Positions 1 to 64,000 of a stretch of 64,000 nucleotides of DNA are shown here, piece after piece. Origin of the DNA: Melaminivora suipulveris (GTDB lineage: Bacteria > Pseudomonadota > Gammaproteobacteria > Burkholderiales > Burkholderiaceae_C); contig NZ_CP027667.1 of assembly GCF_003008575.1 (NCBI RefSeq), positions 2,938,001 through 3,002,000 of the forward strand, written 5' to 3'. Every line of letters begins with the position of its first letter. Positions within the stretch are counted from its first letter, which is position 1. The notes beneath the pieces were generated by a model. That model had not been told where the DNA came from. It saw only the letters and a program-made list of their open reading frames with translations, and did no database searches. The position numbers and the translations under genes were made by a program.

Positions 1-772
1 CTACGCCTACGACACCGTGGCGCTGGCCAAGGGCACGGGCAGCGCCGTGGTCAAGAACGGCGGCAAGACCTGGTTCTTCCTGACAGCCGACTACGCCTTC
101 GGCCAGGCGCTGGAGGCCGACACCTCCAAGGTGGTCAAGGAAAACGGCGGCACGGTGCTCGGCAGCGTCAAGCACCCGATCAACGTCTCGGACTTCTCGT
201 CCTTCCTCTTGCAGGCGCAGAACTCCAAGGCGCAGATCCTGGCGCTGGCCAACGCCGGCGGCGACACCATCAACGCCATCAAGGCGGCCAAGGAATTCGG
301 CATCAACAAGACCATGAAGATGGCCGGCCTGCTGGTGTTCATCACCGACATCCACAGCCTGGGCCTGAAGAACACCGAAGGCCTGCTGCTCACGACGAGC
401 TGGGACTGGAACCTGAACGACCAGACGCGCGCTTTTGGCAAGAAGTTCTTCGAAAAAGCCAAGCGCATGCCCACCGACATCCAGGCGGCGGACTACTCGG
501 CCACCATGAACTACCTCAAGGCCGTGCAGGCCGCCGGCACCACGGATGCCGACAAGGTCATGGAAAAGCTCAAATCCACGCCCATCGACGACTTCTACGC
601 CAAGGGCGTGATCCGTCCCGACGGCCGCTTCGTGCACGACATGTACCTTGTGCAGGTCAAGTCGCCCGCCGAGTCCAAGCAGCCCTGGGACTACTACAAG
701 GTCGTCGCCAAGCTGCCCGGCGACCAGGTCTACACCACCAAGGCCGAGAGCAAGTGCGAGCTTTGGAAGTGA
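1..772 (+). CDS. Branched-chain amino acid type ABC transporter substrate-binding protein (3' part only)
   Basis: Periplasmic receptor of a LivJ/LivK-like (HAAT) ABC importer; the ligand cannot be told from sequence. The gene runs off the left edge. The visible reading frame starts at base 2 and covers roughly the last 256 residues, so the signal peptide and first lobe are missing. It is closely similar over its whole visible length to the next gene; both end in a KAESKC-x-LWK tail and share the stretch ADYSATMNYLKAVQAAG, so the two are tandem duplicates. A 76-base spacer separates them. The orientation and context (livH, livM downstream) mark this as the first receptor of one transport operon. 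Because the start is outside the window, the GTG at 17 should not be taken as a start codon. Confidence 0.93.
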   Translation, partial: YAYDTVALAKGTGSAVVKNGGKTWFFLTADYAFGQALEADTSKVVKENGGTVLGSVKHPINVSDFSSFLLQAQNSKAQILALANAGGDTINAIKAAKEFGINKTMKMAGLLVFITDIHSLGLKNTEGLLLTTSWDWNLNDQTRAFGKKFFEKAKRMPTDIQAADYSATMNYLKAVQAAGTTDADKVMEKLKSTPIDDFYAKGVIRPDGRFVHDMYLVQVKSPAESKQPWDYYKVVAKLPGDQVYTTKAESKCELWK

Positions 773-848
773 CGCGCCCCTGATTTCAACCGCCCGCCCG
801 GCATGCCTGCCGGGCCGGGCCTGACGACAACCTCCGGAGACAAACCCC

Positions 849-2042
849 ATGAAGACGAAGCTCACCGCTGTGGCGTTGACGCTGGCCGCGGCCGGCCTGG
901 CCACGACCGCCCACGCGCAGGACAAGGTCAAGATCGGCTACATCAGCGACATGTCCAGCCTGTACGCCGACCTGGAGGGCAAGGGCGGCGCCACCGCCAT
1001 CCAGATGGCGATTGACGACTTCGGCGGCAAGGTGCTGGGCAAGCCCATCGAGCTGCTCACCGTGGACCACCAGAACAAGGCCGACATCGCCGCCAGCAAG
1101 GCGCGCGAGTGGATCGACACGCAGGGCCTGACCATGATCTTCAGCGGCACCAACTCCGGCACCGCCCTGGCGCTTGCCAAGGTGGCCGAAGAGAAGAAGC
1201 GCGTGATGATCAACAACGGCGCGGGCAGCTCGGCGCTGACCAACGAGGCCTGCACGCCTTACTCGGTGCACTACGCCTACGACACCGTGGCGCTGTCCAA
1301 GGGCGCGGCCGGCGCCATCGTGGACGGCGGCGGCAAGAGCTGGTTCTTCCTCACCGCCGACTACGCCTTCGGCCACGCCATGGAGGCCGATGCCTCCACC
1401 GTCGTCAAATCCAAGGGCGGCACGGTAACCCAGGCGGTGCGCCACCCGCTCAACGCTTCGGACTTCTCCTCGTTCCTGCTGCAGGCGCAGAACTCCAAGG
1501 CCCAGGTGCTGGCTCTGGCCAACGCCGGCGGCGACACCATCAACACCATCAAGGCCGCCAAGGAGTTCGGCATCGACAAGACCATGAAGGTCGCGCCGCT
1601 GCTGGTCTTCTACAGCGACATCCACAGCCTGGGCCTGAAGAACACCGCCGGGATGCAGTTCGTGACCAGCTGGTACTGGGACATGGACGACGCCTCGCGC
1701 AAGTTCGCCGACGCCTACATGAAGAAGACCAACCGCCGCCCCACCGAGATCCAGGCGGCCGACTACTCGGCCACCATGAACTACCTCAAGGCCGTACAGG
1801 CCGCCGGCACCACCGATGCCGACAAGGTCATGGAAACCTGGCGCGGCATGAAGATGGACGACTTCTTCGCCAAGGGCTACCTGCGCGCCGACGGCAGCTA
1901 CATCCACGACATGTACCTGGTGCAGGTCAAGGAGCCCAAGGAGTCCAAGGGCACCTGGGACTACTACAAGATCGTCAAGAAGCTGCCCGGCGAGGAGGTC
2001 TTCACCACCAAGGCCGAGAGCAAGTGCGCACTGTGGAAATAA
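849..2042 (+). CDS. Branched-chain amino acid type ABC transporter substrate-binding protein
   Basis: A 397-residue periplasmic receptor of the HAAT (Peripla_BP_6) family. It begins with a typical Sec signal peptide (MKTK, then a hydrophobic stretch, cleavage near AHAQ at about residue 24) and continues with the lobe-I start VKIGYISDMSSLYADLEG. The start at 849 is supported by GGAG about ten bases upstream. It is a full-length paralogue of the truncated gene before it. The pair differs mostly in the middle and near the C terminus, which could widen substrate range. The downstream permeases are LivH and LivM. Amino acids, urea, amides or aromatic acids are all possible ligands for this family; I cannot choose. 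Confidence 0.93.
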   Translation: MKTKLTAVALTLAAAGLATTAHAQDKVKIGYISDMSSLYADLEGKGGATAIQMAIDDFGGKVLGKPIELLTVDHQNKADIAASKAREWIDTQGLTMIFSGTNSGTALALAKVAEEKKRVMINNGAGSSALTNEACTPYSVHYAYDTVALSKGAAGAIVDGGGKSWFFLTADYAFGHAMEADASTVVKSKGGTVTQAVRHPLNASDFSSFLLQAQNSKAQVLALANAGGDTINTIKAAKEFGIDKTMKVAPLLVFYSDIHSLGLKNTAGMQFVTSWYWDMDDASRKFADAYMKKTNRRPTEIQAADYSATMNYLKAVQAAGTTDADKVMETWRGMKMDDFFAKGYLRADGSYIHDMYLVQVKEPKESKGTWDYYKIVKKLPGEEVFTTKAESKCALWK

Positions 2043-2092
2043 CCCACCACGCCTGACCTGCCAACCCCTCACCACCTCTAACGCCTTTTTCC

Positions 2093-2977
2093 ATGGAAAT
2101 CTTCGGTGTCTCCATGCCGGCCATGATGAGCCAGCTCCTCCTGGGGCTGGTCAATGGCTCGTTCTACGCCATCCTCAGCCTGGGCCTGGCCGTCATCTTC
2201 GGCCTGCTCAACGTGATCAACTTCGCGCACGGCGCGCTGTTCATGCTGGGGGCGCTGACCACCTGGATGGCCATGAACTACCTCGGCATCAACTACTGGG
2301 CGATGCTGATCCTGGCGCCGCTGGTGGTAGGGGTCTTTGGCGTGCTCATCGAGCGGCTCTTGCTGCGCTGGATCTACAAGCTGGACCATCTCTACGGCCT
2401 GCTGCTCACCCTGGGCCTGACGCTTTTGATCGAGGGGGTGTTTCGCTCCATCTACGGCGTCTCCGGCCTGGGATATGACACGCCCGAGCTTCTGGAGGGC
2501 GCGACCAACCTGGGCTTCATGATCCTGCCCAACTACCGCGCCTGGGTGGTGGTGGCCTCCATCGTCGTGTGCCTGGCCACCTGGTACGTGATCGAGAAGA
2601 CCAAGCTGGGCGCCTACCTGCGCGCCGGCACCGAGAACCCGCGCCTGGTCGAGGCCTTCGGCGTCAACGTGCCGGTCATGATCACGCTGACCTACGCCTT
2701 CGGCACCGCGCTGGCCGCGTTCGCCGGCGTGCTGGCCGCACCCGTGTACCAGGTCACGCCGCTGATGGGTCAGAACCTGATCATCGTGGTCTTCGCCGTG
2801 GTGGTGATCGGCGGCATGGGCTCCATCATGGGCTCCATCCTCACCGGACTGGGCCTGGGCGTCATCGAAGGCTTCACCAAGGTCTTCTACCCGGAAGCCT
2901 CCTCCACCGTGGTCTTCGTGATCATGGCCATCGTCCTGCTCATCCGCCCCGCCGGCCTGTTCGGCAAGGAAAAGTGA
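2093..2977 (+). CDS. livH: Branched-chain amino acid ABC transporter permease LivH
   Basis: A 294-residue inner-membrane permease of the LivH family (BPD_transp_2), about eight hydrophobic segments. The sequence shows the family hallmark NVINFAHGALFMLGAL near residues 41-56 and the cytoplasmic-loop region around RAGTENPRLVEAFGVNV. It forms a heterodimer with LivM and carries the substrate delivered by the binding proteins encoded just upstream. The ATG at 2093 has no obvious Shine-Dalgarno sequence, though it is the natural start by family length. The stop codon overlaps a GTG (2974) in the livM frame, which suggests tight coupling of the two permease genes. Confidence 0.93.
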   Translation: MEIFGVSMPAMMSQLLLGLVNGSFYAILSLGLAVIFGLLNVINFAHGALFMLGALTTWMAMNYLGINYWAMLILAPLVVGVFGVLIERLLLRWIYKLDHLYGLLLTLGLTLLIEGVFRSIYGVSGLGYDTPELLEGATNLGFMILPNYRAWVVVASIVVCLATWYVIEKTKLGAYLRAGTENPRLVEAFGVNVPVMITLTYAFGTALAAFAGVLAAPVYQVTPLMGQNLIIVVFAVVVIGGMGSIMGSILTGLGLGVIEGFTKVFYPEASSTVVFVIMAIVLLIRPAGLFGKEK

Positions 2978-2997
2978 AAGCCGCCGGGGTTGCCCAC

Positions 2998-4005
2998 ATG
3001 AACGTCAAGAAATTCGCTCCCATCGGTTACGGCCTGCTGCTGCTGGGTCTGATCGCCGCGCCCTTCCTGGGCGCCTACCCGGTGTTCGTGATGAAGCTGC
3101 TGTGCTTCGCGCTGTTCGCCTCCGCCTTCAACCTGCTGCTGGGCTACACGGGCCTGCTGTCCTTCGGCCACGCGGCCTTCCTGGGCGGCGCGGCCTACGT
3201 CACCGGCCACGCCATGAAGGTCTGGGGCGCCACGCCCGAGCTGGGCCTGCTGGCCGGCCTGCTGAGCGGCGCGCTGCTGGGCCTGGTCATGGGCTGGTTC
3301 ACCATCCGCCGCCAAGGCATCTACGCCACCATGATCACGCTGGCGCTGGCCCAGATGCTGTTCTTCGCCGCGCTGCAGATGCCCTTCACCGGCGGCGAGG
3401 ACGGCCTGCAGGGCGTGCCGCGCGGCAAGCTGTTCGGCGTGATCGACCTGGCGAGCGACCTGACCATGTACTACGTGTGCCTGATCGTGGTGGTCGCCGC
3501 CTTCCTGCTGATCGTGCGCACCATTTACTCGCCTTTCGGCCAGGTGCTCAAGGGCATCAAGGAAAACGAGCCCCGCGCCATCTCGCTGGGCTACGACGTC
3601 AATCGCTTCAAGCTGCTGGCCTTCGTCATCTCGGCGGCGCTGTCCGGCCTGGCCGGCGCGCTCAAGACCGTCGTGCTGGGCTTTGCCACGCTGTCGGACG
3701 TGCACTGGACGGCCTCCGGCCACGTGGTCTTGATGACGCTGGTGGGCGGCATGGGGACTCTCAGCGGCCCCCTGGTCGGCTCGGCCGTGGTGGTGCTGCT
3801 GGAAAACAAGATCGGCGAGCTGGGCACCTTTCTCGCGCGCCTCACCAGCGTCGAGTGGTTCAACACCCTGGGCGAGTCGGTCACCATCGTCACCGGTCTG
3901 ATCTTCGTGGTCTGCGTGCTGGCCTTCCGCCGCGGCATCATGGGCGAGCTGATTGCCTGGCTGGAGCGCCGGCGTGGTGCTGTGGGCGCGAACCGGGCGC
4001 CCTGA
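2998..4005 (+). CDS. livM: Branched-chain amino acid ABC transporter permease LivM
   Basis: A 335-residue inner-membrane permease of the LivM family. The N-terminal part contains the typical SAFNLLLGYTGLLSFGHAAF stretch. The cytoplasmic loop used for ATPase contact is around PFGQVLKGIKENEPRAISLG. I place the start at ATG 2998. An in-frame GTG at 2974 overlaps the livH stop, has AAGGA just upstream and would add eight residues. A strong terminator follows the stop, so the operon ends without livG or livF; the ATPases must be encoded upstream of the window or elsewhere. Confidence 0.92.
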   Translation: MNVKKFAPIGYGLLLLGLIAAPFLGAYPVFVMKLLCFALFASAFNLLLGYTGLLSFGHAAFLGGAAYVTGHAMKVWGATPELGLLAGLLSGALLGLVMGWFTIRRQGIYATMITLALAQMLFFAALQMPFTGGEDGLQGVPRGKLFGVIDLASDLTMYYVCLIVVVAAFLLIVRTIYSPFGQVLKGIKENEPRAISLGYDVNRFKLLAFVISAALSGLAGALKTVVLGFATLSDVHWTASGHVVLMTLVGGMGTLSGPLVGSAVVVLLENKIGELGTFLARLTSVEWFNTLGESVTIVTGLIFVVCVLAFRRGIMGELIAWLERRRGAVGANRAP

Positions 4006-4028
4006 GGGCGCGGGCCGCTGAACTTTCC

Positions 4029-4059
4029 AAAAGGCCATGCCGGGCGGCATGGCCTTTTT
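4029..4059 (+). terminator. Rho-independent terminator after livM
   Basis: AAAAGGCCATGCC and GGCATGGCCTTTTT form a long perfect stem with a short GGGC loop followed by a T run, 24 bases after the livM stop. It closes the transporter operon. Confidence 0.9.
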
Positions 4060-4116
4060 GTTGGGGCTCCAGCTGGACCTCGCAAACGCTCGACGTGTGC
4101 GCGCTGTGGCTTTGGT

Positions 4117-4353
4117 GTGTTGGCGCTGCTGATTCAGCGCATTCCCGTGCTGCCCTTTGGCGAGGATGCAGCGCAAGCCTATGGTGTGTTGCGCGCCGCC
4201 GTGCGCGAGCGCCGGCGTGATGCACTGGACCGCTTGATCGGTGCACACGCGATCGTGGCAGGCGCCGTTCTGGTAACCAATAACGAGGCAGACTTTCGCG
4301 ATTACCCGGGACTGCGCTGGGAGAACTGGGTGTCGGGCGCGAATTCCGGCTGA
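4117..4353 (+). pseudogene. VapC-like PIN-domain toxin, C-terminal remnant
   Basis: The 78-residue frame matches only the last half of a type II VapC RNase toxin: the helix around LPFGEDAAQAYGVLRAAV and the C-terminal signature GAHAIVAGAVLVTNNEADF then PGLRWENW. The N-terminal part with the first PIN acidic residue (normally an LDTN motif) is absent, and no antitoxin gene precedes it. The upstream in-frame bases give no recognisable PIN sequence before the transporter terminator. The apparent start is a GTG. I read it as a decayed toxin gene truncated at its 5' end. It marks the left edge of a patch of accessory genes. Confidence 0.7.
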
Positions 4354-4367
4354 CGTCCCGCAGCGCT

Positions 4368-5483
4368 TCAAGTCAGGCTCAGCGCTCCTGCGTAGCCTGT
4401 CATCTCGAGATAACCGCGCCCGACCTCTCGCCCCTGTGCATCGAGCAGCCGGCACAAGCCTTCCCAGTAGATCGCCCCCGTCGAGGCCCGGCTGTCCAGC
4501 TCCTGCGCATCCAGCAGCGCCTGCACGGTGAAGCGCCCGGCGGGCGTATCGACGCGCCAATCCACCGGATAGGTCGCGCCACTCGCGCCGCTGGTCCAGC
4601 GCCGCAGCGGCGTCCAAGTCACCTCGTCGCTGCCGAAGATCCGCGCCTGCGCTTCACCCGCGCGGCGCATTGACCCGCCGGCCCACAACTGGCTGCCATC
4701 CGCACGCCGCAGGCTGAACGCGGTGAGCGCGCCGCCGTCCGCCAGATTCATGCCGATCCAGTCCCAGCCCACGGCCTGCGGGTGCATCAGCGCCTCGCTC
4801 CACTCGTGGTCCATCCAGGCGCGGTTGTCGGGCGCGGGCAGGTCGGCGGCAATGGCGATGCGCTGCCCATCCACCACGAAGGCGCCGGTCACCGCCAGGT
4901 GCGGCTGGCTGACGTAGTAGCTGGCCTGGCTCGCGTCCGGCCCCTTGCGCGACAGGCCGGCGTGGCCCTGCAGCAGCACCGGCTGCGTGCTGGTGCATTG
5001 CAGGTCCAGCGCCAAGCCATCGGCCTGCGCGCGGATGGCCCAGCGACTGTGACCCGGTATGTTCGGCACCTGCGTGCGTTCGAGCGACCAATCCTGCAGT
5101 CGGATGCGTGCATCGTCCTCATCCGCACCCGCAATGCCAAAACCCGCGCGCGCGATGCGCTGGTCATGCCACTGCCGCGCGCTCTGCACGTCGGTCAGTG
5201 CAGCGTGCGCAAAGATCAACTGCCGCGCCGCAAAGGCCGAGCGCATGCCCCGCGCCACATCGACGCGCGAGCGAAAGAAAGTGATCTGGAAACCCCACAG
5301 GCGCGCGTCCTCGCTGCGCGCCTGGCCGGTGATGTACCACCACTCGGTACGCAGATCCGGGTGGCTTCCGTGGTCGCGCGGAAAGGCCAGCACGCGCGGC
5401 GCCAGGGCCAGCGCCGGCGCGCGCCAGCCCAGCAGGCCGGCCGCCGTGGCCAGCATGAGTTGCCGCCTTGCCAGGCCCGCCAT
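4368..5483 (-). CDS. AttH/CrtC-like lipocalin-domain protein (carotenoid 1,2-hydratase family)
   Basis: A 371-residue exported protein with the two-lipocalin architecture of the AttH/CrtC family. The N terminus has twin arginines before a hydrophobic stretch (ARRQLMLATAAGLLGW), so export may be by Tat. The family landmark FPRDHGSHPDLRTEWWYITG lies near residues 33-53, and the second domain carries DHEWSEALMHPQAVGWDW. Members usually accompany a LolD-like ATPase and FtsX-like permease in AttEFGH-type clusters; such genes lie at 9.2-13.1 kb here. The family name derives from CrtC, but the surroundings give no reason to expect carotenoid hydration. The ATG overlaps the stop of the upstream desulfhydrase gene by one base (TGATG), so translation is coupled. 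Confidence 0.85.
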   Translation of the reverse strand: MAGLARRQLMLATAAGLLGWRAPALALAPRVLAFPRDHGSHPDLRTEWWYITGQARSEDARLWGFQITFFRSRVDVARGMRSAFAARQLIFAHAALTDVQSARQWHDQRIARAGFGIAGADEDDARIRLQDWSLERTQVPNIPGHSRWAIRAQADGLALDLQCTSTQPVLLQGHAGLSRKGPDASQASYYVSQPHLAVTGAFVVDGQRIAIAADLPAPDNRAWMDHEWSEALMHPQAVGWDWIGMNLADGGALTAFSLRRADGSQLWAGGSMRRAGEAQARIFGSDEVTWTPLRRWTSGASGATYPVDWRVDTPAGRFTVQALLDAQELDSRASTGAIYWEGLCRLLDAQGREVGRGYLEMTGYAGALSLT

Positions 5484-6559
5484 CAGCTGGTTAAAGCGTC
5501 GATGCGCGAGCGCGCCGCCGCGCAGTCACCCACCACGCGCTGCACCCAGGCTTCGTCGTGGTAGGTGGGCAGATAACGCTCGCCCGAGTCGCACAGCAGC
5601 GACAGGATGGAGCCGCTCTCGCCCCGGTCGCGCATCTCGCACGCCAGGCGCAGCATGGCGACGAAATTGGTGCCCGTGGACGGCCCCACGCGCCGGCCCA
5701 GCAGGTTTGACAGCGCCCGCATGGCCGCGATGGATTCATCGTCCGCCACCTCCTCCATGCGGTTCACCAGCGTGCGAATGAAGCTCGGCTCCACGCGCGG
5801 GCGGCCGATGCCCTCGATGCGCGAGCCGGGCGCCGTCAGCGTCTCGTCGCCCGTGCGGTGGTACTGGCTGAACACAGAGCCCGCAGGGTCAGCCACGCAT
5901 ACCCCGGTGCCATACATCTGAAAGCGCACATAGCGGCCAATCGTCGCGCTGGTGCCGCCCGTGCCCGCGCCCACCACGATCCAGCGCGGCAGCGGATGGC
6001 GCTCGCGCTGCATCTGCGTGAACATGCTCTCGGCAATATTGTTGTTGCCGCGCCAGTCGGTGGCGCGCTCGGCGTAGGTGAACTGGTCCATGTAGTGCCC
6101 GCCCGTCTGCGTCGCCACGGCACGCGCCGCGTCGTACACCTGATCGGCGGCATCGACGAAGTGGCAGCGCCCGCCGTAGAACTCGATCAGCGCGATCTTT
6201 TCGGCGGATGTCGAGCGCGGCATCACTGCCACGAAGGGCAGGCCCAGCAGCCGGGCGAAGTAAGCCTCGCTCACCGCCGTCGAGCCGCTGGACGCCTCGA
6301 CGATGGTCGAGCCCTCATGCACCCAGCCGTTGCACAGCGCATACAGAAACAGCGAGCGCGCGAGGCGGTGCTTGAGGCTGCCCGTCGGGTGCGTGGACTC
6401 GTCCTTGAGGTACAGGTCGATGCCGTGCGCGGCGAAGGCGGGCAGAGGCAGCGGGATCAGGTGGGTGTCGGCGCTGCGGTGGTAGTCGGCTTCGATGCGG
6501 GCGATGGCCTGGGGCAGCCAAAGCGCGTGGGCGGGCGGATGTGGGAGGGATGTAGACAT
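5483..6559 (-). CDS. cds1: PLP-dependent cysteine synthase-family protein, Cds1-like L-cysteine desulfhydrase
   Basis: A 358-residue fold-type II PLP enzyme. It matches the Cds1 group strongly: [20 protein letters not shown] places the PLP lysine at K63, [19 protein letters not shown] forms the substrate loop, and [14 protein letters not shown] binds the cofactor phosphate. Cds1 releases sulfide, ammonia and pyruvate from cysteine; a cysteine or cystathionine synthase role is the alternative. Transcription order is XRE regulator, this gene, then the lipocalin gene, with a 36-base gap before it and a one-base stop-start overlap after it. The link of a sulfide-producing enzyme with an exported lipocalin is not explained. 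Confidence 0.85.
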
Positions 6560-6595
6560 GAGGGCATTGTCATGAATCAGTCCACGGGTGGCGCA

Positions 6596-6838
6596 TCAGC
6601 CACTCATCAGAAGGTCCAGCTCCTGTCCCGGGCTGGCGCAGGATTCGCAGGCCTTGCACCAGTCCACGAAAAACATCACGTCCACATAGTTCTCGCCACG
6701 CTCTATCTTGGAAATCATGGACTGCCCCACACCCAGGCGTTCGGCCAATTGCATCTGGGACAACCCGGCTTGCTTGCGCAGCGCGGTCAGACGCATGCGC
6801 AGCGCCTGATAACGCGGGTGATAGACAGTGATGGGCAC
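6596..6838 (-). CDS. XRE-family helix-turn-helix transcriptional regulator
   Basis: An 80-residue single-domain regulator. The HTH spans about residues 24-50 (AGLSQMQLAERLGVGQSMIS, then KIERGE), a clear Cro/C1-type motif. Nothing beyond the DNA-binding domain is present except a short cysteine-containing tail (WCKACESCASPG) that could sense metal or redox state; this is speculation. The start is GTG at 6838. It is divergent from the PIG-L gene, and the shared AT-rich spacer has two inverted repeats that are likely operators. It is probably the first gene of a unit with cds1 and the lipocalin gene. Confidence 0.88.
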   Translation of the reverse strand: MPITVYHPRYQALRMRLTALRKQAGLSQMQLAERLGVGQSMISKIERGENYVDVMFFVDWCKACESCASPGQELDLLMSG

Positions 6839-6865
6839 CCGCGCATGCTCCGGCCCAACCGCTAA

Positions 6866-6904
6866 TAGTCTATTTCAGACTAATTATGTTAGTATTGGTA
6901 ACTA
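6866..6904. promoter_or_regulatory. Candidate operators in the XRE/PIG-L divergent promoter
   Basis: Two inverted repeats lie in an AT-rich spacer unlike its surroundings: TAGTCT-N5-AGACTA (6866-6882) and TAGT-N7-ACTA (6890-6904). Their centres are about 23 bp apart, close to two helical turns, as expected for cooperative binding of an XRE dimer pair. The assignment to the neighbouring regulator is inference. Confidence 0.55.
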
Positions 6905-6939
6905 TAGAGCCTATTAAATCCTGCACGAAGAAAGCAAAA

Positions 6940-7629
6940 ATGAATCGCACCGCCAAGCGCATATTCGTTCTCAGCCCGCATGCGGATGATGCGGAGCTGG
7001 GCGTGGGTGGCTATTTGGCCAAGGCGGTCGATCAGGGGGCCGAAGTCATGGTGGCTCTGGCGACGGCGGGAACCGTGCAGCATTTCCACGGGTCCGAGGT
7101 AACCGGTAGCCAGAGGCTGGATGAGTTTCATGCCGCCATGGCGGTACTGGGTGTGCAGCAAGTGCGCGTGCTGACGCAGGAACGTGATGGCGAACTGCCA
7201 CATTTCTCGTACGCGCGCATGGTGGGCATGCTCGATGCGCTGCAGCGCTCGTTTCAACCCGACGAAATTCTGTTGCCCCTGCCTTCGGCGCACCAAGACC
7301 ACACCTACTGCTGGGAGGTGGGTATCGCCATGACGCGCCCGCATCGGGTCACGCACGTGCCGGCGCTCGTAGCGGGCTATGAGTACCCCCTGACCAGTTG
7401 GGGGCAGGGCGCGGGCTTCAGTGCCTTTCGCGGCGGCCTCTACATCGACGTGAGCGCGACGTGGACGCGCAAGCTGCAGGCGCTACGCCAGCATGTGTCG
7501 CAGTTCGGCGACGCCGATGGCGACCCGCTGGCGCTAGAAGGTGTCGCGGCGCTAGCGCGCCTGCGTGGTGCCGAGGCGGGATTTGGCCACGCAGAGCTGC
7601 TGCACGTGGTGCGCCAGCGCTGGTTCTAA
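6940..7629 (+). CDS. PIG-L/LmbE family deacetylase
   Basis: A 229-residue zinc-dependent N-acetyl sugar deacetylase-like protein. The metal site is visible as SPHADDAELGVGG (residues 12-24, a variant of PHPDDE) and a later HQDH motif in LPLPSAHQDHTYCWEVG. No signal peptide, so it acts in the cytoplasm. I choose ATG 6940, because MNRTAKRIFVLSPH is the usual compact N terminus; an open frame continues upstream to 6886 but would cross the operator region. Substrates in this family include N-acetylglucosamine derivatives and thiol-sugar conjugates. Its pairing with a cysteine-desulfhydrase unit on the other side of the operator hints at low-molecular-weight thiols, but this is only a guess. GC is lower than in the core genes. 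Confidence 0.85.
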   Translation: MNRTAKRIFVLSPHADDAELGVGGYLAKAVDQGAEVMVALATAGTVQHFHGSEVTGSQRLDEFHAAMAVLGVQQVRVLTQERDGELPHFSYARMVGMLDALQRSFQPDEILLPLPSAHQDHTYCWEVGIAMTRPHRVTHVPALVAGYEYPLTSWGQGAGFSAFRGGLYIDVSATWTRKLQALRQHVSQFGDADGDPLALEGVAALARLRGAEAGFGHAELLHVVRQRWF

Positions 7630-7655
7630 TACCAGTACCGGCTGTGCGGCTGGCG

Positions 7656-8006
7656 CTACCAGTCTTCCTTGGCGGCTGCTACCGCTTCGCACCCGGCTGC
7701 CATGCGCCCCTCGCCCCGCGCCGTGAGCGTGCCCGCCGCGACCACTGCCAATCCCAGCAAGGCCAGGAGCGGCCAGGCGAAAGGCAACTCTATCGTCCAA
7801 TGAAAGCTCCGCGGGTTTACCGCATGCACCAGCGTCACCGACAAGGCCAGTCCTAGCAGCTTGCCCGCGGTCACGCCCACCAGCGTCCACGCCGCCCCTT
7901 CGCCGGCCACCACGGCCAGTACCTGCGCGCGCGTCAGGCCCAGGTGGGCAAGTAATCCGAATTTCTTGCACCATGCCAGCATCTTGACGCTGAGGCTGGC
8001 TTGTAG
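7656..8006 (-). pseudogene. FtsX-type permease, C-terminal remnant (second copy)
   Basis: About 116 codons homologous to the last part of the intact permease gene at 9183-11813. The shared start is LLAHLGLTRAQ and both end in EDW followed by a stop. By eye roughly two thirds of about 100 aligned residues are identical, so this is a diverged paralogue, not a fresh duplication. Homology begins abruptly at about 8001-8006, exactly where the homology of the DUF1016 gene ends. The rest of this permease is missing. The piece lies downstream of and out of frame with the nuclease remnant, so it is not expected to be made. Confidence 0.8.
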
Positions 8007-9001
8007 CGGCTGGCAAATAGTTGTTCGCTGCCGTTGAGCACCGAATAGCGCACCACCGATTGGTCTTTTTCCTCGCACAGCAGCATGCCCACCGTCGGGT
8101 TGTCGCCCTCGCCGCGCCTCTGGTCGTCGTACATGCGGACATACATGTCCATCTGGCCAATGTCCTGGTGTGTCAGCTCGCCGGTTTTCAGGTCGATCAG
8201 CACAAAGCACTTGAGCAGGTAGTTGTAGAACACCAGATCGATGTAGAAATCCTTGCTCTCGCTGCTGAGGCGCTGCTGACGCGCCACGAAGGCAAAGCCC
8301 TTGCCCAGCTCCAGCAAGAAGGCTTGCAGCTTGTCCAGCAGGCTCTGTTCCAGCCCGGCCTCCAACAGCTTGCCGCTGCCCGGCAAGCCCAGGAACTCCA
8401 GCATCATCGGGTCGCGCACGAAGGCGCGCGGTGATTGTTCCAGCGCAGCCAGCTTTTGTCGCGCTTCAGCCGCCACGGCGGCCTTGTCCTGGCTCAGCAG
8501 CAGGCGCTCGTAAAACAGCGTGCCCATCTGCCGCTCCAGGGCCCGCGTGCTCCAGTTCTGCTCGGCTGCCTCGCGCATATACCACTGGCGCGCCGCTGCA
8601 TCCTCCAGCCGCGTCAGCAGTCGGTAGTGCGTCCAGCTCAATTCGTGACGCAGCGCGTCACACTTTGGAAACGCCTGATAGAACAGGTGCATGTAGCGCA
8701 GGTTGGAAGCATCAAAGCCCTTGCCAAACTCCCGCGTCAGTTGCTCGGCCAGCAGGGGCGGCAGGCGCTTGCCATAGCCGGCGCGTTATTGTCCGCCCTG
8801 TTCGAACTCCACGATGGGGCGGCCCACCTGCCAGCAGGTTTGCACTTGGATCACGTCCACCGCCCGCAAGACGCGACTGCGCGCCTCGGCAATCAGTTGA
8901 CGCAATTGCCCGACCAGCGGCGCAAGATCGCCCGCAGATACATCACGCGCTTCGTGACGAATCTCTGAAACAGCAGGCTTGGCGCTTTTTCCTGCCATCA
9001 C
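7934..9001 (-). pseudogene. DUF1016 (YhcG-like) PD-(D/E)XK nuclease, broken by an in-frame stop and a lost C terminus
   Basis: The frame from ATG 9001 reads as the DUF1016 N-terminal domain (LVGQLRQLIAEARSRVLRAV, then WQVGRPIVEFEQGGQ). It hits TAA at 8786-8788, then continues in the same frame with the rest of the protein (RYMHLFYQAFPKCDALRHEL). The nuclease core is visible in FYIDLVFYNYLLKCFVLIDL-K. The protein should continue after SEQLFASRYK, but homology stops there at about 8006 and the next bases come from a permease gene; the frame closes at 7934. YhcG-like proteins occur with restriction and other defence loci. One nonsense codon plus a replaced 3' end make this a dead gene. Confidence 0.82.
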
Positions 9002-9141
9002 ACATCCTCCACGCGAAAGATGCGCTGCAGAAACTGCGACTCGATCTGGTGGGGCTTGAGCACGTGGGTGGCGCGGCTTTGCTCACCGGTTGCCTGAACA
9101 GGCTCCAGCAGGGCAGGATCGATCGCGAGTTGGCTGGCCAT
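8998..9141 (-). CDS. Small protein upstream of the DUF1016 gene, possibly a VapB-like antitoxin
   Basis: A 47-residue frame with a good AAGGAG site seven bases before ATG 9141. Its stop overlaps the start of the DUF1016 gene (ATGA), so the two were a coupled pair. The first 20 residues, MASQLAIDPALLEPVQATGE, look like the start of VapB-type antitoxins. The remainder is weaker but keeps a similar pattern, and the usual tail is missing. It could be a shortened antitoxin, or a partner protein of the nuclease. It was probably imported together with the DUF1016 gene. Confidence 0.45.
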   Translation of the reverse strand: MASQLAIDPALLEPVQATGEQSRATHVLKPHQIESQFLQRIFRVEDV

Positions 9142-9182
9142 GTCTGACTCCTTGTGCGCCAGTTTAGGCAGAGCGCCTTGCG

Positions 9183-11813
9183 CTACCAATCCTCCCTCAC
9201 CGCCATCACCGCATCCCGCCCCGCCGCAGCCCTTCCCGCCAGCCACGCCGTCACCGTCCCCGCCACCATCACGGCCGCAGCCAACCCCGCAAGCCGCTCC
9301 ACCGGCACCCGAAGCTCCATCGTCCAGTGAAAACTCTGCGGGTTCACCACATGCACCAGCACCACCGCCACCGCCAGCCCCAGCAGCGTGCCGGCCAGCG
9401 CGCCCACGGCTGTCCAGGCGGCGCCTTCGCCGGCGACCACGGCGAGGATTTGCGCGCGGGTCAGGCCCAGGTGGGCCAGCAGCCCGAACTCCTTGCGCCG
9501 CGCCAGCACCTGCGCGCCAAAGCTGGCCGCCACGCCGAACAGGCCGATGCCAATCGCCACGGCCTGCAGCCAGTAGGTCACGGCAAAGCTGCGGTCGAAC
9601 AACTCTAGCGAGCGCTTGCGGATCTGCCCGGACGAGGTGAATTCCAGCGTGCCAGCCTGCGCGCCCAATTGGCTGCGCGCCAGCTCCAGCACGGCCGTGC
9701 GCACTGCCGCTTCATCGGCGCCGGGCGCGGGCCACAGCGCCAGATCGCTGGCGCGGGCGTCGCCGGTGAGGCGCTGAAAATCGCCGCTGTCCATGGCGAT
9801 GGCGCCGTGCTGGCGCACATAGTCGCGCCACACGCCAGCTATGAAAAATGTAGCTACTTGTCTTTTATCCACGCCGGATAACGGGCTAAAAGACTCAAGA
9901 AGTGCCGGCCAGGCCTGCCCAGGCCGCACGCCGTACAGGTCCACGATGGCCTCGCTCACGTACACGCCGATCTGCCCGGCCGGCACCGGCAGCGCTGCGC
10001 CGACCAGGGGCAGCGCCTGCGCCGGCTGCGGCTGCACGGGCCGCGCCAGCAGCGCCACGGCGGGCAACGCAGGGTCGGGTTGCACGCTGCTGACGCGCTG
10101 GGGCTGCACGCGCTGCACCTCGGGCAGACGCGCGGCGGCCTGCACGAAGGCGGGCGTGAACACGGCCGCGTCGTCGCCCGCCGGGCTGCCGGCCGCGCGC
10201 AGGTACAGCGGCGCAGGCAGCACGGCGGCGAGCCACTGGTCCACCGAGGTGCGAAAGCTGCCGACCATCACCGTGAGCGCCACCGCCAGGCTGAGCGCCG
10301 CCACCACGCCGCCCACGGCCACGGCGGCGCTGGTGCGCATGCGCTGGGCGCGCGCCAGCACCAACAGCCACAACGGGCCGCGCCGCGCCAGCGGCATGGC
10401 CAGCGCCAGCACGCCCTGCACCAGCCACGGCAGCAGAGCGATGCCGCCCACCAACAGCACGCCGACCGAAACATACGCCGCCAGCGGAATGCCCCACAGC
10501 GGCGGCAGCAGCGCCAGGCCCCCTGAAGCCAGCACCAGCGCCGCGCCCAGCCAGGCGCGCGCCGGGCGCGACTGCACCAGGCCCACGCCCTTGAGCGCGG
10601 GCGCCGGGGCGATGCGCCGTGCGGAGAGCGCTGGCCACCAGCCGCCCGCCAGCGCTGCGGCCAAACCCAGCGCGCCGTACAGCAGCGCCGCGGGCGTGCT
10701 CCACTGCAGCGCTGGCTGCACGCCGGTGAAGTAGCCCCCGCCCAGATCGCCCCCCAGCACGCGCAGCGCCAGCGCCGCCAGCGCCGCGCCCAGGGCGATG
10801 CCGGCGGCGCTGCCGGCCAAGCCCAGTCCTGCTGCCTGCGCCAGCACCAGCAGCAGGCGCTGGCGCGGCGTGGCTCCCAGCACGGCCAGCAGGGCGAGCT
10901 GCGGCGTGCGCCGCGCCACGCCCAGCGCCAGCACCGAATAGACCAGGAAGGCGCCGGTGAACAGCGCCACCAGCGCCAGCACCGTCAGATTGACGCGGTA
11001 GGCGCGCGAGAGCTGATCCACCTGCGCGGCGCTGTCGGCCGGCTCGGCCAGCAGCACGCCGCTTGGCCAGCCGGGCAGGGCGGCCAGGTGGCGCTCCAGC
11101 TCGGCGCGGCTGGCGCCCGCGCGCAGCAGCACGTCGATGCGCGACAGCTCGCCGCCGCGGCCGAACAGGTCCTGCGCCGCGCCAATGTCCATGACCGCCA
11201 GCGGCCCGCCGCCTGCGGTAATGCTGCCGGCCACGCGCACCGCCACGTGCTGGATGCCGACTTGCAATTGAAGCTGCGCTGCAGTGCCCAGCGGCAGGCC
11301 CAGCGCCTGCGCTGCCGATGCATTCAGGAAGATGGTCGCCGGCGCGAACAGCGCGAGCCGGTCGGCGCCCGGGGCAAGGCGCGGCATCAGCCCAGGCGCC
11401 ATGGACGCCAGCGCCAGCGCGTCGGCGCCGACAACGCGCAAGCGAACGGGTGCGACATCGGCGGCGAGCACGGCGCCGGGGAGGTTGATACCTGCCGCGC
11501 CGCCGGCATCGGTGCCGCGCGATGCACTGGTCGCCACCTCCAATACCGGCGCGGCGCGCGCCACCTGCGGCGCGGCGGCCACCAGCGCATACAGACCTTC
11601 CGGCAGGCTGCCTTGCCGCGCGCGCAATTGCACATCGGGCTGACCGCCCGCCGCACGCGTCGCGCGGGTGAACTCCTGCAGCGCCGAGGCATTGATCAGG
11701 TGCACGGCAAACGCCAGCGCCACGCCCAGCATCACGGCCGCGGCGGCGACCAGGCTGCGGCCGGGGTGGCGGCGCAGGTCTTGCCAGGAGAGGGTACGAA
11801 ACAGGCCGGCCAT
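9183..11813 (-). CDS. FtsX-like ABC transporter permease (AttF/AttG-like)
   Basis: An 876-residue inner-membrane permease with the duplicated FtsX/MacB-type layout: an N-terminal membrane segment (residues 19-40), a large periplasmic region, a block of membrane helices in the middle, a second periplasmic region, and three C-terminal helices. ATG 11813 begins MAGLFRTLSWQDLRRHPGRS, the usual amphipathic entry before helix 1; the open frame upstream would overlap the hsp20 promoter. Such permeases work with a LolD-like ATPase to move lipoproteins or other hydrophobic cargo. The matching ATPase is at 12427-13110, separated by hsp20 on the other strand. A dispersed repeat is embedded at 9837-9900. 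Confidence 0.88.
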   Translation of the reverse strand: MAGLFRTLSWQDLRRHPGRSLVAAAAVMLGVALAFAVHLINASALQEFTRATRAAGGQPDVQLRARQGSLPEGLYALVAAAPQVARAAPVLEVATSASRGTDAGGAAGINLPGAVLAADVAPVRLRVVGADALALASMAPGLMPRLAPGADRLALFAPATIFLNASAAQALGLPLGTAAQLQLQVGIQHVAVRVAGSITAGGGPLAVMDIGAAQDLFGRGGELSRIDVLLRAGASRAELERHLAALPGWPSGVLLAEPADSAAQVDQLSRAYRVNLTVLALVALFTGAFLVYSVLALGVARRTPQLALLAVLGATPRQRLLLVLAQAAGLGLAGSAAGIALGAALAALALRVLGGDLGGGYFTGVQPALQWSTPAALLYGALGLAAALAGGWWPALSARRIAPAPALKGVGLVQSRPARAWLGAALVLASGGLALLPPLWGIPLAAYVSVGVLLVGGIALLPWLVQGVLALAMPLARRGPLWLLVLARAQRMRTSAAVAVGGVVAALSLAVALTVMVGSFRTSVDQWLAAVLPAPLYLRAAGSPAGDDAAVFTPAFVQAAARLPEVQRVQPQRVSSVQPDPALPAVALLARPVQPQPAQALPLVGAALPVPAGQIGVYVSEAIVDLYGVRPGQAWPALLESFSPLSGVDKRQVATFFIAGVWRDYVRQHGAIAMDSGDFQRLTGDARASDLALWPAPGADEAAVRTAVLELARSQLGAQAGTLEFTSSGQIRKRSLELFDRSFAVTYWLQAVAIGIGLFGVAASFGAQVLARRKEFGLLAHLGLTRAQILAVVAGEGAAWTAVGALAGTLLGLAVAVVLVHVVNPQSFHWTMELRVPVERLAGLAAAVMVAGTVTAWLAGRAAAGRDAVMAVREDW
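9837..9900 (+). repeat. Dispersed repeat, copy A (inside the permease gene)
   Basis: Shows GCTAT, GTAGCTAC, TTTATCCACGCCGG and a trailing CTAAAAGACTCAAG in the family order. It is antisense to the host gene and encodes a periplasmic-loop segment, SFSPLSGVDKRQVATFF, without breaking the frame. Its AT content is far above that of the host gene. Confidence 0.75.
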
Positions 11814-11861
11814 GGAGCGATTGTGCGGCTGCGCGGCGCGCCGGCCCACCATTGCCGCGGC

Positions 11862-11888
11862 CTTGAAACCTGCCTTGCTGCTCGTATG
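11862..11888 (+). promoter_or_regulatory. Candidate sigma-32 (heat-shock) promoter of hsp20
   Basis: CTTGAAA (11862-11868) matches the sigma-32 -35 consensus exactly. About 13 bases later TCGTATGT is a partial match to the -10 element CCCCATNT. The site lies 78 bases before the hsp20 start, and its function is inferred from position and sequence. Confidence 0.5.
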
Positions 11889-11965
11889 TATGTCAAAGGC
11901 GCTGGCCGCTTTTGTGTGCGCCAGCGATTCATCCCCTCCATCCATTCCATGAAAGGAGCTTTGAC

Positions 11966-12400
11966 ATGAACTCTCTGGTTTCGCGCGGCAGCAGCAGCCT
12001 GTTCGACGACTTCTTCAAGGACTTCGCCCCCGGCTTTTATGTCCGCCCGCTGCACGGCGACAACCTGCCGTCCCCCTCGCAGATCAAGATCGACGTGAAG
12101 GAAAACGACGGCGCCTACACCGTCCAGGCCGAGGTGCCCGGCGTCGCCAAGGAGGACATCCACGTCAGCGTCGATGGCGCGGTGGTCACGCTGCGTGCCG
12201 AGGTGCGCCAGCACGACGAGAAAAAGGACGGCGAGAAGACCCTGCGCAGCGAGCGTTTCTACGGCTCGGTGGCGCGCAGCTTCCAGCTGCCGATGGAAGT
12301 CGAGGCGGGCGACTGCAAGGCCAGGTACGACAACGGCGTGCTCACGCTGACGCTGCCCAAGAAGCAAGGCGGCAAGGCGCAGCGGCTGGCCATCGAATAA
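11966..12400 (+). CDS. Hsp20/alpha-crystallin family small heat-shock protein
   Basis: A 144-residue holdase chaperone. The alpha-crystallin domain spans about residues 38-130: QIKIDVKENDGAYTVQAEVP opens it and the conserved YDNGVLTLTLPKK closes it. A short N-terminal arm (SLFDDFFKDFAPGF) and a basic C-terminal tail fit the oligomer-forming family; the I-x-I tail motif is not obvious. AAGGAG lies seven bases before ATG 11966. The gene sits on the opposite strand between an ABC permease gene and its probable ATPase gene, so it may have been inserted there. A heat-shock type promoter is visible upstream. Confidence 0.93.
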   Translation: MNSLVSRGSSSLFDDFFKDFAPGFYVRPLHGDNLPSPSQIKIDVKENDGAYTVQAEVPGVAKEDIHVSVDGAVVTLRAEVRQHDEKKDGEKTLRSERFYGSVARSFQLPMEVEAGDCKARYDNGVLTLTLPKKQGGKAQRLAIE

Positions 12401-12426
12401 GGCACTCCGGCGGACGCGCCGCCGCG

Positions 12427-13110
12427 TCAGCCCAGCGGCTGCATGCCCTGGGCCGTCAGGCGCAGCACGCGGTCGGCGCGCTGTGCGGCCGCCAGCGCGT
12501 GCGTGACTAGCACCAGCGCCGCGCCGCGCTCGCGCGTCTGGCGTGTCAGCACGTCCATGACGCGCGCCGCCGTGTCTGGGTCGAGGTTGCCGGTGGGCTC
12601 GTCGGCCAGCAGCAGGGGCGGGCGGTGCACCAGCGCGCGGGCAATCGCCACGCGCTGCAGCTGGCCGCCGCTGAGCTGCTCGGGCAGTCGCTCGTGCAAT
12701 CCGGCCAGCCCCACGGCGGCGAGCATTTCCTGCACCTGTGCCTCGCCCTGCGCATCGTGCATGCCCAGCAGCATCAGCGGCAGCGCCACGTTCTGCGCCA
12801 CGGTCAGTTGCGGCAGCACGTGAAAGGCCTGGAACACGAAGCCCACGTGCGCGCGGCGCCAAAGCGCGCGCCGCGCCTCGTCCATGGGGCCGATGTCCAC
12901 GCCGGCATGCGCGATGCGGCCGGCGTCCCAGTGGTCCAGCCCGGCCAGGCAATTGAGCAGCGTGGATTTGCCCACGCCCGAATCGCCGACGATGGCGACG
13001 AACTCGCCGCGCTGCACCCGCAGATCGACATGGCTGAAGACGGGCTGCGTGCCGTAATGCCGGGCCAGGCCTTCGACCTGCAGCAGGGGCGCGCTGTCCA
13101 GTGCGTTCAT
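12427..13110 (-). CDS. ABC transporter ATP-binding protein (LolD/MacB-like)
   Basis: A 227-residue ATPase subunit. Walker A is GDSGVGKST (residues 42-50), the Q-loop is near residue 94, the signature [15 protein letters not shown] starts at 146, and Walker B runs to D170-E171 followed by PTGNLD. The [10 protein letters not shown] stretch places it with the LolD/MacB/FtsE group that pairs with FtsX-type permeases. The ATG overlaps the miaA stop (ATGA at 13107-13110), so it is coupled to miaA translation. Its natural partner is the permease at 9183-11813; the lipocalin gene at 4368-5483 could be the third part of an AttEFGH-like system. The longer open frame lies inside miaA and is not real. 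Confidence 0.9.
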
Positions 13111-14090
13111 GCCCAGCCTTCCCGCGTCTGCAATCGCTCGCGCGCCGCCTGCACCAGTTGCGCCAGTGCGTGGGGGCCGTCGCAGGCAATCACGTGGCGG
13201 TCGGGCATGCCGCGCAGCCAGGTGATCTGCCGCTTGGCCAGTTGGCGCGTGGCGGCGATGCCGCGCTCGGGTAGCGTGGCCAGCGGGTGCGTGCCGTCCA
13301 GCGACTCCCACGCCTGGCGGTAGCCCACGCAGCGCATGCTGGGTAGTTGCAGGTGCAGGTCGCCGCGCGCGCGCAGGCGCATGACTTCGTCCAGAAAGCC
13401 TGCGGCCAGCATGGCCGTGAAGCGCTCGGCGATGCGCGCGTGCAGCCAGGCGCGATCTTGCGGTTCCAAGGAAAAAAGGGCTCCAGTCGCGATGGGACTT
13501 GGCCTGTCAGCTCCATTTTTTGTAGTGTGAAAGCTCGACAGCGGCCGCCCGGAGACGTGCCACACCTCCAGCGCACGCTGGATGCGCTGGCTGTCGCCAG
13601 GGGCCAGCCGCGCGGCCGTGGGCGGGTCGATGCGCGCCAGCTCGGCGTGCATGGCCGGCCAGCCGATGGCGGCGGCCCTTTGGTCCAGCCGCGCGCGCAC
13701 GGCCGCATCGGCCGGCGGCATGTCGTCGATGCCGTCCATCAGCGCCTTGAAGTACAGCATGGTGCCGCCCACCAGCAGCGGCAGCGCGCCGCGTGCCTGG
13801 ATGTCCGCGATCAGGCGAGTCGCGTCCTGCACGAACTCGGCGGCGCTGTAGGCCTCGCGCGGGTCGCGGATGTCGATCAGGTGGTGCGGCACGGCGGCCA
13901 GCTCTGCCGGCGTGGGCTTGGCGGTGCCGATGTCCATGCCGCGATAGACCAGCGCCGAATCGACGCTGATGATCTCCACCGGCACGCGCGGCGCCAGCGC
14001 CGCGGCAATCGCCAGCGCGCCGGCCGTCTTGCCCGAGGCGGTGGGCCCGGCCAGGGCGATGGGGGCCAGCAGGCCGGCGTCAGTGCGCAT
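13107..14090 (-). CDS. miaA: tRNA dimethylallyltransferase MiaA
   Basis: A 327-residue enzyme that adds a dimethylallyl group to A37 of tRNAs reading UNN codons. The P-loop GPTASGKT is at residues 15-22, followed by the substrate motif [18 protein letters not shown] and later [13 protein letters not shown]. Length and order fit the family. It overlaps the MFS gene upstream by 11 bases and the ABC ATPase gene downstream by 4, so three unrelated genes share a transcript. An unusual segment near residues 190-210 ([20 protein letters not shown]) is encoded by a dispersed repeat and interrupts a normally shorter linker. Confidence 0.95.
13462..13527 (-). repeat. Dispersed repeat, copy M (inside miaA)
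   Basis: On the minus strand it reads ACTACAAAAAATGGAGCTG, then CATCGCGACTGGAGCC and TTTTTTCCTTGGAA, in the same order and spacing as the other copies. It is sense-oriented in miaA and read through in frame. Confidence 0.7.
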
Positions 14091-15333
14091 CGCGCGGCTC
14101 CCCGTGGCGCTGCACCAGCGTCCAGGCCACGGTGGCCAGCAGCGCCGACCACAGCGCCACGCCCTGCACCAGCGGCCAGACGCTGCCGTCCAGCGCGCGC
14201 CCCAGCCACAGGCCGATGGCGAACGCCGCCAGCATCATCATGAAGCCGTTCAGCGCCGAGGCCACGCCCGCGGCCTGCGGGAAGGGCCCCACGGCGCCCG
14301 TCTGCCCGCACGGCTGGTGGATGCCGTGGCCCAGCATGAACAAATAGTACGGCGGCAGCAGCGCGCCCACGCTGTGCCAGCCGGCCAGCGCCACGGCCAG
14401 GCTGCCCAGGCCGCCCGCCAGGCTCAGGGCCGCGCCGATGGCCACCGTGCGCCGCAAGCTGAAGCGCGCCAGCAGTCGCCGGCACACCAGCGTGCCGACC
14501 AGATACGCCGCGGCCGTGGACAGCAGCAAAAAGCCGTAGTGCGTGCGCGAGGCGCCCAGCACCTCGATATAGACGAAGGACGACGCCGCCAGGAAGGTGA
14601 ACAGCCCGCCGTAGCTGGCGGTGGTGAGCAGCGAAAACGCCCAGAAGGTGGGCGAGCGCAGCACCAGCGCCCAGTTGCGCAGGAAGGTCGCGGGCTCGAG
14701 CGCGCGCGGATTGGGCCGCGCCAGCGTCTCGGGCAGGCGCAGGGCCACGGCGGCCAGCGTGGCGACGCCATAGACGGTGAGCGCCAGCAGCGCCGCGCGC
14801 CAGCCAAACGCCTCGGTCAGCGCGCCGCCGATGGGCGCGCACAGGCAGGCGATGACGCCCAGGCCGGTGAGCGCGCGCGACATGGCGCGCGCGCCCGCCA
14901 GCGGTGCGTACAGGTCGCGCACGATGGCGCGCGCGCACATCACCGCCGCGCCCATGGCCGCGCCCTGCAGCGTGCGCCACAGCACCAGCTGTTCCATGCT
15001 GGCGGCCAGCGCGCTGCCCACCGAGGCCAGCACGTACAGGCCCAATCCTGCTAGCAGCACCGGCCGGCGCCCGAAGCGGTCCGACAGCGGCCCCCAGGCC
15101 AGTTGCGAGGTGCCGAACGCCAGCAGCAGCGCCGACAGCGTGAGCTGCCCCGCTGCCACCGGCGCGCCCAGGCTGCGCGTGAGCGCGGGCAGCGCCGGCA
15201 GGTACAGATCGGTGGTGACGGGCTGGATGCTCAGCAGCAGCGCCAGCAGCAGCACCGCCATGCCGGGCGGCAGCAGTGGCGCGGACGCAGACGGGGTAGC
15301 CGCCGCCGCGGCGGGCGCGGCCTCAGGCGGCAT
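14080..15333 (-). CDS. Bcr/CflA family multidrug efflux MFS transporter
   Basis: A 417-residue, 12-helix major facilitator of the drug-H+ antiporter DHA1 type. Family signs are the first-helix motif [18 protein letters not shown], the loop 2-3 motif [15 protein letters not shown], and motif C-like glycines in helix 5 ([20 protein letters not shown]). The N terminus before helix 1 is an alanine/proline-rich tail. It likely exports drugs, dipeptides or sulfur amino acid derivatives, as Bcr does, but the substrate is not shown by the sequence. Its end overlaps miaA by 11 bases. Confidence 0.9.
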
Positions 15334-15372
15334 GAAAAGGCCAGCGGGCGGCGCGCGGCGTGCGCAAAGGCA

Positions 15373-15813
15373 TCACGCCAGCGCCTCGCGCAGGCGCGCG
15401 GCGTAGTCGGCCAGCACTTGCGGGCCGGGCTCCTTGCGTGGCCAGGTGAAGCTGATGCCGTCGTCTTCATGGCGCGGCACGACGTGCATGTGGAAGTGCC
15501 CCACGGTCTGCCCGCCGGCGGCGCCGTTGGCCTGCAGGAGCGTCAGCCCGGCCGGGTCGAACACCTGCTGCGCGGCGCGCGCCACGCGCTGGGCGCATCG
15601 CATGACGGCGGCGGCCTCCTCGGGCGTGGCGTCGGCCAGCGTGGCGGCGTGGCGGCGCGAGGCCACCAGCATGTGGCCGGGCGTGACCTGGCCCAGGTCC
15701 ATGAAGGCGATGCTCAGCTCGTCCTCGTGGACGATGGCGGCCGGGATCTCGCGCGCCACCAGGCGGCAGAAAATGCACTGGCCGGGCGGCGAGGTGTCGA
15801 CAAACATTGGCAT
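15373..15813 (-). CDS. HIT family hydrolase
   Basis: A 146-residue histidine-triad nucleotide hydrolase. The catalytic triad motif GHFHMHVVPR holds H106, H108 and H110. CIFC at residues 13-16 opens the fold, and IVHEDELSIAFMDLGQVTPGH follows the HINT pattern. It probably cleaves nucleoside phosphoramidates or dinucleotides in the cytoplasm. An ATG two codons later (MFVD) is an alternative start. The gene lies 40 bases upstream of the MFS gene and may open the miaA transcript. A dispersed repeat sits just upstream of its start. Confidence 0.92.
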   Translation of the reverse strand: MPMFVDTSPPGQCIFCRLVAREIPAAIVHEDELSIAFMDLGQVTPGHMLVASRRHAATLADATPEEAAAVMRCAQRVARAAQQVFDPAGLTLLQANGAAGGQTVGHFHMHVVPRHEDDGISFTWPRKEPGPQVLADYAARLREALA

Positions 15814-15826
15814 GGCGTGTCTTTCT

Positions 15827-15882
15827 TGCTATGCAATATATAGCTGGAGGCGCTTTATCCGCGCCGACAAACACCAAATTGG
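15827..15882 (+). repeat. Dispersed repeat, copy B (intergenic)
   Basis: TTGCTAT, then ATATAGCTG, GGCGCTTTATCC and GCGCCGACAAA: one of the best matches to the family consensus. It lies between the HIT gene and the porin terminator. Confidence 0.85.
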
Positions 15883-15887
15883 ACCAT

Positions 15888-15915
15888 AAAAAAAAGCACG
15901 CGCCCGAGCGCGTGC
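15888..15915 (-). terminator. Rho-independent terminator of the porin gene
   Basis: GCACGCGC and GCGCGTGC form a perfect 8-bp stem around a 4-base loop. On the minus strand a run of eight T follows, 26 bases beyond the porin stop. Confidence 0.88.
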
Positions 15916-15940
15916 CTTCAGGTGCGCCGCGGCGCGCCGG

Positions 15941-16966
15941 TCAGAAGCGGTGGCGGATGCCCACGCCGAAGCTGGTGCCCGAGCTCTGGTGCGTGATCCG
16001 GTCGTGCATGGCCATGGCGTAGACGTCCGTGCGCTTGGACAGGTTGTAGTCGTAGCCCACGGTCAGCGTCTTGCGGTTGATGTCGGTGGCCGACACGTTG
16101 GTGCGCGCCCACGAGGCCAGCACCTTGCCCGCGCCGATGGGCGCCGACACGCCGACCTGCAGCGTCTTGGCGTGGCCGGGGACGTTGTCCGCCTTGGCCT
16201 GGCCGTAGGTCAGGTAGGGCTTGGCGACGTTGAAGTCATAGGCCGCGCCCAGCATCCAGTCGGTCTTGGTGGTGCCGAAGTAGGTGCCCTGGCCGGGGTT
16301 GCTGATCTGATCGCGCTCGTAGAAGCCCGTCACCAGCAGCGGGCCGCCGAAGTAGAAGAAGTTGGCGCCGATGTTGCGCTTGCCGTTGTTGCCCGCCTGC
16401 TCGCCAAACTGGTATTGCAGGTTGGCCTTGAAGCCGCCGATATCCGGCGTCGAGTAGGCGATCTGGTTGCTCCAGCCGGTGTCCGAGGGCGTGGTGGCGC
16501 CCCAGCCCGTGCCGTTGAACAGCGGCACGTTCATGTGCAGGATCAGCGGCGAGAAGGTGAACGAGTCGCCCAGCGGGTTGGCCAGCACCGAGGGCAGGAA
16601 GTTGGGCGCCATCCAGCGGCCCAGGCGCACCGTGCCAAAGCCGCCCGACAGGCTCACGTTGGCGTCGCGCGAGAAGAAGGTGTCGCCCTTGAAGCGGCCC
16701 TGCGTGCCGTCGTCCACCTGGATGAAGGACGTCAGCGCGAAGCCGGCCTTCAGGCCGCCGCCCAGGTCTTCGGTGCCGGTGAAGCCGAACCACGAGGTGG
16801 TCAGGCCGCCGCTGTTGACGACGGTGCGCCGGCTGGCGTCACCCGACATCTTCATGGAGCCGACGTAGACGTCGCTCGTGCCCGACAGTTGAACCGAACT
16901 TTGCGCATGGGCTGCGGTCGCGCACACACTGGCGACGGCGAGAGCGAGCAATTTGCGATGCTTCAT
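15941..16966 (-). CDS. Outer-membrane porin (Gram-negative porin family)
   Basis: A 341-residue 16-strand general porin of the beta-proteobacterial OmpC-like family. The signal peptide MKHRKLLALAVASVCATAAHA is cleaved before QSS. The mature protein opens with SVQLSGTSDVYVGSMKM, contains the GFTGTEDLGGGLKAGFALTS strand pair, and ends in an aromatic residue (GIRHRF) as needed for outer-membrane assembly. ATG 16966 has AAGGA eight bases upstream; an ATG at 16990 is less likely. It lets small hydrophilic solutes pass. It is divergent from a Crp/Fnr regulator, and an FNR-type box lies between the two genes. Confidence 0.93.
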   Translation of the reverse strand: MKHRKLLALAVASVCATAAHAQSSVQLSGTSDVYVGSMKMSGDASRRTVVNSGGLTTSWFGFTGTEDLGGGLKAGFALTSFIQVDDGTQGRFKGDTFFSRDANVSLSGGFGTVRLGRWMAPNFLPSVLANPLGDSFTFSPLILHMNVPLFNGTGWGATTPSDTGWSNQIAYSTPDIGGFKANLQYQFGEQAGNNGKRNIGANFFYFGGPLLVTGFYERDQISNPGQGTYFGTTKTDWMLGAAYDFNVAKPYLTYGQAKADNVPGHAKTLQVGVSAPIGAGKVLASWARTNVSATDINRKTLTVGYDYNLSKRTDVYAMAMHDRITHQSSGTSFGVGIRHRF

Positions 16967-17069
16967 GGGTGAGATCCTTCTTGGGTTCATGGGGCAGCGA
17001 GGGGCGGGCCGAGCGGGCCGCCGGCTATTGTGAGCGAACGTACGCGCCGGCGGTGTTGCGTGCATGCCT

Positions 17070-17083
17070 TTGACATTGCTCAA
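17070..17083. promoter_or_regulatory. FNR/Crp-type binding box
   Basis: TTGAC-ATTG-CTCAA differs from the FNR consensus TTGAT-N4-ATCAA at only two positions. It lies between the divergent porin and Crp/Fnr regulator genes, 35 bases before the proposed regulator start. It could mediate autoregulation or control of the porin by oxygen or nitric oxide. Confidence 0.5.
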
Positions 17084-17117
17084 AGCGCAAAAAAACCAGG
17101 GCGGCACAGTGGCGCCC

Positions 17118-17741
17118 ATGTTCGCCACGCCCTGCCCAGCCCCCAGCCTGCCGGCCGAGGCCGTCGCCGCCGGCACGCTGCTGCGCCAGCGCCACCAGCA
17201 GCCCGCCAGCGTCCTGTACCTGGAGCGCGGCCGCGTGCTGCTGGGCGTGCGCGAGGACGGCGCGCTGCGCCACCAGCTGGGCGTGGCCGAGGGCCCCTGC
17301 TGGCTGGACGCCGCCGCCGCGCTGCTGGATGAGCCCAGCGCCGTCGACATGGTCGCCGACACGGCGGTGCAGCTGCGCCGCGTGCCGCTGCAGGATTTCC
17401 GCAGCAGCCTGGCCGCGCTGCCCGAATCGGCGCAGGCCCTGCTGCGCGACATGGCCGCGGCCTGCTGCCGCCAGACCGAGCTGGCCGTCAGCCGCCTGGC
17501 GCTGGACGCGCAGGTGCGCTGTGCCCAATGGCTGCTGCAAAACGCGCACGGCTGCGAGGACGGCGGGCTGCGCGTGACGCTGCACCAGCGCAAGCGGCTG
17601 ATCGCCGCGCAGCTGGGCATCGCGCCCGAGACGCTGTCGCGCGTGCTGCGGCATCTGCGCGAGCACGGCCTGATCGCCGGCACCGGCAACGTGCTGAGCC
17701 TGCCCCAGCCGCGCGCGCTGCGCCAGGTCGCGGGCGTTTAA
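17118..17741 (+). CDS. Crp/Fnr family transcriptional regulator
   Basis: A regulator of about 207 residues with a degenerate cyclic-nucleotide-like N-terminal barrel and a clear C-terminal winged helix. The DNA-binding helix is RLIAAQLGIAPETLSRVLRH, with the E-x-x-S-R core typical of FNR-box binding. The four N-terminal cysteines of true FNR are absent, so an iron-sulfur sensor is unlikely; haem or another ligand, as in DNR, is possible. I prefer ATG 17118, because the FNR-like box would otherwise fall inside the gene; ATG 17064 would add 18 residues. It probably acts on itself and on the divergent porin gene. Confidence 0.87.
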   Translation: MFATPCPAPSLPAEAVAAGTLLRQRHQQPASVLYLERGRVLLGVREDGALRHQLGVAEGPCWLDAAAALLDEPSAVDMVADTAVQLRRVPLQDFRSSLAALPESAQALLRDMAAACCRQTELAVSRLALDAQVRCAQWLLQNAHGCEDGGLRVTLHQRKRLIAAQLGIAPETLSRVLRHLREHGLIAGTGNVLSLPQPRALRQVAGV

Positions 17742-17943
17742 GGCCCTGCGCTGTCGGGAATCCCCTTCAGGGTTTTCCTGCCCGTCTTCGAGGGTTGTTC
17801 CCCAAGCGCGCGCTGGCTGGCGCTGCGTATATTGGCCTGCGCCGCGCGCCGTCTGTGGCGCGCGGCACCCGTCCTGCCACCCCAGCCATGCCCCGCTTGT
17901 CGCCCTTCCTCACCGGCCTGGCTGCTCCCGCTCCGGAGCAGCC

Positions 17944-20199
17944 GTGACCCCGCACGAGCACGCGGCGGCGCTGGAGGCGCTCACCCCGGTGGCGCGCAGC
18001 ATGGAGGCCGCCGCCGCGCAGCGAGCCCGCGAGCCCGCGCCGCAGCCGGCCAGCGACGACGAGGCCACGGGCGACGAGGCGCACGACGGCCCGAGCGACT
18101 GGTTTCCCGGCCCGCTGGTGCGCAAGCTGCTGCTGGTCACGGCGCTGGCCGTGCTCGCCGCCGGCGCGCTGGCCGGCTGGCTGGTCGCCCGCGCCGCCGC
18201 GCAGGACGCCATGCAGCGCCTGGTGGTGCAGCAAAGCGACGAGGTCGAACTGGTGGCGCGCCTGCTGGCCAGCAAGATCGAACAGAGCCAGAAAGTGCTG
18301 GCCACCGTCGCCGAGGGCATCACGCCGGGCATGCTCGAATCCCCCGCGTCGCTGGAATGGCTGCTGCAGCAGGGCCTGCCGGCGGTGCGCTTTTTCGACG
18401 CCATGCAGGTCGCGCGCAAGGACGGGCAGCTCAGCGTGAACCTGCGCTACGGCCAGCTGCAGCAGGCCGCCGAGCTGGACCCGGCCGAGCGCGACCACCT
18501 GCGGCGCACGCTGGTGGATGGCAAGCCGCTGGTGTCCGAGCTCATCGGCACCACGGCGCAGGACGCGCGCGTCATGTTCACGCTGCCACTGCTGCGCAGC
18601 GAGGGGCGCATCATCGGCGCCATGGCCGGCGTGCTGCGCCTGCAGTCGCAGGGGCTGCTGCCGCATTCGCTGGCGCTGCCGGCGCGGCCCGATTCGCGCC
18701 TGGTGGTGTTCACCCGCGAGGGCGTGATCCTGTCGCACCCCGATGCACAACGCGTGCTCGGCCATGTGCGCGACGAGCCCGGCCTGGCCGAGGCCTACGA
18801 GCGCTGGCGCAGCCGCGGCCAGCCGCTGGCGCTCAGCGAGGACATGACCGAGCTGTATTCGGGCCACGTGGTCAGCCTGGCCAGCGTGCCCATGCCGGGC
18901 TGGATGGTGGCGCGCGTGAGCGATGCGCGCACGCTGCTGGCGCCGGTGCAGGGCGCGCAACGGCGCGCCTGGACGCTGGCCGGCGCCGCGGCGCTGGCGA
19001 TCTGCCTGCTGGCGCTGGTGGCCATGGCCTGGCTGGCGCGGCCGCTGGCGCAGCTGCGCCAGCGCGCCATGCAGGTGCTGGACCACGAATCTCCGGCCGC
19101 AGCCGCAGCCGCAGCCGACGCCGCCGCCGCCGACGAGCCGGCCTGGCCGCGCTCGCCCGGCGAAGTGGACGACGTGGTGCGCATCTGCACGCGGCTGCTG
19201 GAGCACCGGCGCCTGCACCAGCAGGGCTCGCAGGCGCTGATGCGCCAGTTGCAGGCGGTGCTGTCGCATGTGCCGCTGGGCATCGCCGTGACGCGCGCCG
19301 AACGCCTGGAGGTGGTCAGCCTGCAGGCCTGCCGCCTGCTGGACTACACGCCGCAGGAGCTGCACGGGCGCGAGCTGCTGGACCTGCTGGCGCCGGCCAG
19401 CGGCGAGATCGACCGCATGGCGCGGCACGTACGCGCGCAGTTCGCCGCGCATGGCGCCTTCGATGGTGAGCTGCCGCTGCTGCGCCGCGACGGCGGCGTG
19501 CAGTGGGTGCGCGCGCAGGGCCAGCCCATCCACATGGGCGAGCCGCAGGCCGGCACGGTGTGGATCCTGGAGGACTGCAGCGCCACGCGCGATGCGCGCC
19601 AGCAGCCGGCCTGGAAGGGCGCGCACGACGCGCTGACGCTGCTGCCGCACCGTGCCGCCTTCGTGCAGCGCCTGCACGCGCTGCTGGCCTCGCGCGCAGC
19701 GCAGGCGCGCGCGCCGCTGCCGGGCGCGCCGCTGCCCGCGCCCGGCCTGTACGGCGAAGAGGGCAGCGGCGTGCTGATGCACCTGGACCTGGACCACTTC
19801 GCCGTCATCAACGACCTGGCCGGGCACGACGCCGGCGACGACGTGCTGCGCCACCTGGCGCGCCTGCTGGAATCCGAAGTGCGCCAGATGGGCTGGGCGG
19901 CGCGCCTGGGCGGCGACGAGTTCGCGGTGGTGCTTCCCGGCGCCACGCCGGCGCGCGGCCAGGCCGTGGCCGAGCAGCTGCGCGCCGCGGTGCAGGCCTG
20001 GGAGCCGTCCTACGGCGGGCGCAGCTACACCCTGGGCCTGAGCATCGGCCTGGTGCCGCTGCCCGCCGGGCTGCGCGACGTGGCGCCCCTGCTGCACGCC
20101 GCCGACATGGCCTGCTACGCCGCCAAGCGCGCCGGCCGCAACCGCGTCGAGGTGCGCCGCGTGTCGCCCCAGCCGCTGGCCGAGGATCAGGCGCCGTGA
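17944..20199 (+). CDS. Membrane diguanylate cyclase with CACHE-like sensor, PAS and GGDEF domains
   Basis: A 751-residue protein. A charged N-terminal tail precedes membrane helix 1 (about 58-80), followed by a periplasmic dCACHE-like sensor, helix 2 (about 343-366), a PAS domain (about 425-550) and a GGDEF domain with intact GGDEF at 656-660, so cyclic-di-GMP synthesis is expected. The usual DALTGLPNR entry motif is altered to DALTLLPHR. The inhibitory RxxD site five residues before GGDEF reads RQMG, so product inhibition is probably lost. The start is GTG 17944 with GGAG five bases upstream; ATG 18001 is an alternative. No EAL domain is present. The sensed ligand is unknown. Confidence 0.9.
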   Translation: MTPHEHAAALEALTPVARSMEAAAAQRAREPAPQPASDDEATGDEAHDGPSDWFPGPLVRKLLLVTALAVLAAGALAGWLVARAAAQDAMQRLVVQQSDEVELVARLLASKIEQSQKVLATVAEGITPGMLESPASLEWLLQQGLPAVRFFDAMQVARKDGQLSVNLRYGQLQQAAELDPAERDHLRRTLVDGKPLVSELIGTTAQDARVMFTLPLLRSEGRIIGAMAGVLRLQSQGLLPHSLALPARPDSRLVVFTREGVILSHPDAQRVLGHVRDEPGLAEAYERWRSRGQPLALSEDMTELYSGHVVSLASVPMPGWMVARVSDARTLLAPVQGAQRRAWTLAGAAALAICLLALVAMAWLARPLAQLRQRAMQVLDHESPAAAAAAADAAAADEPAWPRSPGEVDDVVRICTRLLEHRRLHQQGSQALMRQLQAVLSHVPLGIAVTRAERLEVVSLQACRLLDYTPQELHGRELLDLLAPASGEIDRMARHVRAQFAAHGAFDGELPLLRRDGGVQWVRAQGQPIHMGEPQAGTVWILEDCSATRDARQQPAWKGAHDALTLLPHRAAFVQRLHALLASRAAQARAPLPGAPLPAPGLYGEEGSGVLMHLDLDHFAVINDLAGHDAGDDVLRHLARLLESEVRQMGWAARLGGDEFAVVLPGATPARGQAVAEQLRAAVQAWEPSYGGRSYTLGLSIGLVPLPAGLRDVAPLLHAADMACYAAKRAGRNRVEVRRVSPQPLAEDQAP

Positions 20200-20211
20200 T
20201 TGGCAGATGTT

Positions 20212-20280
20212 TCGCTATCTGATTGATAGCTGACTACGCTTCATCCACGCCGACTGAAGCCCGTTTTTGCTTGAAAACGC
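20212..20280 (+). repeat. Dispersed repeat, copy C (intergenic)
   Basis: CGCTAT, TTGATAGCTG, ACGCTTCATCC, ACGCCGACTGAAG, and GTTTTTGCTTGAAAA. With copy D it is the fullest version of the element, about 68 bp, starting 12 bases after the cyclase stop. Confidence 0.88.
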
Positions 20281-20294
20281 AGGTCGGGCATGAA

Positions 20295-20327
20295 AAAAGC
20301 GGGCCCCGCAGGAGCCCGCTTTTCCTT
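20295..20327. terminator. Bidirectional terminator between the cyclase and xdhB
   Basis: AAAAGCGGGC and GCCCGCTTTT form a perfect 10-bp stem, with A and T runs on both sides. It lies between two convergent genes and can serve both. Confidence 0.85.
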
Positions 20328-20346
20328 TGGCGCCCAGCCGCTTTCG

Positions 20347-22697
20347 TCAGCCCGCGACTCGCCCCAGCGCGCGCAGCACGTTCTCGGCGGTGGCCGGCGC
20401 CCGGAGCTCAATGCGCTCGCCCGCGGCGGCGCCGCCGTCCGCGCGCGCGGCGGCCACGGCATTGCGCAGGGCCTCATAAACGCTGATGGCCAGCATGAAC
20501 GGCGGCTCGCCCACGGCCTTGCTGCCGCCGACGTTGTCCTCGCGGTTGGCTTCGGGCCACAGGGCCACGTTCAGATGCTCGGGCACGTCGCTGGTGGCCG
20601 GGATCTTGTAGGTGCTGGGCGCGTGGGTGGCCAGGCGGCCCTTGGGGTCCCAGACCAGCTCCTCGGTGGTCAGCCAGCCCATGCCCTGGATGAAGCCGCC
20701 CTCGATCTGGCCGACATCGATGGCCGGGTTCAGGCTGCGGCCTACGTCGTGCAGGATGTCGATGGCCAGCACGCGGCTCTCGCCGGTGGTGGTGTCGATC
20801 GCCACCTCGGTGCAAGCCGCGCCGTAGGCGAAGTAGAAGAACGGCCGGCCGGTCAGCGTGGTCTTGTCGTAGTGGATCTTGGGCGTGCGGTAAAAGCCGT
20901 CGCTCCACAGCTGGATGCGGTTGGCATACGCCGCCACCACCACCTCGCGCCAGGGGCGTGTGGTCTGGGGCGAGATGACCATGCCGCCTTCGAACCGCAC
21001 GGCGCCCGCGCCGCAGCGGTCCAGCCCCGAGACGAAAGCCGCCAGGTTGTCGCGCACGGTGCGCGCCGCGTACTGCGCGGCGCGGCCGTTCAGGTCGGTG
21101 CCGCTGGAGGCCGCGGTGGCGCTGGCGTTGGGCACCTTGCTGGTGTCGGCGGCGGTGACCATGACGTGGTCGAGCGGCACGCCCAGCTCGTCGGCCACCA
21201 CCTGCGCCACCTTGGTGTTCAGGCCCTGGCCCATCTCGGTGCCGCCGTGGTTCACCTGCACGCTGCCGTCGGTGTAGACGTGCACCAGCGCGCCGGCCTG
21301 GTTGAACAGCGTGGCGGTGAAGCTGATGCCGAACTTGACCGGGGTGATGGCCAGGCCGCGCTTGAAGACCGGATTGACCGCGTTCCAGGCGGAAACGGCC
21401 TTTTGTCGGCGTCGATAGTCGCTGCTTTGCTCCAATGTTGGTAGCAACTCGTGCAGGATGTTGTCCTCGACCTGCATCTGGTAGTGCGTGACGTTGCGCT
21501 CATCCTTGCCATAGAGGTTGCGCAGGCGCACGTCCAGCGCGTCCAGGCGCAGGCGCCGGGCGATGTCGCCCAGGATGACCTCGATGGCGATCACGCCCTG
21601 CGGCCCGCCGAAGCCGCGAAACGCCGTGTGGCTCTGCATGTGGGTCTTGCAGCGGTAGGAGACGATGTCCACGTCTTCCAGAAAATAGGCGTTGTCGCAG
21701 TGGAACACCGCCCGGTCGGCCACGGCGCCCGACAGGTCGGCGCTGTGGCCGCAGTCGGTGGCCATCTGGAGCTTCAGGCCGGTGATGCGGCCACTGGCGT
21801 CGAAACCCACGTCGTACTCGTAGGCGAAGGGGTGGCGCTTGCCGGTGACCATGAAGTCATCGTCGCGGTCCAGGCGCAGCTTGACCGGGCGGCCGAACTT
21901 GCGCGCCGCCAGCGCCGCCCACACGGCCATGTGGCCGGCCTGCGTCTCCTTGCCGCCAAAGCCCCCGCCCATGCGCCGGCACTCCACGCGCACGGCGTGC
22001 GCCGGGATGCCCAGGGCATGCGCGACCCAGTGCTGCACCTCGCCGGGGTGCTGGTTGCTGGAGTGGATCCACCACTGGCCCTGCTCCAGCGGCAGCGCGT
22101 AGGCGATCTGGCCTTCCAGATAGAAATGTTCCTGGCCGCCGGTCTCGAATTGGCCCTGCAGGCGGTGCGTGGCCTGCGCCAGCGCGGCCTCGGCGTCGCC
22201 GCGGCGAACATGCACGGGCGGCAGCACGAAGCTCTGCGCCGCCAGGGCGTCCTGCACCGACAGGATGGCGGGCAGTGGCGTGACGTCCAGCTTCACGAAA
22301 CGCGCCGCCCGGCGCGCCGCCATGACCGTATCGGCCACCACCAGCGCCACCACCTGGCCGACGTGCTGCACCGCCTCGCTGGCCAGGATGGCTTCGTCGC
22401 GCGCGGCCGAGGGGAAGACCCGGTCGCCCGGAATGTCGGAGGCCAGCACCACGCCGTGCACGCCGGGCATGGCCAGCGCCGCGCTGGCGTCGATGCCGTT
22501 GACGCGGCCATGCGCCACCGGGCTCATGACCGGCGCGGCGAACAGCGTGCCGCGCAGCTCGGGCAGGTCGTCGATGTAGTGGGCGTTGCCCGCGACCTGC
22601 GCGCGCGCGCTCTCGTGCGGGTGCGATCGGCCCATGGCGGGCTGCGGCGCGATCGCCGCACTCTCGCCAGCGCCGCGCAGGGTGATGTCGTCGCGTT

Positions 22698-22701
<4 letters not shown>
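20347..22701 (-). CDS. xdhB: Xanthine dehydrogenase, molybdopterin-binding subunit XdhB
   Basis: A 784-residue large subunit that binds the molybdenum cofactor and oxidises hypoxanthine and xanthine to urate. Landmarks include GQEHFYLEGQIAYALP, the cofactor loop RMGGGFGGKETQAG, the arginine-containing AFRGFGGPQG, GGTEMGQGLNTKVAQVVADE, and the catalytic-glutamate region VGEPPFMLAISVYEALR near the C terminus. Length fits the bipartite bacterial enzyme. Its ATG overlaps the xdhA stop by four bases. No xdhC (cofactor insertion and sulfuration) follows; a terminator lies directly after. A dispersed repeat inside the gene encodes LEQSSDYRRRQKAVSAW in a variable loop. Confidence 0.95.
21386..21447 (-). 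repeat. Dispersed repeat, copy K (inside xdhB)
   Basis: Minus strand reads TTGCTAC, CATTGGAGCA, GCGACTATC, GACGCCGACAAAAGGCCGTT. It is sense-oriented in xdhB and translated in frame without a stop. Confidence 0.7.
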
Positions 22702-24215
<1,514 letters not shown>

Positions 24216-24250
24216 GGAGCCTAGGGTAGGACGGGCTGTCGCGCATGGCA

Positions 24251-24368
24251 TACGCCCCTGCATATAACCCGGATGCCCTGCATGCTATGGCGCAGGTAGA
24301 GTAGCCGCCAGCCCCGCGCGAGTGCCCGGGGGCCCAGAACGCGGTGGTCGCGCCCCCGCATATAGCCC
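24251..24368. promoter_or_regulatory. Divergent xdhA/lysR control region with two direct repeats
   Basis: CGCCCCTGCATATAACCC (24251-24268) and CGCCCCCGCATATAGCCC (24351-24368) differ at two positions and start exactly 100 bp apart. A shorter related string, CATACGCCC, occurs next to the first repeat and again near 24386. They sit between xdhA and the LysR gene and are plausible binding sites for the LysR protein, although they are direct rather than the usual T-N11-A inverted form. Confidence 0.45.
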
Positions 24369-24422
24369 CACCACCCCCTGCGCACATACGCCCGCGCCCA
24401 TGGCGCGCATGCCCGAGCCCAT

Positions 24423-25355
24423 ATGAGAGAGCCAGCCCTTTTCGACAAGATCGACCTTCATCTCATCCGGGTCTTGCACACCGTGATCACTGAACGCAGC
24501 GTTTCGCGTGCCGCCCTGCGCCTGGGCATGCACCAGCCGGCCGTCTCCAGCGCCCTGCGCCGCCTGAGGGAGCTGGCGGGCGATCCGCTGCTGGTGCGCT
24601 CGGGCAGCGGCATGCAGCCGACCGATGCGGCGCTGTCCATGGTCGAGCCGGCGGCCAGCATCCTGCACGCCGCCGAAGTGCTGTTCTCCGACGCGCGCGG
24701 TTTCGATCCGCGCAGCGCCACGCGCACCTTTCGCATCGCCGCCAGCGACTACCTCGATCCGCTGTTCCTGCCCATGCTGGTCTCGCGCATCAAGGTCGAG
24801 GCGCCGCTGTGCCTGGTGGAGATCCTGCCGCTGTCGGCCGATGCGCACTACCACGCGCATCTGGCGCAGGGCGAGGCCGACGTGGTCATCGGCAACTGGC
24901 CCGAGCCGCCGGGCGACCTGCACCTGGGCCGGCTGCTGGCCGACGAAGTGGTGTGCCTGGTCAGCCACGAACACCCGGCGGTGCGCCGCGGCTGGAGCCA
25001 GGAGGACTGGCTGGCCGCCGAACACATCGCCCCCACGCCCACGCACCCCGGCGCGCGCGGCGTGATCGACGCGCACCTGCACGACCTGGGCCTGTCGCGA
25101 CGCATCACCGTGCGCTGCGCGCACTTCAGCCTGATCCCGGCCATGGTCGCCGGCAGCCTGCTGGTGCTGACCAGCGGCCGGCAATTTTGCGAGCGCTATG
25201 CCGAGCGGCTGCCGCTGGCGGTGCTGCCGGCGCCGCTGGCATTTCCGCGCCTGATGTACTACCAGCTGTGGCATGCGCGCACGCACCACTCGGCGGCAGG
25301 CGCCTGGCTGCGCGAATGCATCAAGAATGTGGCCGCATCGCTACGGAAAGGATAG
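24423..25355 (+). CDS. LysR family transcriptional regulator, probably of xdhAB
   Basis: A 310-residue regulator. The winged HTH is within residues 10-69 (HLIRVLHTVITERSVSRAAL, then RLGMHQPAVSSALRRLRE), followed by the linker helix and a periplasmic-binding-protein-like effector domain (FRIAASDYLDPLFLP onward). This subgroup resembles NodD/LeuO-type LysR proteins. It is divergent from xdhA, the classical arrangement for control by a pathway metabolite, perhaps a purine. The last codons and the TAG stop lie inside a dispersed repeat, so the element defines the C terminus SLRKG. Confidence 0.9.
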   Translation: MREPALFDKIDLHLIRVLHTVITERSVSRAALRLGMHQPAVSSALRRLRELAGDPLLVRSGSGMQPTDAALSMVEPAASILHAAEVLFSDARGFDPRSATRTFRIAASDYLDPLFLPMLVSRIKVEAPLCLVEILPLSADAHYHAHLAQGEADVVIGNWPEPPGDLHLGRLLADEVVCLVSHEHPAVRRGWSQEDWLAAEHIAPTPTHPGARGVIDAHLHDLGLSRRITVRCAHFSLIPAMVAGSLLVLTSGRQFCERYAERLPLAVLPAPLAFPRLMYYQLWHARTHHSAAGAWLRECIKNVAASLRKG

Positions 25356-25408
25356 CTGCAGGCCGATATAAAACAACGACGAGAGGCGGATTTCACCCAT
25401 AAATAACC
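25338..25408 (+). repeat. Dispersed repeat, copy R (supplies the LysR stop codon)
   Basis: TCGCTACGGAAAGGATAGCTG, split here as TCGCTACGG and AAAGGATAGCTG, followed by CAGGCCGATAT, ACGACGAGAGGCGGATTT. The TAG within ATAGCTG is the stop codon of the LysR gene. Confidence 0.65.
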
Positions 25409-25434
25409 GCACCGACTTCGGAGACAATCACCCC

Positions 25435-27023
25435 ATGAATTCGACCCCCCCGATGTCCCGGCGGGCCAGACGCCGCCGCGGCTGCAACTGACGGGCATCA
25501 CCAAGCGCTATCCGGCCGTGGTGGCCAACGATGGCATCTCGCTGACCGTGCAACCCGGCGAAGTGCACGCCGTGCTGGGCGAGAACGGCGCCGGCAAGTC
25601 CACGCTGATGAAGATCATCTACGGCGCCACCCAGCCCGACGAGGGCAGCGTGCTGTTCGACGGCAAGCCCGTCACCGTGAAGAACCCGCAGGAGGCGCGC
25701 GCCCTGGGCATCGCCATGGTGTTCCAGCACTTCAGCCTGTTCGACACGCTCACCGTGGCCGAGAACGTCTGGCTGGGCCTGGACAAGAGCCTGGCGCTGG
25801 CCGAGGTGGCCCGCCGCATCACCGAGAAAGCGGCAGAGTACGGCTTGGACATCGACCCGCAGCGGCCGGTGCACACGCTGTCGGTGGGCGAGATGCAGCG
25901 CGTGGAGATCATCCGCGCGCTCTTGACCAACCCGCGCCTGCTGATCCTGGACGAGCCGACTTCGGTGCTCACGCCGCAGGCCGTGGACAAGCTGTTCGTG
26001 GTGCTGCGCCAGCTCTCCAGCGAGGGCTGCTCCATCCTGTACATCAGCCACAAGCTGCACGAGATCCGCGAGCTGTGCACCGCCTGCACGGTGGTGCGCG
26101 GAGGCAAGGTGACGGGCGTGTGCAACCCGACGCAGGAATCCAACGCCTCGCTGTCGCGCATGATGATCGGCGCCGAGCCGCCCGTCCTGGAGCACCGCGC
26201 GGTGCAGCTGGGCGAGGTGGTGCTGCACACGCACGGCCTGTCGCTGCCGGCAGGTGACCCGTTCGGCATGCCGCTGGTCGGCATCGACCTGGAGGTGCGC
26301 GCCGGCGAGGTGGTCGGCATCGCCGGCATCTCGGGCAATGGGCAAAAGGAGCTGCTGTACGCGCTGTCGGGCGAGGACACACGCGCACGCCCGGAGATGG
26401 TGCAGGTGGCCGGCCGCCCGGCCGGGCGCCTGAGACCGCGCGCGCGCCGCGCGCTGGGCCTGCACTTCGTGCCCGAGGAGCGCCTGGGGCGCGGCGCCGT
26501 GCCGACCATGAGCCTGGCGCACAACCTGCTGCTCACGCGCGGCAACGCCGTGGGGCGCGGCGGCTGGCTGCGCATGCGCGAGTTGCAGCACCAGGCGCGC
26601 GTGGTCATCGGGCGCTTCAACGTCAAGTCCGGCGGGCCGGATGCGCCGGCCCGGTCGCTGTCGGGCGGCAACCTGCAAAAGTTCATCGTCGGGCGCGAGA
26701 TCGACGCGCGGCCCAGGCTGCTCATCGTCTCGCAGCCCACCTGGGGCGTGGACGTGGGCGCGGCGGCGCAGATCCGCGGCGAGATCCTGAAGCTGCGCGA
26801 CGCAGGCTGCGCCGTGCTGGTGGTCAGCGAGGAGCTGGACGAATTGTTTGAAATCTGCGACCGCCTGCACGTGCTGGCCAAGGGGCGGCTGTCGCCTTCG
26901 GTGCCGCGCGCCGAGGCCAGCGTGGAGCGCATCGGCGAATGGATGAGCGGGCTGTGGCACGCCGAGGTGCAGGAGCACCTGGGCCGCGGCCAGGAAGGGG
27001 GGGCAGGCCATGCTCAAGCTTGA
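25435..27023 (+). CDS. Nucleoside ABC transporter ATP-binding protein (NupO-like), 5' end apparently frameshifted
   Basis: A protein with two ABC modules, as in sugar and nucleoside importers of the RbsA/NupO type. The first module has GENGAGKST, SVGEMQRVEIIRALL and LILDEPTSVLTP; the second keeps SLSGGNLQKFIVGREI but has the degenerate Walker B SQPTWGVDVGAA. The conserved start LQLTGITKRYPAVVANDGIS is encoded from 25482, but no start codon exists in that frame. ATG 25435, with GGAG upstream, is one base out of register. A run of seven C at 25445-25451 would restore the frame if it had eight. Otherwise GTG 25515 or 25518 would drop the first strand. The 3' end overlaps the next gene by 14 bases. 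Confidence 0.85.
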
Positions 27024-28086
27024 AGCGCGGCCGCAGGCCTCGCGCGTGTGGACCTATGCCTCGCCGCTGCTGGCGCTGGCCATCACGGTGCTGATCGGCG
27101 TGCTGCTGTTCGTGCTGCTGGGCAAGGACCCGGTGCGTGGCCTGCAGGTGTTCTTCTGGGAGCCGGTGAAGTCCGCTTACGGCCTGGGCGAGCTGGCGGT
27201 GAAGGCCACGCCGCTGCTGCTGGTGGCGCTGGGCCTGGCGGTGTGCTTTCGCTCCAACGTCTGGAACATCGGCGCGGAGGGGCAGTTCGTCCTCGGCGCG
27301 GTGGCCGCCGGCGGCATGGCGCTGCTGGCCGACAAGGGCACGGGGCCGTGGATCATCCCGGCCATTCTGGTCGCCGGCGTGCTGGGCGGCATGGTCTGGG
27401 CGGGTATCGTGGCCTTTCTGCGCGACCGCTACAACGCCAACGAGATCCTGGTCAGCCTGATGCTGGTCTATGTCGCCATCCTGCTGCTGGGCTACCTGGT
27501 CTATGGGCCGTGGAAGGACCCCATGGGCTACAACTTCCCGCAAACGCGCATGTTCGAGCGCGTGACGCAGATGCCCAAGTTGTTCACCGGCTCGCGCGTG
27601 ACCATCGGGCTGCCGCTGGCGCTGCTGGGCGTGGCGATTCTGTGGCTGTTTTTGTTTCGCACGCGCGCCGGCTTTGCCCTGCAGGTGGGGGGCCTCGCGC
27701 CAGCGGCGGCGCGCTACGCGGGGTTTTCCTCGCGGCGCGCGCTGTGGACGGCGCTCTTGATTTCCGGCGGCACGGCCGGCCTGGCCGGCGCGCTGGAAGT
27801 GGCCGGGCCCATCGGCCAGCTCACGCCCTATGTGCCGGCCGGCTACGGCTTCGCCGCCATCATCGTCGCCTTCGTCGGGCGTCTGCATCCGGTGGGCATG
27901 GTGCTGTCGGCCCTGCTCATGAGCATGTTCTATATCGGCGGCGAACTGGCGCAGTCGCGCCTGGGGCTGCCGAAGTCGCTCACCGGCGTGTTCCAGGGCC
28001 TGTTGCTGTTCACGCTGCTGGCCTGCGACACCTTGATCGCCTACCGCGTGCGCTGGGTCGGTACCAAACGCGGAGGGCGTGAATGA
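27010..28086 (+). CDS. Nucleoside ABC transporter permease (NupP-like)
   Basis: A 358-residue inner-membrane permease of the BPD_transp_2 class used by BMP-type nucleoside importers. About nine hydrophobic segments are visible. Landmarks are AVCFRSNVWNIGAEGQFVLG in the second third of the N-terminal half and RDRYNANEILVSLMLVYVA. The start overlaps the ATPase gene by 14 bases, and its stop overlaps the next permease start (ATGA). It forms a heterodimeric channel with the next gene product. Confidence 0.92.
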   Translation: MLKLEARPQASRVWTYASPLLALAITVLIGVLLFVLLGKDPVRGLQVFFWEPVKSAYGLGELAVKATPLLLVALGLAVCFRSNVWNIGAEGQFVLGAVAAGGMALLADKGTGPWIIPAILVAGVLGGMVWAGIVAFLRDRYNANEILVSLMLVYVAILLLGYLVYGPWKDPMGYNFPQTRMFERVTQMPKLFTGSRVTIGLPLALLGVAILWLFLFRTRAGFALQVGGLAPAAARYAGFSSRRALWTALLISGGTAGLAGALEVAGPIGQLTPYVPAGYGFAAIIVAFVGRLHPVGMVLSALLMSMFYIGGELAQSRLGLPKSLTGVFQGLLLFTLLACDTLIAYRVRWVGTKRGGRE

Positions 28087-29006
28087 TGGAATCGTACGCA
28101 TTGCTGCTGGGCGCCACGCTCAGCGCGGGAACGGTGCTGGCACTGGCGTCGCTGGGCCTGCTCATCAACGAGAAATCCGGCATCGTCAACCTGGGCGCCG
28201 AGGGCATGATGCTGTGCGCCGCAGTGGCGGCCTTCGCCACGGTGGTGCACACCGGCAGCTTCGCCCTGGGCCTGGTAGCCGGCATGGTGGCGGGGGCGCT
28301 GCTGGCGGCGCTGTTCGGCGTGCTGGTCATCTGGTTCAACACCAACCAGTACGCCACGGGGCTGGCGTTGTCGATCTTCGGCGTGGGCTTTTCCGCGTTT
28401 GCCGGCATCAACTATGTGCAGGCCAAGCTGCCGGAGACGCCCAAGTTCTCCTGGCCAGGTTTGAGCGATCTGCCGCTGCTCGGGCCGGCGCTGGGCAACC
28501 TGCACCCGCTGGTGTACGCGACCATGCTGCTGGCGGCGGCCATGGTGTGGTTTCTGTACCGCACGCGCGCCGGGCTGGTGCTGCGTTCGGTGGGTGAGTC
28601 GCCCGAATCGGCGCATGCTCTGGGCTATCCGGTGCGGCGCATTCGCCTCGCCGCCGTGGCGGCGGGCGGCGCGCTGTGCGGGCTGGCCGGGGCCTACATC
28701 TCCACCGTGTACACGCCGCTGTGGGTCGAGGGCATGGTGGCCGGGCGCGGATGGATCGCGCTGGCGCTGACGACGTTTGCCACCTGGCGGCCGGCGCGCG
28801 TGCTGCTGGGGGCCTATCTGTTCGGCGGCGTGACCATGCTGCAGTTCCACCTGCAGGCCTCGGGCGTGCAGGTGGCCAGCCAGTTGCTGTCCATGCTGCC
28901 CTATGTGGCGACCATCGTGGTGCTGGTCTTCATCTCCCGCAACCCGGTGTGGATTCGTGCGAACATGCCGGCTTCGCTGGGCCGGCCCTTCCATCCGGGG
29001 GGGTAG
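28083..29006 (+). CDS. Nucleoside ABC transporter permease (NupQ-like)
   Basis: A 307-residue second permease. The family signature LLINEKSGIVNLGAEGMMLC lies near residues 24-45, and FRSVGESPESAHALGYPVRR-like loop residues (RSVGESPESAHALGYPV) mark the ATPase contact. It is coupled to the previous permease by a four-base overlap. Together with the ATPase and the two lipoproteins after it, it completes an ABC importer of the NupNOPQ/BMP type that brings in purine and other nucleosides. Confidence 0.92.
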   Translation: MMESYALLLGATLSAGTVLALASLGLLINEKSGIVNLGAEGMMLCAAVAAFATVVHTGSFALGLVAGMVAGALLAALFGVLVIWFNTNQYATGLALSIFGVGFSAFAGINYVQAKLPETPKFSWPGLSDLPLLGPALGNLHPLVYATMLLAAAMVWFLYRTRAGLVLRSVGESPESAHALGYPVRRIRLAAVAAGGALCGLAGAYISTVYTPLWVEGMVAGRGWIALALTTFATWRPARVLLGAYLFGGVTMLQFHLQASGVQVASQLLSMLPYVATIVVLVFISRNPVWIRANMPASLGRPFHPGG

Positions 29007-29051
29007 GGCCTTTTTTTCGATCTCCATCGCCCTTTGCATCGACTTGTGTCC

Positions 29052-30218
29052 ATGAAATCCCTGAACAAACGATCCCTGCTCAAGGCCGCCGCGCTGTCGG
29101 CCCTCGCTGCCGCCGCGCTTGCCGGCTGTGGCAAGAAGGACGAGGCACCCGCGCCCGTCGCCGCCGCGCCCGAGCCGGCACCGGCCGCTGCCGCGCCCGC
29201 GGCCGACAAGCTGAAGATCGGCTTCATGTATGTAAGCCCCATTGGCGATGGCGGCTGGACCTTCCAGCACGACCTGGGCCGCAAGGCGATCCAGGAAAAA
29301 TTCGGCGACAAGATCGAGACCTCGTTCGTCGAAAGCGTGCCCGAGAGCGCCGACTCCGAGCGCGTCATGCGCGACATGGCGGGGCAGGGCACCAAGCTGA
29401 TCTTCGCCACCAGCTTCGGCTACCAGGAGTTCGTGCAGAAAGTCGCCGCCGACCTGAAGGACGTAAAGTTCGAGCACGCCACCGGCTACAAACAAAGCGA
29501 TAACGTCGCCACCTACGACACCAAGACTTTCGAGGGCGCGTACCTGGCGGGCATCGTCGCCGGCGGCATGAGCAAGACCAAGACCGTGGGCGTGGTGGCC
29601 TCCGTGCCCATCCCCGAGGTGGTGCGCAACATCAACAGCTTCGTGCTGGGCGCGCAGAGCGTCGATCCGTCCATCAAGGCCAAGGTGGTCTGGGTCAACG
29701 AATGGTTCAGCCCACCCAAGGAGGCCGAGGCGGCCGCGTCGCTGATCAACGGCGGCGTGGACGTGATGTACCAGAACACCAACTCACCGGCGGTGCTGAA
29801 GACGGCCGAGGAGCGCGGCGTGCGGGCGTTTGGCAAGGACGGCGACATGAGCGGCTTCGCGCCCAAGGCGCACCTGGGCTCGGCGGTGATCGACTGGACG
29901 CCGTACTACACCAAGGTGGTCGAGGACACGCTGGCCGGCAACTGGCCGCAGGGCAACTACTGGTGGGGCGTCAAGGAAGGCGCGATCGACCTGCTCAAGA
30001 TCGCCGACGACGTGCCGCAGGCTATCCGCGACCGAGTGGCCAAGGCGCGCGATGGCTTGAAGGACGGCAGCTTCGCCGTCTGGACCGGCCCCATCAAGGA
30101 CAACGCCGGCAAGGAACTGCTGGCTGCGGACCAGAAGGCCGACGACAAATTCCTGACCGGCATCAATTTCTTCGTGGCCGGTGTGGAAGGCAAGGTGCCC
30201 GGCACCGAAGGCAAGTGA
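29052..30218 (+). CDS. BMP family nucleoside-binding lipoprotein, first copy
   Basis: A 388-residue receptor of the Bmp (Med/PnrA) family. The lipobox LAGC puts the lipidated cysteine at residue 26, followed by an alanine/proline spacer to about residue 55. The binding domain starts LKIGFMYVSPIGDGGWTFQH and contains the family stretches ATSFGYQEF, YLAGIVAGGMSKT, and NSPAVLKTAEERG. ATG 29052 is preferred over 29034, since KSLNKRSLL then sits correctly before the hydrophobic core. It is a tandem paralogue of the next gene. It would capture nucleosides for the upstream permeases. Confidence 0.93.
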   Translation: MKSLNKRSLLKAAALSALAAAALAGCGKKDEAPAPVAAAPEPAPAAAAPAADKLKIGFMYVSPIGDGGWTFQHDLGRKAIQEKFGDKIETSFVESVPESADSERVMRDMAGQGTKLIFATSFGYQEFVQKVAADLKDVKFEHATGYKQSDNVATYDTKTFEGAYLAGIVAGGMSKTKTVGVVASVPIPEVVRNINSFVLGAQSVDPSIKAKVVWVNEWFSPPKEAEAAASLINGGVDVMYQNTNSPAVLKTAEERGVRAFGKDGDMSGFAPKAHLGSAVIDWTPYYTKVVEDTLAGNWPQGNYWWGVKEGAIDLLKIADDVPQAIRDRVAKARDGLKDGSFAVWTGPIKDNAGKELLAADQKADDKFLTGINFFVAGVEGKVPGTEGK

Positions 30219-30265
30219 GTGAGAGCGCAGAAATCCCATAACCCCTCCTCGATAAGGACTGCTCC

Positions 30266-31426
30266 ATGACCGATCTGAACAAGCGTTCCCTGCTGCGCGT
30301 CGCCGCGCTGGGCGCCGCGGCCGCCGCGCTGGTGGCCTGCGGCAAGAAGGACGAGCCCGCGCCGGCTCCGGCAGCACCTGCGCCCGCCCCTGCGGCGACC
30401 GCGCCCGCGCCGAGCAACGAGCCGCTCAAAATCGGCTTCGCCTATGTCGGCCCGGTGGGCGACGGCGGCTGGTCGTTCGCCCACGACGAGGCACGCAAGA
30501 AGCTCGAAGCCGAGTTCGGTGACAAGATCAAGACCATGTACGTGGAGAGCGTGCCCGAGGGCCCGGACGCCGAGCGCGTGCTGCGCGACATCGTCGGCCA
30601 GGGCAACAAGCTGGTGTTTGGCACCACCTTCGGCTACATGGACGTGATGCAAAAGCTGGGCGAGGAATTCCCCGACGTCAAGTTCGAGCACGCCACCGGC
30701 TACAAGACGCGCGAGAACGTGCGCACCTACGACAGCCGCACGTATGAGGGCGCGTACCTGGCGGGCATCATTGCCGGCGCCATGACCAAAACCAACACCC
30801 TGGGCGTGGTCGGCTCGGTGCCTATCCCAGAGGTGCTGCGCAACCTCAACAGCTTCACCCTGGGCGCGCAGAGCGTGAACCCGAACATCAAGACCAAGGT
30901 GGTCTGGGTGAATGAATGGTTCAGCCCGCCCAAGGAGACCGAGGCCGCCACCTCGCTGATCAATGGCGGCGCCGACGTGCTGTTCCAGAACACCGACTCG
31001 CCCGCCGTGCTGAAGACCGCCGAAGAAAAGGGCAAGCGCGCCTTCGGTTGGGATTCGGACATGACCGCCTACGGCCCCAAGGCGCACCTGGGCTCGGCCG
31101 TCATCAACTGGGTGCCCTACTACACCAAGGCGGTGAACGACGTGTTGAATGGCACTTGGAAGACCGGCCAGGCCTGGTGGGGCGTCAAGGAAGGCGCCAT
31201 CGACCTGGTGTCCATCGCCGAGGACGTGCCCGCCGATGCCAAGGCCAAGGTCGAGGAAGCCAAGAAGGGCCTGAAGGACGGCACGCTGGTCATCTGGAAG
31301 GGCCCCATCCAGGACAACGCCGGCAAGGAAGTGCTGGCCGGTGGCGCGGCTGCGGACGACAAGTTCCTCACCAGCATCAACTTCTACGTCAAAGGCGTGG
31401 AAGGCCAGGTGCCGGGCGCCAAGTAA
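30266..31426 (+). CDS. BMP family nucleoside-binding lipoprotein, second copy
   Basis: A 386-residue paralogue of the preceding receptor. The lipobox gives C25 (LVAC). The domain begins LKIGFAYVGPVGDGGWSFAH and keeps the same order of motifs. Most of the protein is conserved between the two; the spacer and several binding-cleft positions differ (for instance ANSDM/GKDGDM regions, here FGWDSDM). Two receptors for one permease pair suggest related ligands with different affinity. A start at 30266 is supported by AAGGA about 10 bases upstream. It is separated from the first copy by 47 bases. Confidence 0.93.
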   Translation: MTDLNKRSLLRVAALGAAAAALVACGKKDEPAPAPAAPAPAPAATAPAPSNEPLKIGFAYVGPVGDGGWSFAHDEARKKLEAEFGDKIKTMYVESVPEGPDAERVLRDIVGQGNKLVFGTTFGYMDVMQKLGEEFPDVKFEHATGYKTRENVRTYDSRTYEGAYLAGIIAGAMTKTNTLGVVGSVPIPEVLRNLNSFTLGAQSVNPNIKTKVVWVNEWFSPPKETEAATSLINGGADVLFQNTDSPAVLKTAEEKGKRAFGWDSDMTAYGPKAHLGSAVINWVPYYTKAVNDVLNGTWKTGQAWWGVKEGAIDLVSIAEDVPADAKAKVEEAKKGLKDGTLVIWKGPIQDNAGKEVLAGGAAADDKFLTSINFYVKGVEGQVPGAK

Positions 31427-31595
31427 GCAAGCCGCAGGTCCGTGGCGCCGTGCGCCGCGGCTTCTTGCGATGGCGCGAAGGTCGGCGCGGCGGCGCCACC
31501 GCCGCGCCTTTTTTCTTGTCTGTCGTGCAGTGCGGCGCGGGCCTGGCCACCACGGTCCTGCGTCCGCGTCCTGCCAGAGATCGTGCGGCCTGCCA

Positions 31596-32903
31596 ATGCC
31601 CCAGACGTTTCCCCTGCCTGCGCAGCACCCCGAGCGCGCGGTGCTGCACAACGAAGTCCACGCCCGGCCGCCGGAGGCTCTGAGCGCGCCGCTGGCGCTG
31701 ACGCATATCGTGATGTGGACCGACGCCAGCGAGCGCGAGGCCAGTCGCGCACACCTGGCGGCGCTGCTGCGCGACCTGCACCAAAGCCCGCCCGACGCAC
31801 AGTGCATCCACCTGCGCGTCGACCTGGGCGCCTGGCGCCTGCGCTGGGAGCTGCACACCGAGTTCGTCACCTGGACCTTCACCGCCGCACTGCCTGCAGC
31901 GCAGTGGGACGAGCGCGAGCCGGAGCCCGCCATCACCGCCGTGCCCAGGGACTGGCTGGCGCGCCTGCCGGGCCGCACTTTGAGTGCCCTGCACCTGTGG
32001 GTGCTGCCCGCCGCCAGCGTGCCCGAGGGTTCGCACCTGGTGCGCCGCATGCTGCGCGAAGGCAACCTGATCGCCTCCACCGTGGCCGATGGCTATGGCG
32101 AGCTTTACACCGATTTCTGCATTCACGCCGACGGCTACTCGCGCATGCTGCTGGTCGCCGGCAGCCTCACGCCGCGGCGCCTGGGCCGGCTGGTGCTGCG
32201 CCTGCTGGAGATCGAGACCTACCGCATGGCGGCGATGCTGGGCCTGCCCGCAGCGCGCGCCGCAGGGCGTGAGCTGGCCCTGGCCGAGGCCGAGCTGGCG
32301 GCGCTCGCCGAGGCGATTCGCAGCGCCAGCCGCAACGACGAGCCTGCGCTGCTGGACCGCCTGACGCGCCTGGCCGGCAAGGTCGAGAGCCAGTACGCGG
32401 CGACGCACTCGCGCTTTTCCGCCAGCCGGGCGTACTTCGAGCTGCTGGACAAGCGCATCCAGGACATCGCCGAATCGCGCCTGGCCGGCATGCAGACGGT
32501 GCGCGAGTTCATGGACCGGCGCCTGTCGCCCGCACGCGCCACCTGCGAATGGGCCACCCGGCGCCAGGACGCGCTGTCGCAGCGCGTCTCGCGCATCAGC
32601 AGCCTGCTGCGCACGCGCGTGGAGATCGAGCAGCAGCAAAGCAGCCAGGCGCTCCTGACCACCATGAACCAGCGCCAGGACATGCAGCTCAAGCTGCAGG
32701 CCACCGTGGAAGGCCTGTCGGTCGCCGCCATCACCTACTACATCGTGGGCCTGGTCAGCTATCTGGCCAAGGGCGCGCAGGCGCTGGGCTGGCCGCTGGC
32801 ACCCGAGACCACGGCGGCGCTGGCGATCCCCGTGGTGGCGCTGTCGGTGTGGTGGTCGCTGCGCCGCCTGCACCGCCGCATGTTCGCCACGTCGGCGCAT
32901 TGA
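31596..32903 (+). CDS. DUF3422 family membrane protein
   Basis: A 435-residue protein of unknown function, conserved in proteobacteria. The N terminus HPERAVLHNEVHARPPEAL is the family hallmark. A long helical region (about 210-370) suggests coiled coil, and two hydrophobic segments near the C terminus (YYIVGLVSYLAKG and LAIPVVALSVWWSLRRL) anchor it in the membrane. The family has been noted as often near respiratory or transport genes, but no reaction is known. I choose ATG 31596; the frame is open further upstream but only through the intergenic sequence after the BMP gene. Whether it serves the nucleoside transporter is unclear. Confidence 0.85.
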   Translation: MPQTFPLPAQHPERAVLHNEVHARPPEALSAPLALTHIVMWTDASEREASRAHLAALLRDLHQSPPDAQCIHLRVDLGAWRLRWELHTEFVTWTFTAALPAAQWDEREPEPAITAVPRDWLARLPGRTLSALHLWVLPAASVPEGSHLVRRMLREGNLIASTVADGYGELYTDFCIHADGYSRMLLVAGSLTPRRLGRLVLRLLEIETYRMAAMLGLPAARAAGRELALAEAELAALAEAIRSASRNDEPALLDRLTRLAGKVESQYAATHSRFSASRAYFELLDKRIQDIAESRLAGMQTVREFMDRRLSPARATCEWATRRQDALSQRVSRISSLLRTRVEIEQQQSSQALLTTMNQRQDMQLKLQATVEGLSVAAITYYIVGLVSYLAKGAQALGWPLAPETTAALAIPVVALSVWWSLRRLHRRMFATSAH

Positions 32904-33980
<1,077 letters not shown>

Positions 33981-34098
33981 CGCGCGGCGCCGGCCGCCGC
34001 CGGCAGACCACCAATGCGCCGTTTGGCTCTATGCTGGCGCTGCCCACCGCGGTGCCCGCCAGCGGCCGAGGGCAGGCCAACAACAAGGAGACAAACGC

Positions 34099-36570
34099 AT
34101 GAGCCATTCCATGCTGCGCGGCACGCCGCTGCGCGCCACCATGACGCTGCTCGCCATCGCCGCGCTGACCGCCTGCGGAGGCAGCAGCAGTTCGCTGGAC
34201 GAGGCGCAGTACAGCGCCGAAATCCGTCGCACCGAGATGGGCGTGCCGCACATCAAGGCCGACAACTGGGGCAGCCTGGGCTACGGCGCGGGCTACGCAC
34301 AGGCGCAGGACAACCTGTGCACCATGGCCGACTCGTTCCTGACCTATCGCGGCGAGCGGTCCAAATACTTCGGCGCCGACGCCATCGCGGTGTATGACAG
34401 CACCATCAAGCGCCCACGCAACATCGACTCCGACTTCTTTTTCCGCCACGTGATCTCGCAGGACGTGGTCGATGCCATGGCTGGCGCGCAGGGCGCGCAG
34501 ATGCATGCCATGGTGCGCGGCTTCGTCGTGGGCTACAACCGCGAGGTGCGCGAGGTGCGCGCCGGCGGCAGCGCCCACGCTGCCTGCGGCGGCGAGGCCT
34601 GGGTCAAGCCCATCACCGAGCAGGACCTGTGGCGGCGCATGTACGCGGCCAACCTGGCGGGCGGCTACAGCAACTTCGTCGCTGCCATCGCCAACGCCAT
34701 GGCACCTCCTGCGGGGCCCGTCGCGGCCGCGCCCAAGGCTCAGGTGGCGGCGCTGGACGCCGCGCAGGTCACGCCGCCGCGCCTGCAGGTAGGCGGCAAG
34801 CTGGGCATCGGCAGCAACATGTACGGCTTCGGCTCGGCGGTGACCGGTGGCGACGGACCGGTGATGTTCGGCAACCCGCACTGGTTCTGGAAGGGCCCGG
34901 ACCGCTTTTATCAGTCGCAGCTGACCATCCCCGGCGAGGTCAACGTCAGCGGCGCGTCCTTCCTGGGCGTGCCCATGGTGCTGATCGGCTTCAACGAGAA
35001 CGTGGCCTGGAGCCACACCGTGTCCACCGCCAAGCGCTTCGGCCTGTTCCAGTTGACGCTGGCGCCGGGCGAGCCGACCAGCTACCTGCGCGACGGCCAG
35101 CCCGTCAAGATGAAGGCCAACCCGATCAGCATCGAAGTGCGCGGCGCCTCTGGGACCACCAGCACCGTCACGCGCACGCTGTACAAGAGCGAGTACGGCC
35201 CCATCGTGAACCTGGGCGCCATGAACCCGGCGCTGGGCTGGAACGCCCAGTCGGCCTTTGCCATCCGCGACATCAACGCCGACAACTTCCGCACCTTCCG
35301 CAACTGGATGCGCTGGAACCAGGCCAAGAGCCTGGACGAGTTCATCGCCATCCAGAAGCAGGAATCGGCCATCCCCTGGGTCAACACCGTGGCCGTGGGC
35401 CGCGGCAGCAGCCAGGCCTGGTACGCCGACATCGGCGCCGTGCCCAACGTGTCGCCGGCGCAACTGGCCAGCTGCACCACGCCGGTGGGCAAGGCGATGG
35501 CGGCGGCGCTGCCCGACGTGCCCATCCTGGACGGCTCGCGCTTGGCCTGCCAGTGGCAAAGCGATGCCGACTCGGTGCAGGCCGGCGCCATCGGCCCGGC
35601 GCGCATGCCCAGCCTGCTGCGCGCCGACTACGTCGGCAACATGAACGACAGCTACTGGCTCGCCAACGCGACGGCGCCGCTGACCGGCTACCCCAGCATC
35701 TTCGGGCCGGCCGGCAGCAGCGCGCAGACACTGCGCACGCGTCTGGGCCACACCATGGCGCTGGAGCGCCTGGCCGGCACCGACGGCTACCCCGGCAACC
35801 AGGCCAGCAGCGCCATCGTGCGCCAGATGGTGTTGAACAGCCGCGTCTTCAGCGCCGAGCGCTTCAAGGACGACGCGCTGGCGCTGGCGTGCGATGCGCC
35901 CAGCGTGAGCCTGCCGCCGTCCATGACCATAGGTGGGGGCAACGGCGCGGTGGTCGAGGTGGCTGGCGCCTGCGACGTGCTGCGCCAGTGGGACAACCAC
36001 GGCAACAAGGAGTCGCGCGGCTCGCACCTGTGGGATGAGTTCTGGACACGCGCGGCCAAGCTGCCCGACGCGCAGCTGTACGCCGTGCCGTTCGACCCGG
36101 CGCAGCCGCTGGCCACGCCCAAGGGCATCAACCCCGCGGCCAAGGGCCAGCTCAAGGCGGCGCTCGCTGGCGCGGTGCAGGCCGTGCGCGCCTCGGGCTT
36201 CGCGCTGGACGCGCCGCGCGGTGAGGTGTTGTTCGCCACACGCGGCGGCGGCAAGATCCCGCTCTATGGCGGCTGCGGCGGTGTGGGCTACTTCACCATC
36301 ACCTGTTCGGAGAATCCGATCACGGCAGGCGGCTACAGCATGGACGGGCAGCCGCACGGCAACAGCTACATGCAGGTGGTGAACTTCCCCGCCGGCGGCA
36401 ACGTGCAGGCATACACCTTCCTGACCTTCTCGCTGTCCGATGATCCGGCCTCGCCGCACTACGGCGACTACACGCGCGCCTACGGCGCCAAGCAGTGGCT
36501 GCGTGTGCCATTCACCGAGGCCGAGATCGCCGCCAGCCCCAACCTGGCCACGGTCCACATCAGCGAGTGA
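34099..36570 (+). CDS. Penicillin acylase family lipoprotein (acyl-homoserine lactone acylase-like)
   Basis: An 823-residue Ntn-hydrolase precursor. The lipobox LTAC puts the lipid anchor at C26, followed by a serine-rich spacer. The alpha chain holds EIRRTEMGVPHIKADNWG. The autocleavage site is G238-S239 in LGIGSNMYGFGS, making S239 the N-terminal nucleophile of the beta chain; VMFGNPHWFW and the asparagine-containing region near MNDSYWLAN follow as in PvdQ/QuiP-type acylases. It probably hydrolyses amide bonds of acylated molecules such as acyl-homoserine lactones, but antibiotics or peptides are possible. AAGGAG lies nine bases before ATG 34099. A strong terminator follows. It is a single-gene unit. 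Confidence 0.88.
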   Translation: MSHSMLRGTPLRATMTLLAIAALTACGGSSSSLDEAQYSAEIRRTEMGVPHIKADNWGSLGYGAGYAQAQDNLCTMADSFLTYRGERSKYFGADAIAVYDSTIKRPRNIDSDFFFRHVISQDVVDAMAGAQGAQMHAMVRGFVVGYNREVREVRAGGSAHAACGGEAWVKPITEQDLWRRMYAANLAGGYSNFVAAIANAMAPPAGPVAAAPKAQVAALDAAQVTPPRLQVGGKLGIGSNMYGFGSAVTGGDGPVMFGNPHWFWKGPDRFYQSQLTIPGEVNVSGASFLGVPMVLIGFNENVAWSHTVSTAKRFGLFQLTLAPGEPTSYLRDGQPVKMKANPISIEVRGASGTTSTVTRTLYKSEYGPIVNLGAMNPALGWNAQSAFAIRDINADNFRTFRNWMRWNQAKSLDEFIAIQKQESAIPWVNTVAVGRGSSQAWYADIGAVPNVSPAQLASCTTPVGKAMAAALPDVPILDGSRLACQWQSDADSVQAGAIGPARMPSLLRADYVGNMNDSYWLANATAPLTGYPSIFGPAGSSAQTLRTRLGHTMALERLAGTDGYPGNQASSAIVRQMVLNSRVFSAERFKDDALALACDAPSVSLPPSMTIGGGNGAVVEVAGACDVLRQWDNHGNKESRGSHLWDEFWTRAAKLPDAQLYAVPFDPAQPLATPKGINPAAKGQLKAALAGAVQAVRASGFALDAPRGEVLFATRGGGKIPLYGGCGGVGYFTITCSENPITAGGYSMDGQPHGNSYMQVVNFPAGGNVQAYTFLTFSLSDDPASPHYGDYTRAYGAKQWLRVPFTEAEIAASPNLATVHISE

Positions 36571-36609
36571 CGCCGCTGCGCGCCGCATCCAGGCGGCGCG
36601 CCCCAAAAA

Positions 36610-36640
36610 GCAAAACCCCGCACTGGCGGGGTTTTGCTAT
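36610..36640. terminator. Terminator after the acylase gene
   Basis: GCAAAACCCCGC and GCGGGGTTTTGC form a perfect 12-bp stem around ACTG, 40 bases after the stop. Its right arm runs straight into dispersed repeat copy D (TTTTGCTAT). Confidence 0.88.
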
Positions 36641-36700
36641 TATTTGTGTAGCTAACTACCCTTGAAACACGCCGACTGAGAGCATATTTCGCTTGAAATC
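36634..36700 (+). repeat. Dispersed repeat, copy D (intergenic)
   Basis: TTGCTAT, TGTGTAGCTAAC, ACACGCCGACTGAG, and ATTTCGCTTGAAAT. It lies between the acylase terminator and the flhC stop and is nearly collinear with copy C. Confidence 0.88.
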
Positions 36701-36714
36701 GCCGGTTGCAGGGC

Positions 36715-37254
36715 TCAATGCAGCGTCAGCGCCCCGGCGCTCTTGCTCTTGCCGGCGCGTGCCGGCGGGTTGCACAGGCCGCAGGTGTAGTGCCGGTTCT
36801 CGTATAGCTCGCTGACGAACTGGCCCTTGCACTGCGAGCACTGCGTGCGCGTGAGCATGCCGGCGTCGACGAACTTGACCAACCGCCAGGCGCGCGTGAA
36901 GGACAGCAGGGGTTCGATCTCGGCGGCGGCCACCTGTTCGTTGTACAGGCGATAGGCGTGGGTCAGCAGCTCCACCGCGTCCAGCGCCACGCCCTTGGAC
37001 AGGTACTCGTAGATGTTCAGGAACAGCGAGCTGTGGATGTTCTCCTGCCAGGTCAGGAACCAGTCGGTGGAAAACGGCAGCTGGCCCTTGGAGGGCGACT
37101 TGCCCGCCACCTCCTTGTACAGCCGGATCAGGCGCTCGTATGACAGCGTGGTCTCGGACTCCAGCACCTGCATGCGCGCGCCCATCTCGATCAGCATGAC
37201 GGCGCGATCGATCTGGCGGGCATCGTTGAGGACACTTTTGGCGGGTACGGACAT
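36715..37254 (-). CDS. flhC: Flagellar transcriptional activator FlhC
   Basis: A 179-residue subunit of the FlhD4C2 master activator of flagellar class II genes. The zinc site is formed by C139, C142, C158 and C161 (TQCSQCKGQF and HYTCGLC). The N-terminal part ARQIDRAVMLIEMGARMQVL is typical for beta-proteobacteria. It lies 44 bases downstream of flhD. No motAB, che or structural flagellar genes are near, so here the pair stands alone. The C-terminal tail is slightly basic. Confidence 0.95.
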   Translation of the reverse strand: MSVPAKSVLNDARQIDRAVMLIEMGARMQVLESETTLSYERLIRLYKEVAGKSPSKGQLPFSTDWFLTWQENIHSSLFLNIYEYLSKGVALDAVELLTHAYRLYNEQVAAAEIEPLLSFTRAWRLVKFVDAGMLTRTQCSQCKGQFVSELYENRHYTCGLCNPPARAGKSKSAGALTLH

Positions 37255-37298
37255 GGCGGGTTTTTCGAAAGAGGTTCAGGTCGGGCGGTGGCGTGCGC

Positions 37299-37628
37299 TC
37301 ACAGCACTTCGGACAGGCGGCTGGCCATCAGGATGTTGGCGTGCAGCGCGTTGGTGGCCTCGCTGGCGGCTTTGCGCGGCGTGTTGTGATTCGTGAGCAG
37401 GCTCCATACCAGCTCGTCGTCCACGCGGAAGCTGCAAAGAAGCGTGTTGCGCGAGGCCAGTTTCAGGATTTGCGCGGCGGACAGCGACGCCAGAATGTCG
37501 GCCGACTCCTCGCTCATGCCCAGCCGGAAGACAGCTTCCGCCTTGTCCTGGCGGATCAGGTTCTGCGCCAGCATCAGGTAGGTGAGGTTGGCTTCGCGGA
37601 TCTCGGCAAGCAGTTGTTCGGAGGTCAT
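37299..37628 (-). CDS. flhD: Flagellar transcriptional activator FlhD
   Basis: A 109-residue partner of FlhC. The sequence ANLTYLMLAQNLIRQDKAEA matches the family dimerisation helices, and LIRQDKAEAVFRLGMSEE is the usual helix pair. ATG 37628 has AAGGAA upstream (minus strand) and gives the expected length; the longer open frame is not needed. The region upstream (37629-37824) is relatively AT-rich and long enough for a regulated promoter, but I cannot assign sites in it. Confidence 0.95.
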   Translation of the reverse strand: MTSEQLLAEIREANLTYLMLAQNLIRQDKAEAVFRLGMSEESADILASLSAAQILKLASRNTLLCSFRVDDELVWSLLTNHNTPRKAASEATNALHANILMASRLSEVL

Positions 37629-37824
37629 GGTCGGTTCCTTTCCAGCAGCGATTCGGGTGGTGCGTGCGGTCTGCATGCAGAGCTCGATTCGTTGAAATGG
37701 ATTGTGAAACCGGGCCAAAAGGAAATTAAGTCGGGGCAGGGCGCTGCGGGATGTCTGGTTGACGAGCCGGTCTTGTAGGAATTTGCCTGACACGCGCGTC
37801 CGTTTCCAGGCGCTTGCCACGCCA

Positions 37825-37849
37825 TGAAAAAACGGGCCAGCGGCCCGTT
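37825..37849 (-). terminator. Rho-independent terminator of bfr
   Basis: AACGGGCC and GGCCCGTT form an 8-bp stem with a three-base loop; on the minus strand a T run follows, about 30 bases after the bfr stop. Confidence 0.85.
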
Positions 37850-37878
37850 CCTTCCTGTTCAGCGCGATCGCTTGCGCG

Positions 37879-38355
37879 TCAGCTCGCGTCGCCCATTTGC
37901 GACTGCAGGTAGTTCTGCAGGCCCACGGCCTTGACCAGGCCGATCTGCGTCTCCAGGTAGTCGATGTGCTCCTCGGTGTCCTTCAGGATGTCTTCCAGCA
38001 GGTCGCGCGAGACGTAGTCGCGCACCGATTCGCAGTGGGCGATGCCGTCCTTGATGGTCGCCTGCGCGCCGCGCTCGGAGCGCAGGTCGCACTCCAGGAT
38101 CTCGGGCACGTCTTCGCCGACCTGCAGCTTGGCCAGGTCCTGCAGGTTGGGCAGTCCGTCGAGCATGAAGATGCGGTCCATCAGCCGGTCGGCATGCTTC
38201 ATCTCGCCGATGGATTCGTCGTACTCGCGCTTGGCCAGCTTGTCGAAGCCCCAGTGCTTGAGCATGCGGTAGTGCAGAAAATACTGGTTGATGGCCGTGA
38301 GCTCGTTCTTGAGCTGCGCCTGCAGATGGGCGATGACCTGGGGATCGTTTTTCAT
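37879..38355 (-). CDS. bfr: Bacterioferritin
   Basis: A 158-residue haem-containing 24-mer ferritin that oxidises and stores iron. Ferroxidase ligands are visible: E18 in LKNELTAINQYFLHYRM, E51 and H54 in IGEMKHADRL; M52 is the haem ligand. The carboxy-half ligands lie around KDTEEHIDYLETQ. ATG 38355 gives the family length. It is divergent from ahpC across an AT-rich spacer that contains an OxyR-type site, so iron storage and peroxide defence may be controlled together. Confidence 0.95.
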   Translation of the reverse strand: MKNDPQVIAHLQAQLKNELTAINQYFLHYRMLKHWGFDKLAKREYDESIGEMKHADRLMDRIFMLDGLPNLQDLAKLQVGEDVPEILECDLRSERGAQATIKDGIAHCESVRDYVSRDLLEDILKDTEEHIDYLETQIGLVKAVGLQNYLQSQMGDAS

Positions 38356-38468
38356 GGTGCTTGTCCTTTCATGCGTGACGGGCCATTGTCCCGGCACCGC
38401 ATCATGGCGGCAAGGCAATGGCCTGATGGCAAACCGGCGCAACAGGCGGATGCAGGCCCGAGCGATTG

Positions 38469-38534
38469 ATAGAATAAAACAATCAACATTATGATATCAA
38501 TAAATTGGATTTATTAAGCGCAACCGCCTAGACT
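38469..38534 (+). promoter_or_regulatory. Candidate OxyR site and promoter of ahpC
   Basis: ATAG-N7-CAAT-N7-ATGA-N7-AAAT (38469-38505) follows the OxyR pattern ATAG-N7-CTAT-N7-ATAG-N7-CTAT, with a perfect first box and partial others. It abuts a -35-like TTGGAT (38505-38510), an 18-base spacer and a -10-like TAGACT (38529-38534). This is the standard layout of an OxyR-activated promoter. Confidence 0.6.
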
Positions 38535-38576
38535 TCAGTCTCACTCCCTTCATCAACCAACCAAGAGGAAACGCCA

Positions 38577-39140
38577 ATGTCCGTGCTCAACACCACCATC
38601 AAGCCCTTCAAGACGCAAGCCTTCAAGAACGGCAAGTTCATCGAAGTGTCCGAAAAGGACGTCCTGGGCAAGTGGGCCGTGTTCTTCTTCTACCCCGCCG
38701 ATTTCACCTTCGTCTGCCCCACCGAGCTGGGCGACGTGGCCGACCACTACGACGAGCTGCAAAAGCTGGGCGTCGAGGTGTACTCCGTCTCCACCGACAC
38801 GCACTTCGTGCACAAGGCCTGGCACGACGCCTCGGACACCATCCGCAAGATCAAGTACACCATGCTGGGCGACCCGAGCTGGCAGATCAGCCAGAACTTC
38901 GACTGCCTGCGCGAAGGCCAGGGCCTGGCTGACCGCGCCACCTTCATCGTCGACCCGGACGGCGTGATCCAGGCCATGGAAATCACCGCCGAAGGCATCG
39001 GCCGCAACGCCGCCGACCTGCTGCGCAAGGTCAAGGCCGCCCAGTACGTGCGCAACCACCCCGGCGAAGTCTGCCCGGCCAAGTGGGAAGAGGGCGAGAA
39101 GACCCTGGCTCCCTCGCTGGACCTGGTCGGCAAGATCTAA
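38577..39140 (+). CDS. ahpC: Alkyl hydroperoxide reductase subunit C (peroxiredoxin)
   Basis: A 187-residue typical 2-Cys peroxiredoxin. Peroxidatic C47 is in [10 protein letters not shown] and resolving C166 in GEVCPAKW. It reduces hydrogen peroxide, organic peroxides and peroxynitrite in the cytoplasm and is recycled by AhpF, encoded 108 bases downstream. GAGGAAA lies about eight bases before ATG 38577. A strong terminator follows, so ahpF may depend on read-through or its own promoter. The upstream OxyR-like site explains induction by peroxide. Confidence 0.97.
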
Positions 39141-39186
39141 GCCTCGTACCTGAAGAAGGCAGCCGCATGAGCGGCTGAATCCAGAC

Positions 39187-39218
39187 GCCCGGGTGCTGCG
39201 GCGCCCGGGCATTTTTTT
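39187..39218 (+). terminator. Terminator between ahpC and ahpF
   Basis: GCCCGGG and CCCGGGC with a 10-base loop followed by seven T, 46 bases after the ahpC stop. It should reduce ahpF expression relative to ahpC. Confidence 0.82.
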
Positions 39219-39248
39219 GCTCAATAACTAGATATCAGGAGTTTTTCC

Positions 39249-40817
39249 ATGCTCGACGCCAATCTGCAAAACCAACTGAAAGCCTACCTGGAGCGCCTGC
39301 AGCGCCCCGTGGAACTGGTGGCCACGCTGGATGACAGCGCCACCGCGCGCGAGCTGCGCGAACTCCTGAACCAGATCGCGTCCCTGTCGGACCAGGTCAC
39401 CGTGGTCGAGGCGAACGACGTGCCCGTGCGCAAGCCGTCTTTTTTGATCACCAACCCCGGCGTGGACACCGGCGTGCGCTTTGCCGGCGTTCCCCTGGGC
39501 CATGAATTCACCTCGCTGGTGCTGGCGCTGCTGCAGGTTGGCGGCCATCCGTCCAAGGAAGCGGCCGATCTGCTGGAGCAGGTCAAGGGCCTGGAGGGTG
39601 AGTTCCACTTCGAGACGTATTACTCGCTGTCGTGCCACAACTGCCCGGAGGTGGTGCAGGCGCTGAACCTGATGAGCGTGCTCAACCCCGGCATCACACA
39701 CACCGCCATCGACGGCGCCGTGTTCCAGCAGGAAATCAAGGACCGCGAGGTCATGGGCGTGCCCACCGTGTTTTTGAACGGCGAGCACTTCGGCCAGGGC
39801 CGCATGGAGCTGGCTGAGATCGTCGGCAAGATCGACTCGGGAGCGGCAGCGCGCGATGCGGAAAAGATCAACGCCAAGGAGCCCTTCGACGTGCTGATCG
39901 TCGGCGGCGGCCCGGCCGGCGCGGCGGCGGCCATCTACGCCGCGCGCAAGGGCATCCGCACCGGCATCGCCGCCGAACGCTTCGGCGGCCAGGTGCTGGA
40001 TACGCTGGACATCGAGAACTACATCTCCATCCAGCGGACCGAAGGTCCATTGTTCGCCGCCGCAATGGAGCGCCACGTGCGCGACTACGAGGTGGACGTC
40101 ATGAACCTGCAAATGGCGCGCGCCCTGCGGCCCGCACCCAGCGAGGGCGGCCTGATCGAGATCGAGCTGGAGAATGGCGCCACGCTGCGCGGGCGCAGCG
40201 TCATCCTGGCCACTGGCGCGCGTTGGCGCAACATGGGCGTGCCGGGCGAGGACGAGTACCGCACGCGTGGCGTCGCCTATTGCCCGAGCTGCGACGGCCC
40301 CCTGTTCAAGGGTAAGCGCGTGGCGGTGATCGGTGGCGGCAATTCGGGTGTGGAGGCGGCCATCGATCTGGCGGGCATCGTGGCGCATGTCACGCTGCTG
40401 GAGTTCGCGCCCGAGCTGAAGGCCGACGCCGTGCTGCAGCGCAAGCTGCGCAGCATGCCCAACGTGGACATCATCCTGAACGCGCAGACCACCGAGGTGA
40501 CCGGCGACGGCACGCGCGTCAACGGCCTGATCTACAAGGATCGCGCCAGCGAGCAGGTGCACCAGATCGCGCTGGAAGGCATCTTCGTGCAGATTGGCCT
40601 GCTGCCCAACACCGAATGGCTCAAGGGCACAGTGGATCTCACGCCCTTCGGTGAGATCAAGGTCGATGCGCGCAACCACACCAACGTGCCGGGCGTGTTC
40701 GCCGCGGGCGACTGCACCACGGTGCCCTACAAGCAGATCGTGATCGCGGCGGGCGAGGGCTCCAAGGCGGCGCTGTCGGCTTTCGACCACCTGATCCGCA
40801 CCAGCGCGCCGGCCTGA
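39249..40817 (+). CDS. ahpF: Alkyl hydroperoxide reductase subunit F
   Basis: A 522-residue flavoprotein disulfide reductase that passes electrons from NADH to AhpC. The N-terminal double-thioredoxin domain has the redox pair C129/C132 (SCHNC). The thioredoxin-reductase-like part has the FAD motif GGGPAG (219-224), the active-site pair C345/C348 (CPSCD) and the NADH motif GGGNSG (about 359). The C-terminal FAD motif [15 protein letters not shown] is intact. AGGAG precedes ATG 39249. Length is as expected. Confidence 0.97.
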
Positions 40818-40842
40818 GACACGGCTGGCTGAGATCCATGTG

Positions 40843-40869
40843 CCCGGCAGGAGACTGCCGGGTTTTTTT
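40843..40869 (+). terminator. Terminator after ahpF
   Basis: CCCGGCAG and CTGCCGGG form a perfect 8-bp stem around GAGA, followed by seven T, 25 bases after the ahpF stop. Confidence 0.9.
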
Positions 40870-40888
40870 CGTGCCGGTGCTGCGCGGC

Positions 40889-41368
40889 TCAGCGACGCGA
40901 TGGCTCCGCGCCCCACGCCGCCTGCTGCAGAGGCAGCGGCAGCTCGTGCGCCAGCGCGGTGTGCTCGCGTTCGTGGTGGTGCTCCAGCACGTGGCGCAGC
41001 GCATGCGCGCCGTCCACCAGCGCCAGAATGGCCGCGCGGCGCGTCCGCTCATCCTGGGCGGGGCGCGCAGCGGCGGCGCGCACCTTGTCCAAGTATTCGT
41101 CGGCCAGCAGTTCGATGCGGTCATGCTCCACCCGGTACACCCGCGCCGCCCAGCGCGCGCCCTCGGGCACGTGCGGCAGCAGTTGCGTGTTCTCGATCTC
41201 GATGTGCCGCGCCAGGGCAGCGCGCCACTCGCGCAGGCGCTGCAGCGCGCTTGAGAAGTCACCACCGACCACGTCCAGCAGATGGGCGTGCAACTGCGCG
41301 TCGAGTTGCTCGTGCTCGCGCTCGAAATATCGTTCATGGGCAGGAGCCTGCCCGGTGCCGCGTTCCAT
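40889..41368 (-). CDS. Hemerythrin-domain protein
   Basis: A 159-residue four-helix protein with likely di-iron ligands: H in FEREHEQLD, H/E in ARHIEIENTQLLPHV, H in VEHDRIELL and H-x3-H in VLEHHHEREHTAL. Stand-alone hemerythrin-like proteins in proteobacteria are linked to oxygen sensing, iron-sulfur repair or nitric oxide protection. The position next to ahpCF fits an oxidative-stress role. ATG 41368 is chosen because the preceding frame includes only basic non-family residues. Convergent with ahpF. Confidence 0.82.
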   Translation of the reverse strand: MERGTGQAPAHERYFEREHEQLDAQLHAHLLDVVGGDFSSALQRLREWRAALARHIEIENTQLLPHVPEGARWAARVYRVEHDRIELLADEYLDKVRAAAARPAQDERTRRAAILALVDGAHALRHVLEHHHEREHTALAHELPLPLQQAAWGAEPSRR

Positions 41369-41482
41369 GCGTCGCTTCCTCCTCGTGCCAGCGGAAGTGT
41401 GGCGCAAAGGGTGCTTTGGCCAGCTTGCGCGCACAAACAAAGAGGCCAGTTCCGAAGAACTGGCCTTTTGGCTTGAATGATT

Positions 41483-41540
41483 TGATGGGCCCTGAAGGAT
41501 TCGAGCCTTCGACCAACGGATTAAAAGTCCGGCCTACCGC
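41483..41540 (-). pseudogene. Decayed tRNA-Lys(UUU), 3' half
   Basis: The minus strand keeps the anticodon arm with loop CTTTTAA, the variable loop, an intact T-stem (GAAGG/CCTTC) and the acceptor 3' strand AGGGCCC. The T-loop has CTCGAAT in place of TTCGAAT, the end is TCA in place of CCA, and the D-arm and 5' acceptor strand are gone. It is closest to the intact tRNA-Lys at 43.8 kb but has a different anticodon and T-stem. The left part of the 317-base stretch 41369-41485 holds the promoter side of the hemerythrin gene and nothing else I recognise. Confidence 0.75.
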
Positions 41541-41663
41541 GTCCGGCGCCTCGACTTGCTGCGCTTGCATCATGAGCGGCTGGAAGCGTGGATTCTGGAA
41601 CAGACCGGGGTGCAATTCGATGTCCAGCCCGAACCCTGCAAGCTGCGCGCCGTAGGTGCATAG
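41538..41663 (+). pseudogene. C-terminal fragment of an unidentified gene
   Basis: From the end of the tRNA fragment an open frame continues to TAG 41661-41663. It reads LDLLRLHHERLEAWILEQTG and ends VQPEPCKLRAVGA. It has no start codon and no Shine-Dalgarno site. I do not recognise the family. It is best read as the 3' end of a gene cut off when the tRNA 5' half was lost or when an element was joined here. Confidence 0.4.
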
Positions 41664-41685
41664 CAGTACCGTTTAAGATACCATT

Positions 41686-42009
41686 GTGGAAATCAGAATT
41701 TATACCGACAGCAGTGGGCGAAAGCCGTTTGTGCAGTGGTTGGAGGCCATGGAAGACAAGCAGGGCCGTGCCGCCATCAAAGCCCGACTGCTGCGCGTGG
41801 AAGCTGGCAACCTTGGCGACTGCAAGCCCCTGCGCGATGGCGTGCAAGAGCTGCGAGTCGACAAAGGGCCGGGCTATCGCTTGTACTTGAGCCGGCAGGG
41901 CCCGGTGCTGGTGCTGCTGCTGTGTGGCAGCGACAAGCACGACCAAGACCGAGAAATTGCCCGCGCCATTGGCTATCTGAACGACTGGAAAGAAAGGGGC
42001 AGACCATGA
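41686..42009 (+). CDS. RelE/HigB-type toxin (phage Gp49-like addiction killer protein)
   Basis: A 107-residue small basic protein of the Gp49-like RelE superfamily. SGRKPFVQWLEAMEDKQGRA and ELRVDKGPGYRLYLSRQGPV are typical, followed by LLLCGSDKHDQDREIARA. Members cleave mRNA, often on the ribosome. The start is GTG 41686. It comes first in the pair, with the antitoxin start overlapping its stop (ATGA), the HigBA-like order. TACC repeats at 41667-41683 might be an operator. Confidence 0.9.
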   Translation: MEIRIYTDSSGRKPFVQWLEAMEDKQGRAAIKARLLRVEAGNLGDCKPLRDGVQELRVDKGPGYRLYLSRQGPVLVLLLCGSDKHDQDREIARAIGYLNDWKERGRP

Positions 42010-42305
42010 ACGCGCCGCGCGATGCAAGTTATGCGGAATGGCTGGCTGAATCACTGCAAGACCCGCAAGAAGCCGCCGCCTACATCGAAGCCGCCATTGA
42101 GCTGGAAGACCCTGCCGCGCTGCTGCTGGCGCTGCGCCACGTTGCGAAAGCACACGGCATGGCCGAGGTGGCGCGCCGGGCAGAGGTAGGCGAGAAATCC
42201 CTGTTCCGCGCACTGAGCGAAAACGGCAACCCGACCATCGACACACTGCACAAGGTTTTGCACGCCATGGGCCTGCGCCTGAGCGTTATCCCGATGCGCG
42301 GCTGA
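42006..42305 (+). CDS. HigA-like antitoxin with helix-turn-helix
   Basis: A 99-residue antitoxin of the addiction-module antidote family. The HTH lies in residues 50-80 (HGMAEVARRAEVGEKSLFRA, LSENGNPTIDTLHKVLHAMG). It neutralises the preceding toxin and represses the operon. Starts by overlap with the toxin gene. The next gene is convergent, 69 bases away. The pair looks intact. Confidence 0.9.
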   Translation: MNAPRDASYAEWLAESLQDPQEAAAYIEAAIELEDPAALLLALRHVAKAHGMAEVARRAEVGEKSLFRALSENGNPTIDTLHKVLHAMGLRLSVIPMRG

Positions 42306-42374
42306 ACTGTTTTTGCCCCAGATAGCACCGGCGCGGCGCTGAACGCGCGCCGTGCCGCCCGTGTGCGACCCCAG

Positions 42375-43127
42375 CTATGCGGCGTGCCGTTGCACCCACT
42401 GGCGCAGCTTGGGGAACTGCACGACGGTGGCAGACATTGCGAGCAGAGAGATGGCCTTCGTCATCTCGGGGTCGGTGGGCGCATCTTCCAGAACGACCAC
42501 GCGCGCGCCGCCTTCCGCGCCGGCGTTCTTCAGGTCCGTCATCTTGCCGAAGCCGGAATAGACGTTCGTCCAATTCACCCGGTCATCTTCAGCGGCGACC
42601 GGCTGCAAGTAGATCAACTCGGCCTTGCTTTGAATCGCGAACGGTAGCTCCAACTGGTGACCACTGGCACCGGTGACCTGCACGTCACGCAGCAGTCTCT
42701 CACCCAACTCTGCCTCAAGGATGTCTGCGACAACCTTGGTGAACGAGTCGGCTCGCACGCGCGGCGCCCATGCGGTCTCGAAGTGGCCGACAGCCAGGGC
42801 TGCATTCAGAACAGCCACGACGCCCTCATGCACCCGCGAATCGTCAACGGTAATGGAAATGGTGCCACCGCGGGAAATGTTCACGTCAGCAACCGCACGG
42901 CGCACAGCGTCAATGCGCCTGTCGGTGATCCTGATGCCCATGGACGAGGCATGCATCAGTGCTTCGGCGTTGTCCGTCACGTGCACGCGGTTGCCACGCT
43001 TCTCGACATAGACACCGACATGCTCACCGTCGCTGCCGTAGGAGAACGGCGACCAGATGCGCAATGTCTCGGCGTCGAGGCTCATGCACTCGAAACCGAT
43101 GTCGGAGAGTAGGGAGTGGCAGTTCAT
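42375..43127 (-). CDS. DUF1828/DUF1829 domain protein
   Basis: A 250-residue soluble protein. The N-terminal part (IWSPFSYGSDGEHVGVYVEK, VTDNAEALMHASSMGIRITD) is the DUF1828 region. The C-terminal half (FAIQSKAELIYLQPVAAEDD, DLKNAG, VVVLEDAPTD) resembles DUF1829 and might hold a nuclease-like or nucleotide-binding fold; I see no certain catalytic motif. It is the second gene of a two-gene unit, overlapping the 168-residue partner by four bases. GC is visibly lower than in core genes. DUF1828 proteins are common in prophages and defence-rich islands, with unknown function. Confidence 0.75.
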   Translation of the reverse strand: MNCHSLLSDIGFECMSLDAETLRIWSPFSYGSDGEHVGVYVEKRGNRVHVTDNAEALMHASSMGIRITDRRIDAVRRAVADVNISRGGTISITVDDSRVHEGVVAVLNAALAVGHFETAWAPRVRADSFTKVVADILEAELGERLLRDVQVTGASGHQLELPFAIQSKAELIYLQPVAAEDDRVNWTNVYSGFGKMTDLKNAGAEGGARVVVLEDAPTDPEMTKAISLLAMSATVVQFPKLRQWVQRHAA

Positions 43128-43630
43128 AAGCCCAACTCTTGCTGTCCGTCGTTGATGGCCTTGTCAGGGTGTACGAATGGGGTGTTGGCTATGCCAGCGC
43201 GGACTAGGAACTCCTTCCACGCCGTCGGTCCATCGACCGAGGACAGCGTAAACGGCTCTGCGTAACCATACCCCTCTTCCGACCATGTGTGTTCGTGGTT
43301 ACCGCGGATGCGCTGACGGTGGAAGGGGTGCCCCTTGCCGGTTTTGTTCGTGTGGTGCGTGAGCGGCTGCACGTCGATTGCGTAGATGCGAGCGCCACCG
43401 TACAGCAAGCCGAAGGTCCAGTTCTCCGGCTTAGGGCCGTCCTTTCGCTTCCACTGGCACACTATCAGCAAGCCCTCCGGCGTCTCGGTCGGGTCGTCCA
43501 CAAACTGAAGCGCCGAGCGGTACTCGTACCAGACCGGCTCCGTATGGTTGAGCTTTTTCGCCCAGCCCATCGGTACGACTAGTTGCTTCGTTCGTGTGAT
43601 GACCTTCTGCGCGTCGGCGACTGTGATCAA
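43124..43630 (-). CDS. Uncharacterised 168-residue partner of the DUF1828 protein
   Basis: I do not assign a family with confidence. The protein is soluble, rich in aromatic residues and histidines, and shows KKLNHTEPVWYEYRSALQFV, VCQWKRKDGPKPENWTFGLL and a conserved-looking HHTNKTGKGHPFHRQRIRGN region. The histidine and arginine clusters could form a nuclease or metal site. It is the first gene of the unit, coupled by ATGA to the DUF1828 gene. Low GC and position between tRNA sequences indicate horizontal gain. Confidence 0.65.
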   Translation of the reverse strand: MITVADAQKVITRTKQLVVPMGWAKKLNHTEPVWYEYRSALQFVDDPTETPEGLLIVCQWKRKDGPKPENWTFGLLYGGARIYAIDVQPLTHHTNKTGKGHPFHRQRIRGNHEHTWSEEGYGYAEPFTLSSVDGPTAWKEFLVRAGIANTPFVHPDKAINDGQQELGL

Positions 43631-43737
43631 GCCGGGGTACCTCCCGCGCGAATCGTACCGCGCCGTACCGCGCGCTCGTGTGCCCGCTGTGCGCTTGCTG
43701 CGTGATGCAGACGATGCGCTTACTTCGCCCGCACATG

Positions 43738-43774
43738 GAAAAAAGCACTTACTGCGGAACCGCTGTAAGTGCTT
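43738..43774 (-). terminator. Terminator of the tRNA-Lys transcript
   Basis: AAGCACTTAC and GTAAGTGCTT form a perfect 10-bp stem; on the minus strand TTTTTT follows. It lies 19 bases beyond the tRNA CCA. The rest of 43631-43792 contains the 5' flank of the 168-residue gene and no other gene I can see. Confidence 0.85.
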
Positions 43775-43792
43775 GCTGCTAAAGGGGAATTT

Positions 43793-43868
43793 TGGTGGGC
43801 CCTGTAGGATTCGAACCTACGACCAACGGATTAAGAGTCCGCTGCTCTACCAACTGAGCTAAGAGCCC
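43793..43868 (-). tRNA. tRNA-Lys(CUU)
   Basis: A complete cloverleaf on the minus strand: acceptor GGGCTCT/AGGGCCC, D-arm GCTC...GAGC with AGTTGGTA loop, anticodon arm GCGGA-CTCTTAA-TCCGT giving CUU, T-arm GTAGG-TTCGAAT-CCTAC, and encoded CCA. It is located just beyond the guaC 3' end; 43869-43950 holds nothing else clear. Confidence 0.96.
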
Positions 43869-43950
43869 TTTTCGCCAAGCGGTGCGCGTCAGCGAAGTCC
43901 GCAATTATGCACGAATTTTCAGCCCCGCCAGCAAAAGGCAGGGCAAAAAA

Positions 43951-44928
43951 TCACATCAGCAGATGCTCGGCCGCGTTGGTGCCGCCCAGGATGACGTAGT
44001 TCACCTTGCGGATGTCCATCAGCTTGGTGCCGCCCGAGTAGCTGATCGAGCTTTGCACGTCCTGCTCCATCTCGATGAGCGTGTCGGCCAGCGTGCCCTT
44101 GATGGGCTCCAGGATGCGCTTGCCCTCGACGTGGCGGTACTCGCCCTTGTTGAAGTCCGAGGCTGAGCCGTAGTACTCCTTGAAGCGCTCGCCGTTTTCC
44201 TCCACCGTCTCGCCGGGGGATTCCTCATGGCCGGCGAACAGCGAGCCGATCATGACCATGGTGGCGCCGAAGCGGATGCTCTTGGCGATGTCGCCATGGC
44301 TCCTGATGCCGCCGTCGGCGATGATCGGCTTGGTCGCGACGCGCGCGCACCACTTGAGCGCCGAGAGCTGCCAGCCGCCGGTGCCAAAGCCGGTTTTGAG
44401 CTTGGTGATGCAGACCTTGCCCGGCCCGATGCCGATCTTGGTCGCGTCGGCGCCCCAGTTTTCCAGGTCGATCACCGCCTCGGGCGTGCCGACGTTGCCG
44501 GCGATCACGAAGGCCTTGGGCAGCTTGGCCTTCAGGTAGCCGATCATCTCCTTGACGGTGTCGGCATGGCCATGAGCGATGTCGATGGTGATGTACTCGG
44601 GGCACAGGCCTTCGGTCACGAATTGGTCCACCGTCTCGTAGTCGGGCTTTTTCACGCCCAGCGAGATCGAGGCGAAGCAGCCCTTGGCCTGCATGTCACG
44701 CACGAACTGCACGTTGTCCAGGTCAAACCGGTGCATGACGTAGAAGTAGCCGTTCTGCGCCAGCCAGGTGCAGATTTTCTCGTCCACCACGGTTTTCATG
44801 TTGGACGGCACCACCGGCAGCTTGAAGCGGCGCCCGCCGAGCTCGACGCTGGCGTCGCACTCGGAGCGGCTTTGCACGCGGCACTTGCGCGGCAGCAGCA
44901 GAATGTTGTCGTAGTCGAAGATTTCCAT
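43951..44928 (-). CDS. guaC: GMP reductase
   Basis: A 325-residue enzyme that converts GMP to IMP with NADPH. The IMPDH/GMPR signature [15 protein letters not shown] contains catalytic C173. [20 protein letters not shown] at the N terminus and [20 protein letters not shown] match the bacterial type-2 GMP reductase group; the absence of CBS domains and the length exclude IMP dehydrogenase. ATG 44928 is chosen by family length. It feeds guanine nucleotides back to IMP and so complements the purine salvage genes at 20-34 kb. A single gene, apparently with its own promoter. Confidence 0.95.
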
Positions 44929-45035
44929 GAGGTTCCAAGTTCCGTTGAAGGTCGCGCGGCGCGAGGGATTTCGCGCGCGGTGGGCGCTTGGGCTTGGGCT
45001 CCGGTTTTCCTGCCGACGCGGCCGGCGCGCGGGCG

Positions 45036-45069
45036 AAAAAAAACCGGGCGCAAGAAACTTGGGCCCGGT
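45036..45069 (-). terminator. Terminator of the thioredoxin-like gene at 45.1 kb
   Basis: ACCGGGC and GCCCGGT pair across a 13-base loop; on the minus strand eight T follow. It lies 68 bases beyond the stop and upstream of guaC. Confidence 0.75.
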
Positions 45070-45136
45070 GGCTGATTGTATGGCCGCCGGTATGTGCGGG
45101 TTTTCCTGGGGTCTTCGCGGCTTTGGGGATTCAGGT

Positions 45137-45871
45137 TCAGTCGCAGCGCGGCTGGGCCGCCGCCAGGATGCGACCGGCGCCGTCCTGCACCCAGGCCAGC
45201 ACGCGCAGGCGCTCGGGCTGAGCGCCTTCGGGGATGCGCATGGCGCGCACTTCCAGCCATTCCTCGCGCTCTTGTTTTGATAGCTGCTCGCGCTTGTTCC
45301 ACGCTGACTCAAAGGCATTTCTGACCACATTGCGGCCGATAGGGCTGTCTTCAGCGCCCGCCGCGACCGCCTCGTACAGGACGACACGCATCCGGTAGGT
45401 GCCCGCGGCGCGCGCCGCAGCCTGCAGCCGCAGCGTGACGCCCACGTAGTCGCCCACTGGCAGCCCGGACGAGATGCGCAACCGGGCGGCCGGGCGCGCG
45501 GGCAGGTCGGTGATGTGGGTGTCGGTATCCATCGGAGCGGCGCGGCCCAGTTCGGCCAGGCGCGCTTCGGCCTCGCGCACTGCCGCCGTGGCCAGCGCGG
45601 CGGCATCGCCCTGCGCGGTCGGCACGATCCAGTCCAGCACCAGAGCGTCGGCAGCGGGCGACAGGGCGCCGCGCGGCTCGCTCCAGCAGGGCGCGCAGTC
45701 GGCGCTGATGAAGCGCTCGACCAGCAGGCGCGGCGCGGGTGCGGCGGCAGCGCCGCTGGCGCACTGCGCGTGCACGGCGCCTGCGGCCATGGCCCCGGCG
45801 AGCAGCGCAGGCAGCGCGCTAATGCGCAGCCGGGCGGCTTTGCGGTCGTGGCAGGCGCGGGAAATGTGCAT
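45137..45871 (-). CDS. Exported protein with thioredoxin-like CxxC motif, function unknown
   Basis: A 244-residue protein with a signal peptide ([20 protein letters not shown], hydrophobic core to AVHAQ at about 36). [20 protein letters not shown] looks like a thioredoxin-fold active site with C-A-P-C, similar in place to DUF1223 proteins. The C-terminal half is beta-rich ([20 protein letters not shown]) and may bind a partner. It probably acts in the periplasm as a thiol oxidoreductase-like protein; this is inference. A dispersed repeat encodes the segment [17 protein letters not shown]. The giant open frame reaching 49270 is an antisense shadow of the helicase. Confidence 0.75.
45273..45320 (+). 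repeat. Dispersed repeat, copy G (inside the CxxC-protein gene)
   Basis: TTGATAGCTGCTCGCGCTTG, TTCCACGCTGACTCAAAGGC and ATTTCTGA: very close to the consensus. It is antisense to the host gene and translated in frame. Confidence 0.85.
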
Positions 45872-45955
45872 GGCGCCATGTTCGCACAGCCGGCCCTGGC
45901 GCCGCAGGCCGGGTTGCCGCACGGCGCGCCAGGGGCGTCTTTCTACAATGCCCCC

Positions 45956-48385
45956 ATGCCTCCCCATGACCTGTTCTCCGGCGCGCCAGCGCCTTTTGGC
46001 GCTGACAGCGCGCCCGCCTCGCCACTGCTGCACAACCTCAACCCCGAGCAACTGGCCGCCGTCACGCTGCCCGCCGGCCACGCGCTGATCCTGGCCGGCG
46101 CCGGCTCGGGCAAGACGCGCGTGCTCACCACGCGCATCGCCTGGCTGCTGCAGACCGGCCAGGCCTCGCCCGGCGGCATCCTGGCCGTCACCTTCACCAA
46201 CAAGGCCGCCAAGGAGATGGTGGCGCGCCTGTCCGCCATGCTGCCCGTCAATGTGCGCGGCATGTGGATCGGCACCTTCCACGGCCTGTGCAACCGCCTG
46301 CTGCGCGCGCATCACAAGCTGGCCGGCCTGCCGTCCACCTTCCAGATCCTGGACACGCAGGATCAGCTCTCGGCCGTCAAGCGCCTGTGCAAGCAGCACG
46401 GCGTGGACGAGGAGCGCTTTCCCCCGAAGCAGCTGGTGTGGTTCATCGCCGGCTGCAAGGAAGAAGGCATGCGCCCGCAGGACGTGCCCGTGCGCGACCA
46501 GGACACGCAAAAGAAGGTGGAGATCTACCAGCTCTACGAGCAGCAGTGCCAGCGCGAGGGCGTGGTGGACTTTGGCGAGCTGATGCTGCGCAGCTACGAG
46601 TTGCTGCGCGATAACGACCCCGTGCGCGCGCACTACCAGCGGCGCTTCTCGCACATCCTGGTCGACGAGTTTCAGGACACCAACCGGCTGCAGTACGCCT
46701 GGCTCAAGCAACTGGCCGGCGACACCGAGGACGGCCGCCTGGCCACGCACGGCAGCGTGATCGCCGTGGGCGACGATGACCAGAGCATCTACGCCTTTCG
46801 CGGCGCGCGCGTGGGCAACATGCAGGATTTCGTGCGCGAGTTCGGCGTCAAGCAGACCATCAAGCTGGAAGAAAACTACCGCAGCTTCAGCAACATCCTG
46901 GACTGCGCCAACGCGCTGATTGCCCACAACCAGGGCCGCCTGGGCAAGAACCTGCGCACGCAGCAGGGCCCTGGCGAGCCGGTGCGCATCTACGAGGCCG
47001 CTACTGATCTGAACGAGGCGCAGTGGCTCGTCGACGAGATCAAGAGCCTGGTGAAGAACGGCGAAATCGAGCGCCGCGAAATCGCCGTGCTGTACCGCAG
47101 CAACGCGCAAAGCCGGGTGATTGAGTCGCAGCTGTTCAACGCCGGCGTGCCCTACCGCGTCTATGGCGGGCTGCGGTTTTTCGAGCGCGCGGAAATCAAG
47201 CACGCGCTGGCTTATCTGCGCCTTTTGGAGAACCCGCACGACGATACCAGCTTCATGCGCGTGGTGAACTTCCCGCCGCGCGGCATCGGCGCGCGCACGC
47301 TGGAGCAGCTGCAGGACGCCGCGCGCGAGGCCGGCTGCTCGCTGCACGACGCGGTGAGCACCCTGAGCGGGCGCGCCGGCGCCAACCTCACGGCCTTCGT
47401 CGCGCGCATCGACGTGCTGCGCGAGGGCACGCAGGGCGCCAACCTGCGCAGCATCATCGGCCAGGTGCTGGAGGCCAGCGGCCTGGTCGAGCACTACCGC
47501 AACGACAAGGAGGGCGCCGACCGGCTGGAAAACCTCGATGAGCTGATCAACGCCGCCGAGAGCTTCGTGACGCAGGAGGGCTTCGGGCGCGACGCCGTGG
47601 CGCTGCCGCTCGACGAGCAGCGCGCCGCTCCGCCCCTGACGCAAAGCCCGGCCAGCCAGGGGCTGGACGCGAGCCTGCCCATGGCCGAGGCGGGCGAGCT
47701 GATCGACCAGGACACCGGCGAGACGCTCTCGCCCCTGGCCGCCTTCCTCACCCACGCCGCGCTGGAGGCCGGCGACAACCAGGCCCAGGCCGGGCAGGAC
47801 GCGGTGCAACTGATGACCGTGCACGCCAGCAAGGGACTGGAGTTCGACTGCGTGTTCATCGGCGGGCTGGAGGAGGGCCTGTTTCCGCACGAGAACGCCA
47901 TGAGCGACCACCAGGGGCTGGAGGAGGAGCGCCGCCTGATGTACGTGGCGATCACGCGCGCGAGAAAGCGCCTGTACATCAGCCACTCGCAGACGCGCCT
48001 GCTGCACGGGCAGACGCGCTACAACGTGCGCAGCCGCTTCTTCGACGAGCTGCCCGAGGGCGCGCTCAAATGGCTTACGCCGCAACGCTCGGGTTTTGGC
48101 AGTTTTGCTCCTTTTCCAGGAGCTGCCCGCGGTTATTTCACGCCGGCTGGAGGCGGTTTTGGCCATAAATCGGAAGTTTTTGCCAGCCCGCCGGTGCCCG
48201 AGCGCAAGGGCGGCGCCGCGCACGGCCTGCGCCCTGGCATGGCGGTGTTCCACAACAAGTTCGGCGAAGGCAAGGTGCTGGCCATCGAAGGCGCGGGCGA
48301 CGACGCGCGCGCCCAGGTCAACTTCCCGCGCCACGGCACCAAGTGGCTGGCGCTGGCCGTGGCCAAGCTGACGGTGGTGGAATAA
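45956..48385 (+). CDS. uvrD: UvrD/Rep family DNA helicase
   Basis: An 809-residue SF1A 3'-5' helicase. Walker A GAGSGKT is at residues 48-54, followed by VTFTNKAAKEMVARL, the DEFQDTN Walker B, GDDDQSIYAFRGA, and the late VQLMTVHASKGLEFDCVFI and YVAITRARKRLY motifs. The C terminus has the Tudor-like MAVFHNKFGEGKVL domain that binds RNA polymerase in UvrD/PcrA. It acts in nucleotide excision and mismatch repair. ATG 45956 follows a TACAAT -10-like box. A dispersed repeat encodes a glycine-rich linker just before the Tudor-like domain. Confidence 0.95.
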   Translation: MPPHDLFSGAPAPFGADSAPASPLLHNLNPEQLAAVTLPAGHALILAGAGSGKTRVLTTRIAWLLQTGQASPGGILAVTFTNKAAKEMVARLSAMLPVNVRGMWIGTFHGLCNRLLRAHHKLAGLPSTFQILDTQDQLSAVKRLCKQHGVDEERFPPKQLVWFIAGCKEEGMRPQDVPVRDQDTQKKVEIYQLYEQQCQREGVVDFGELMLRSYELLRDNDPVRAHYQRRFSHILVDEFQDTNRLQYAWLKQLAGDTEDGRLATHGSVIAVGDDDQSIYAFRGARVGNMQDFVREFGVKQTIKLEENYRSFSNILDCANALIAHNQGRLGKNLRTQQGPGEPVRIYEAATDLNEAQWLVDEIKSLVKNGEIERREIAVLYRSNAQSRVIESQLFNAGVPYRVYGGLRFFERAEIKHALAYLRLLENPHDDTSFMRVVNFPPRGIGARTLEQLQDAAREAGCSLHDAVSTLSGRAGANLTAFVARIDVLREGTQGANLRSIIGQVLEASGLVEHYRNDKEGADRLENLDELINAAESFVTQEGFGRDAVALPLDEQRAAPPLTQSPASQGLDASLPMAEAGELIDQDTGETLSPLAAFLTHAALEAGDNQAQAGQDAVQLMTVHASKGLEFDCVFIGGLEEGLFPHENAMSDHQGLEEERRLMYVAITRARKRLYISHSQTRLLHGQTRYNVRSRFFDELPEGALKWLTPQRSGFGSFAPFPGAARGYFTPAGGGFGHKSEVFASPPVPERKGGAAHGLRPGMAVFHNKFGEGKVLAIEGAGDDARAQVNFPRHGTKWLALAVAKLTVVE
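48103..48172 (+). repeat. Dispersed repeat, copy H (inside the helicase gene)
   Basis: TTTTGCTCC, CAGGAGCTGCCCGCGGTTAT, TTCACGCCGGCTGGAGGCGG and TTTTGGCCATAAA. It is sense-oriented and encodes SFAPFPGAARGYFTPAGGGF in the linker. Confidence 0.75.
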
Positions 48386-48411
48386 GCAAGCGGCGAGCGG
48401 GCCCGCCCGCT

Positions 48412-49239
48412 TCAGTCGGCGCCGTCGTCCAGCGGCGCTGGCGCGGTGGTGGGCCGGGCGGGCTCGGGCGCCTCGAAGCTGTCGCGGAAGGTGAACACCA
48501 CCGAGGTGAAGAACATCGACGCCAGCATCATCGCCGTGCCGACCATGACGCCGCCGGCCGCGCCCGCGCCCAGACCCAGGCCGGCCAGCAGCGCCACCGC
48601 CAGGCTCACGATCATGCCGGCGACCAGGAACACGCCCGTCCACGCCAGGCCGTAGACCGTGAACGCGCCCAGGTTGCGCACGCAGGCGACGATGCTGAAA
48701 AACAGCGCCTTCACCGGCGGCACGCCGTGCCAGTGCACGAGGCCTGGCGCGTGCCAGAACAGCAGCGACAGGGGCACGTACAGCAGCAGCGCCAGCCACA
48801 TGGCCGCCTGGAAGCTGCCGGACTCGGCCACCTCGCGCGTCAGCGGCGCCCCGCCCATGTAGACGCGCGCGAACTCGCCGCCGTCGATCAGCGCCGACAG
48901 GCCCATGATCAGCAGAAAGCCGCCGGCGTACAGCGCGCCCAGCGTCAGCATGGCGTGCATGCGCTGGCGCCCGGTGCGAAACGCCACCAGCAGCAGTTGC
49001 GGCGTGGGCGTGCGGCCATGGCTGGCCTCGGCGGCGCCAACCATCATGACCAGCGTGGCCGAGGGCAGCAGCGCCAGCGCGATGGCCGGGCCGACCAGCG
49101 GCAGCGCCGTGGCCAGGGAGATCGCCGCCATGGACAGAAAAAACAGTGCCGCCAGCGCCATGGGCTGGCGCCAGAAGATGCGAACCCCCAGGCGGGTCCA
49201 CTCCAGGCCCGTGCGCGCGGGGACGATGCGAAGTTTCAT
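48412..49239 (-). CDS. BPSS1780 family membrane protein
   Basis: A 275-residue inner-membrane protein with about six hydrophobic helices. The start MKLRIVPARTGLEWTRLGVR followed by IFWRQPMALAALFFL is the hallmark of the BPSS1780 family found across Burkholderiales. A disordered, proline-rich C-terminal tail follows the last helix. No function is known. It is not coupled to thrB upstream (96 bases between). Confidence 0.88.
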   Translation of the reverse strand: MKLRIVPARTGLEWTRLGVRIFWRQPMALAALFFLSMAAISLATALPLVGPAIALALLPSATLVMMVGAAEASHGRTPTPQLLLVAFRTGRQRMHAMLTLGALYAGGFLLIMGLSALIDGGEFARVYMGGAPLTREVAESGSFQAAMWLALLLYVPLSLLFWHAPGLVHWHGVPPVKALFFSIVACVRNLGAFTVYGLAWTGVFLVAGMIVSLAVALLAGLGLGAGAAGGVMVGTAMMLASMFFTSVVFTFRDSFEAPEPARPTTAPAPLDDGAD

Positions 49240-49335
49240 GGGAAGAGGAAAAGGCGAGGGCGCCGGCCACCGGCGCCCGCAGGGGAATTTACCCCAGCGC
49301 CGCGCGCGCCCAGGCGCGCGAGGGCTTGATGGGGG

Positions 49336-50289
49336 TCAGACAAGCGCCGGCGCGGGCCGCACCCGCTGGCGCAGCACGCGCTCGAAATGCGTGGGGTCGT
49401 GAGGCTTGAGCAGGCTGGCCTCGCGCGGCAGATGAAAGTCCCACAGGCGCGAGATCCAGAAGCGCAGGGCTCCCGCGCGCAGCATGGCCGGCAGCAGTTC
49501 GCGCTCGGCCGCCGTGAGCGCTCGCACGTCCTGGTAGGCGGCCAGCAGCGCGGCGGCGCGCTCGGCGTCGTGGGCGCCGGTGGGCAGGTCGATGGCCCAG
49601 TCGTTCAGGCACACCGCCAGGTCGAACAGCCAGGTGTCCACGCCGGCGAAATAGAAGTCGAAGAAACCCGTCAGCTCCTCGCCCTCGAACATCACGTTGT
49701 CGCGAAACAGGTCGGCGTGGATGGGCCCGCGCGGCAGGGCGGCGTAGGCGCTCGAAGCGGCAATGTGGTTCTGATAGGCCAGTTCGGACTGCAGCAGCGC
49801 CGCCTGCTCGGGCGTGAGGTGGGGCAGCACCACCGGCACGGTCTCGTTCCACCAGGGCAGGCCGCGCAGGTTGGGCTGGCTGCGCTCGTAGTCGCGCCCG
49901 GCCAGGTGCATGCGCGCCAGCATGGCGCCCACGGCGGCGCAGTGGCTGGCCTGGGGCGCCAGCTGGCTCTTGCCGCGCAGCCGGGTGGCCAACGCCGCGG
50001 GCTTGCCGGCGACGGTATGCAGGATGGCGCCGCGCCTGTCGGCCTGCGGATCGGGCACCGGGATGCCGGCATGCGCCAGGTGGTGCATCAGGTGCAGGTA
50101 AAACGGCAGCTGCTCGAAGGTCAGGCGCTCGAACAATGTCAGCACGTACTCGCCGGCTTCCGCCGTGACGAAGTAGTTGGTGTTCTCGATGCCGCCCTCG
50201 ATGCCCTGCAGGGCCAGCAGCTTGCCCAGTTGCAGGCGGCGCAGCAGCTCGCGCGCCTCTTTGCTGGAGACTTCGGTGTAGACGGCCAT
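49336..50289 (-). CDS. thrB: Homoserine kinase (APH-like, ThrB type II)
   Basis: A 317-residue kinase that phosphorylates homoserine in threonine synthesis. It belongs to the aminoglycoside-phosphotransferase fold type common in proteobacteria, not the GHMP type. Visible motifs are [13 protein letters not shown], the catalytic [11 protein letters not shown], and [17 protein letters not shown] for metal binding. Length is as expected. Other threonine genes are not in the window. A DUF2782-type gene lies upstream in the same direction. Confidence 0.94.
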
Positions 50290-50408
50290 CGGGATCGGGG
50301 TGAGGGTGGTCGCCGGGCGGAAAAGAAGAAGGCGGAGCCTGGTGGCAGAGCGCCGTGCGCCGCTCTCGCCGCCGTGCCGGCTGCGGCGCCGCTCAGGTCA
50401 GGCGGGTT

Positions 50409-50786
50409 TCAGAAGCGTCCCAGGTTCCACACGCGCGGCGCCGTGACGGTGTCGGAGGCGTCCAGATTGCCCGGCCGGGCACGCGCGCCATCCTGGGCCC
50501 TGACCTCGTAGGAAGGCAGGGCTGCTGCGGTCTTGGGCTGCACGGTGATGCTCTGCGTCTGCCCGCCCACGCGCAGCTCGTCCACGCGGCTGCCGGCGTC
50601 CTCGACCACGATGCGCTGCACGCGCTGGTTGCGCCGGCCTTCCAGGGGTTCGGGTTGCTCCTGGTTTGGTAGCTGGCTGCGCTCTCCAGCATTGGGCCGG
50701 ACGCTGTTTTGGGCCGGGTCCTGGGCCAGGGCCGGCAGGCTGGCCAGGGCCAGCAGCAAGGGGGTGAGGAGCAAAGGGGCGCGCAT
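50409..50786 (-). CDS. DUF2782-like exported protein
   Basis: A 125-residue protein with a clear signal peptide (MRAPLLLTPLLLALASLPALA) and a conserved core near RVDELRVGGQTQSITVQPKT and SYEVRAQDG, as in DUF2782 proteins that lie between thrB and polA in many beta-proteobacteria. Function unknown; likely periplasmic. A weak copy of the dispersed repeat encodes the NAGERSQLPNQ part just after the signal peptide. Confidence 0.75.
   Translation of the reverse strand: MRAPLLLTPLLLALASLPALAQDPAQNSVRPNAGERSQLPNQEQPEPLEGRRNQRVQRIVVEDAGSRVDELRVGGQTQSITVQPKTAAALPSYEVRAQDGARARPGNLDASDTVTAPRVWNLGRF
50663..50711 (+). repeat. Possible dispersed repeat, copy I (inside the DUF2782-like gene)
   Basis: TTTGGTAGCTGGCTGCGCTC then TCCAGC, GCCGGACGCTGTTTTG. 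The order of blocks fits but the right half is shortened, so this is a weak match. Confidence 0.4.
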
Positions 50787-50815
50787 GGCGGAGATTGTAG
50801 GCGGCGCCGGCGCCG

Positions 50816-52018
50816 TCAGCGGCGCGCCGCTTCCTGGTCGATCGCCCGCTGCACCGTGCGGTAGAACTCCTCGCGCGCCGGCAGCGCCTGCGCGTCGCGC
50901 GCGCCGCCGGCCCAGTTGGCGTTGGTCACGATGACCAGTTCGCGCCTCGGGTCGATGAAGATGCCCTGGCCGAAGATGCCGCGCGCGCTGTAGCTGCCGT
51001 CGTCGTACGTCCACCACTGGTAGCCGTAGCCGCGCCCCGGCGCGCCGATGTCGGCGTGCTTGCGCGTGGCGTCCTGCAGCCAGCCGTCGGGCAGGATGGA
51101 GGCGCCGCCCGAGCGCGCCCCTTCCAGGATGAACTGGCCGAAGCGCGCGTAGTCGCGCGCGGCGGCCTGGATGCAGCAGCCGCTGATCTCCTGCCCGCTC
51201 TTGCTCAGCAGCCAGGTGCCGTCCTGCTGCATGCCGGCCGGGCGCCAGACCTTCTCTTCCAGATAGTCGGCGAGCGTGCGGCCGGTGGCGCGGTTGATCA
51301 GCACGCCGACCAGATTCGTCTCGCCGGTGCTGTAGTTCCAGCGCTCGCCGGCGGGGGCCGCGCGCGGCAGGCGGCGCAGGTAGCTGACCAGCGAATCCAC
51401 GCCGACCTCGGGCTTGTGGCTGTTGAAGCGCGCCACGTCGGAGTTCGGGTCGTTGTAGTCCTCATTCCAGGCCACACCCGAAGTCATGGTCAGCAGCTGG
51501 CGCACGCTCACGTCGTCATAGGCCGAGCCCTTCATTTCCGGGATGTACTGGCTGACCTTGTCCTCCAGGCTCTTGATGAAGCCGTCCTTGACGGCCGCGC
51601 CGACCAGCGTCGAGGTGAAGGACTTGGCGACGGAAAAGCTGGTCCAGCGCCCATGCTCGTCAAAGCCCAGGCCGTAGCGCTCCAGGCGCAGGCGGCCACC
51701 TTGCAGGATCAACAGATCGGCGCTGCGCTGCGCGGCCATGAAGGCGTCCACGTCGATGGGCAGCGCCAGGGGTTCGCCCGCGGGCAGCTCGCGCGGTGCG
51801 CCGCCGGCGTGCATGGTGCGCCACTTGGCCAGCAGCGAGATCCTGTCCATGGCGCGGAAGGCCGCGTCGCGCTGCGGCACGCTCCAGAACAGGATGTCGC
51901 GATTGGTCGGCAGGGTCTTGAGCAGGCCGCGCGCCTCCTTGTCCAGGCTGGCCCAGCCGGCGCCGGCGGCCAGCACTGCGATGGCCAGTGCCCCGAGGGC
52001 GATGTTGCGCAGTCGCAT
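50816..52018 (-). CDS. Class C beta-lactamase-related serine hydrolase
   Basis: A 400-residue exported or membrane-anchored hydrolase. An N-terminal hydrophobic segment (residues 5-22) is followed by the catalytic S-x-x-K, S129-V-A-K132, in TSFSVAKSFTSTLVG. The second motif is Y-S-T in RWNYSTGETN, a variant of YxN. The family includes esterases, D-aminopeptidases and 6-aminohexanoate-dimer hydrolase; the ISGCCIQAAARDYARFGQF stretch resembles the last group. A beta-lactam role is unlikely. It is divergent from polA. Confidence 0.85.
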   Translation of the reverse strand: MRLRNIALGALAIAVLAAGAGWASLDKEARGLLKTLPTNRDILFWSVPQRDAAFRAMDRISLLAKWRTMHAGGAPRELPAGEPLALPIDVDAFMAAQRSADLLILQGGRLRLERYGLGFDEHGRWTSFSVAKSFTSTLVGAAVKDGFIKSLEDKVSQYIPEMKGSAYDDVSVRQLLTMTSGVAWNEDYNDPNSDVARFNSHKPEVGVDSLVSYLRRLPRAAPAGERWNYSTGETNLVGVLINRATGRTLADYLEEKVWRPAGMQQDGTWLLSKSGQEISGCCIQAAARDYARFGQFILEGARSGGASILPDGWLQDATRKHADIGAPGRGYGYQWWTYDDGSYSARGIFGQGIFIDPRRELVIVTNANWAGGARDAQALPAREEFYRTVQRAIDQEAARR

Positions 52019-52103
52019 GCGTGTCTCCTTGTGTTTTGGGCAGCGGCGCATTGTGCCCACTGGCGTGCGCGGCGCGCGGCGGCTTCGCGTACAAAATGCC
52101 GCC

Positions 52104-54884
52104 ATGACTGACAACGACCGCAAAACGCTGCTGCTGGTGGATGGCTCCAGCTACCTGTATCGCGCCTACCACGCCATGCCCGATCTGCGCGCCGTGCCGG
52201 GCGACCCCAGCAGCCCGGCCACGGGTGCCATCCGCGGCATGGTCAACATGCTCACCGCGCTGCAAAAGGAGGTGCCCGCCGAGTACGCCGCCTGCGTGTT
52301 CGATGCCAGCGGCCCGACGTTTCGCGACGCGCTGTACTCCGACTACAAGGCCAACCGCGCCGCCATGCCCGAGGATTTGCGCGCGCAGGTCCAGCCCATC
52401 CACGAGGTGGTGCGGCTGCTGGGCTGGCCGCTTTTGTGCATCGAGGGCGTGGAGGCCGACGACGTCATCGGCACGCTGGCCCGGCATGCGTCGGCGCGCG
52501 GCATGCGCGTCATCATCGCCAGCGGCGACAAGGACCTGTCGCAGCTGGTCGACGAGAACGTCACCGTCATCGACACCATGAGCGGCAAGCGCCGCGACGT
52601 GGCCGGGGTGACGGCCGAGTTCGGCGTGCCGCCGAGCCTGATGGTGGACTTCCAGACGCTGGTCGGCGACGCCGTGGACAACGTGCCGGGCGTGGCCAAG
52701 GTCGGCCCCAAGACGGCTGCCAAGTGGCTGATGGAACACGGCTCGCTGGATGCGCTGATCGCCAAGGCCGGCGCCATCAAGGGCGTGGCCGGCGAGAACC
52801 TGCGCGCCGCGCTCCAGTGGCTGCCCACCGGACGCGAGCTGGTCACCATCAAGACCGATTGCGATCTGCAAGAGCATCTGCCGGGCTACCCTGATGCTAT
52901 TGATTCGATAGCTATAGGCGATTCAAACACGCCGGCTCTGGCCGATTTTTATGAAAAATTCGGCTTTCGCACCCTGGCGCGTGCGCTGCAGGCGGCGCAC
53001 GAGCCCGAAGGCGGCGCGGCCGTGGAAGGCGAGGTCACCAGCGCCGGCGCAACGGAGTTCGCCGAGGCCGCGCAGCAGCGCCCGCTGGACTACGACATCG
53101 TGCTGACCTGGGAGGATTTCGACCGCTGGCTGGCGCTCCTGAAAGCCGCGCCCCTGGTCGCGCTGGACACCGAAACCACCTCGCTGGACGAGCTGCGCGC
53201 GCGCGTCGTGGGCCTGAGCTTCAGCGTCGAGCCCGGCAGCGCCGCCTACATCCCGCTGGCGCACGACGGCCCGGACGCGCCGGAGCAGCTGCCCCTGGAC
53301 GAAGTGCTGGCACGCCTGAAACCCTGGCTGGAAGATCCGGCCGCGCACAAGCTGGGCCAGCACGTCAAGTACGACCGCCACGTGCTGGCCAACCACGGCA
53401 TCGATGTGCGCGGCTACGTGCACGACACCATGCTGCAAAGCTATGTGCTGGAGGTGCACAAGCCGCACGGCCTGTCGAGTCTTGCCGAACGCCACACCGG
53501 CCGCACCGGGCTGACCTACGAGGACCTGTGCGGCAAGGGCGCCAAGCAGATTCCGTTTTCGCAGGTGCCGGTGCAGCAGGCTGCCGCCTACGCCTGCGAA
53601 GACTCGGACCAGACGCTGGACGTGCACCGCGTGCTGTGGCCGCAACTGGAGGCGGCGCCCAAGCTGCGCGGCATCTACGAGCTGGAGATCGCCTGCAGCG
53701 AGACGCTTTTTCGCATCGAGAGGAATGGCGTGCTGATCGACGCCGGCCTGCTGGGCCAGCAAAGCCGCGACCTGGGCCAGCGCATCCTGGCACTGGAGAC
53801 CAAGGCCTACGAGATCGCCGGCCAGCCCTTCAACCTGGGCAGCCCGAAGCAATTGGGCGAGATCTTCTTCGACAAGCTGGGCATGCCGGTCATCAAGAAG
53901 ACCGCCACCGGCGCGCGCTCGACCGACGAGGAGGTGCTGGAAAAGCTCGCCGAGGACTACCCGCTGCCGGCCACGCTGCTGGAGCACCGCAGCCTGTGCA
54001 AGCTGAAGGGCACCTACACCGACAAGCTGGGCCAGTTGGCCGACCCGCGCACCGGCCGCGTGCACACGCACTACGCGCAGGCGGTGGCGGTGACGGGCCG
54101 GCTGTCCAGCAACGAGCCGAACCTGCAGAACATCCCCATCCGCACGGCAGAGGGCCGGCGCATCCGCGAGGCCTTCATCGCCCCGCCGGGCCGGCTGATC
54201 GCCAGCTGCGACTACAGCCAGATCGAGCTGCGCATCATGGCCCACATCAGTGGCGACGAGGCGCTCTTGCACGCCTTCACCGCCGGGCTGGACGTGCACC
54301 GCGCCACGGCCTCCGAAGTCTTTGGCGTGGCGCTGGAACAGGTCAGCTCAGAGCAGCGCCGCTACGCCAAGACCATCAACTTCGGCCTGATCTACGGCAT
54401 GAGCAGCTTCGGCCTGGCCAAATCCTTGGGGATCAGCACGTCCGCGGCCAAGAACTACATCGACCGCTATTTCGAGCGCTACCCCGGCGTGAAGCGCTAC
54501 ATGGACCTGACGCGCCTGGAAGCCAAGGAGCGCGGCTATGTCGAGACCGTGTTCGGCCGCCGCCTGGTGCTGCCCGAGATCAACTCGCCCAACGGCCCGC
54601 GCCGCGCCGCCGCCGAGCGCGCCGCCATCAACGCGCCCATGCAGGGCACGGCGGCGGACCTGATCAAGATGGCCATGGTGCAGGTGCAGGAGCTGCTGGA
54701 TCGCACCAAGCCCGAGGTGCTGATGGTCATGCAGGTGCACGACGAGCTGGTGTTCGAGCTGCCCGAATCTGAAGCCGACTGGCTGCGCGCCGAGGTGCCG
54801 CGCATCATGGCCGGCGTGGCGCAGCTCAAGGTGCCGCTGCTCGCCGAGGTGGGCACGGGCGCCAACTGGGAGGCGGCGCACTGA
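52104..54884 (+). CDS. polA: DNA polymerase I
   Basis: A 926-residue polymerase with three parts: 5'-3' exonuclease (from LLLVDGSSYLYRAYHAMPDL), 3'-5' exonuclease with ALDTETTSLDEL, so proofreading residues are present, and polymerase with the motif A DYSQIELRIMAHISGDEALL, the O-helix region RRYAKTINFGLIYGMSSFG and motif C VHDELVFELP. It fills gaps in repair and removes RNA primers. The linker between the first two domains (DAIDSIAIGDSNTPALADFY) is encoded by a dispersed repeat. ATG 52104 follows a TACAAAAT box. Confidence 0.97.
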   Translation: MTDNDRKTLLLVDGSSYLYRAYHAMPDLRAVPGDPSSPATGAIRGMVNMLTALQKEVPAEYAACVFDASGPTFRDALYSDYKANRAAMPEDLRAQVQPIHEVVRLLGWPLLCIEGVEADDVIGTLARHASARGMRVIIASGDKDLSQLVDENVTVIDTMSGKRRDVAGVTAEFGVPPSLMVDFQTLVGDAVDNVPGVAKVGPKTAAKWLMEHGSLDALIAKAGAIKGVAGENLRAALQWLPTGRELVTIKTDCDLQEHLPGYPDAIDSIAIGDSNTPALADFYEKFGFRTLARALQAAHEPEGGAAVEGEVTSAGATEFAEAAQQRPLDYDIVLTWEDFDRWLALLKAAPLVALDTETTSLDELRARVVGLSFSVEPGSAAYIPLAHDGPDAPEQLPLDEVLARLKPWLEDPAAHKLGQHVKYDRHVLANHGIDVRGYVHDTMLQSYVLEVHKPHGLSSLAERHTGRTGLTYEDLCGKGAKQIPFSQVPVQQAAAYACEDSDQTLDVHRVLWPQLEAAPKLRGIYELEIACSETLFRIERNGVLIDAGLLGQQSRDLGQRILALETKAYEIAGQPFNLGSPKQLGEIFFDKLGMPVIKKTATGARSTDEEVLEKLAEDYPLPATLLEHRSLCKLKGTYTDKLGQLADPRTGRVHTHYAQAVAVTGRLSSNEPNLQNIPIRTAEGRRIREAFIAPPGRLIASCDYSQIELRIMAHISGDEALLHAFTAGLDVHRATASEVFGVALEQVSSEQRRYAKTINFGLIYGMSSFGLAKSLGISTSAAKNYIDRYFERYPGVKRYMDLTRLEAKERGYVETVFGRRLVLPEINSPNGPRRAAAERAAINAPMQGTAADLIKMAMVQVQELLDRTKPEVLMVMQVHDELVFELPESEADWLRAEVPRIMAGVAQLKVPLLAEVGTGANWEAAH
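52894..52962 (+). repeat. Dispersed repeat, copy E (inside polA)
   Basis: ATGCTATTGATTCGATAGCT then ATTCAAACACGCCGGCTCTG and GATTTTTATGAAAAA. Same strand as polA, read through in frame in the inter-domain linker. Confidence 0.78.
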
Positions 54885-54885
54885 C

Positions 54886-55668
54886 ATGGGCGAACGAGCA
54901 GCCATCCGCTTCACCGCGGATTGGTGCGCGCGGCCACTGGCCCGCCGGGCCGCGCTCGCCGCGCTGCCCATGGCCGCAGCGCTGCTGGCCGGCTGCTCTG
55001 CCCCGGCGCCCGCGCCCCGTGGCGAGGTGCAGGGCCCCCAGGCCAGCGTGCAAGAGTGGGGCCAGTCCGACACCAACCGCGTCGCCACCATCGCCATGCG
55101 CGAGAACCTGGACGCCCTGTTCCGCCTGGCCGACAAGCTCTACCGCCGCAACCCGGCCGAATGGCGCAAGGGCGGCGCGCCCAGCCGCCAGGAGGCGGTG
55201 GATCTGCTGCGCAGCGCTGTCCTGCAGCGCATGGGCTGGCCCGCCCTGCAGCAGCGCCGCGACATCGACGCCCTGGCGCTGGCGCTGTCGCCGGAATTCG
55301 CCGGCGACCGGGTCGGCAGTTTCGTCTACGCCGTGGCCGACATGCTGATCGCCGCGCACGGCGACAAGACCGAGTTCTTCCTCATAGACGGGCTGGACGC
55401 GCAGCACCTGTACAACGCCGCGCGGAACGTGGAGACGGCGGCCTGGATCCTGGCCCAGCGGCGCGACGCCCAGGGCCGCCCGCTGCTGCTGGCCGACGAG
55501 ATCAACGCCGCCCAGCGCAACCTGAGCTATGAGCGCGAGTTCGGCAAGATCATCGCCCGGCTGGATCTGCTGGCGCAGGTGACGACCGAGAAGTACCGCC
55601 GGGCGGTGATCGGCTACGCGCAGGGGCTGGCGGGCGGCACGCTCCTGCAGTTTCTGCCGGTGCGCTGA
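54886..55668 (+). CDS. Lipoprotein of unknown function
   Basis: A 260-residue protein with a twin-arginine-containing signal and lipobox LAGC (C37). After a proline-rich spacer the protein is mainly helical, with MRENLDALFRLADKLYRRNP and FVYAVADMLIAAHGDKTEFF. I do not recognise the domain. It starts one base after the polA stop, so it is probably co-transcribed, but a link to replication is not implied. The following 222 bases to the next gene show no clear feature. Confidence 0.75.
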   Translation: MGERAAIRFTADWCARPLARRAALAALPMAAALLAGCSAPAPAPRGEVQGPQASVQEWGQSDTNRVATIAMRENLDALFRLADKLYRRNPAEWRKGGAPSRQEAVDLLRSAVLQRMGWPALQQRRDIDALALALSPEFAGDRVGSFVYAVADMLIAAHGDKTEFFLIDGLDAQHLYNAARNVETAAWILAQRRDAQGRPLLLADEINAAQRNLSYEREFGKIIARLDLLAQVTTEKYRRAVIGYAQGLAGGTLLQFLPVR

Positions 55669-55890
55669 GAAGGGGTGGATGGACGGCGGCCTGGCGATCG
55701 CGCGATCCAGGCGGGGTCTGGGGCAAACCCTCGCGCCAGCGGCTTGACCCCGCCGCCCGGCGCCGCCTAGCATGCCCGAGCACGCCGCGCGCCATGCGGG
55801 CGTGAGCGCGGTGGCGGCCGTGGTTGGGTGAAGAAGGTCTTGGATGGCCCCCATTGCAGAGGTTTCGCTCCATCACTGGAAGGATCTCCC

Positions 55891-57354
55891 ATGATCGATC
55901 GTGCAAGCGGCGCCCGGCCGCAGGCGGGCATCGCGCCCGAAATCCGCAGCGAGAACTTGCCGCCTGTCACCTACCGCGATCTGCCCGAACCCCTGCCCAT
56001 GCGCAAGGTGGTGGGGGCCAGCGTGATCCTGCTGGCCGGCTCCGTCGGATCGGGTGAGTTCGTGCTGTGGCCCTACATGGCCACGCAGACCGGGCTGGCC
56101 CTGGTGTGGCTGGCGACCATCGGTGTGCTGACGCAGTATTTCCTGAACATGGAAATCGAGCGCTACACGCTGGCCACCGGCGAGACCGCCGTGACCGGTT
56201 TCACCCGGCTGTGGAAGCACTGGAGCTGGCTGTTCATCATCATGGCCGTGGTGCCGTGGATGTGGCCGGGCTGGGCGTCGGGCAGCTCCACCGCGCTGAC
56301 CTACGCCTTCGGCCTGTCGGCCGACAAGGTGCTGCCCATCACCATCGCCTCGCTGATCCTGATCGCCATCGTGCTCACGGTCTCGCCAGTGGTCTACAAG
56401 ACGGTGGAAAAGATCCAGGGCCTGCTGGTGGCGCTGATCGTGCTGTTCATGCTGTACATGCTGTTCGGCCTGCTCACCGGGCAATCCTGGTCGGCGCTGT
56501 TTGGCGGCTTCACCGCCGAGGTGCCGGCAATCCCCGCCGCGGTGGGCAAGATCCCGGTAGCGCTGCTGCTGGGCGCCATCGCGTTTGCCGGCGCCGGCGG
56601 CGTGATGAACCTGGCGCAGTCCAACTGGATCCGCGACAAGGGCATGGGCATGGGCGCGCACCTGCCCAAGATCGTCTCGCCGATCACCGGCGAGGAAGCC
56701 ACCAGCGGCTCCATCGGCTACTTCTTTCCGCAGGACGAGGAAAACATGCGCCGCTGGCGCGGCTGGTGGCGCGTGGCCGACCGCGAGCAGTTCATCACCT
56801 TCTTCGTGCTCGGGCTCTTGGCCATCCTGCTGTTCATGGCGCTGGCCTACACCTATGTGGGCGTGGGTAGCGAGGCCAAGAACTTCGACTTCGTGCGCCT
56901 GCTTGGCGAGTCGCTGAACGCCAAGGCCGGCGGCTGGGCGGGCCATGCGTACTGGCTGACGGGAGTGGTGGTGCTGCTGTCGACCAACCTGGCGGTGGTG
57001 GACATGATCGGGCGCATCGTCGCCGATATCTGCAAGACCAACTGGCTGCGCGACAGCAAGACCTGGTCGGAGAGCCGCCTGTACGTGCTGGTGGTGTGGC
57101 TGATGGTGGCCTTCGGCTCGGTGATCCTGCTGTCCGGCGTCAGCCAGCCGCTGGTGCTGCTGGTGATCGCCTCGTCGCTCAACGGCCTGGTGATGTTCGT
57201 CTACTCGGTGCTGCTGATCCAGCTCAACCGCGGCATGCTGCCGCGCGCCATCGGCCTGAAGGGCCTGCGCTACGCGGCCATCTGGTGGGCCGTGGTGTTC
57301 TACGGCGGCTTCTCGATCTATCTGTTGATCGACCAGTTCGGCAAGCTGTTGTAG
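55891..57354 (+). CDS. Nramp-related transporter lacking the DPGN motif
   Basis: A 487-residue membrane protein with about eleven helices and Nramp/LeuT-like organisation. Helix 1 reads GSVGSGEFVLWPYMATQTGL, in place of the metal-binding DPGN. The equivalent helix-6 region reads AFAGAGGVMNLAQSNWIRDK, without the usual methionine-histidine pair. So it belongs to the divergent Nramp-like group, and manganese or iron transport cannot be assumed. ATG 55891 has AAGGA seven bases upstream. A single-gene unit. Confidence 0.82.
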   Translation: MIDRASGARPQAGIAPEIRSENLPPVTYRDLPEPLPMRKVVGASVILLAGSVGSGEFVLWPYMATQTGLALVWLATIGVLTQYFLNMEIERYTLATGETAVTGFTRLWKHWSWLFIIMAVVPWMWPGWASGSSTALTYAFGLSADKVLPITIASLILIAIVLTVSPVVYKTVEKIQGLLVALIVLFMLYMLFGLLTGQSWSALFGGFTAEVPAIPAAVGKIPVALLLGAIAFAGAGGVMNLAQSNWIRDKGMGMGAHLPKIVSPITGEEATSGSIGYFFPQDEENMRRWRGWWRVADREQFITFFVLGLLAILLFMALAYTYVGVGSEAKNFDFVRLLGESLNAKAGGWAGHAYWLTGVVVLLSTNLAVVDMIGRIVADICKTNWLRDSKTWSESRLYVLVVWLMVAFGSVILLSGVSQPLVLLVIASSLNGLVMFVYSVLLIQLNRGMLPRAIGLKGLRYAAIWWAVVFYGGFSIYLLIDQFGKLL

Positions 57355-57410
57355 ATGCGTTCGGATGGGGCCGCCCGGTAGGGCGGCATCATCCTCGCCA
57401 CCTGGCGCGG

Positions 57411-58277
57411 CTATTTGCCTGAGGCCGCTGCGGCGGCCGCTTTCTTTTGCAGCACCACCAGCGCGATGCCGCCCAGGATGGCGGCGGCGCTGAGCGCGAA
57501 GCGCAGCGTCAGCGGCTCGTTCAAAAGCGCCACCCCGCCCAGGGCCGCCAGGACCGGAACGCTCAGCTGCATGATGGCGGCGCTGGTGGCCTTGAGCGCG
57601 GGCAACGCCGCATACCAGATGATGTAGCCCAGCCCCGAGGCCACGGCGCCGGAGGCGATGCCATACAGCAGCCCCGCGCCATCCCGCTGCGCGCTGCCCA
57701 GCGTCGCCACGCTCAGCGCCAGGCACAGCGGAACCGTGCGCAGAAAATTGCCCGCCGTGCTGGCCAGCGGATCGCCCGCGCCCCTGCCGCGCAGCGAATA
57801 AACACCCCAGGCGACGCCGGCGCTGATCATCAGCACCGCGCCCGCGACCGGCGGCGCGGACAGGCCTGGCGAGAGCAGGCCGGCCAGCCCGCCGATGGCC
57901 AGGGCCAGGCCGACGAGTTGCAGCCGACGCAAGCGCTCTCCTGCCCACAGGCCGTAGCCGATCATGCTCGCCTGCACGGCGCCGAACAGCAGCAGCGCGC
58001 CGGTGGCGGTGCTCAGGCTGACGTAGGCATAGGAAAAGGTGGCCGCATAGGCGAACAGCGCGCCGGCCGACCACCAGTCGCCGCCGCCCTTTGCTTGCGG
58101 GCCGCGACGCAGGCGCACGATGAGCCACAGCACTGCGGCGCCGGAGATCAGCCGCGTGCTGGCAAAAGACGCGGCGTCGATGCCCGTTTGCGTCAGAGCC
58201 ACGCGGCACAGCAGCGAATTGCACGCGAAGGCGAGCATGGACAGCGATGACAGGATGAGGATGCGCACGGAAGTCAT
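57411..58277 (-). CDS. EamA/DMT family transporter
   Basis: A 288-residue protein with ten hydrophobic helices in two EamA repeats. The first repeat begins MTSVRILILSSLSMLAFACN and the second has AVLMISAGVAWGVYSLRGRG. The C terminus is alanine/lysine-rich. It likely exports small metabolites, but no substrate is indicated. Its start lies 62 bases downstream of the fumarase stop, with a terminator in the gap. Confidence 0.88.
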   Translation of the reverse strand: MTSVRILILSSLSMLAFACNSLLCRVALTQTGIDAASFASTRLISGAAVLWLIVRLRRGPQAKGGGDWWSAGALFAYAATFSYAYVSLSTATGALLLFGAVQASMIGYGLWAGERLRRLQLVGLALAIGGLAGLLSPGLSAPPVAGAVLMISAGVAWGVYSLRGRGAGDPLASTAGNFLRTVPLCLALSVATLGSAQRDGAGLLYGIASGAVASGLGYIIWYAALPALKATSAAIMQLSVPVLAALGGVALLNEPLTLRFALSAAAILGGIALVVLQKKAAAAAASGK

Positions 58278-58294
58278 GAGATGCTGCGGTCCAA

Positions 58295-58319
58295 TGAAAA
58301 AACCGCCCAGAGGCGGTTT
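58295..58319 (-). terminator. Terminator of the class I fumarase gene
   Basis: AAACCGCC and GGCGGTTT form an 8-bp stem around CAGA; the minus strand continues with six T. It lies 20 bases after the fumarase stop. Confidence 0.85.
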
Positions 58320-58339
58320 CCATTGTGCGGCGTGTCGGG

Positions 58340-59899
58340 TCAGGCGGTAGCCAGCTCGATTCCCTTGAACTCGCCACTGGCGATGCGCTTTTGCCATTCC
58401 GCAGGACCGGTGATGTGCGCGCTGGTGCCGCCGGCATCGACGGCCACGGTGACGGGCATGTCCACCACGTCGAACTCGTAGATGGCTTCCATCCCCAGGT
58501 CCTCGAAGCCGACCACGCGCGCCTGCTTGATGGCCTTGCTGACCAGATAGGCCGCGCCGCCCACGGCCATGAGGTAGGCGCTCTGGTGGCGCTTGATGGC
58601 CTCGATGGCCACCGGGCCGCGCTCGGCCTTGCCGATCATGGCGATCAGGCCGGTTTGCGACAACATCATGTCGGTGAACTTGTCCATGCGCGTGGCGGTG
58701 GTCGGGCCGGCCGGGCCCACCGCTTCGTCGCCCACAGGATCGACCGGACCGACGTAGTAGATGACGCGGTTGGTGAAATCCACCGGCAGCTTCTCGCCTT
58801 TGGCCAGCATGTCCTGGATGCGCTGGTGCGCGGCGTCGCGGCCGGTGAGCATCTTGCCGTTCAAAAGCAGCGCCTGGCCGGGCTTCCAGCTGGCGACTTC
58901 TTCCTTCGTCAGGGTGTTCAGATCGACGCGCTTGCTGGTCTCGGTGTTCGGCGCCCACTGCACCTGCGGCCACAGGTCGATGCTGGGCGCCTCCAGGTAG
59001 ACCGGGCCGCTGCCGTCCATCACGAAGTGCGCGTGGCGCGTGGCAGCGCAGTTGGGGATCATGGCCACGGGCTTGCTGGCGGCGTGCGTGGGGTACAGCT
59101 TGATCTTCACGTCCAGCACGGTGGAAAGACCGCCCAGGCCCTGCGCGCCTATCCCTAAGGCATTCACCTTCTCGAACAGCTCCAGGCGCAGCTCCTCGAC
59201 TTGGGTCAGCTTTTCGCCGCGGGCAGCCTTGGCCTGCAGCTCGTACATGTCCAGGTCTTCCATCAGGCTTTCCTTGGCCAGCAGCACGGCCTTTTCCGCC
59301 GTGCCGCCGATGCCGATGCCCAGCATGCCCGGCGGGCACCATCCGGCGCCCATCTCGGGCACGGTCTTCAGCACCCAGTCCACCAGGCTGTCGCTGGGGT
59401 TCATCATGACCATCTTGGACTTGTTCTCGCTGCCGCCGCCCTTGGCGGCGACGGTGATGTCCAGCACGCTGCCGGGCACGATCTGCACGTTGATGACGGC
59501 GGGCGTGTTGTCACGGGTGTTCTTGCGGGCAAAGTGCGGATCGGCGACGACGCTGGCGCGCAGCGTGTTTTCCGGGTGGTTGTAGCCGCGGCGCACGCCC
59601 TCGTTGATGGCATCTTCCAGGCTCTGGTCGGCGGCAAAGCCCTCGAAGCGCACGCCCATACCGATCTTCAGGAAGACGTTGACGATGCCCGTGTCCTGGC
59701 AGATGGGCCGGTGGCCGTAGGCGGCCATCTTGCTGTTGGTGAGGATCTGCGCCATGGCGTCCTTGGCAGCCGGAGACTGCTCGCGCTCGTACGCGCGCGC
59801 CAAGTGCTGGATGTAGTCGGCCGGGTGGTAGTAGCTGATGTACTGCAGCGCGCCGGCGATGGATTCCACCAGATCGTGGTAACGGATGGTCGTGGTCAT
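58340..59899 (-). CDS. fumA: Fumarate hydratase class I (iron-sulfur)
   Basis: A 519-residue enzyme that hydrates fumarate to malate with a 4Fe-4S cluster. Cysteine-containing motifs are [27 protein letters not shown] and the GWCPPG region. The C-terminal domain ([18 protein letters not shown] onward) holds the typical [20 protein letters not shown] stretch. Oxygen-sensitive enzyme. It is divergent from the class II fumarase fumC, so the cell has an iron-dependent and an iron-free version at one locus. Database naming as fumA or fumB is arbitrary. Confidence 0.93.
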
Positions 59900-60106
59900 G
59901 GCCTTGGGACGTTGGTGACGTGTAACAAAAATGACTGCGGGATTATCCCTATCCCGCCTTGCACGGGGCTGGCTGTGGCCATTGGCGGCCCCCGCCGACC
60001 CCGCGCATGCGGGTTTGCGTTGCAAGATCGGGCCATCCGGCGGCGCCGCTGCGCTGGCGGCGTCGTGTCTTTCTTTCCCTTTTCTCTAGCGAGGAGTTTT
60101 TGCGCC

Positions 60107-61519
60107 ATGAACCAGCACACCCACGGCGAGCCCGCCGGCACCCGCACCGAGCGCGACACCTTCGGCCCCATCGAGGTGCCGGCGGGCCGCCTCTGGGGCG
60201 CGCAGACGCAGCGCTCGCTGATCAACTTCGACATCTCCGGCGAGCAGCAGCCGCCCGAGCTGATCCGCGCCCTGGTGCAGGTCAAGCGCGCGTCGGCCAA
60301 GGTCAACCATGCCCTGGGCCTGCTGCCCGACGAGCGCACGCGCGCCATCCTGGCGGCCGCCGACGAGGTGCTCGACGGCCGGCACGACGGCGAGTTTCCG
60401 CTGGTCGTGTGGCAGACGGGATCGGGCACGCAGACCAACATGAACGTCAACGAGGTGCTGGCCAACCGCGCCAGCGAAATCCTGGGCGGCGAGCGCGGCG
60501 AGGGCCGGCTGGTGCATCCCAACGACGACGTGAACAAGAGCCAGTCGAGCAACGACGTCTTTCCCACCGCCATGCATGTCTCGGCGGTGCTGGCCATCGT
60601 GCACCGGTTGCTGCCGGCGCTGGAGGAGCTGCGCGGAACGCTGGAGGAGAAATCGCGGCAGTTCGCCGACGTGGTCAAGATCGGCCGCACGCACTTGCAG
60701 GATGCGACGCCTTTGACGCTGGGCCAGGAGATCTCAGGCTGGGTGGCGCAGCTGCGCCATGGCGAATGGCATGTGCGCGCCGCGCTGCCGCATCTGCACG
60801 AGCTGGCGCTGGGCGGCACGGCCGTGGGCACGGGCCTCAACGCGCCGGCCGGCTACGCGCAAGCCGTGGCGCAGGAGATCGCAAGCCTGACGGGCCAGCC
60901 CTTCGTGACGGCGCCGAACAAGTTCGAGGCGCTGGCCAGTTGCGATGCGCTGGTCTCGGCGCACGGCGCGCTGAAGACGCTGGCGGGCAGCCTGATGAAG
61001 ATCGCCAACGACGTGCGCTGGCTGGCCAGTGGGCCGCGCAGCGGCATCGGCGAGATCAGCATTCCGGAGAACGAGCCCGGCTCATCCATCATGCCGGGCA
61101 AGGTCAACCCGACGCAGTGCGAGGCCATGACCATGCTGTGCGCCCAAGTGATGGGCAACGACGTGGCCATCAACATCGGCGGCGCCAGCGGCAACTTCGA
61201 GCTGAACGTGTTCCGGCCCATGATCAGCTACAACTTCCTGCAGAGCGTGCGCCTGCTGGCCGATGGCATGGTCAGCTTCAACACGCACTGCGCCGTGGGC
61301 ATAGAGCCGCAGCACGCGCGCATCGCGCAGCTGCTGGAGCGCTCGCTGATGCTGGTCACGGCGCTGAACACCCACATCGGCTACGACAAGGCCGCCGAGA
61401 TCGCCAAGAAGGCGCACCGCGAGGGGACGACGCTGCGCGAGGCTGCCCTGGCACTGGGGCACGTCACCGGGGCGCAGTTCGACGAGTGGGTGGTGCCGGG
61501 GAAGATGGTGGGGCGCTGA
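60107..61519 (+). CDS. fumC: Fumarate hydratase class II
   Basis: A 470-residue iron-independent fumarase. The superfamily signature [17 protein letters not shown] is intact, with [19 protein letters not shown] and the catalytic-histidine region [22 protein letters not shown] lies about nine bases before ATG 60107. It tolerates oxidants that damage the class I enzyme encoded on the other side of the 207-base spacer. The nearest terminator is not obvious; the convergent topoisomerase gene ends four bases away. Confidence 0.96.
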
Positions 61520-61523
61520 TCCG

Positions 61524-62813
61524 TCAGCCGGCGGCGGCGCGCTGCGCTACGGCGACGGCAGGCGCGGCGCGACGGCGGCCTGTCGTCGCGCGCCGCTGAG
61601 CTTTGACTGAGCGGGGCGATGCCGAGTGGACGAGCCGCACCGGCGCCACCGCCGCGTGCTTCTTGCTGGCTTTCGATGGCTGCGCCGCCGGCGCCTCGGC
61701 CGCCAGCCGCAGCGGGCGGCGCAGGAAGGCCAGCAGCCGGCGCTCCGCCGCGCTCAAGGCGCGCGGGCTTGCGCCGACGCGTTGCAGCCGCTGCCACAGG
61801 CGCTGCTGCGCCCGCGCGCCAGGGGCGACGTCCTCGGCCAGTGCCAGCACCGCCGGGTGGATATAGGACTTGCGGCACACCGCAGGCGTGTTGCCAAGCT
61901 GGCGCGCCACCTCCACCACCATCTGCCGCGCGCGGCTGCGCGCTGCTGTCTGGCTGCACGCCTCTTCGCTGCTCTGCGCACAGGCGGCGCGCGTCAGCTC
62001 CAATGCGTGCGCCGTGCCGTGCCAGGTACGGAAATCCTTGGCGGTGAAATGCCCGGCATCGCCGGCGACCTCGGCCAGATAGGCGTTCACATCGCCCGAG
62101 CAGATGCAGTGCACCTCGCCATCGTCACCGCGCCAGCGAAACAGCTCCTGCCCCGGCAGTTGCTGGCAGCGCCGCACCACACGCGCCACGCGCGGGTCGT
62201 CCAGCTGCGCTTCGTGCTCCACACCGCTCTTGCCGCGAAAGCGCAGGCGGATGCTGTCGCCCTGCACCCTGGCGTGGCGCGCACGCAGCGTGGTCAGGCC
62301 GTAGGAGCCGTTGGCGACGGCGTACTCCTCGTTGCCCACGCGCAGATAGGTCGTGTCCAGCAGCCGCACGATGGCCGCCAGCACGCGCTCGCGCACCAGC
62401 AGGCGGCCGGGCGCGCCCAGGTCGCGCAGCACGCGCGCGCGGATGCGCGGCAGCGCCTGGCCGAAGGCGCGCATGCGCTCGAACTTGGATGCGTCGCGCA
62501 CGCGCCGCCAGTCCGGGTGGTAGCGGTATTGCAGCCGCCCGCGCGCATCGCGCCCGGTGGCCTGTAGATGGCCGTGGGGCAGGGGGCAGATCCACACGTC
62601 CTGGTACGCCGGCGGGATGGCCAGGCGGCGGATATGCGCCAGGTGTTCTTCGTCCTGCAGCCACTCGCCTGCGGGCAGGCGGTAGCGGAAGGCATCGCCC
62701 TCGCGCACCCGCGTGATGCCGGGCTGGCTGCGGTCCACGTACACCAGGCCGCCGGGCAGGCGGGACGCGGCGGCGCTCGTGCTGGATGAGGAGAGGGCGG
62801 AGGCGGTCATCAT
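61524..62813 (-). CDS. DNA topoisomerase IB (poxvirus-type)
   Basis: A 429-residue type IB topoisomerase. Catalytic tyrosine Y317 is in CRKSYIHPAVL; the pocket residues are in LRVGNEEYAVANGSYGLTTL, LRFRGKSG and AKDFRTWHGT (259-267). It relaxes supercoils without ATP. The last 60 residues form a basic, alanine-rich tail (PSKASKKHAAVAPVRLVHSA) that may bind DNA. A second ATG follows at 62810. It ends four bases from fumC, convergent. Confidence 0.93.
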   Translation of the reverse strand: MMTASALSSSSTSAAASRLPGGLVYVDRSQPGITRVREGDAFRYRLPAGEWLQDEEHLAHIRRLAIPPAYQDVWICPLPHGHLQATGRDARGRLQYRYHPDWRRVRDASKFERMRAFGQALPRIRARVLRDLGAPGRLLVRERVLAAIVRLLDTTYLRVGNEEYAVANGSYGLTTLRARHARVQGDSIRLRFRGKSGVEHEAQLDDPRVARVVRRCQQLPGQELFRWRGDDGEVHCICSGDVNAYLAEVAGDAGHFTAKDFRTWHGTAHALELTRAACAQSSEEACSQTAARSRARQMVVEVARQLGNTPAVCRKSYIHPAVLALAEDVAPGARAQQRLWQRLQRVGASPRALSAAERRLLAFLRRPLRLAAEAPAAQPSKASKKHAAVAPVRLVHSASPRSVKAQRRATTGRRRAAPAVAVAQRAAAG

Positions 62814-62906
62814 GCCGCGATCAGACCGTGCGCGCGCCGCTGCGGCTGTCGGCAGGTTCCAATGCCATGCGTGGGAGACGGCTGTGTGCGGCCGTGACAG
62901 GCGATT

Positions 62907-62957
62907 TCGGGTGTTTTTGGCCCTCAGTCGGCGTCAATCAAGCGTGAGCAGCTAGCA
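62907..62957 (-). repeat. Dispersed repeat, copy J (intergenic)
   Basis: Minus strand: TTGCTAGCTGCTCACGCTTG, then ATTGACGCCGACTGAGGGCC and AAAAACACC. A compact version with a shortened left arm, between the topoisomerase gene and the proX terminator. Confidence 0.82.
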
Positions 62958-62997
62958 AAAAAGAAGCGGGCCGGGCGCTGTTGACAGCACCCGGCCC
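62958..62997 (-). terminator. Terminator of the proX-like gene
   Basis: GGGCCGGGCGCTG and CAGCACCCGGCCC pair with one mismatch around TTGA; on the minus strand a T run follows after CGCTTC. It lies about 40 bases after the proX-like stop. Confidence 0.85.
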
Positions 62998-63037
62998 GAT
63001 GGGATGTGGCGGGCGCCCGTATCAGGGCGCCCAGGCG

Positions 63038-64000
63038 TCACTGCGCCGTCGCTGCGTCCCGCGCCTGCGCCAGCCAGCCGTCAAAGGTCTTCTGATGAGC
63101 ACGGATCCACGCATCGGCGTGGCGCTCGATGGCGGAGGCGCTCTTCTCGCCCTGGTGGATCAGGCGGTTCTGCGCGCTGATGTCGGCCAGCGGGATCTGC
63201 ATGACCTCGAACAGCTTGCCTGCGGCCGGGTTCTTGGCCACCCACTCCTTGTTGGCGACGATGTACTCGTTGTTCAGCGGAAAGCCGTAGTTCTTGCCGT
63301 TGGGCAGCTGGGTGTCGGTGCCGGCCTGCACGCCCGGCATGGCCGAGTAGGGCACCTGCAGCCAGACGACGTCCTGGCCGGTCTTCAGCACGTTGCTGAG
63401 CCAGTGCGGCGTCCAGGCATAGAACAGCACCGGCTTGCCGGATTCGTAGCGCGCCAGCGTTTCGGTGATCAGCGCCGGGTAGTTGCCCTGCACGTAATTC
63501 ACCGTGCCGCGCAGGCCGTAGGTGTCCAGGTGGTGCTCGACCACCGCCTCGCCGCCCCAGCCGGCGTTGGGGCCGACCAGGTCCGCCTTGCCGTCGCCGC
63601 TCATGTCGAACAGCCGGGCGAGCTTGGGGTCCTTGAGCTGGTCGATGTGCGTGATGTTGTATTGATCGGCCGTCTTCTTGTCGATCATGTAGCCCTGCGC
63701 CGCGCCGGCCGAGTACACGCCCTTGCGCGACAGCTTGGCGTCGCCGCCGGCGGCCTTGTAGAACTCGGAGTGGTGCGGGTTCCAGTGGTTGGCGATCAGC
63801 GTGGCATCGCCGCTGGCCACGGCCATGTGGGCCAGGGGATATTCGACTTCCTTGTACGGCGCGACGTCGTAGCCCAGCGCCTGCAGCGCCTTCATGGCGA
63901 CGACGGTCTGGAAGGATTCCTCGGCCAGTGAGCTCTTGAGGATGGTGACCTTCACGCCCTGGCCAGGCTGGGCGTTGCTGGCCAGCGCCGGGCCGGCGAG
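63038..64000 (-). CDS. proX: Glycine betaine/proline ABC transporter substrate-binding protein ProX (5' end outside the window)
   Basis: About 320 codons of a periplasmic receptor of the OpuAC/ProX family. The frame is open to the right edge, where the end of a signal peptide is visible (AGPALASNAQPGQGV). The GTG at 63955 is internal to the gene. Family stretches include ESFQTVVAMKALQALGYDV, NHWNPHHSEF, and YAWTPHWLSNVLKTGQDVVW; the tryptophans form the cage for quaternary amines. It serves osmoprotectant uptake together with ProV/ProW, presumably encoded to the right. Confidence 0.92.
   Translation of the reverse strand, partial: LAGPALASNAQPGQGVKVTILKSSLAEESFQTVVAMKALQALGYDVAPYKEVEYPLAHMAVASGDATLIANHWNPHHSEFYKAAGGDAKLSRKGVYSAGAAQGYMIDKKTADQYNITHIDQLKDPKLARLFDMSGDGKADLVGPNAGWGGEAVVEHHLDTYGLRGTVNYVQGNYPALITETLARYESGKPVLFYAWTPHWLSNVLKTGQDVVWLQVPYSAMPGVQAGTDTQLPNGKNYGFPLNNEYIVANKEWVAKNPAAGKLFEVMQIPLADISAQNRLIHQGEKSASAIERHADAWIRAHQKTFDGWLAQARDAATAQ

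Follow-up and report, generated by a model that had tools for sequence, protein, structure and literature searches.

The window, by which we mean the whole 64,000-nt stretch of the Melaminivora suipulveris genome that we analysed, carries copies of a dispersed element both between genes and within genes such as miaA, uvrD, and polA (Table 1). The element had been predicted at 14 places. A position matrix that was trained on 58 copies, all of them outside the window, independently returned the same 14 places when we searched both strands for scores above -5 bits. Twelve of these places score 30-77 bits, and the other two, at 33178 and 50657, score 17.8 and 5.1 bits. Since the top score among 60 dinucleotide shuffles was 5.3 bits, 13 of the 14 places are secure. 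By its own score, the place at 50657 is at chance level; the same site holds a good element in three congeners (62.4, 50.7, and 55.9 bits in G004, G003, and G001, using their own matrices).

Table 1. Copies of the element in the 64,000-nt window, with matrix scores and gene context.
Position	Strand	Score (bits)	Context
9838..9901	+	52.7	In FtsX/MacB-type permease gene (gene on - strand), residues 682-703
13463..13526	-	36.2	In miaA, within IPPT domain, residues 189-210
15828..15891	+	57.2	Intergenic; exact core-pattern match
20214..20277	+	76.9	Intergenic; top-scoring copy in the window
21382..21445	-	30.1	In xdhB-type gene, MoCoBD_1/MoCoBD_2 boundary, residues 419-441
23586..23649	-	31.0	In xdhA-type gene, linker preceding FAD domain, residues 189-211
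25340..25403	+	56.0	Across the end of a LysR-type gene (ORF 24423-25355)
33178..33241	-	17.8	Weak copy in adenosine deaminase gene (opposite strand)
36636..36699	+	75.3	Intergenic
45268..45331	+	50.5	Gene context unsettled
48107..48170	+	54.1	In uvrD, UvrD_C-tudor linker, residues 865-886
50657..50720	+	5.1	Decayed copy; score alone is at chance level
52896..52959	+	67.6	In polA, linker between 5'-3' and 3'-5' exonuclease domains, residues 282-303
62904..62967	-	67.4	Intergenic

Copies inside genes are read through in frame, as originally predicted, with mainly one phase per orientation (9/11 and 7/7 in M. suipulveris; weaker in G004, 8/15 and 12/17). The copies in polA, uvrD, xdhA, and xdhB do occupy linkers or domain boundaries, while those in miaA and adenosine deaminase are inside domains. 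The TAG of the element's ATAGCT block does serve as the stop codon of the LysR-type gene. We could not recover the predicted CxxC protein gene at 45268. The gene finder calls no gene there, and the long ORF that overlaps this copy is a GMP-reductase/IMPDH-type frame, with the copy at residues 183-205 and the Pfam match starting at residue 322.

The repeat is genuine and is dispersed throughout the genome, with part of its copies inside genes. An exact pattern made from the originally predicted blocks had 25 matches in the genome, against none for its reversed control. By sampling, we estimate about 150 copies per Mb in M. suipulveris, or hundreds of copies in total. Across four genomes of the genus (this one and three others), we found 153-203 sites per Mb, or 71-92 sites in samples of 439-464 kb, all of them scoring above the top reversed-sequence control. 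The family thereby passes the first of the two refutation tests set with the prediction, which asked for more hits than in control sequence. The four genomes share a frame and each has its own centre.

All 14 copies in the window fit a single ungapped frame of 64 bp, or about six helical turns. Within this frame are GCTAY, an A/T tract, ATAGCT, a species-specific centre of about 25 bp, GGC, an A-tract, and an A-rich end. What had been described as a variable spacer of 6-9 bases is A/T-rich and of fixed length. The centre is palindromic in several species. Judged by eye, some dialects partially resemble an IHF site. The motif contains 51-58 bits of information, and the element's GC content is 0.46-0.52. 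ATAGCT is exact in 240 of 330 copies (49/71, 65/92, 66/89, and 60/78 in the four genomes). Pairs of copies are 52-64% identical, with more spread than in column shuffles (standard deviation 0.075-0.084 versus 0.056-0.057 across the four genomes).

In the A/T columns, the property is conserved and the letters are not: runs of A and runs of T are both frequent. One outer block is an A-tract that may read TTTT, ATTT, or AAAA. TpA is almost absent from it, accounting for 7 of 1,191 A/T dinucleotides at columns 38-41 (six genomes, with near-identical copies removed beforehand), versus 12% in the M. suipulveris genome at large. This scarcity of TpA hints at recognition of the duplex by a protein.

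Copies are over-represented between genes: 146 of 330 are wholly intergenic, although 85-90% of the sequence is coding. In all four genomes, the copies within genes score lower than the others. The number of copies per 20 kb is more even than expected by chance (P = 0.0019). Five of 81 blocks are free of copies, and the four of these that we examined resemble islands or variable loci. They encode metal resistance; AbiE with a transposase and an RND pump; DUF3363 with Kdp; and glycosyltransferases. In gaps between codirectional genes, 72 copies have the same orientation as the genes and 66 the opposite. There is a slight excess of copies on the lagging strand (137, with 105 on the leading strand). 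Given these two sets of counts, we rejected a terminator or a Chi/KOPS-like role.

One candidate for the protein is a cytoplasmic chromosome-organising or nucleoid-associated protein, whose sites would be kept by selection at many places and whose changes would be followed by the dialects. A-tracts and a palindromic centre would suit a DNA-binding protein, and the even spread without a gene-orientation bias is also as expected. However, 51-58 bits is far more than the roughly 14 bits that, by our reckoning, would suffice to address several hundred sites in this genome. Selection would also have to maintain and re-spell hundreds of sites, some of them in genes. Furthermore, we found no element in the congener G002 with our model R1, nor any at 27 flank pairs, except for one segment that another genome's matrix scores above 20 bits. 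We consider this explanation somewhat unlikely.

How do the dialects arise? Most of the sites also bear an element in related species, with a different centre. Each member of an orthologous pair prefers its own dialect in 62 of 80 cases. These 80 pairs are from 39 sites, with target elements of at least 20 bits. In the centre, the identity between species at the same site, minus the identity within a species at different sites, is -0.037 (95% bootstrap interval, -0.061 to -0.009). In the arms, this difference is +0.192 (0.150 to 0.231). In other words, the outer arms are inherited site by site, and their letters vary freely between the sites of one genome. The centre is concerted, but not purely so: between species, its identity is higher at the same site (0.531) than at different sites (0.478), and the same-site and within-species values agree to 0.004 in three of six species pairs. 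The second refutation test set with the prediction asked whether orthologues keep the same linker sequences by ordinary descent. Within the genus, the site is kept and the central letters are not; distant genera were compared by way of protein profiles only.

The element had been likened to the Rickettsia palindromic elements, which are in-frame repeats within proteins that add peptide by insertion. Insertion as a unit, whether as an element of this type, a MITE, or a REP, would suit the high copy number and the in-frame reading inside proteins. In Acidovorax temperans, two arrays of tandem units hold 6 and 11 copies, so some of the spread in that species is by duplication. Also, some comparisons of intergenic sites differ in length by -58, -64, or -66. 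But inside genes, where a relative lacks the element, the length difference did not exceed 9 bp for 16 of the 18 comparisons, and the other two (-21 and -126) are not near 65 bp either. (The -126 case is G000 versus G003, at a site where G003 shows the element.) The 18 comparisons represent just 7 distinct sites, which leaves insertion some room. They come from 45 absent cases, in which sources scored at least 40 bits and targets below 15 bits; the remaining 27 cases are intergenic, at the end of a gene, or in an unsettled context. Similarly, the copies in the permease gene and the xdhB-type gene have congeners of equal length.

Other features also argue against insertion. Just 3 pairs of copies are over 80% identical across all four genome samples combined, and the A/T tracts conserve a property rather than letters. 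The consensus of 26 copies from M. suipulveris has neither the terminal inverted repeats nor the stable conserved hairpin of a MITE or REP: its fold has 3 pairs, no covariation, and no conserved stem. With no consensus fold, and with 5 of 7 single copies folding no better than shuffles, we also rejected a function as an RNA or DNA hairpin. (The two exceptions are the copy at 20211, with z = -3.1, and slightly the copy at 15826, with z = -1.5.) Across the window, Rfam matched nothing but a tRNA. It is very unlikely that the element is a mobile repeat; its copies seem to have arisen through base changes into a species-specific spelling instead of jumping in, as supported at a few sites. Of the suggestion that the element is mobile or gene-converting, the concerted, conversion-like behaviour stands and the mobility is not supported, and the original reading overall is partly supported. 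Least probable of all is template-directed rewriting, in which an abundant element RNA or single-stranded DNA converts similar sites: it would preserve length and produce a concerted centre, but the letters of the A/T tracts vary by site, and copying from one template would have erased the arms' inheritance by site.

We propose that the motif most likely works as a DNA uptake sequence for natural transformation in the Comamonadaceae, with a probability of slightly better than one half (about 0.53). Under this proposal, the motif would be a genome-wide recognition signal that is read as double-stranded DNA. A putative DNA receptor at the surface, associated with the type IV pilus, would favour fragments bearing the local dialect. 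Uptake and recombination would be more frequent for fragments with better motifs, so that changes that improve the motif would spread, including within genes where the protein sequence allows. If the receptor's specificity shifts, the centre would shift everywhere, yielding dialects. We infer the receptor, the uptake bias, and the drive from these patterns. More tentatively, we suggest that many genera of Comamonadaceae have a 64-bp uptake motif that is partly read by shape, that often has a palindromic species-specific centre, that spreads in place, and that marks DNA of their own kind.

Natural transformation is known in this family. One study reports it in Verminephrobacter eiseniae, A. temperans, and A. 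facilis, and gives evidence that V. eiseniae takes up DNA selectively; there was no transformation between Acidovorax species, and none was detected in A. defluvii or A. delafieldii (PMC4212676). The genomes of A. defluvii and A. delafieldii carry the pattern, a point against an uptake function. A. temperans and A. facilis have near-identical dialects (2 of 68 columns are strongly different), although both matrices were seeded from one family matrix, which biases them towards likeness, and 29 of the 31 A. facilis rows are distinct, as some loci overlap. With such similar dialects, we rejected dialect as the cause of the barrier between these two species, and their lack of reported cross-transformation counts against an uptake function. 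ComEC is present in 189 of 200 genomes from the family, and it does not discriminate, because most of these genomes lack the R2-type element, which we found in 46 of the 200. We also rejected loss of ComEC as an explanation for the element-less G002: ComEC appears absent there, but this is unreliable, because an open C-terminal piece of 292 residues begins at the edge of a contig. GspH-type pilins are present in all five genus genomes and so are uninformative.

Neisseriaceae and Pasteurellaceae have established uptake sequences (DUS and USS, respectively), which show dialects, a bias towards the core genome, and permissive sites (PMC3630211, PMC2397512). Our element is similar in having hundreds of dispersed copies, species dialects, a bias towards permissive sites, and copies within genes. 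It may also be rare in acquired DNA, as the four copy-free blocks that we examined look acquired or variable. In contrast, DUS and USS have a short core of 9-12 bp with many perfect copies, and to our knowledge all known uptake sequences are several times shorter than 64 bp. That the motif is looser and longer than these cores, with its palindromic centre and A-tract, is another point against the uptake reading, and it occurs in a different bacterial family. The centre of the M. suipulveris dialect, ACGCCGACTGAA, agrees with the Neisseria DUS ATGCCGTCTGAA at 10 of 12 letters, perhaps by chance.

Searches of the open-licence literature did not turn up a named description of this element. Polaromonas naphthalenivorans, which we take to be in the same bacterial family, has a candidate counterpart. 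In strain CJ2, ATAGCT(N)22CAAAAG is listed as a motif of unknown function, with 125 copies, 101 of them intergenic and 18 in genes (PMC5217627, Table 7). This pattern had 3 matches in our 3.73 Mb of partly overlapping DNA, and all of them look like copies of the element in the same register. The section that describes it does not include the 64-bp frame, the dialects, or an origin in place (PMC5217627). The BRE repeats (Hot 2011) are dispersed in Comamonadaceae and Bordetella, with some copies in genes; they are 75-91 bp, have 69% GC in Bordetella, and are partly in tandem (PMC3110155). By length and GC content, our element differs from BRE; this separation is by description and not by letters. 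Also, BRE occurs in Alcaligenaceae, whereas R2-type matches were found in 3 of 250 genomes from the order, all from the element's own family.

If the uptake reading is correct, then a common environmental family would have an independent and much longer uptake system. It could provide a motif for the selective transformation that has been published for Verminephrobacter, and many natural dialects would be at hand for testing how uptake specificity evolves. And hundreds of sites, some of them in essential genes such as polA, would have been re-spelled in concert.

The original prediction was that a repeat of 50-70 bp occurs in the window in 12 strong and two weak copies. A position matrix that was trained solely on 58 copies lying outside the window found the same 14 places, and a single ungapped 64-bp frame accommodates every copy. 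Twelve of them score 30-77 bits; the two weak ones are listed in the table, and the weaker (5.1 bits) compares with a top score of 5.3 bits from 60 dinucleotide shuffles. With an earlier seed profile of 25 sequences, 24 of which came from outside the window, 10 window copies were above the inclusion threshold and most of the others ranked next.

Locations of selected copies, arrays, and element-free blocks (block contents are from Pfam on chosen genes)
Feature	Record	Coordinates	Observation
Copy at gene end	window	25340-25403	TAG within ATAGCT is the stop codon of a LysR-type gene
Weak copy	window	33178	17.8 bits (position matrix)
Weak copy	window	50657	5.1 bits (position matrix)
Tandem array	Acidovorax temperans DSM 7270, L336	11272-12749	6 copies
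Tandem array	A. temperans DSM 7270, L351	5572-9460	11 copies
Pattern match	viral contig L371 (IMGVR_UViG_3300020176_000010)	7301-7336	degenerate pattern
Element-free block	M. suipulveris		metal resistance
Element-free block	M. suipulveris		AbiE, transposase, and RND pump
Element-free block	G003		DUF3363 with Kdp
Element-free block	G001		glycosyltransferases

The exact core pattern has 25 matches in the 3.754-Mb genome of M. suipulveris, and the reversed pattern has 0. In a sequence-model search of this genome, the best 150 of 3799 candidates all had E < 4e-9. We also sampled this genome and three congeners (G003, G004, and G001) at evenly spaced places, ~439-464 kb per genome, with the window and its counterparts included. 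These samples contain 71, 92, 89, and 78 sites, respectively, above the top reversed-sequence score, or 153-203 per Mb. By extrapolation, M. suipulveris would have roughly 575 copies.

All four genomes share GCTAY, an A/T tract, ATAGCT, a GGC block, a second tract, and an A-rich end. The centre is CGCTTgAtncACGCCGaCTGA in M. suipulveris, GCGCTTGnCnggCgaGCGCTgGAG in G003, AGCGCTTGcCnggCAAGGGTTtgAG in G004, and GGCCCTTGnnnnanAaGGGC in G001; it can be read as a palindrome in G003 and G001. Across 80 orthologous pairs drawn from 39 sites, centre identity was 0.531 for the same site in two species, 0.571 for different sites in one species, and 0.478 for different sites in two species. The corresponding values for the arms (the outer parts) were 0.713, 0.521, and 0.515. 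With whole sites resampled, same-site minus within-species identity was -0.037 for the centre (95% interval, -0.061 to -0.009) and +0.192 for the arms (0.150 to 0.231). The centre effect is carried by three of the six species pairs; for the remaining pairs, the two values agree to within 0.004. When each copy was left out of its own matrix, the own dialect was preferred by 73/80 source copies, 69/80 targets, and both members of 62/80 pairs; the initial search for source copies used the matrix of their own genome, so the source side is biased, and targets were admitted under either matrix.

The model built from M. suipulveris alone is nearly species-specific: at E up to 1e-9, it has at least 149 matches in that genome, 9 in G003, one in each of four other genomes, and none in 18 of 24. 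Dialects distant from that of a model can escape it: this one misses nearly all copies in G001 and G004. A family-wide model, built from 42 named copies, matches 46 of 200 family genomes (37 of 141 genera); among the best 25 or fewer candidates in each, 24 genomes have 18-25 matches and 22 have 1-12. Across the order, 3 of 250 genomes match, each in the organism's own family. In a survey of named genomes (at least 120 stretches), the listed matches to a degenerate pattern include Acidovorax, Simplicispira, Giesbergeria, Ottowia, Comamonas, Polaromonas, Rhodoferax, Diaphorobacter, Ramlibacter, Rubrivivax, and several generally named bins. Records titled Pseudomonas baetica (L297) and Propionibacteriaceae bin (L285) also match, possibly by contamination or misbinning. 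A single contig in the viral collection has the pattern; because the collections are not comparable in size or composition, no rate follows from this.

In the four genus genomes, 18, 24, 32, and 16 copies lie inside genes, 16, 31, 23, and 24 over gene ends, and 37, 37, 34, and 38 between genes; the coding fraction is 0.85-0.90 by a simple purpose-made gene finder. Within-gene copies score lower than the remaining copies in all four. Codirectional gaps hold 72 elements in the same orientation and 66 in the opposite one, and 137 copies are on the lagging strand and 105 on the leading strand. Counted in steps of 20 kb, the copies are spread more evenly than expected by chance (P = 0.0019). Five of 81 blocks lack copies, and we looked at four (see table).

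At orthologous sites the element is mostly present in relatives too, usually at equal length within genes. Where a relative lacks it, we have 18 within-gene comparisons from 7 distinct sites; at several of these up to four species serve as the source, and the relative is mostly G002, a congener with no element by the M. suipulveris model. In 16 of these comparisons the lengths differ by 0-9 bp, and the remaining two give -21 and -126; none is near -65 bp. The -126 case is a site at which G003 does bear an element. Of 27 flank pairs in G002, 13 aligned tightly, with differences of -9 to +3, and one segment exceeds 20 under the G001 matrix. Length varies at intergenic sites, with a few differences close to -60, so whole segments may be gained or lost there.

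Columns 38-41 are mostly TTTT, ATTT, or AAAA, and adjacent letters in columns 39-41 agree in 95-100% of copies in the four genomes. TpA makes up 7 of 1191 A/T dinucleotides at columns 38-41 in six genomes, versus 12% in M. suipulveris at large; the left tract is less strict (16/250 in M. suipulveris). Such a pattern suggests an A-tract that a protein reads, and it does not fit letter-by-letter copying from a master. Pairwise identities spread more widely than column shuffles permit, which counts against full independence of the copies.

Part of the family had been seen before: ATAGCT(N)22CAAAAG is listed, in the available part of PMC5217627, with 125 copies in Polaromonas naphthalenivorans and function unknown, and its 3 matches in our fetched DNA all look like the element in register. 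By its description rather than its letters, the beta-proteobacterial repeat element (BRE), known from Bordetella and Comamonadaceae, has another length, composition, and arrangement. In A. temperans, array copies are mostly spaced ~261-319 bp apart. The L336 units contain GGACTAACGCC...GGTTAGACC strings that resemble integron attC sites, which suggests that the units are cassettes, each with one element.

ComEC is found in 189 of 200 family genomes, so it is uninformative; its apparent absence from G002 is a contig edge, and we rejected its loss as the reason why G002 lacks the element. According to the portion of PMC4212676 available, natural transformation occurs in Verminephrobacter eiseniae, A. 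temperans, and A. facilis; V. eiseniae requires type IV pilus genes, and there is evidence that its uptake is selective; DNA of one Acidovorax species did not transform another; and that portion names no motif for uptake in the three species. The A. temperans and A. facilis dialects are nearly identical, so dialect does not explain the reported barrier between them. Both matrices started from one family matrix; the A. temperans sample of 400 kb has 77 sites, the two arrays accounting for 17, and the A. facilis sample has 31 rows (29 distinct), 13 from 80 kb samples and the remainder chosen by the family-wide model or the pattern. The pattern also occurs in A. defluvii and A. delafieldii, which yielded no transformants (PMC4212676, same portion); this argues against an uptake sequence. 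Also, known uptake cores are much shorter and stricter than the element. The main rival, which we consider unlikely, is that it is a binding site of an internal chromosome protein.

We propose that the element is most likely a DNA uptake sequence (probability about 0.53), because its traits match those of published uptake sequences and family members are naturally transformable. By plain letter count, the M. suipulveris centre ACGCCGACTGAA agrees with the 12-mer uptake sequence of Neisseria at 10 of 12 positions, which may be chance. As described in parts of PMC3630211 and PMC2397512, the uptake sequences of Neisseriaceae and Pasteurellaceae have species-following dialects, core-genome bias, permissive sites, and absence from acquired DNA; the traits of this element agree with these, though its absence from acquired DNA is only probable, as judged from the four blocks in the table. 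In the same literature, many of their sites are argued to come from recombination, not point mutation.
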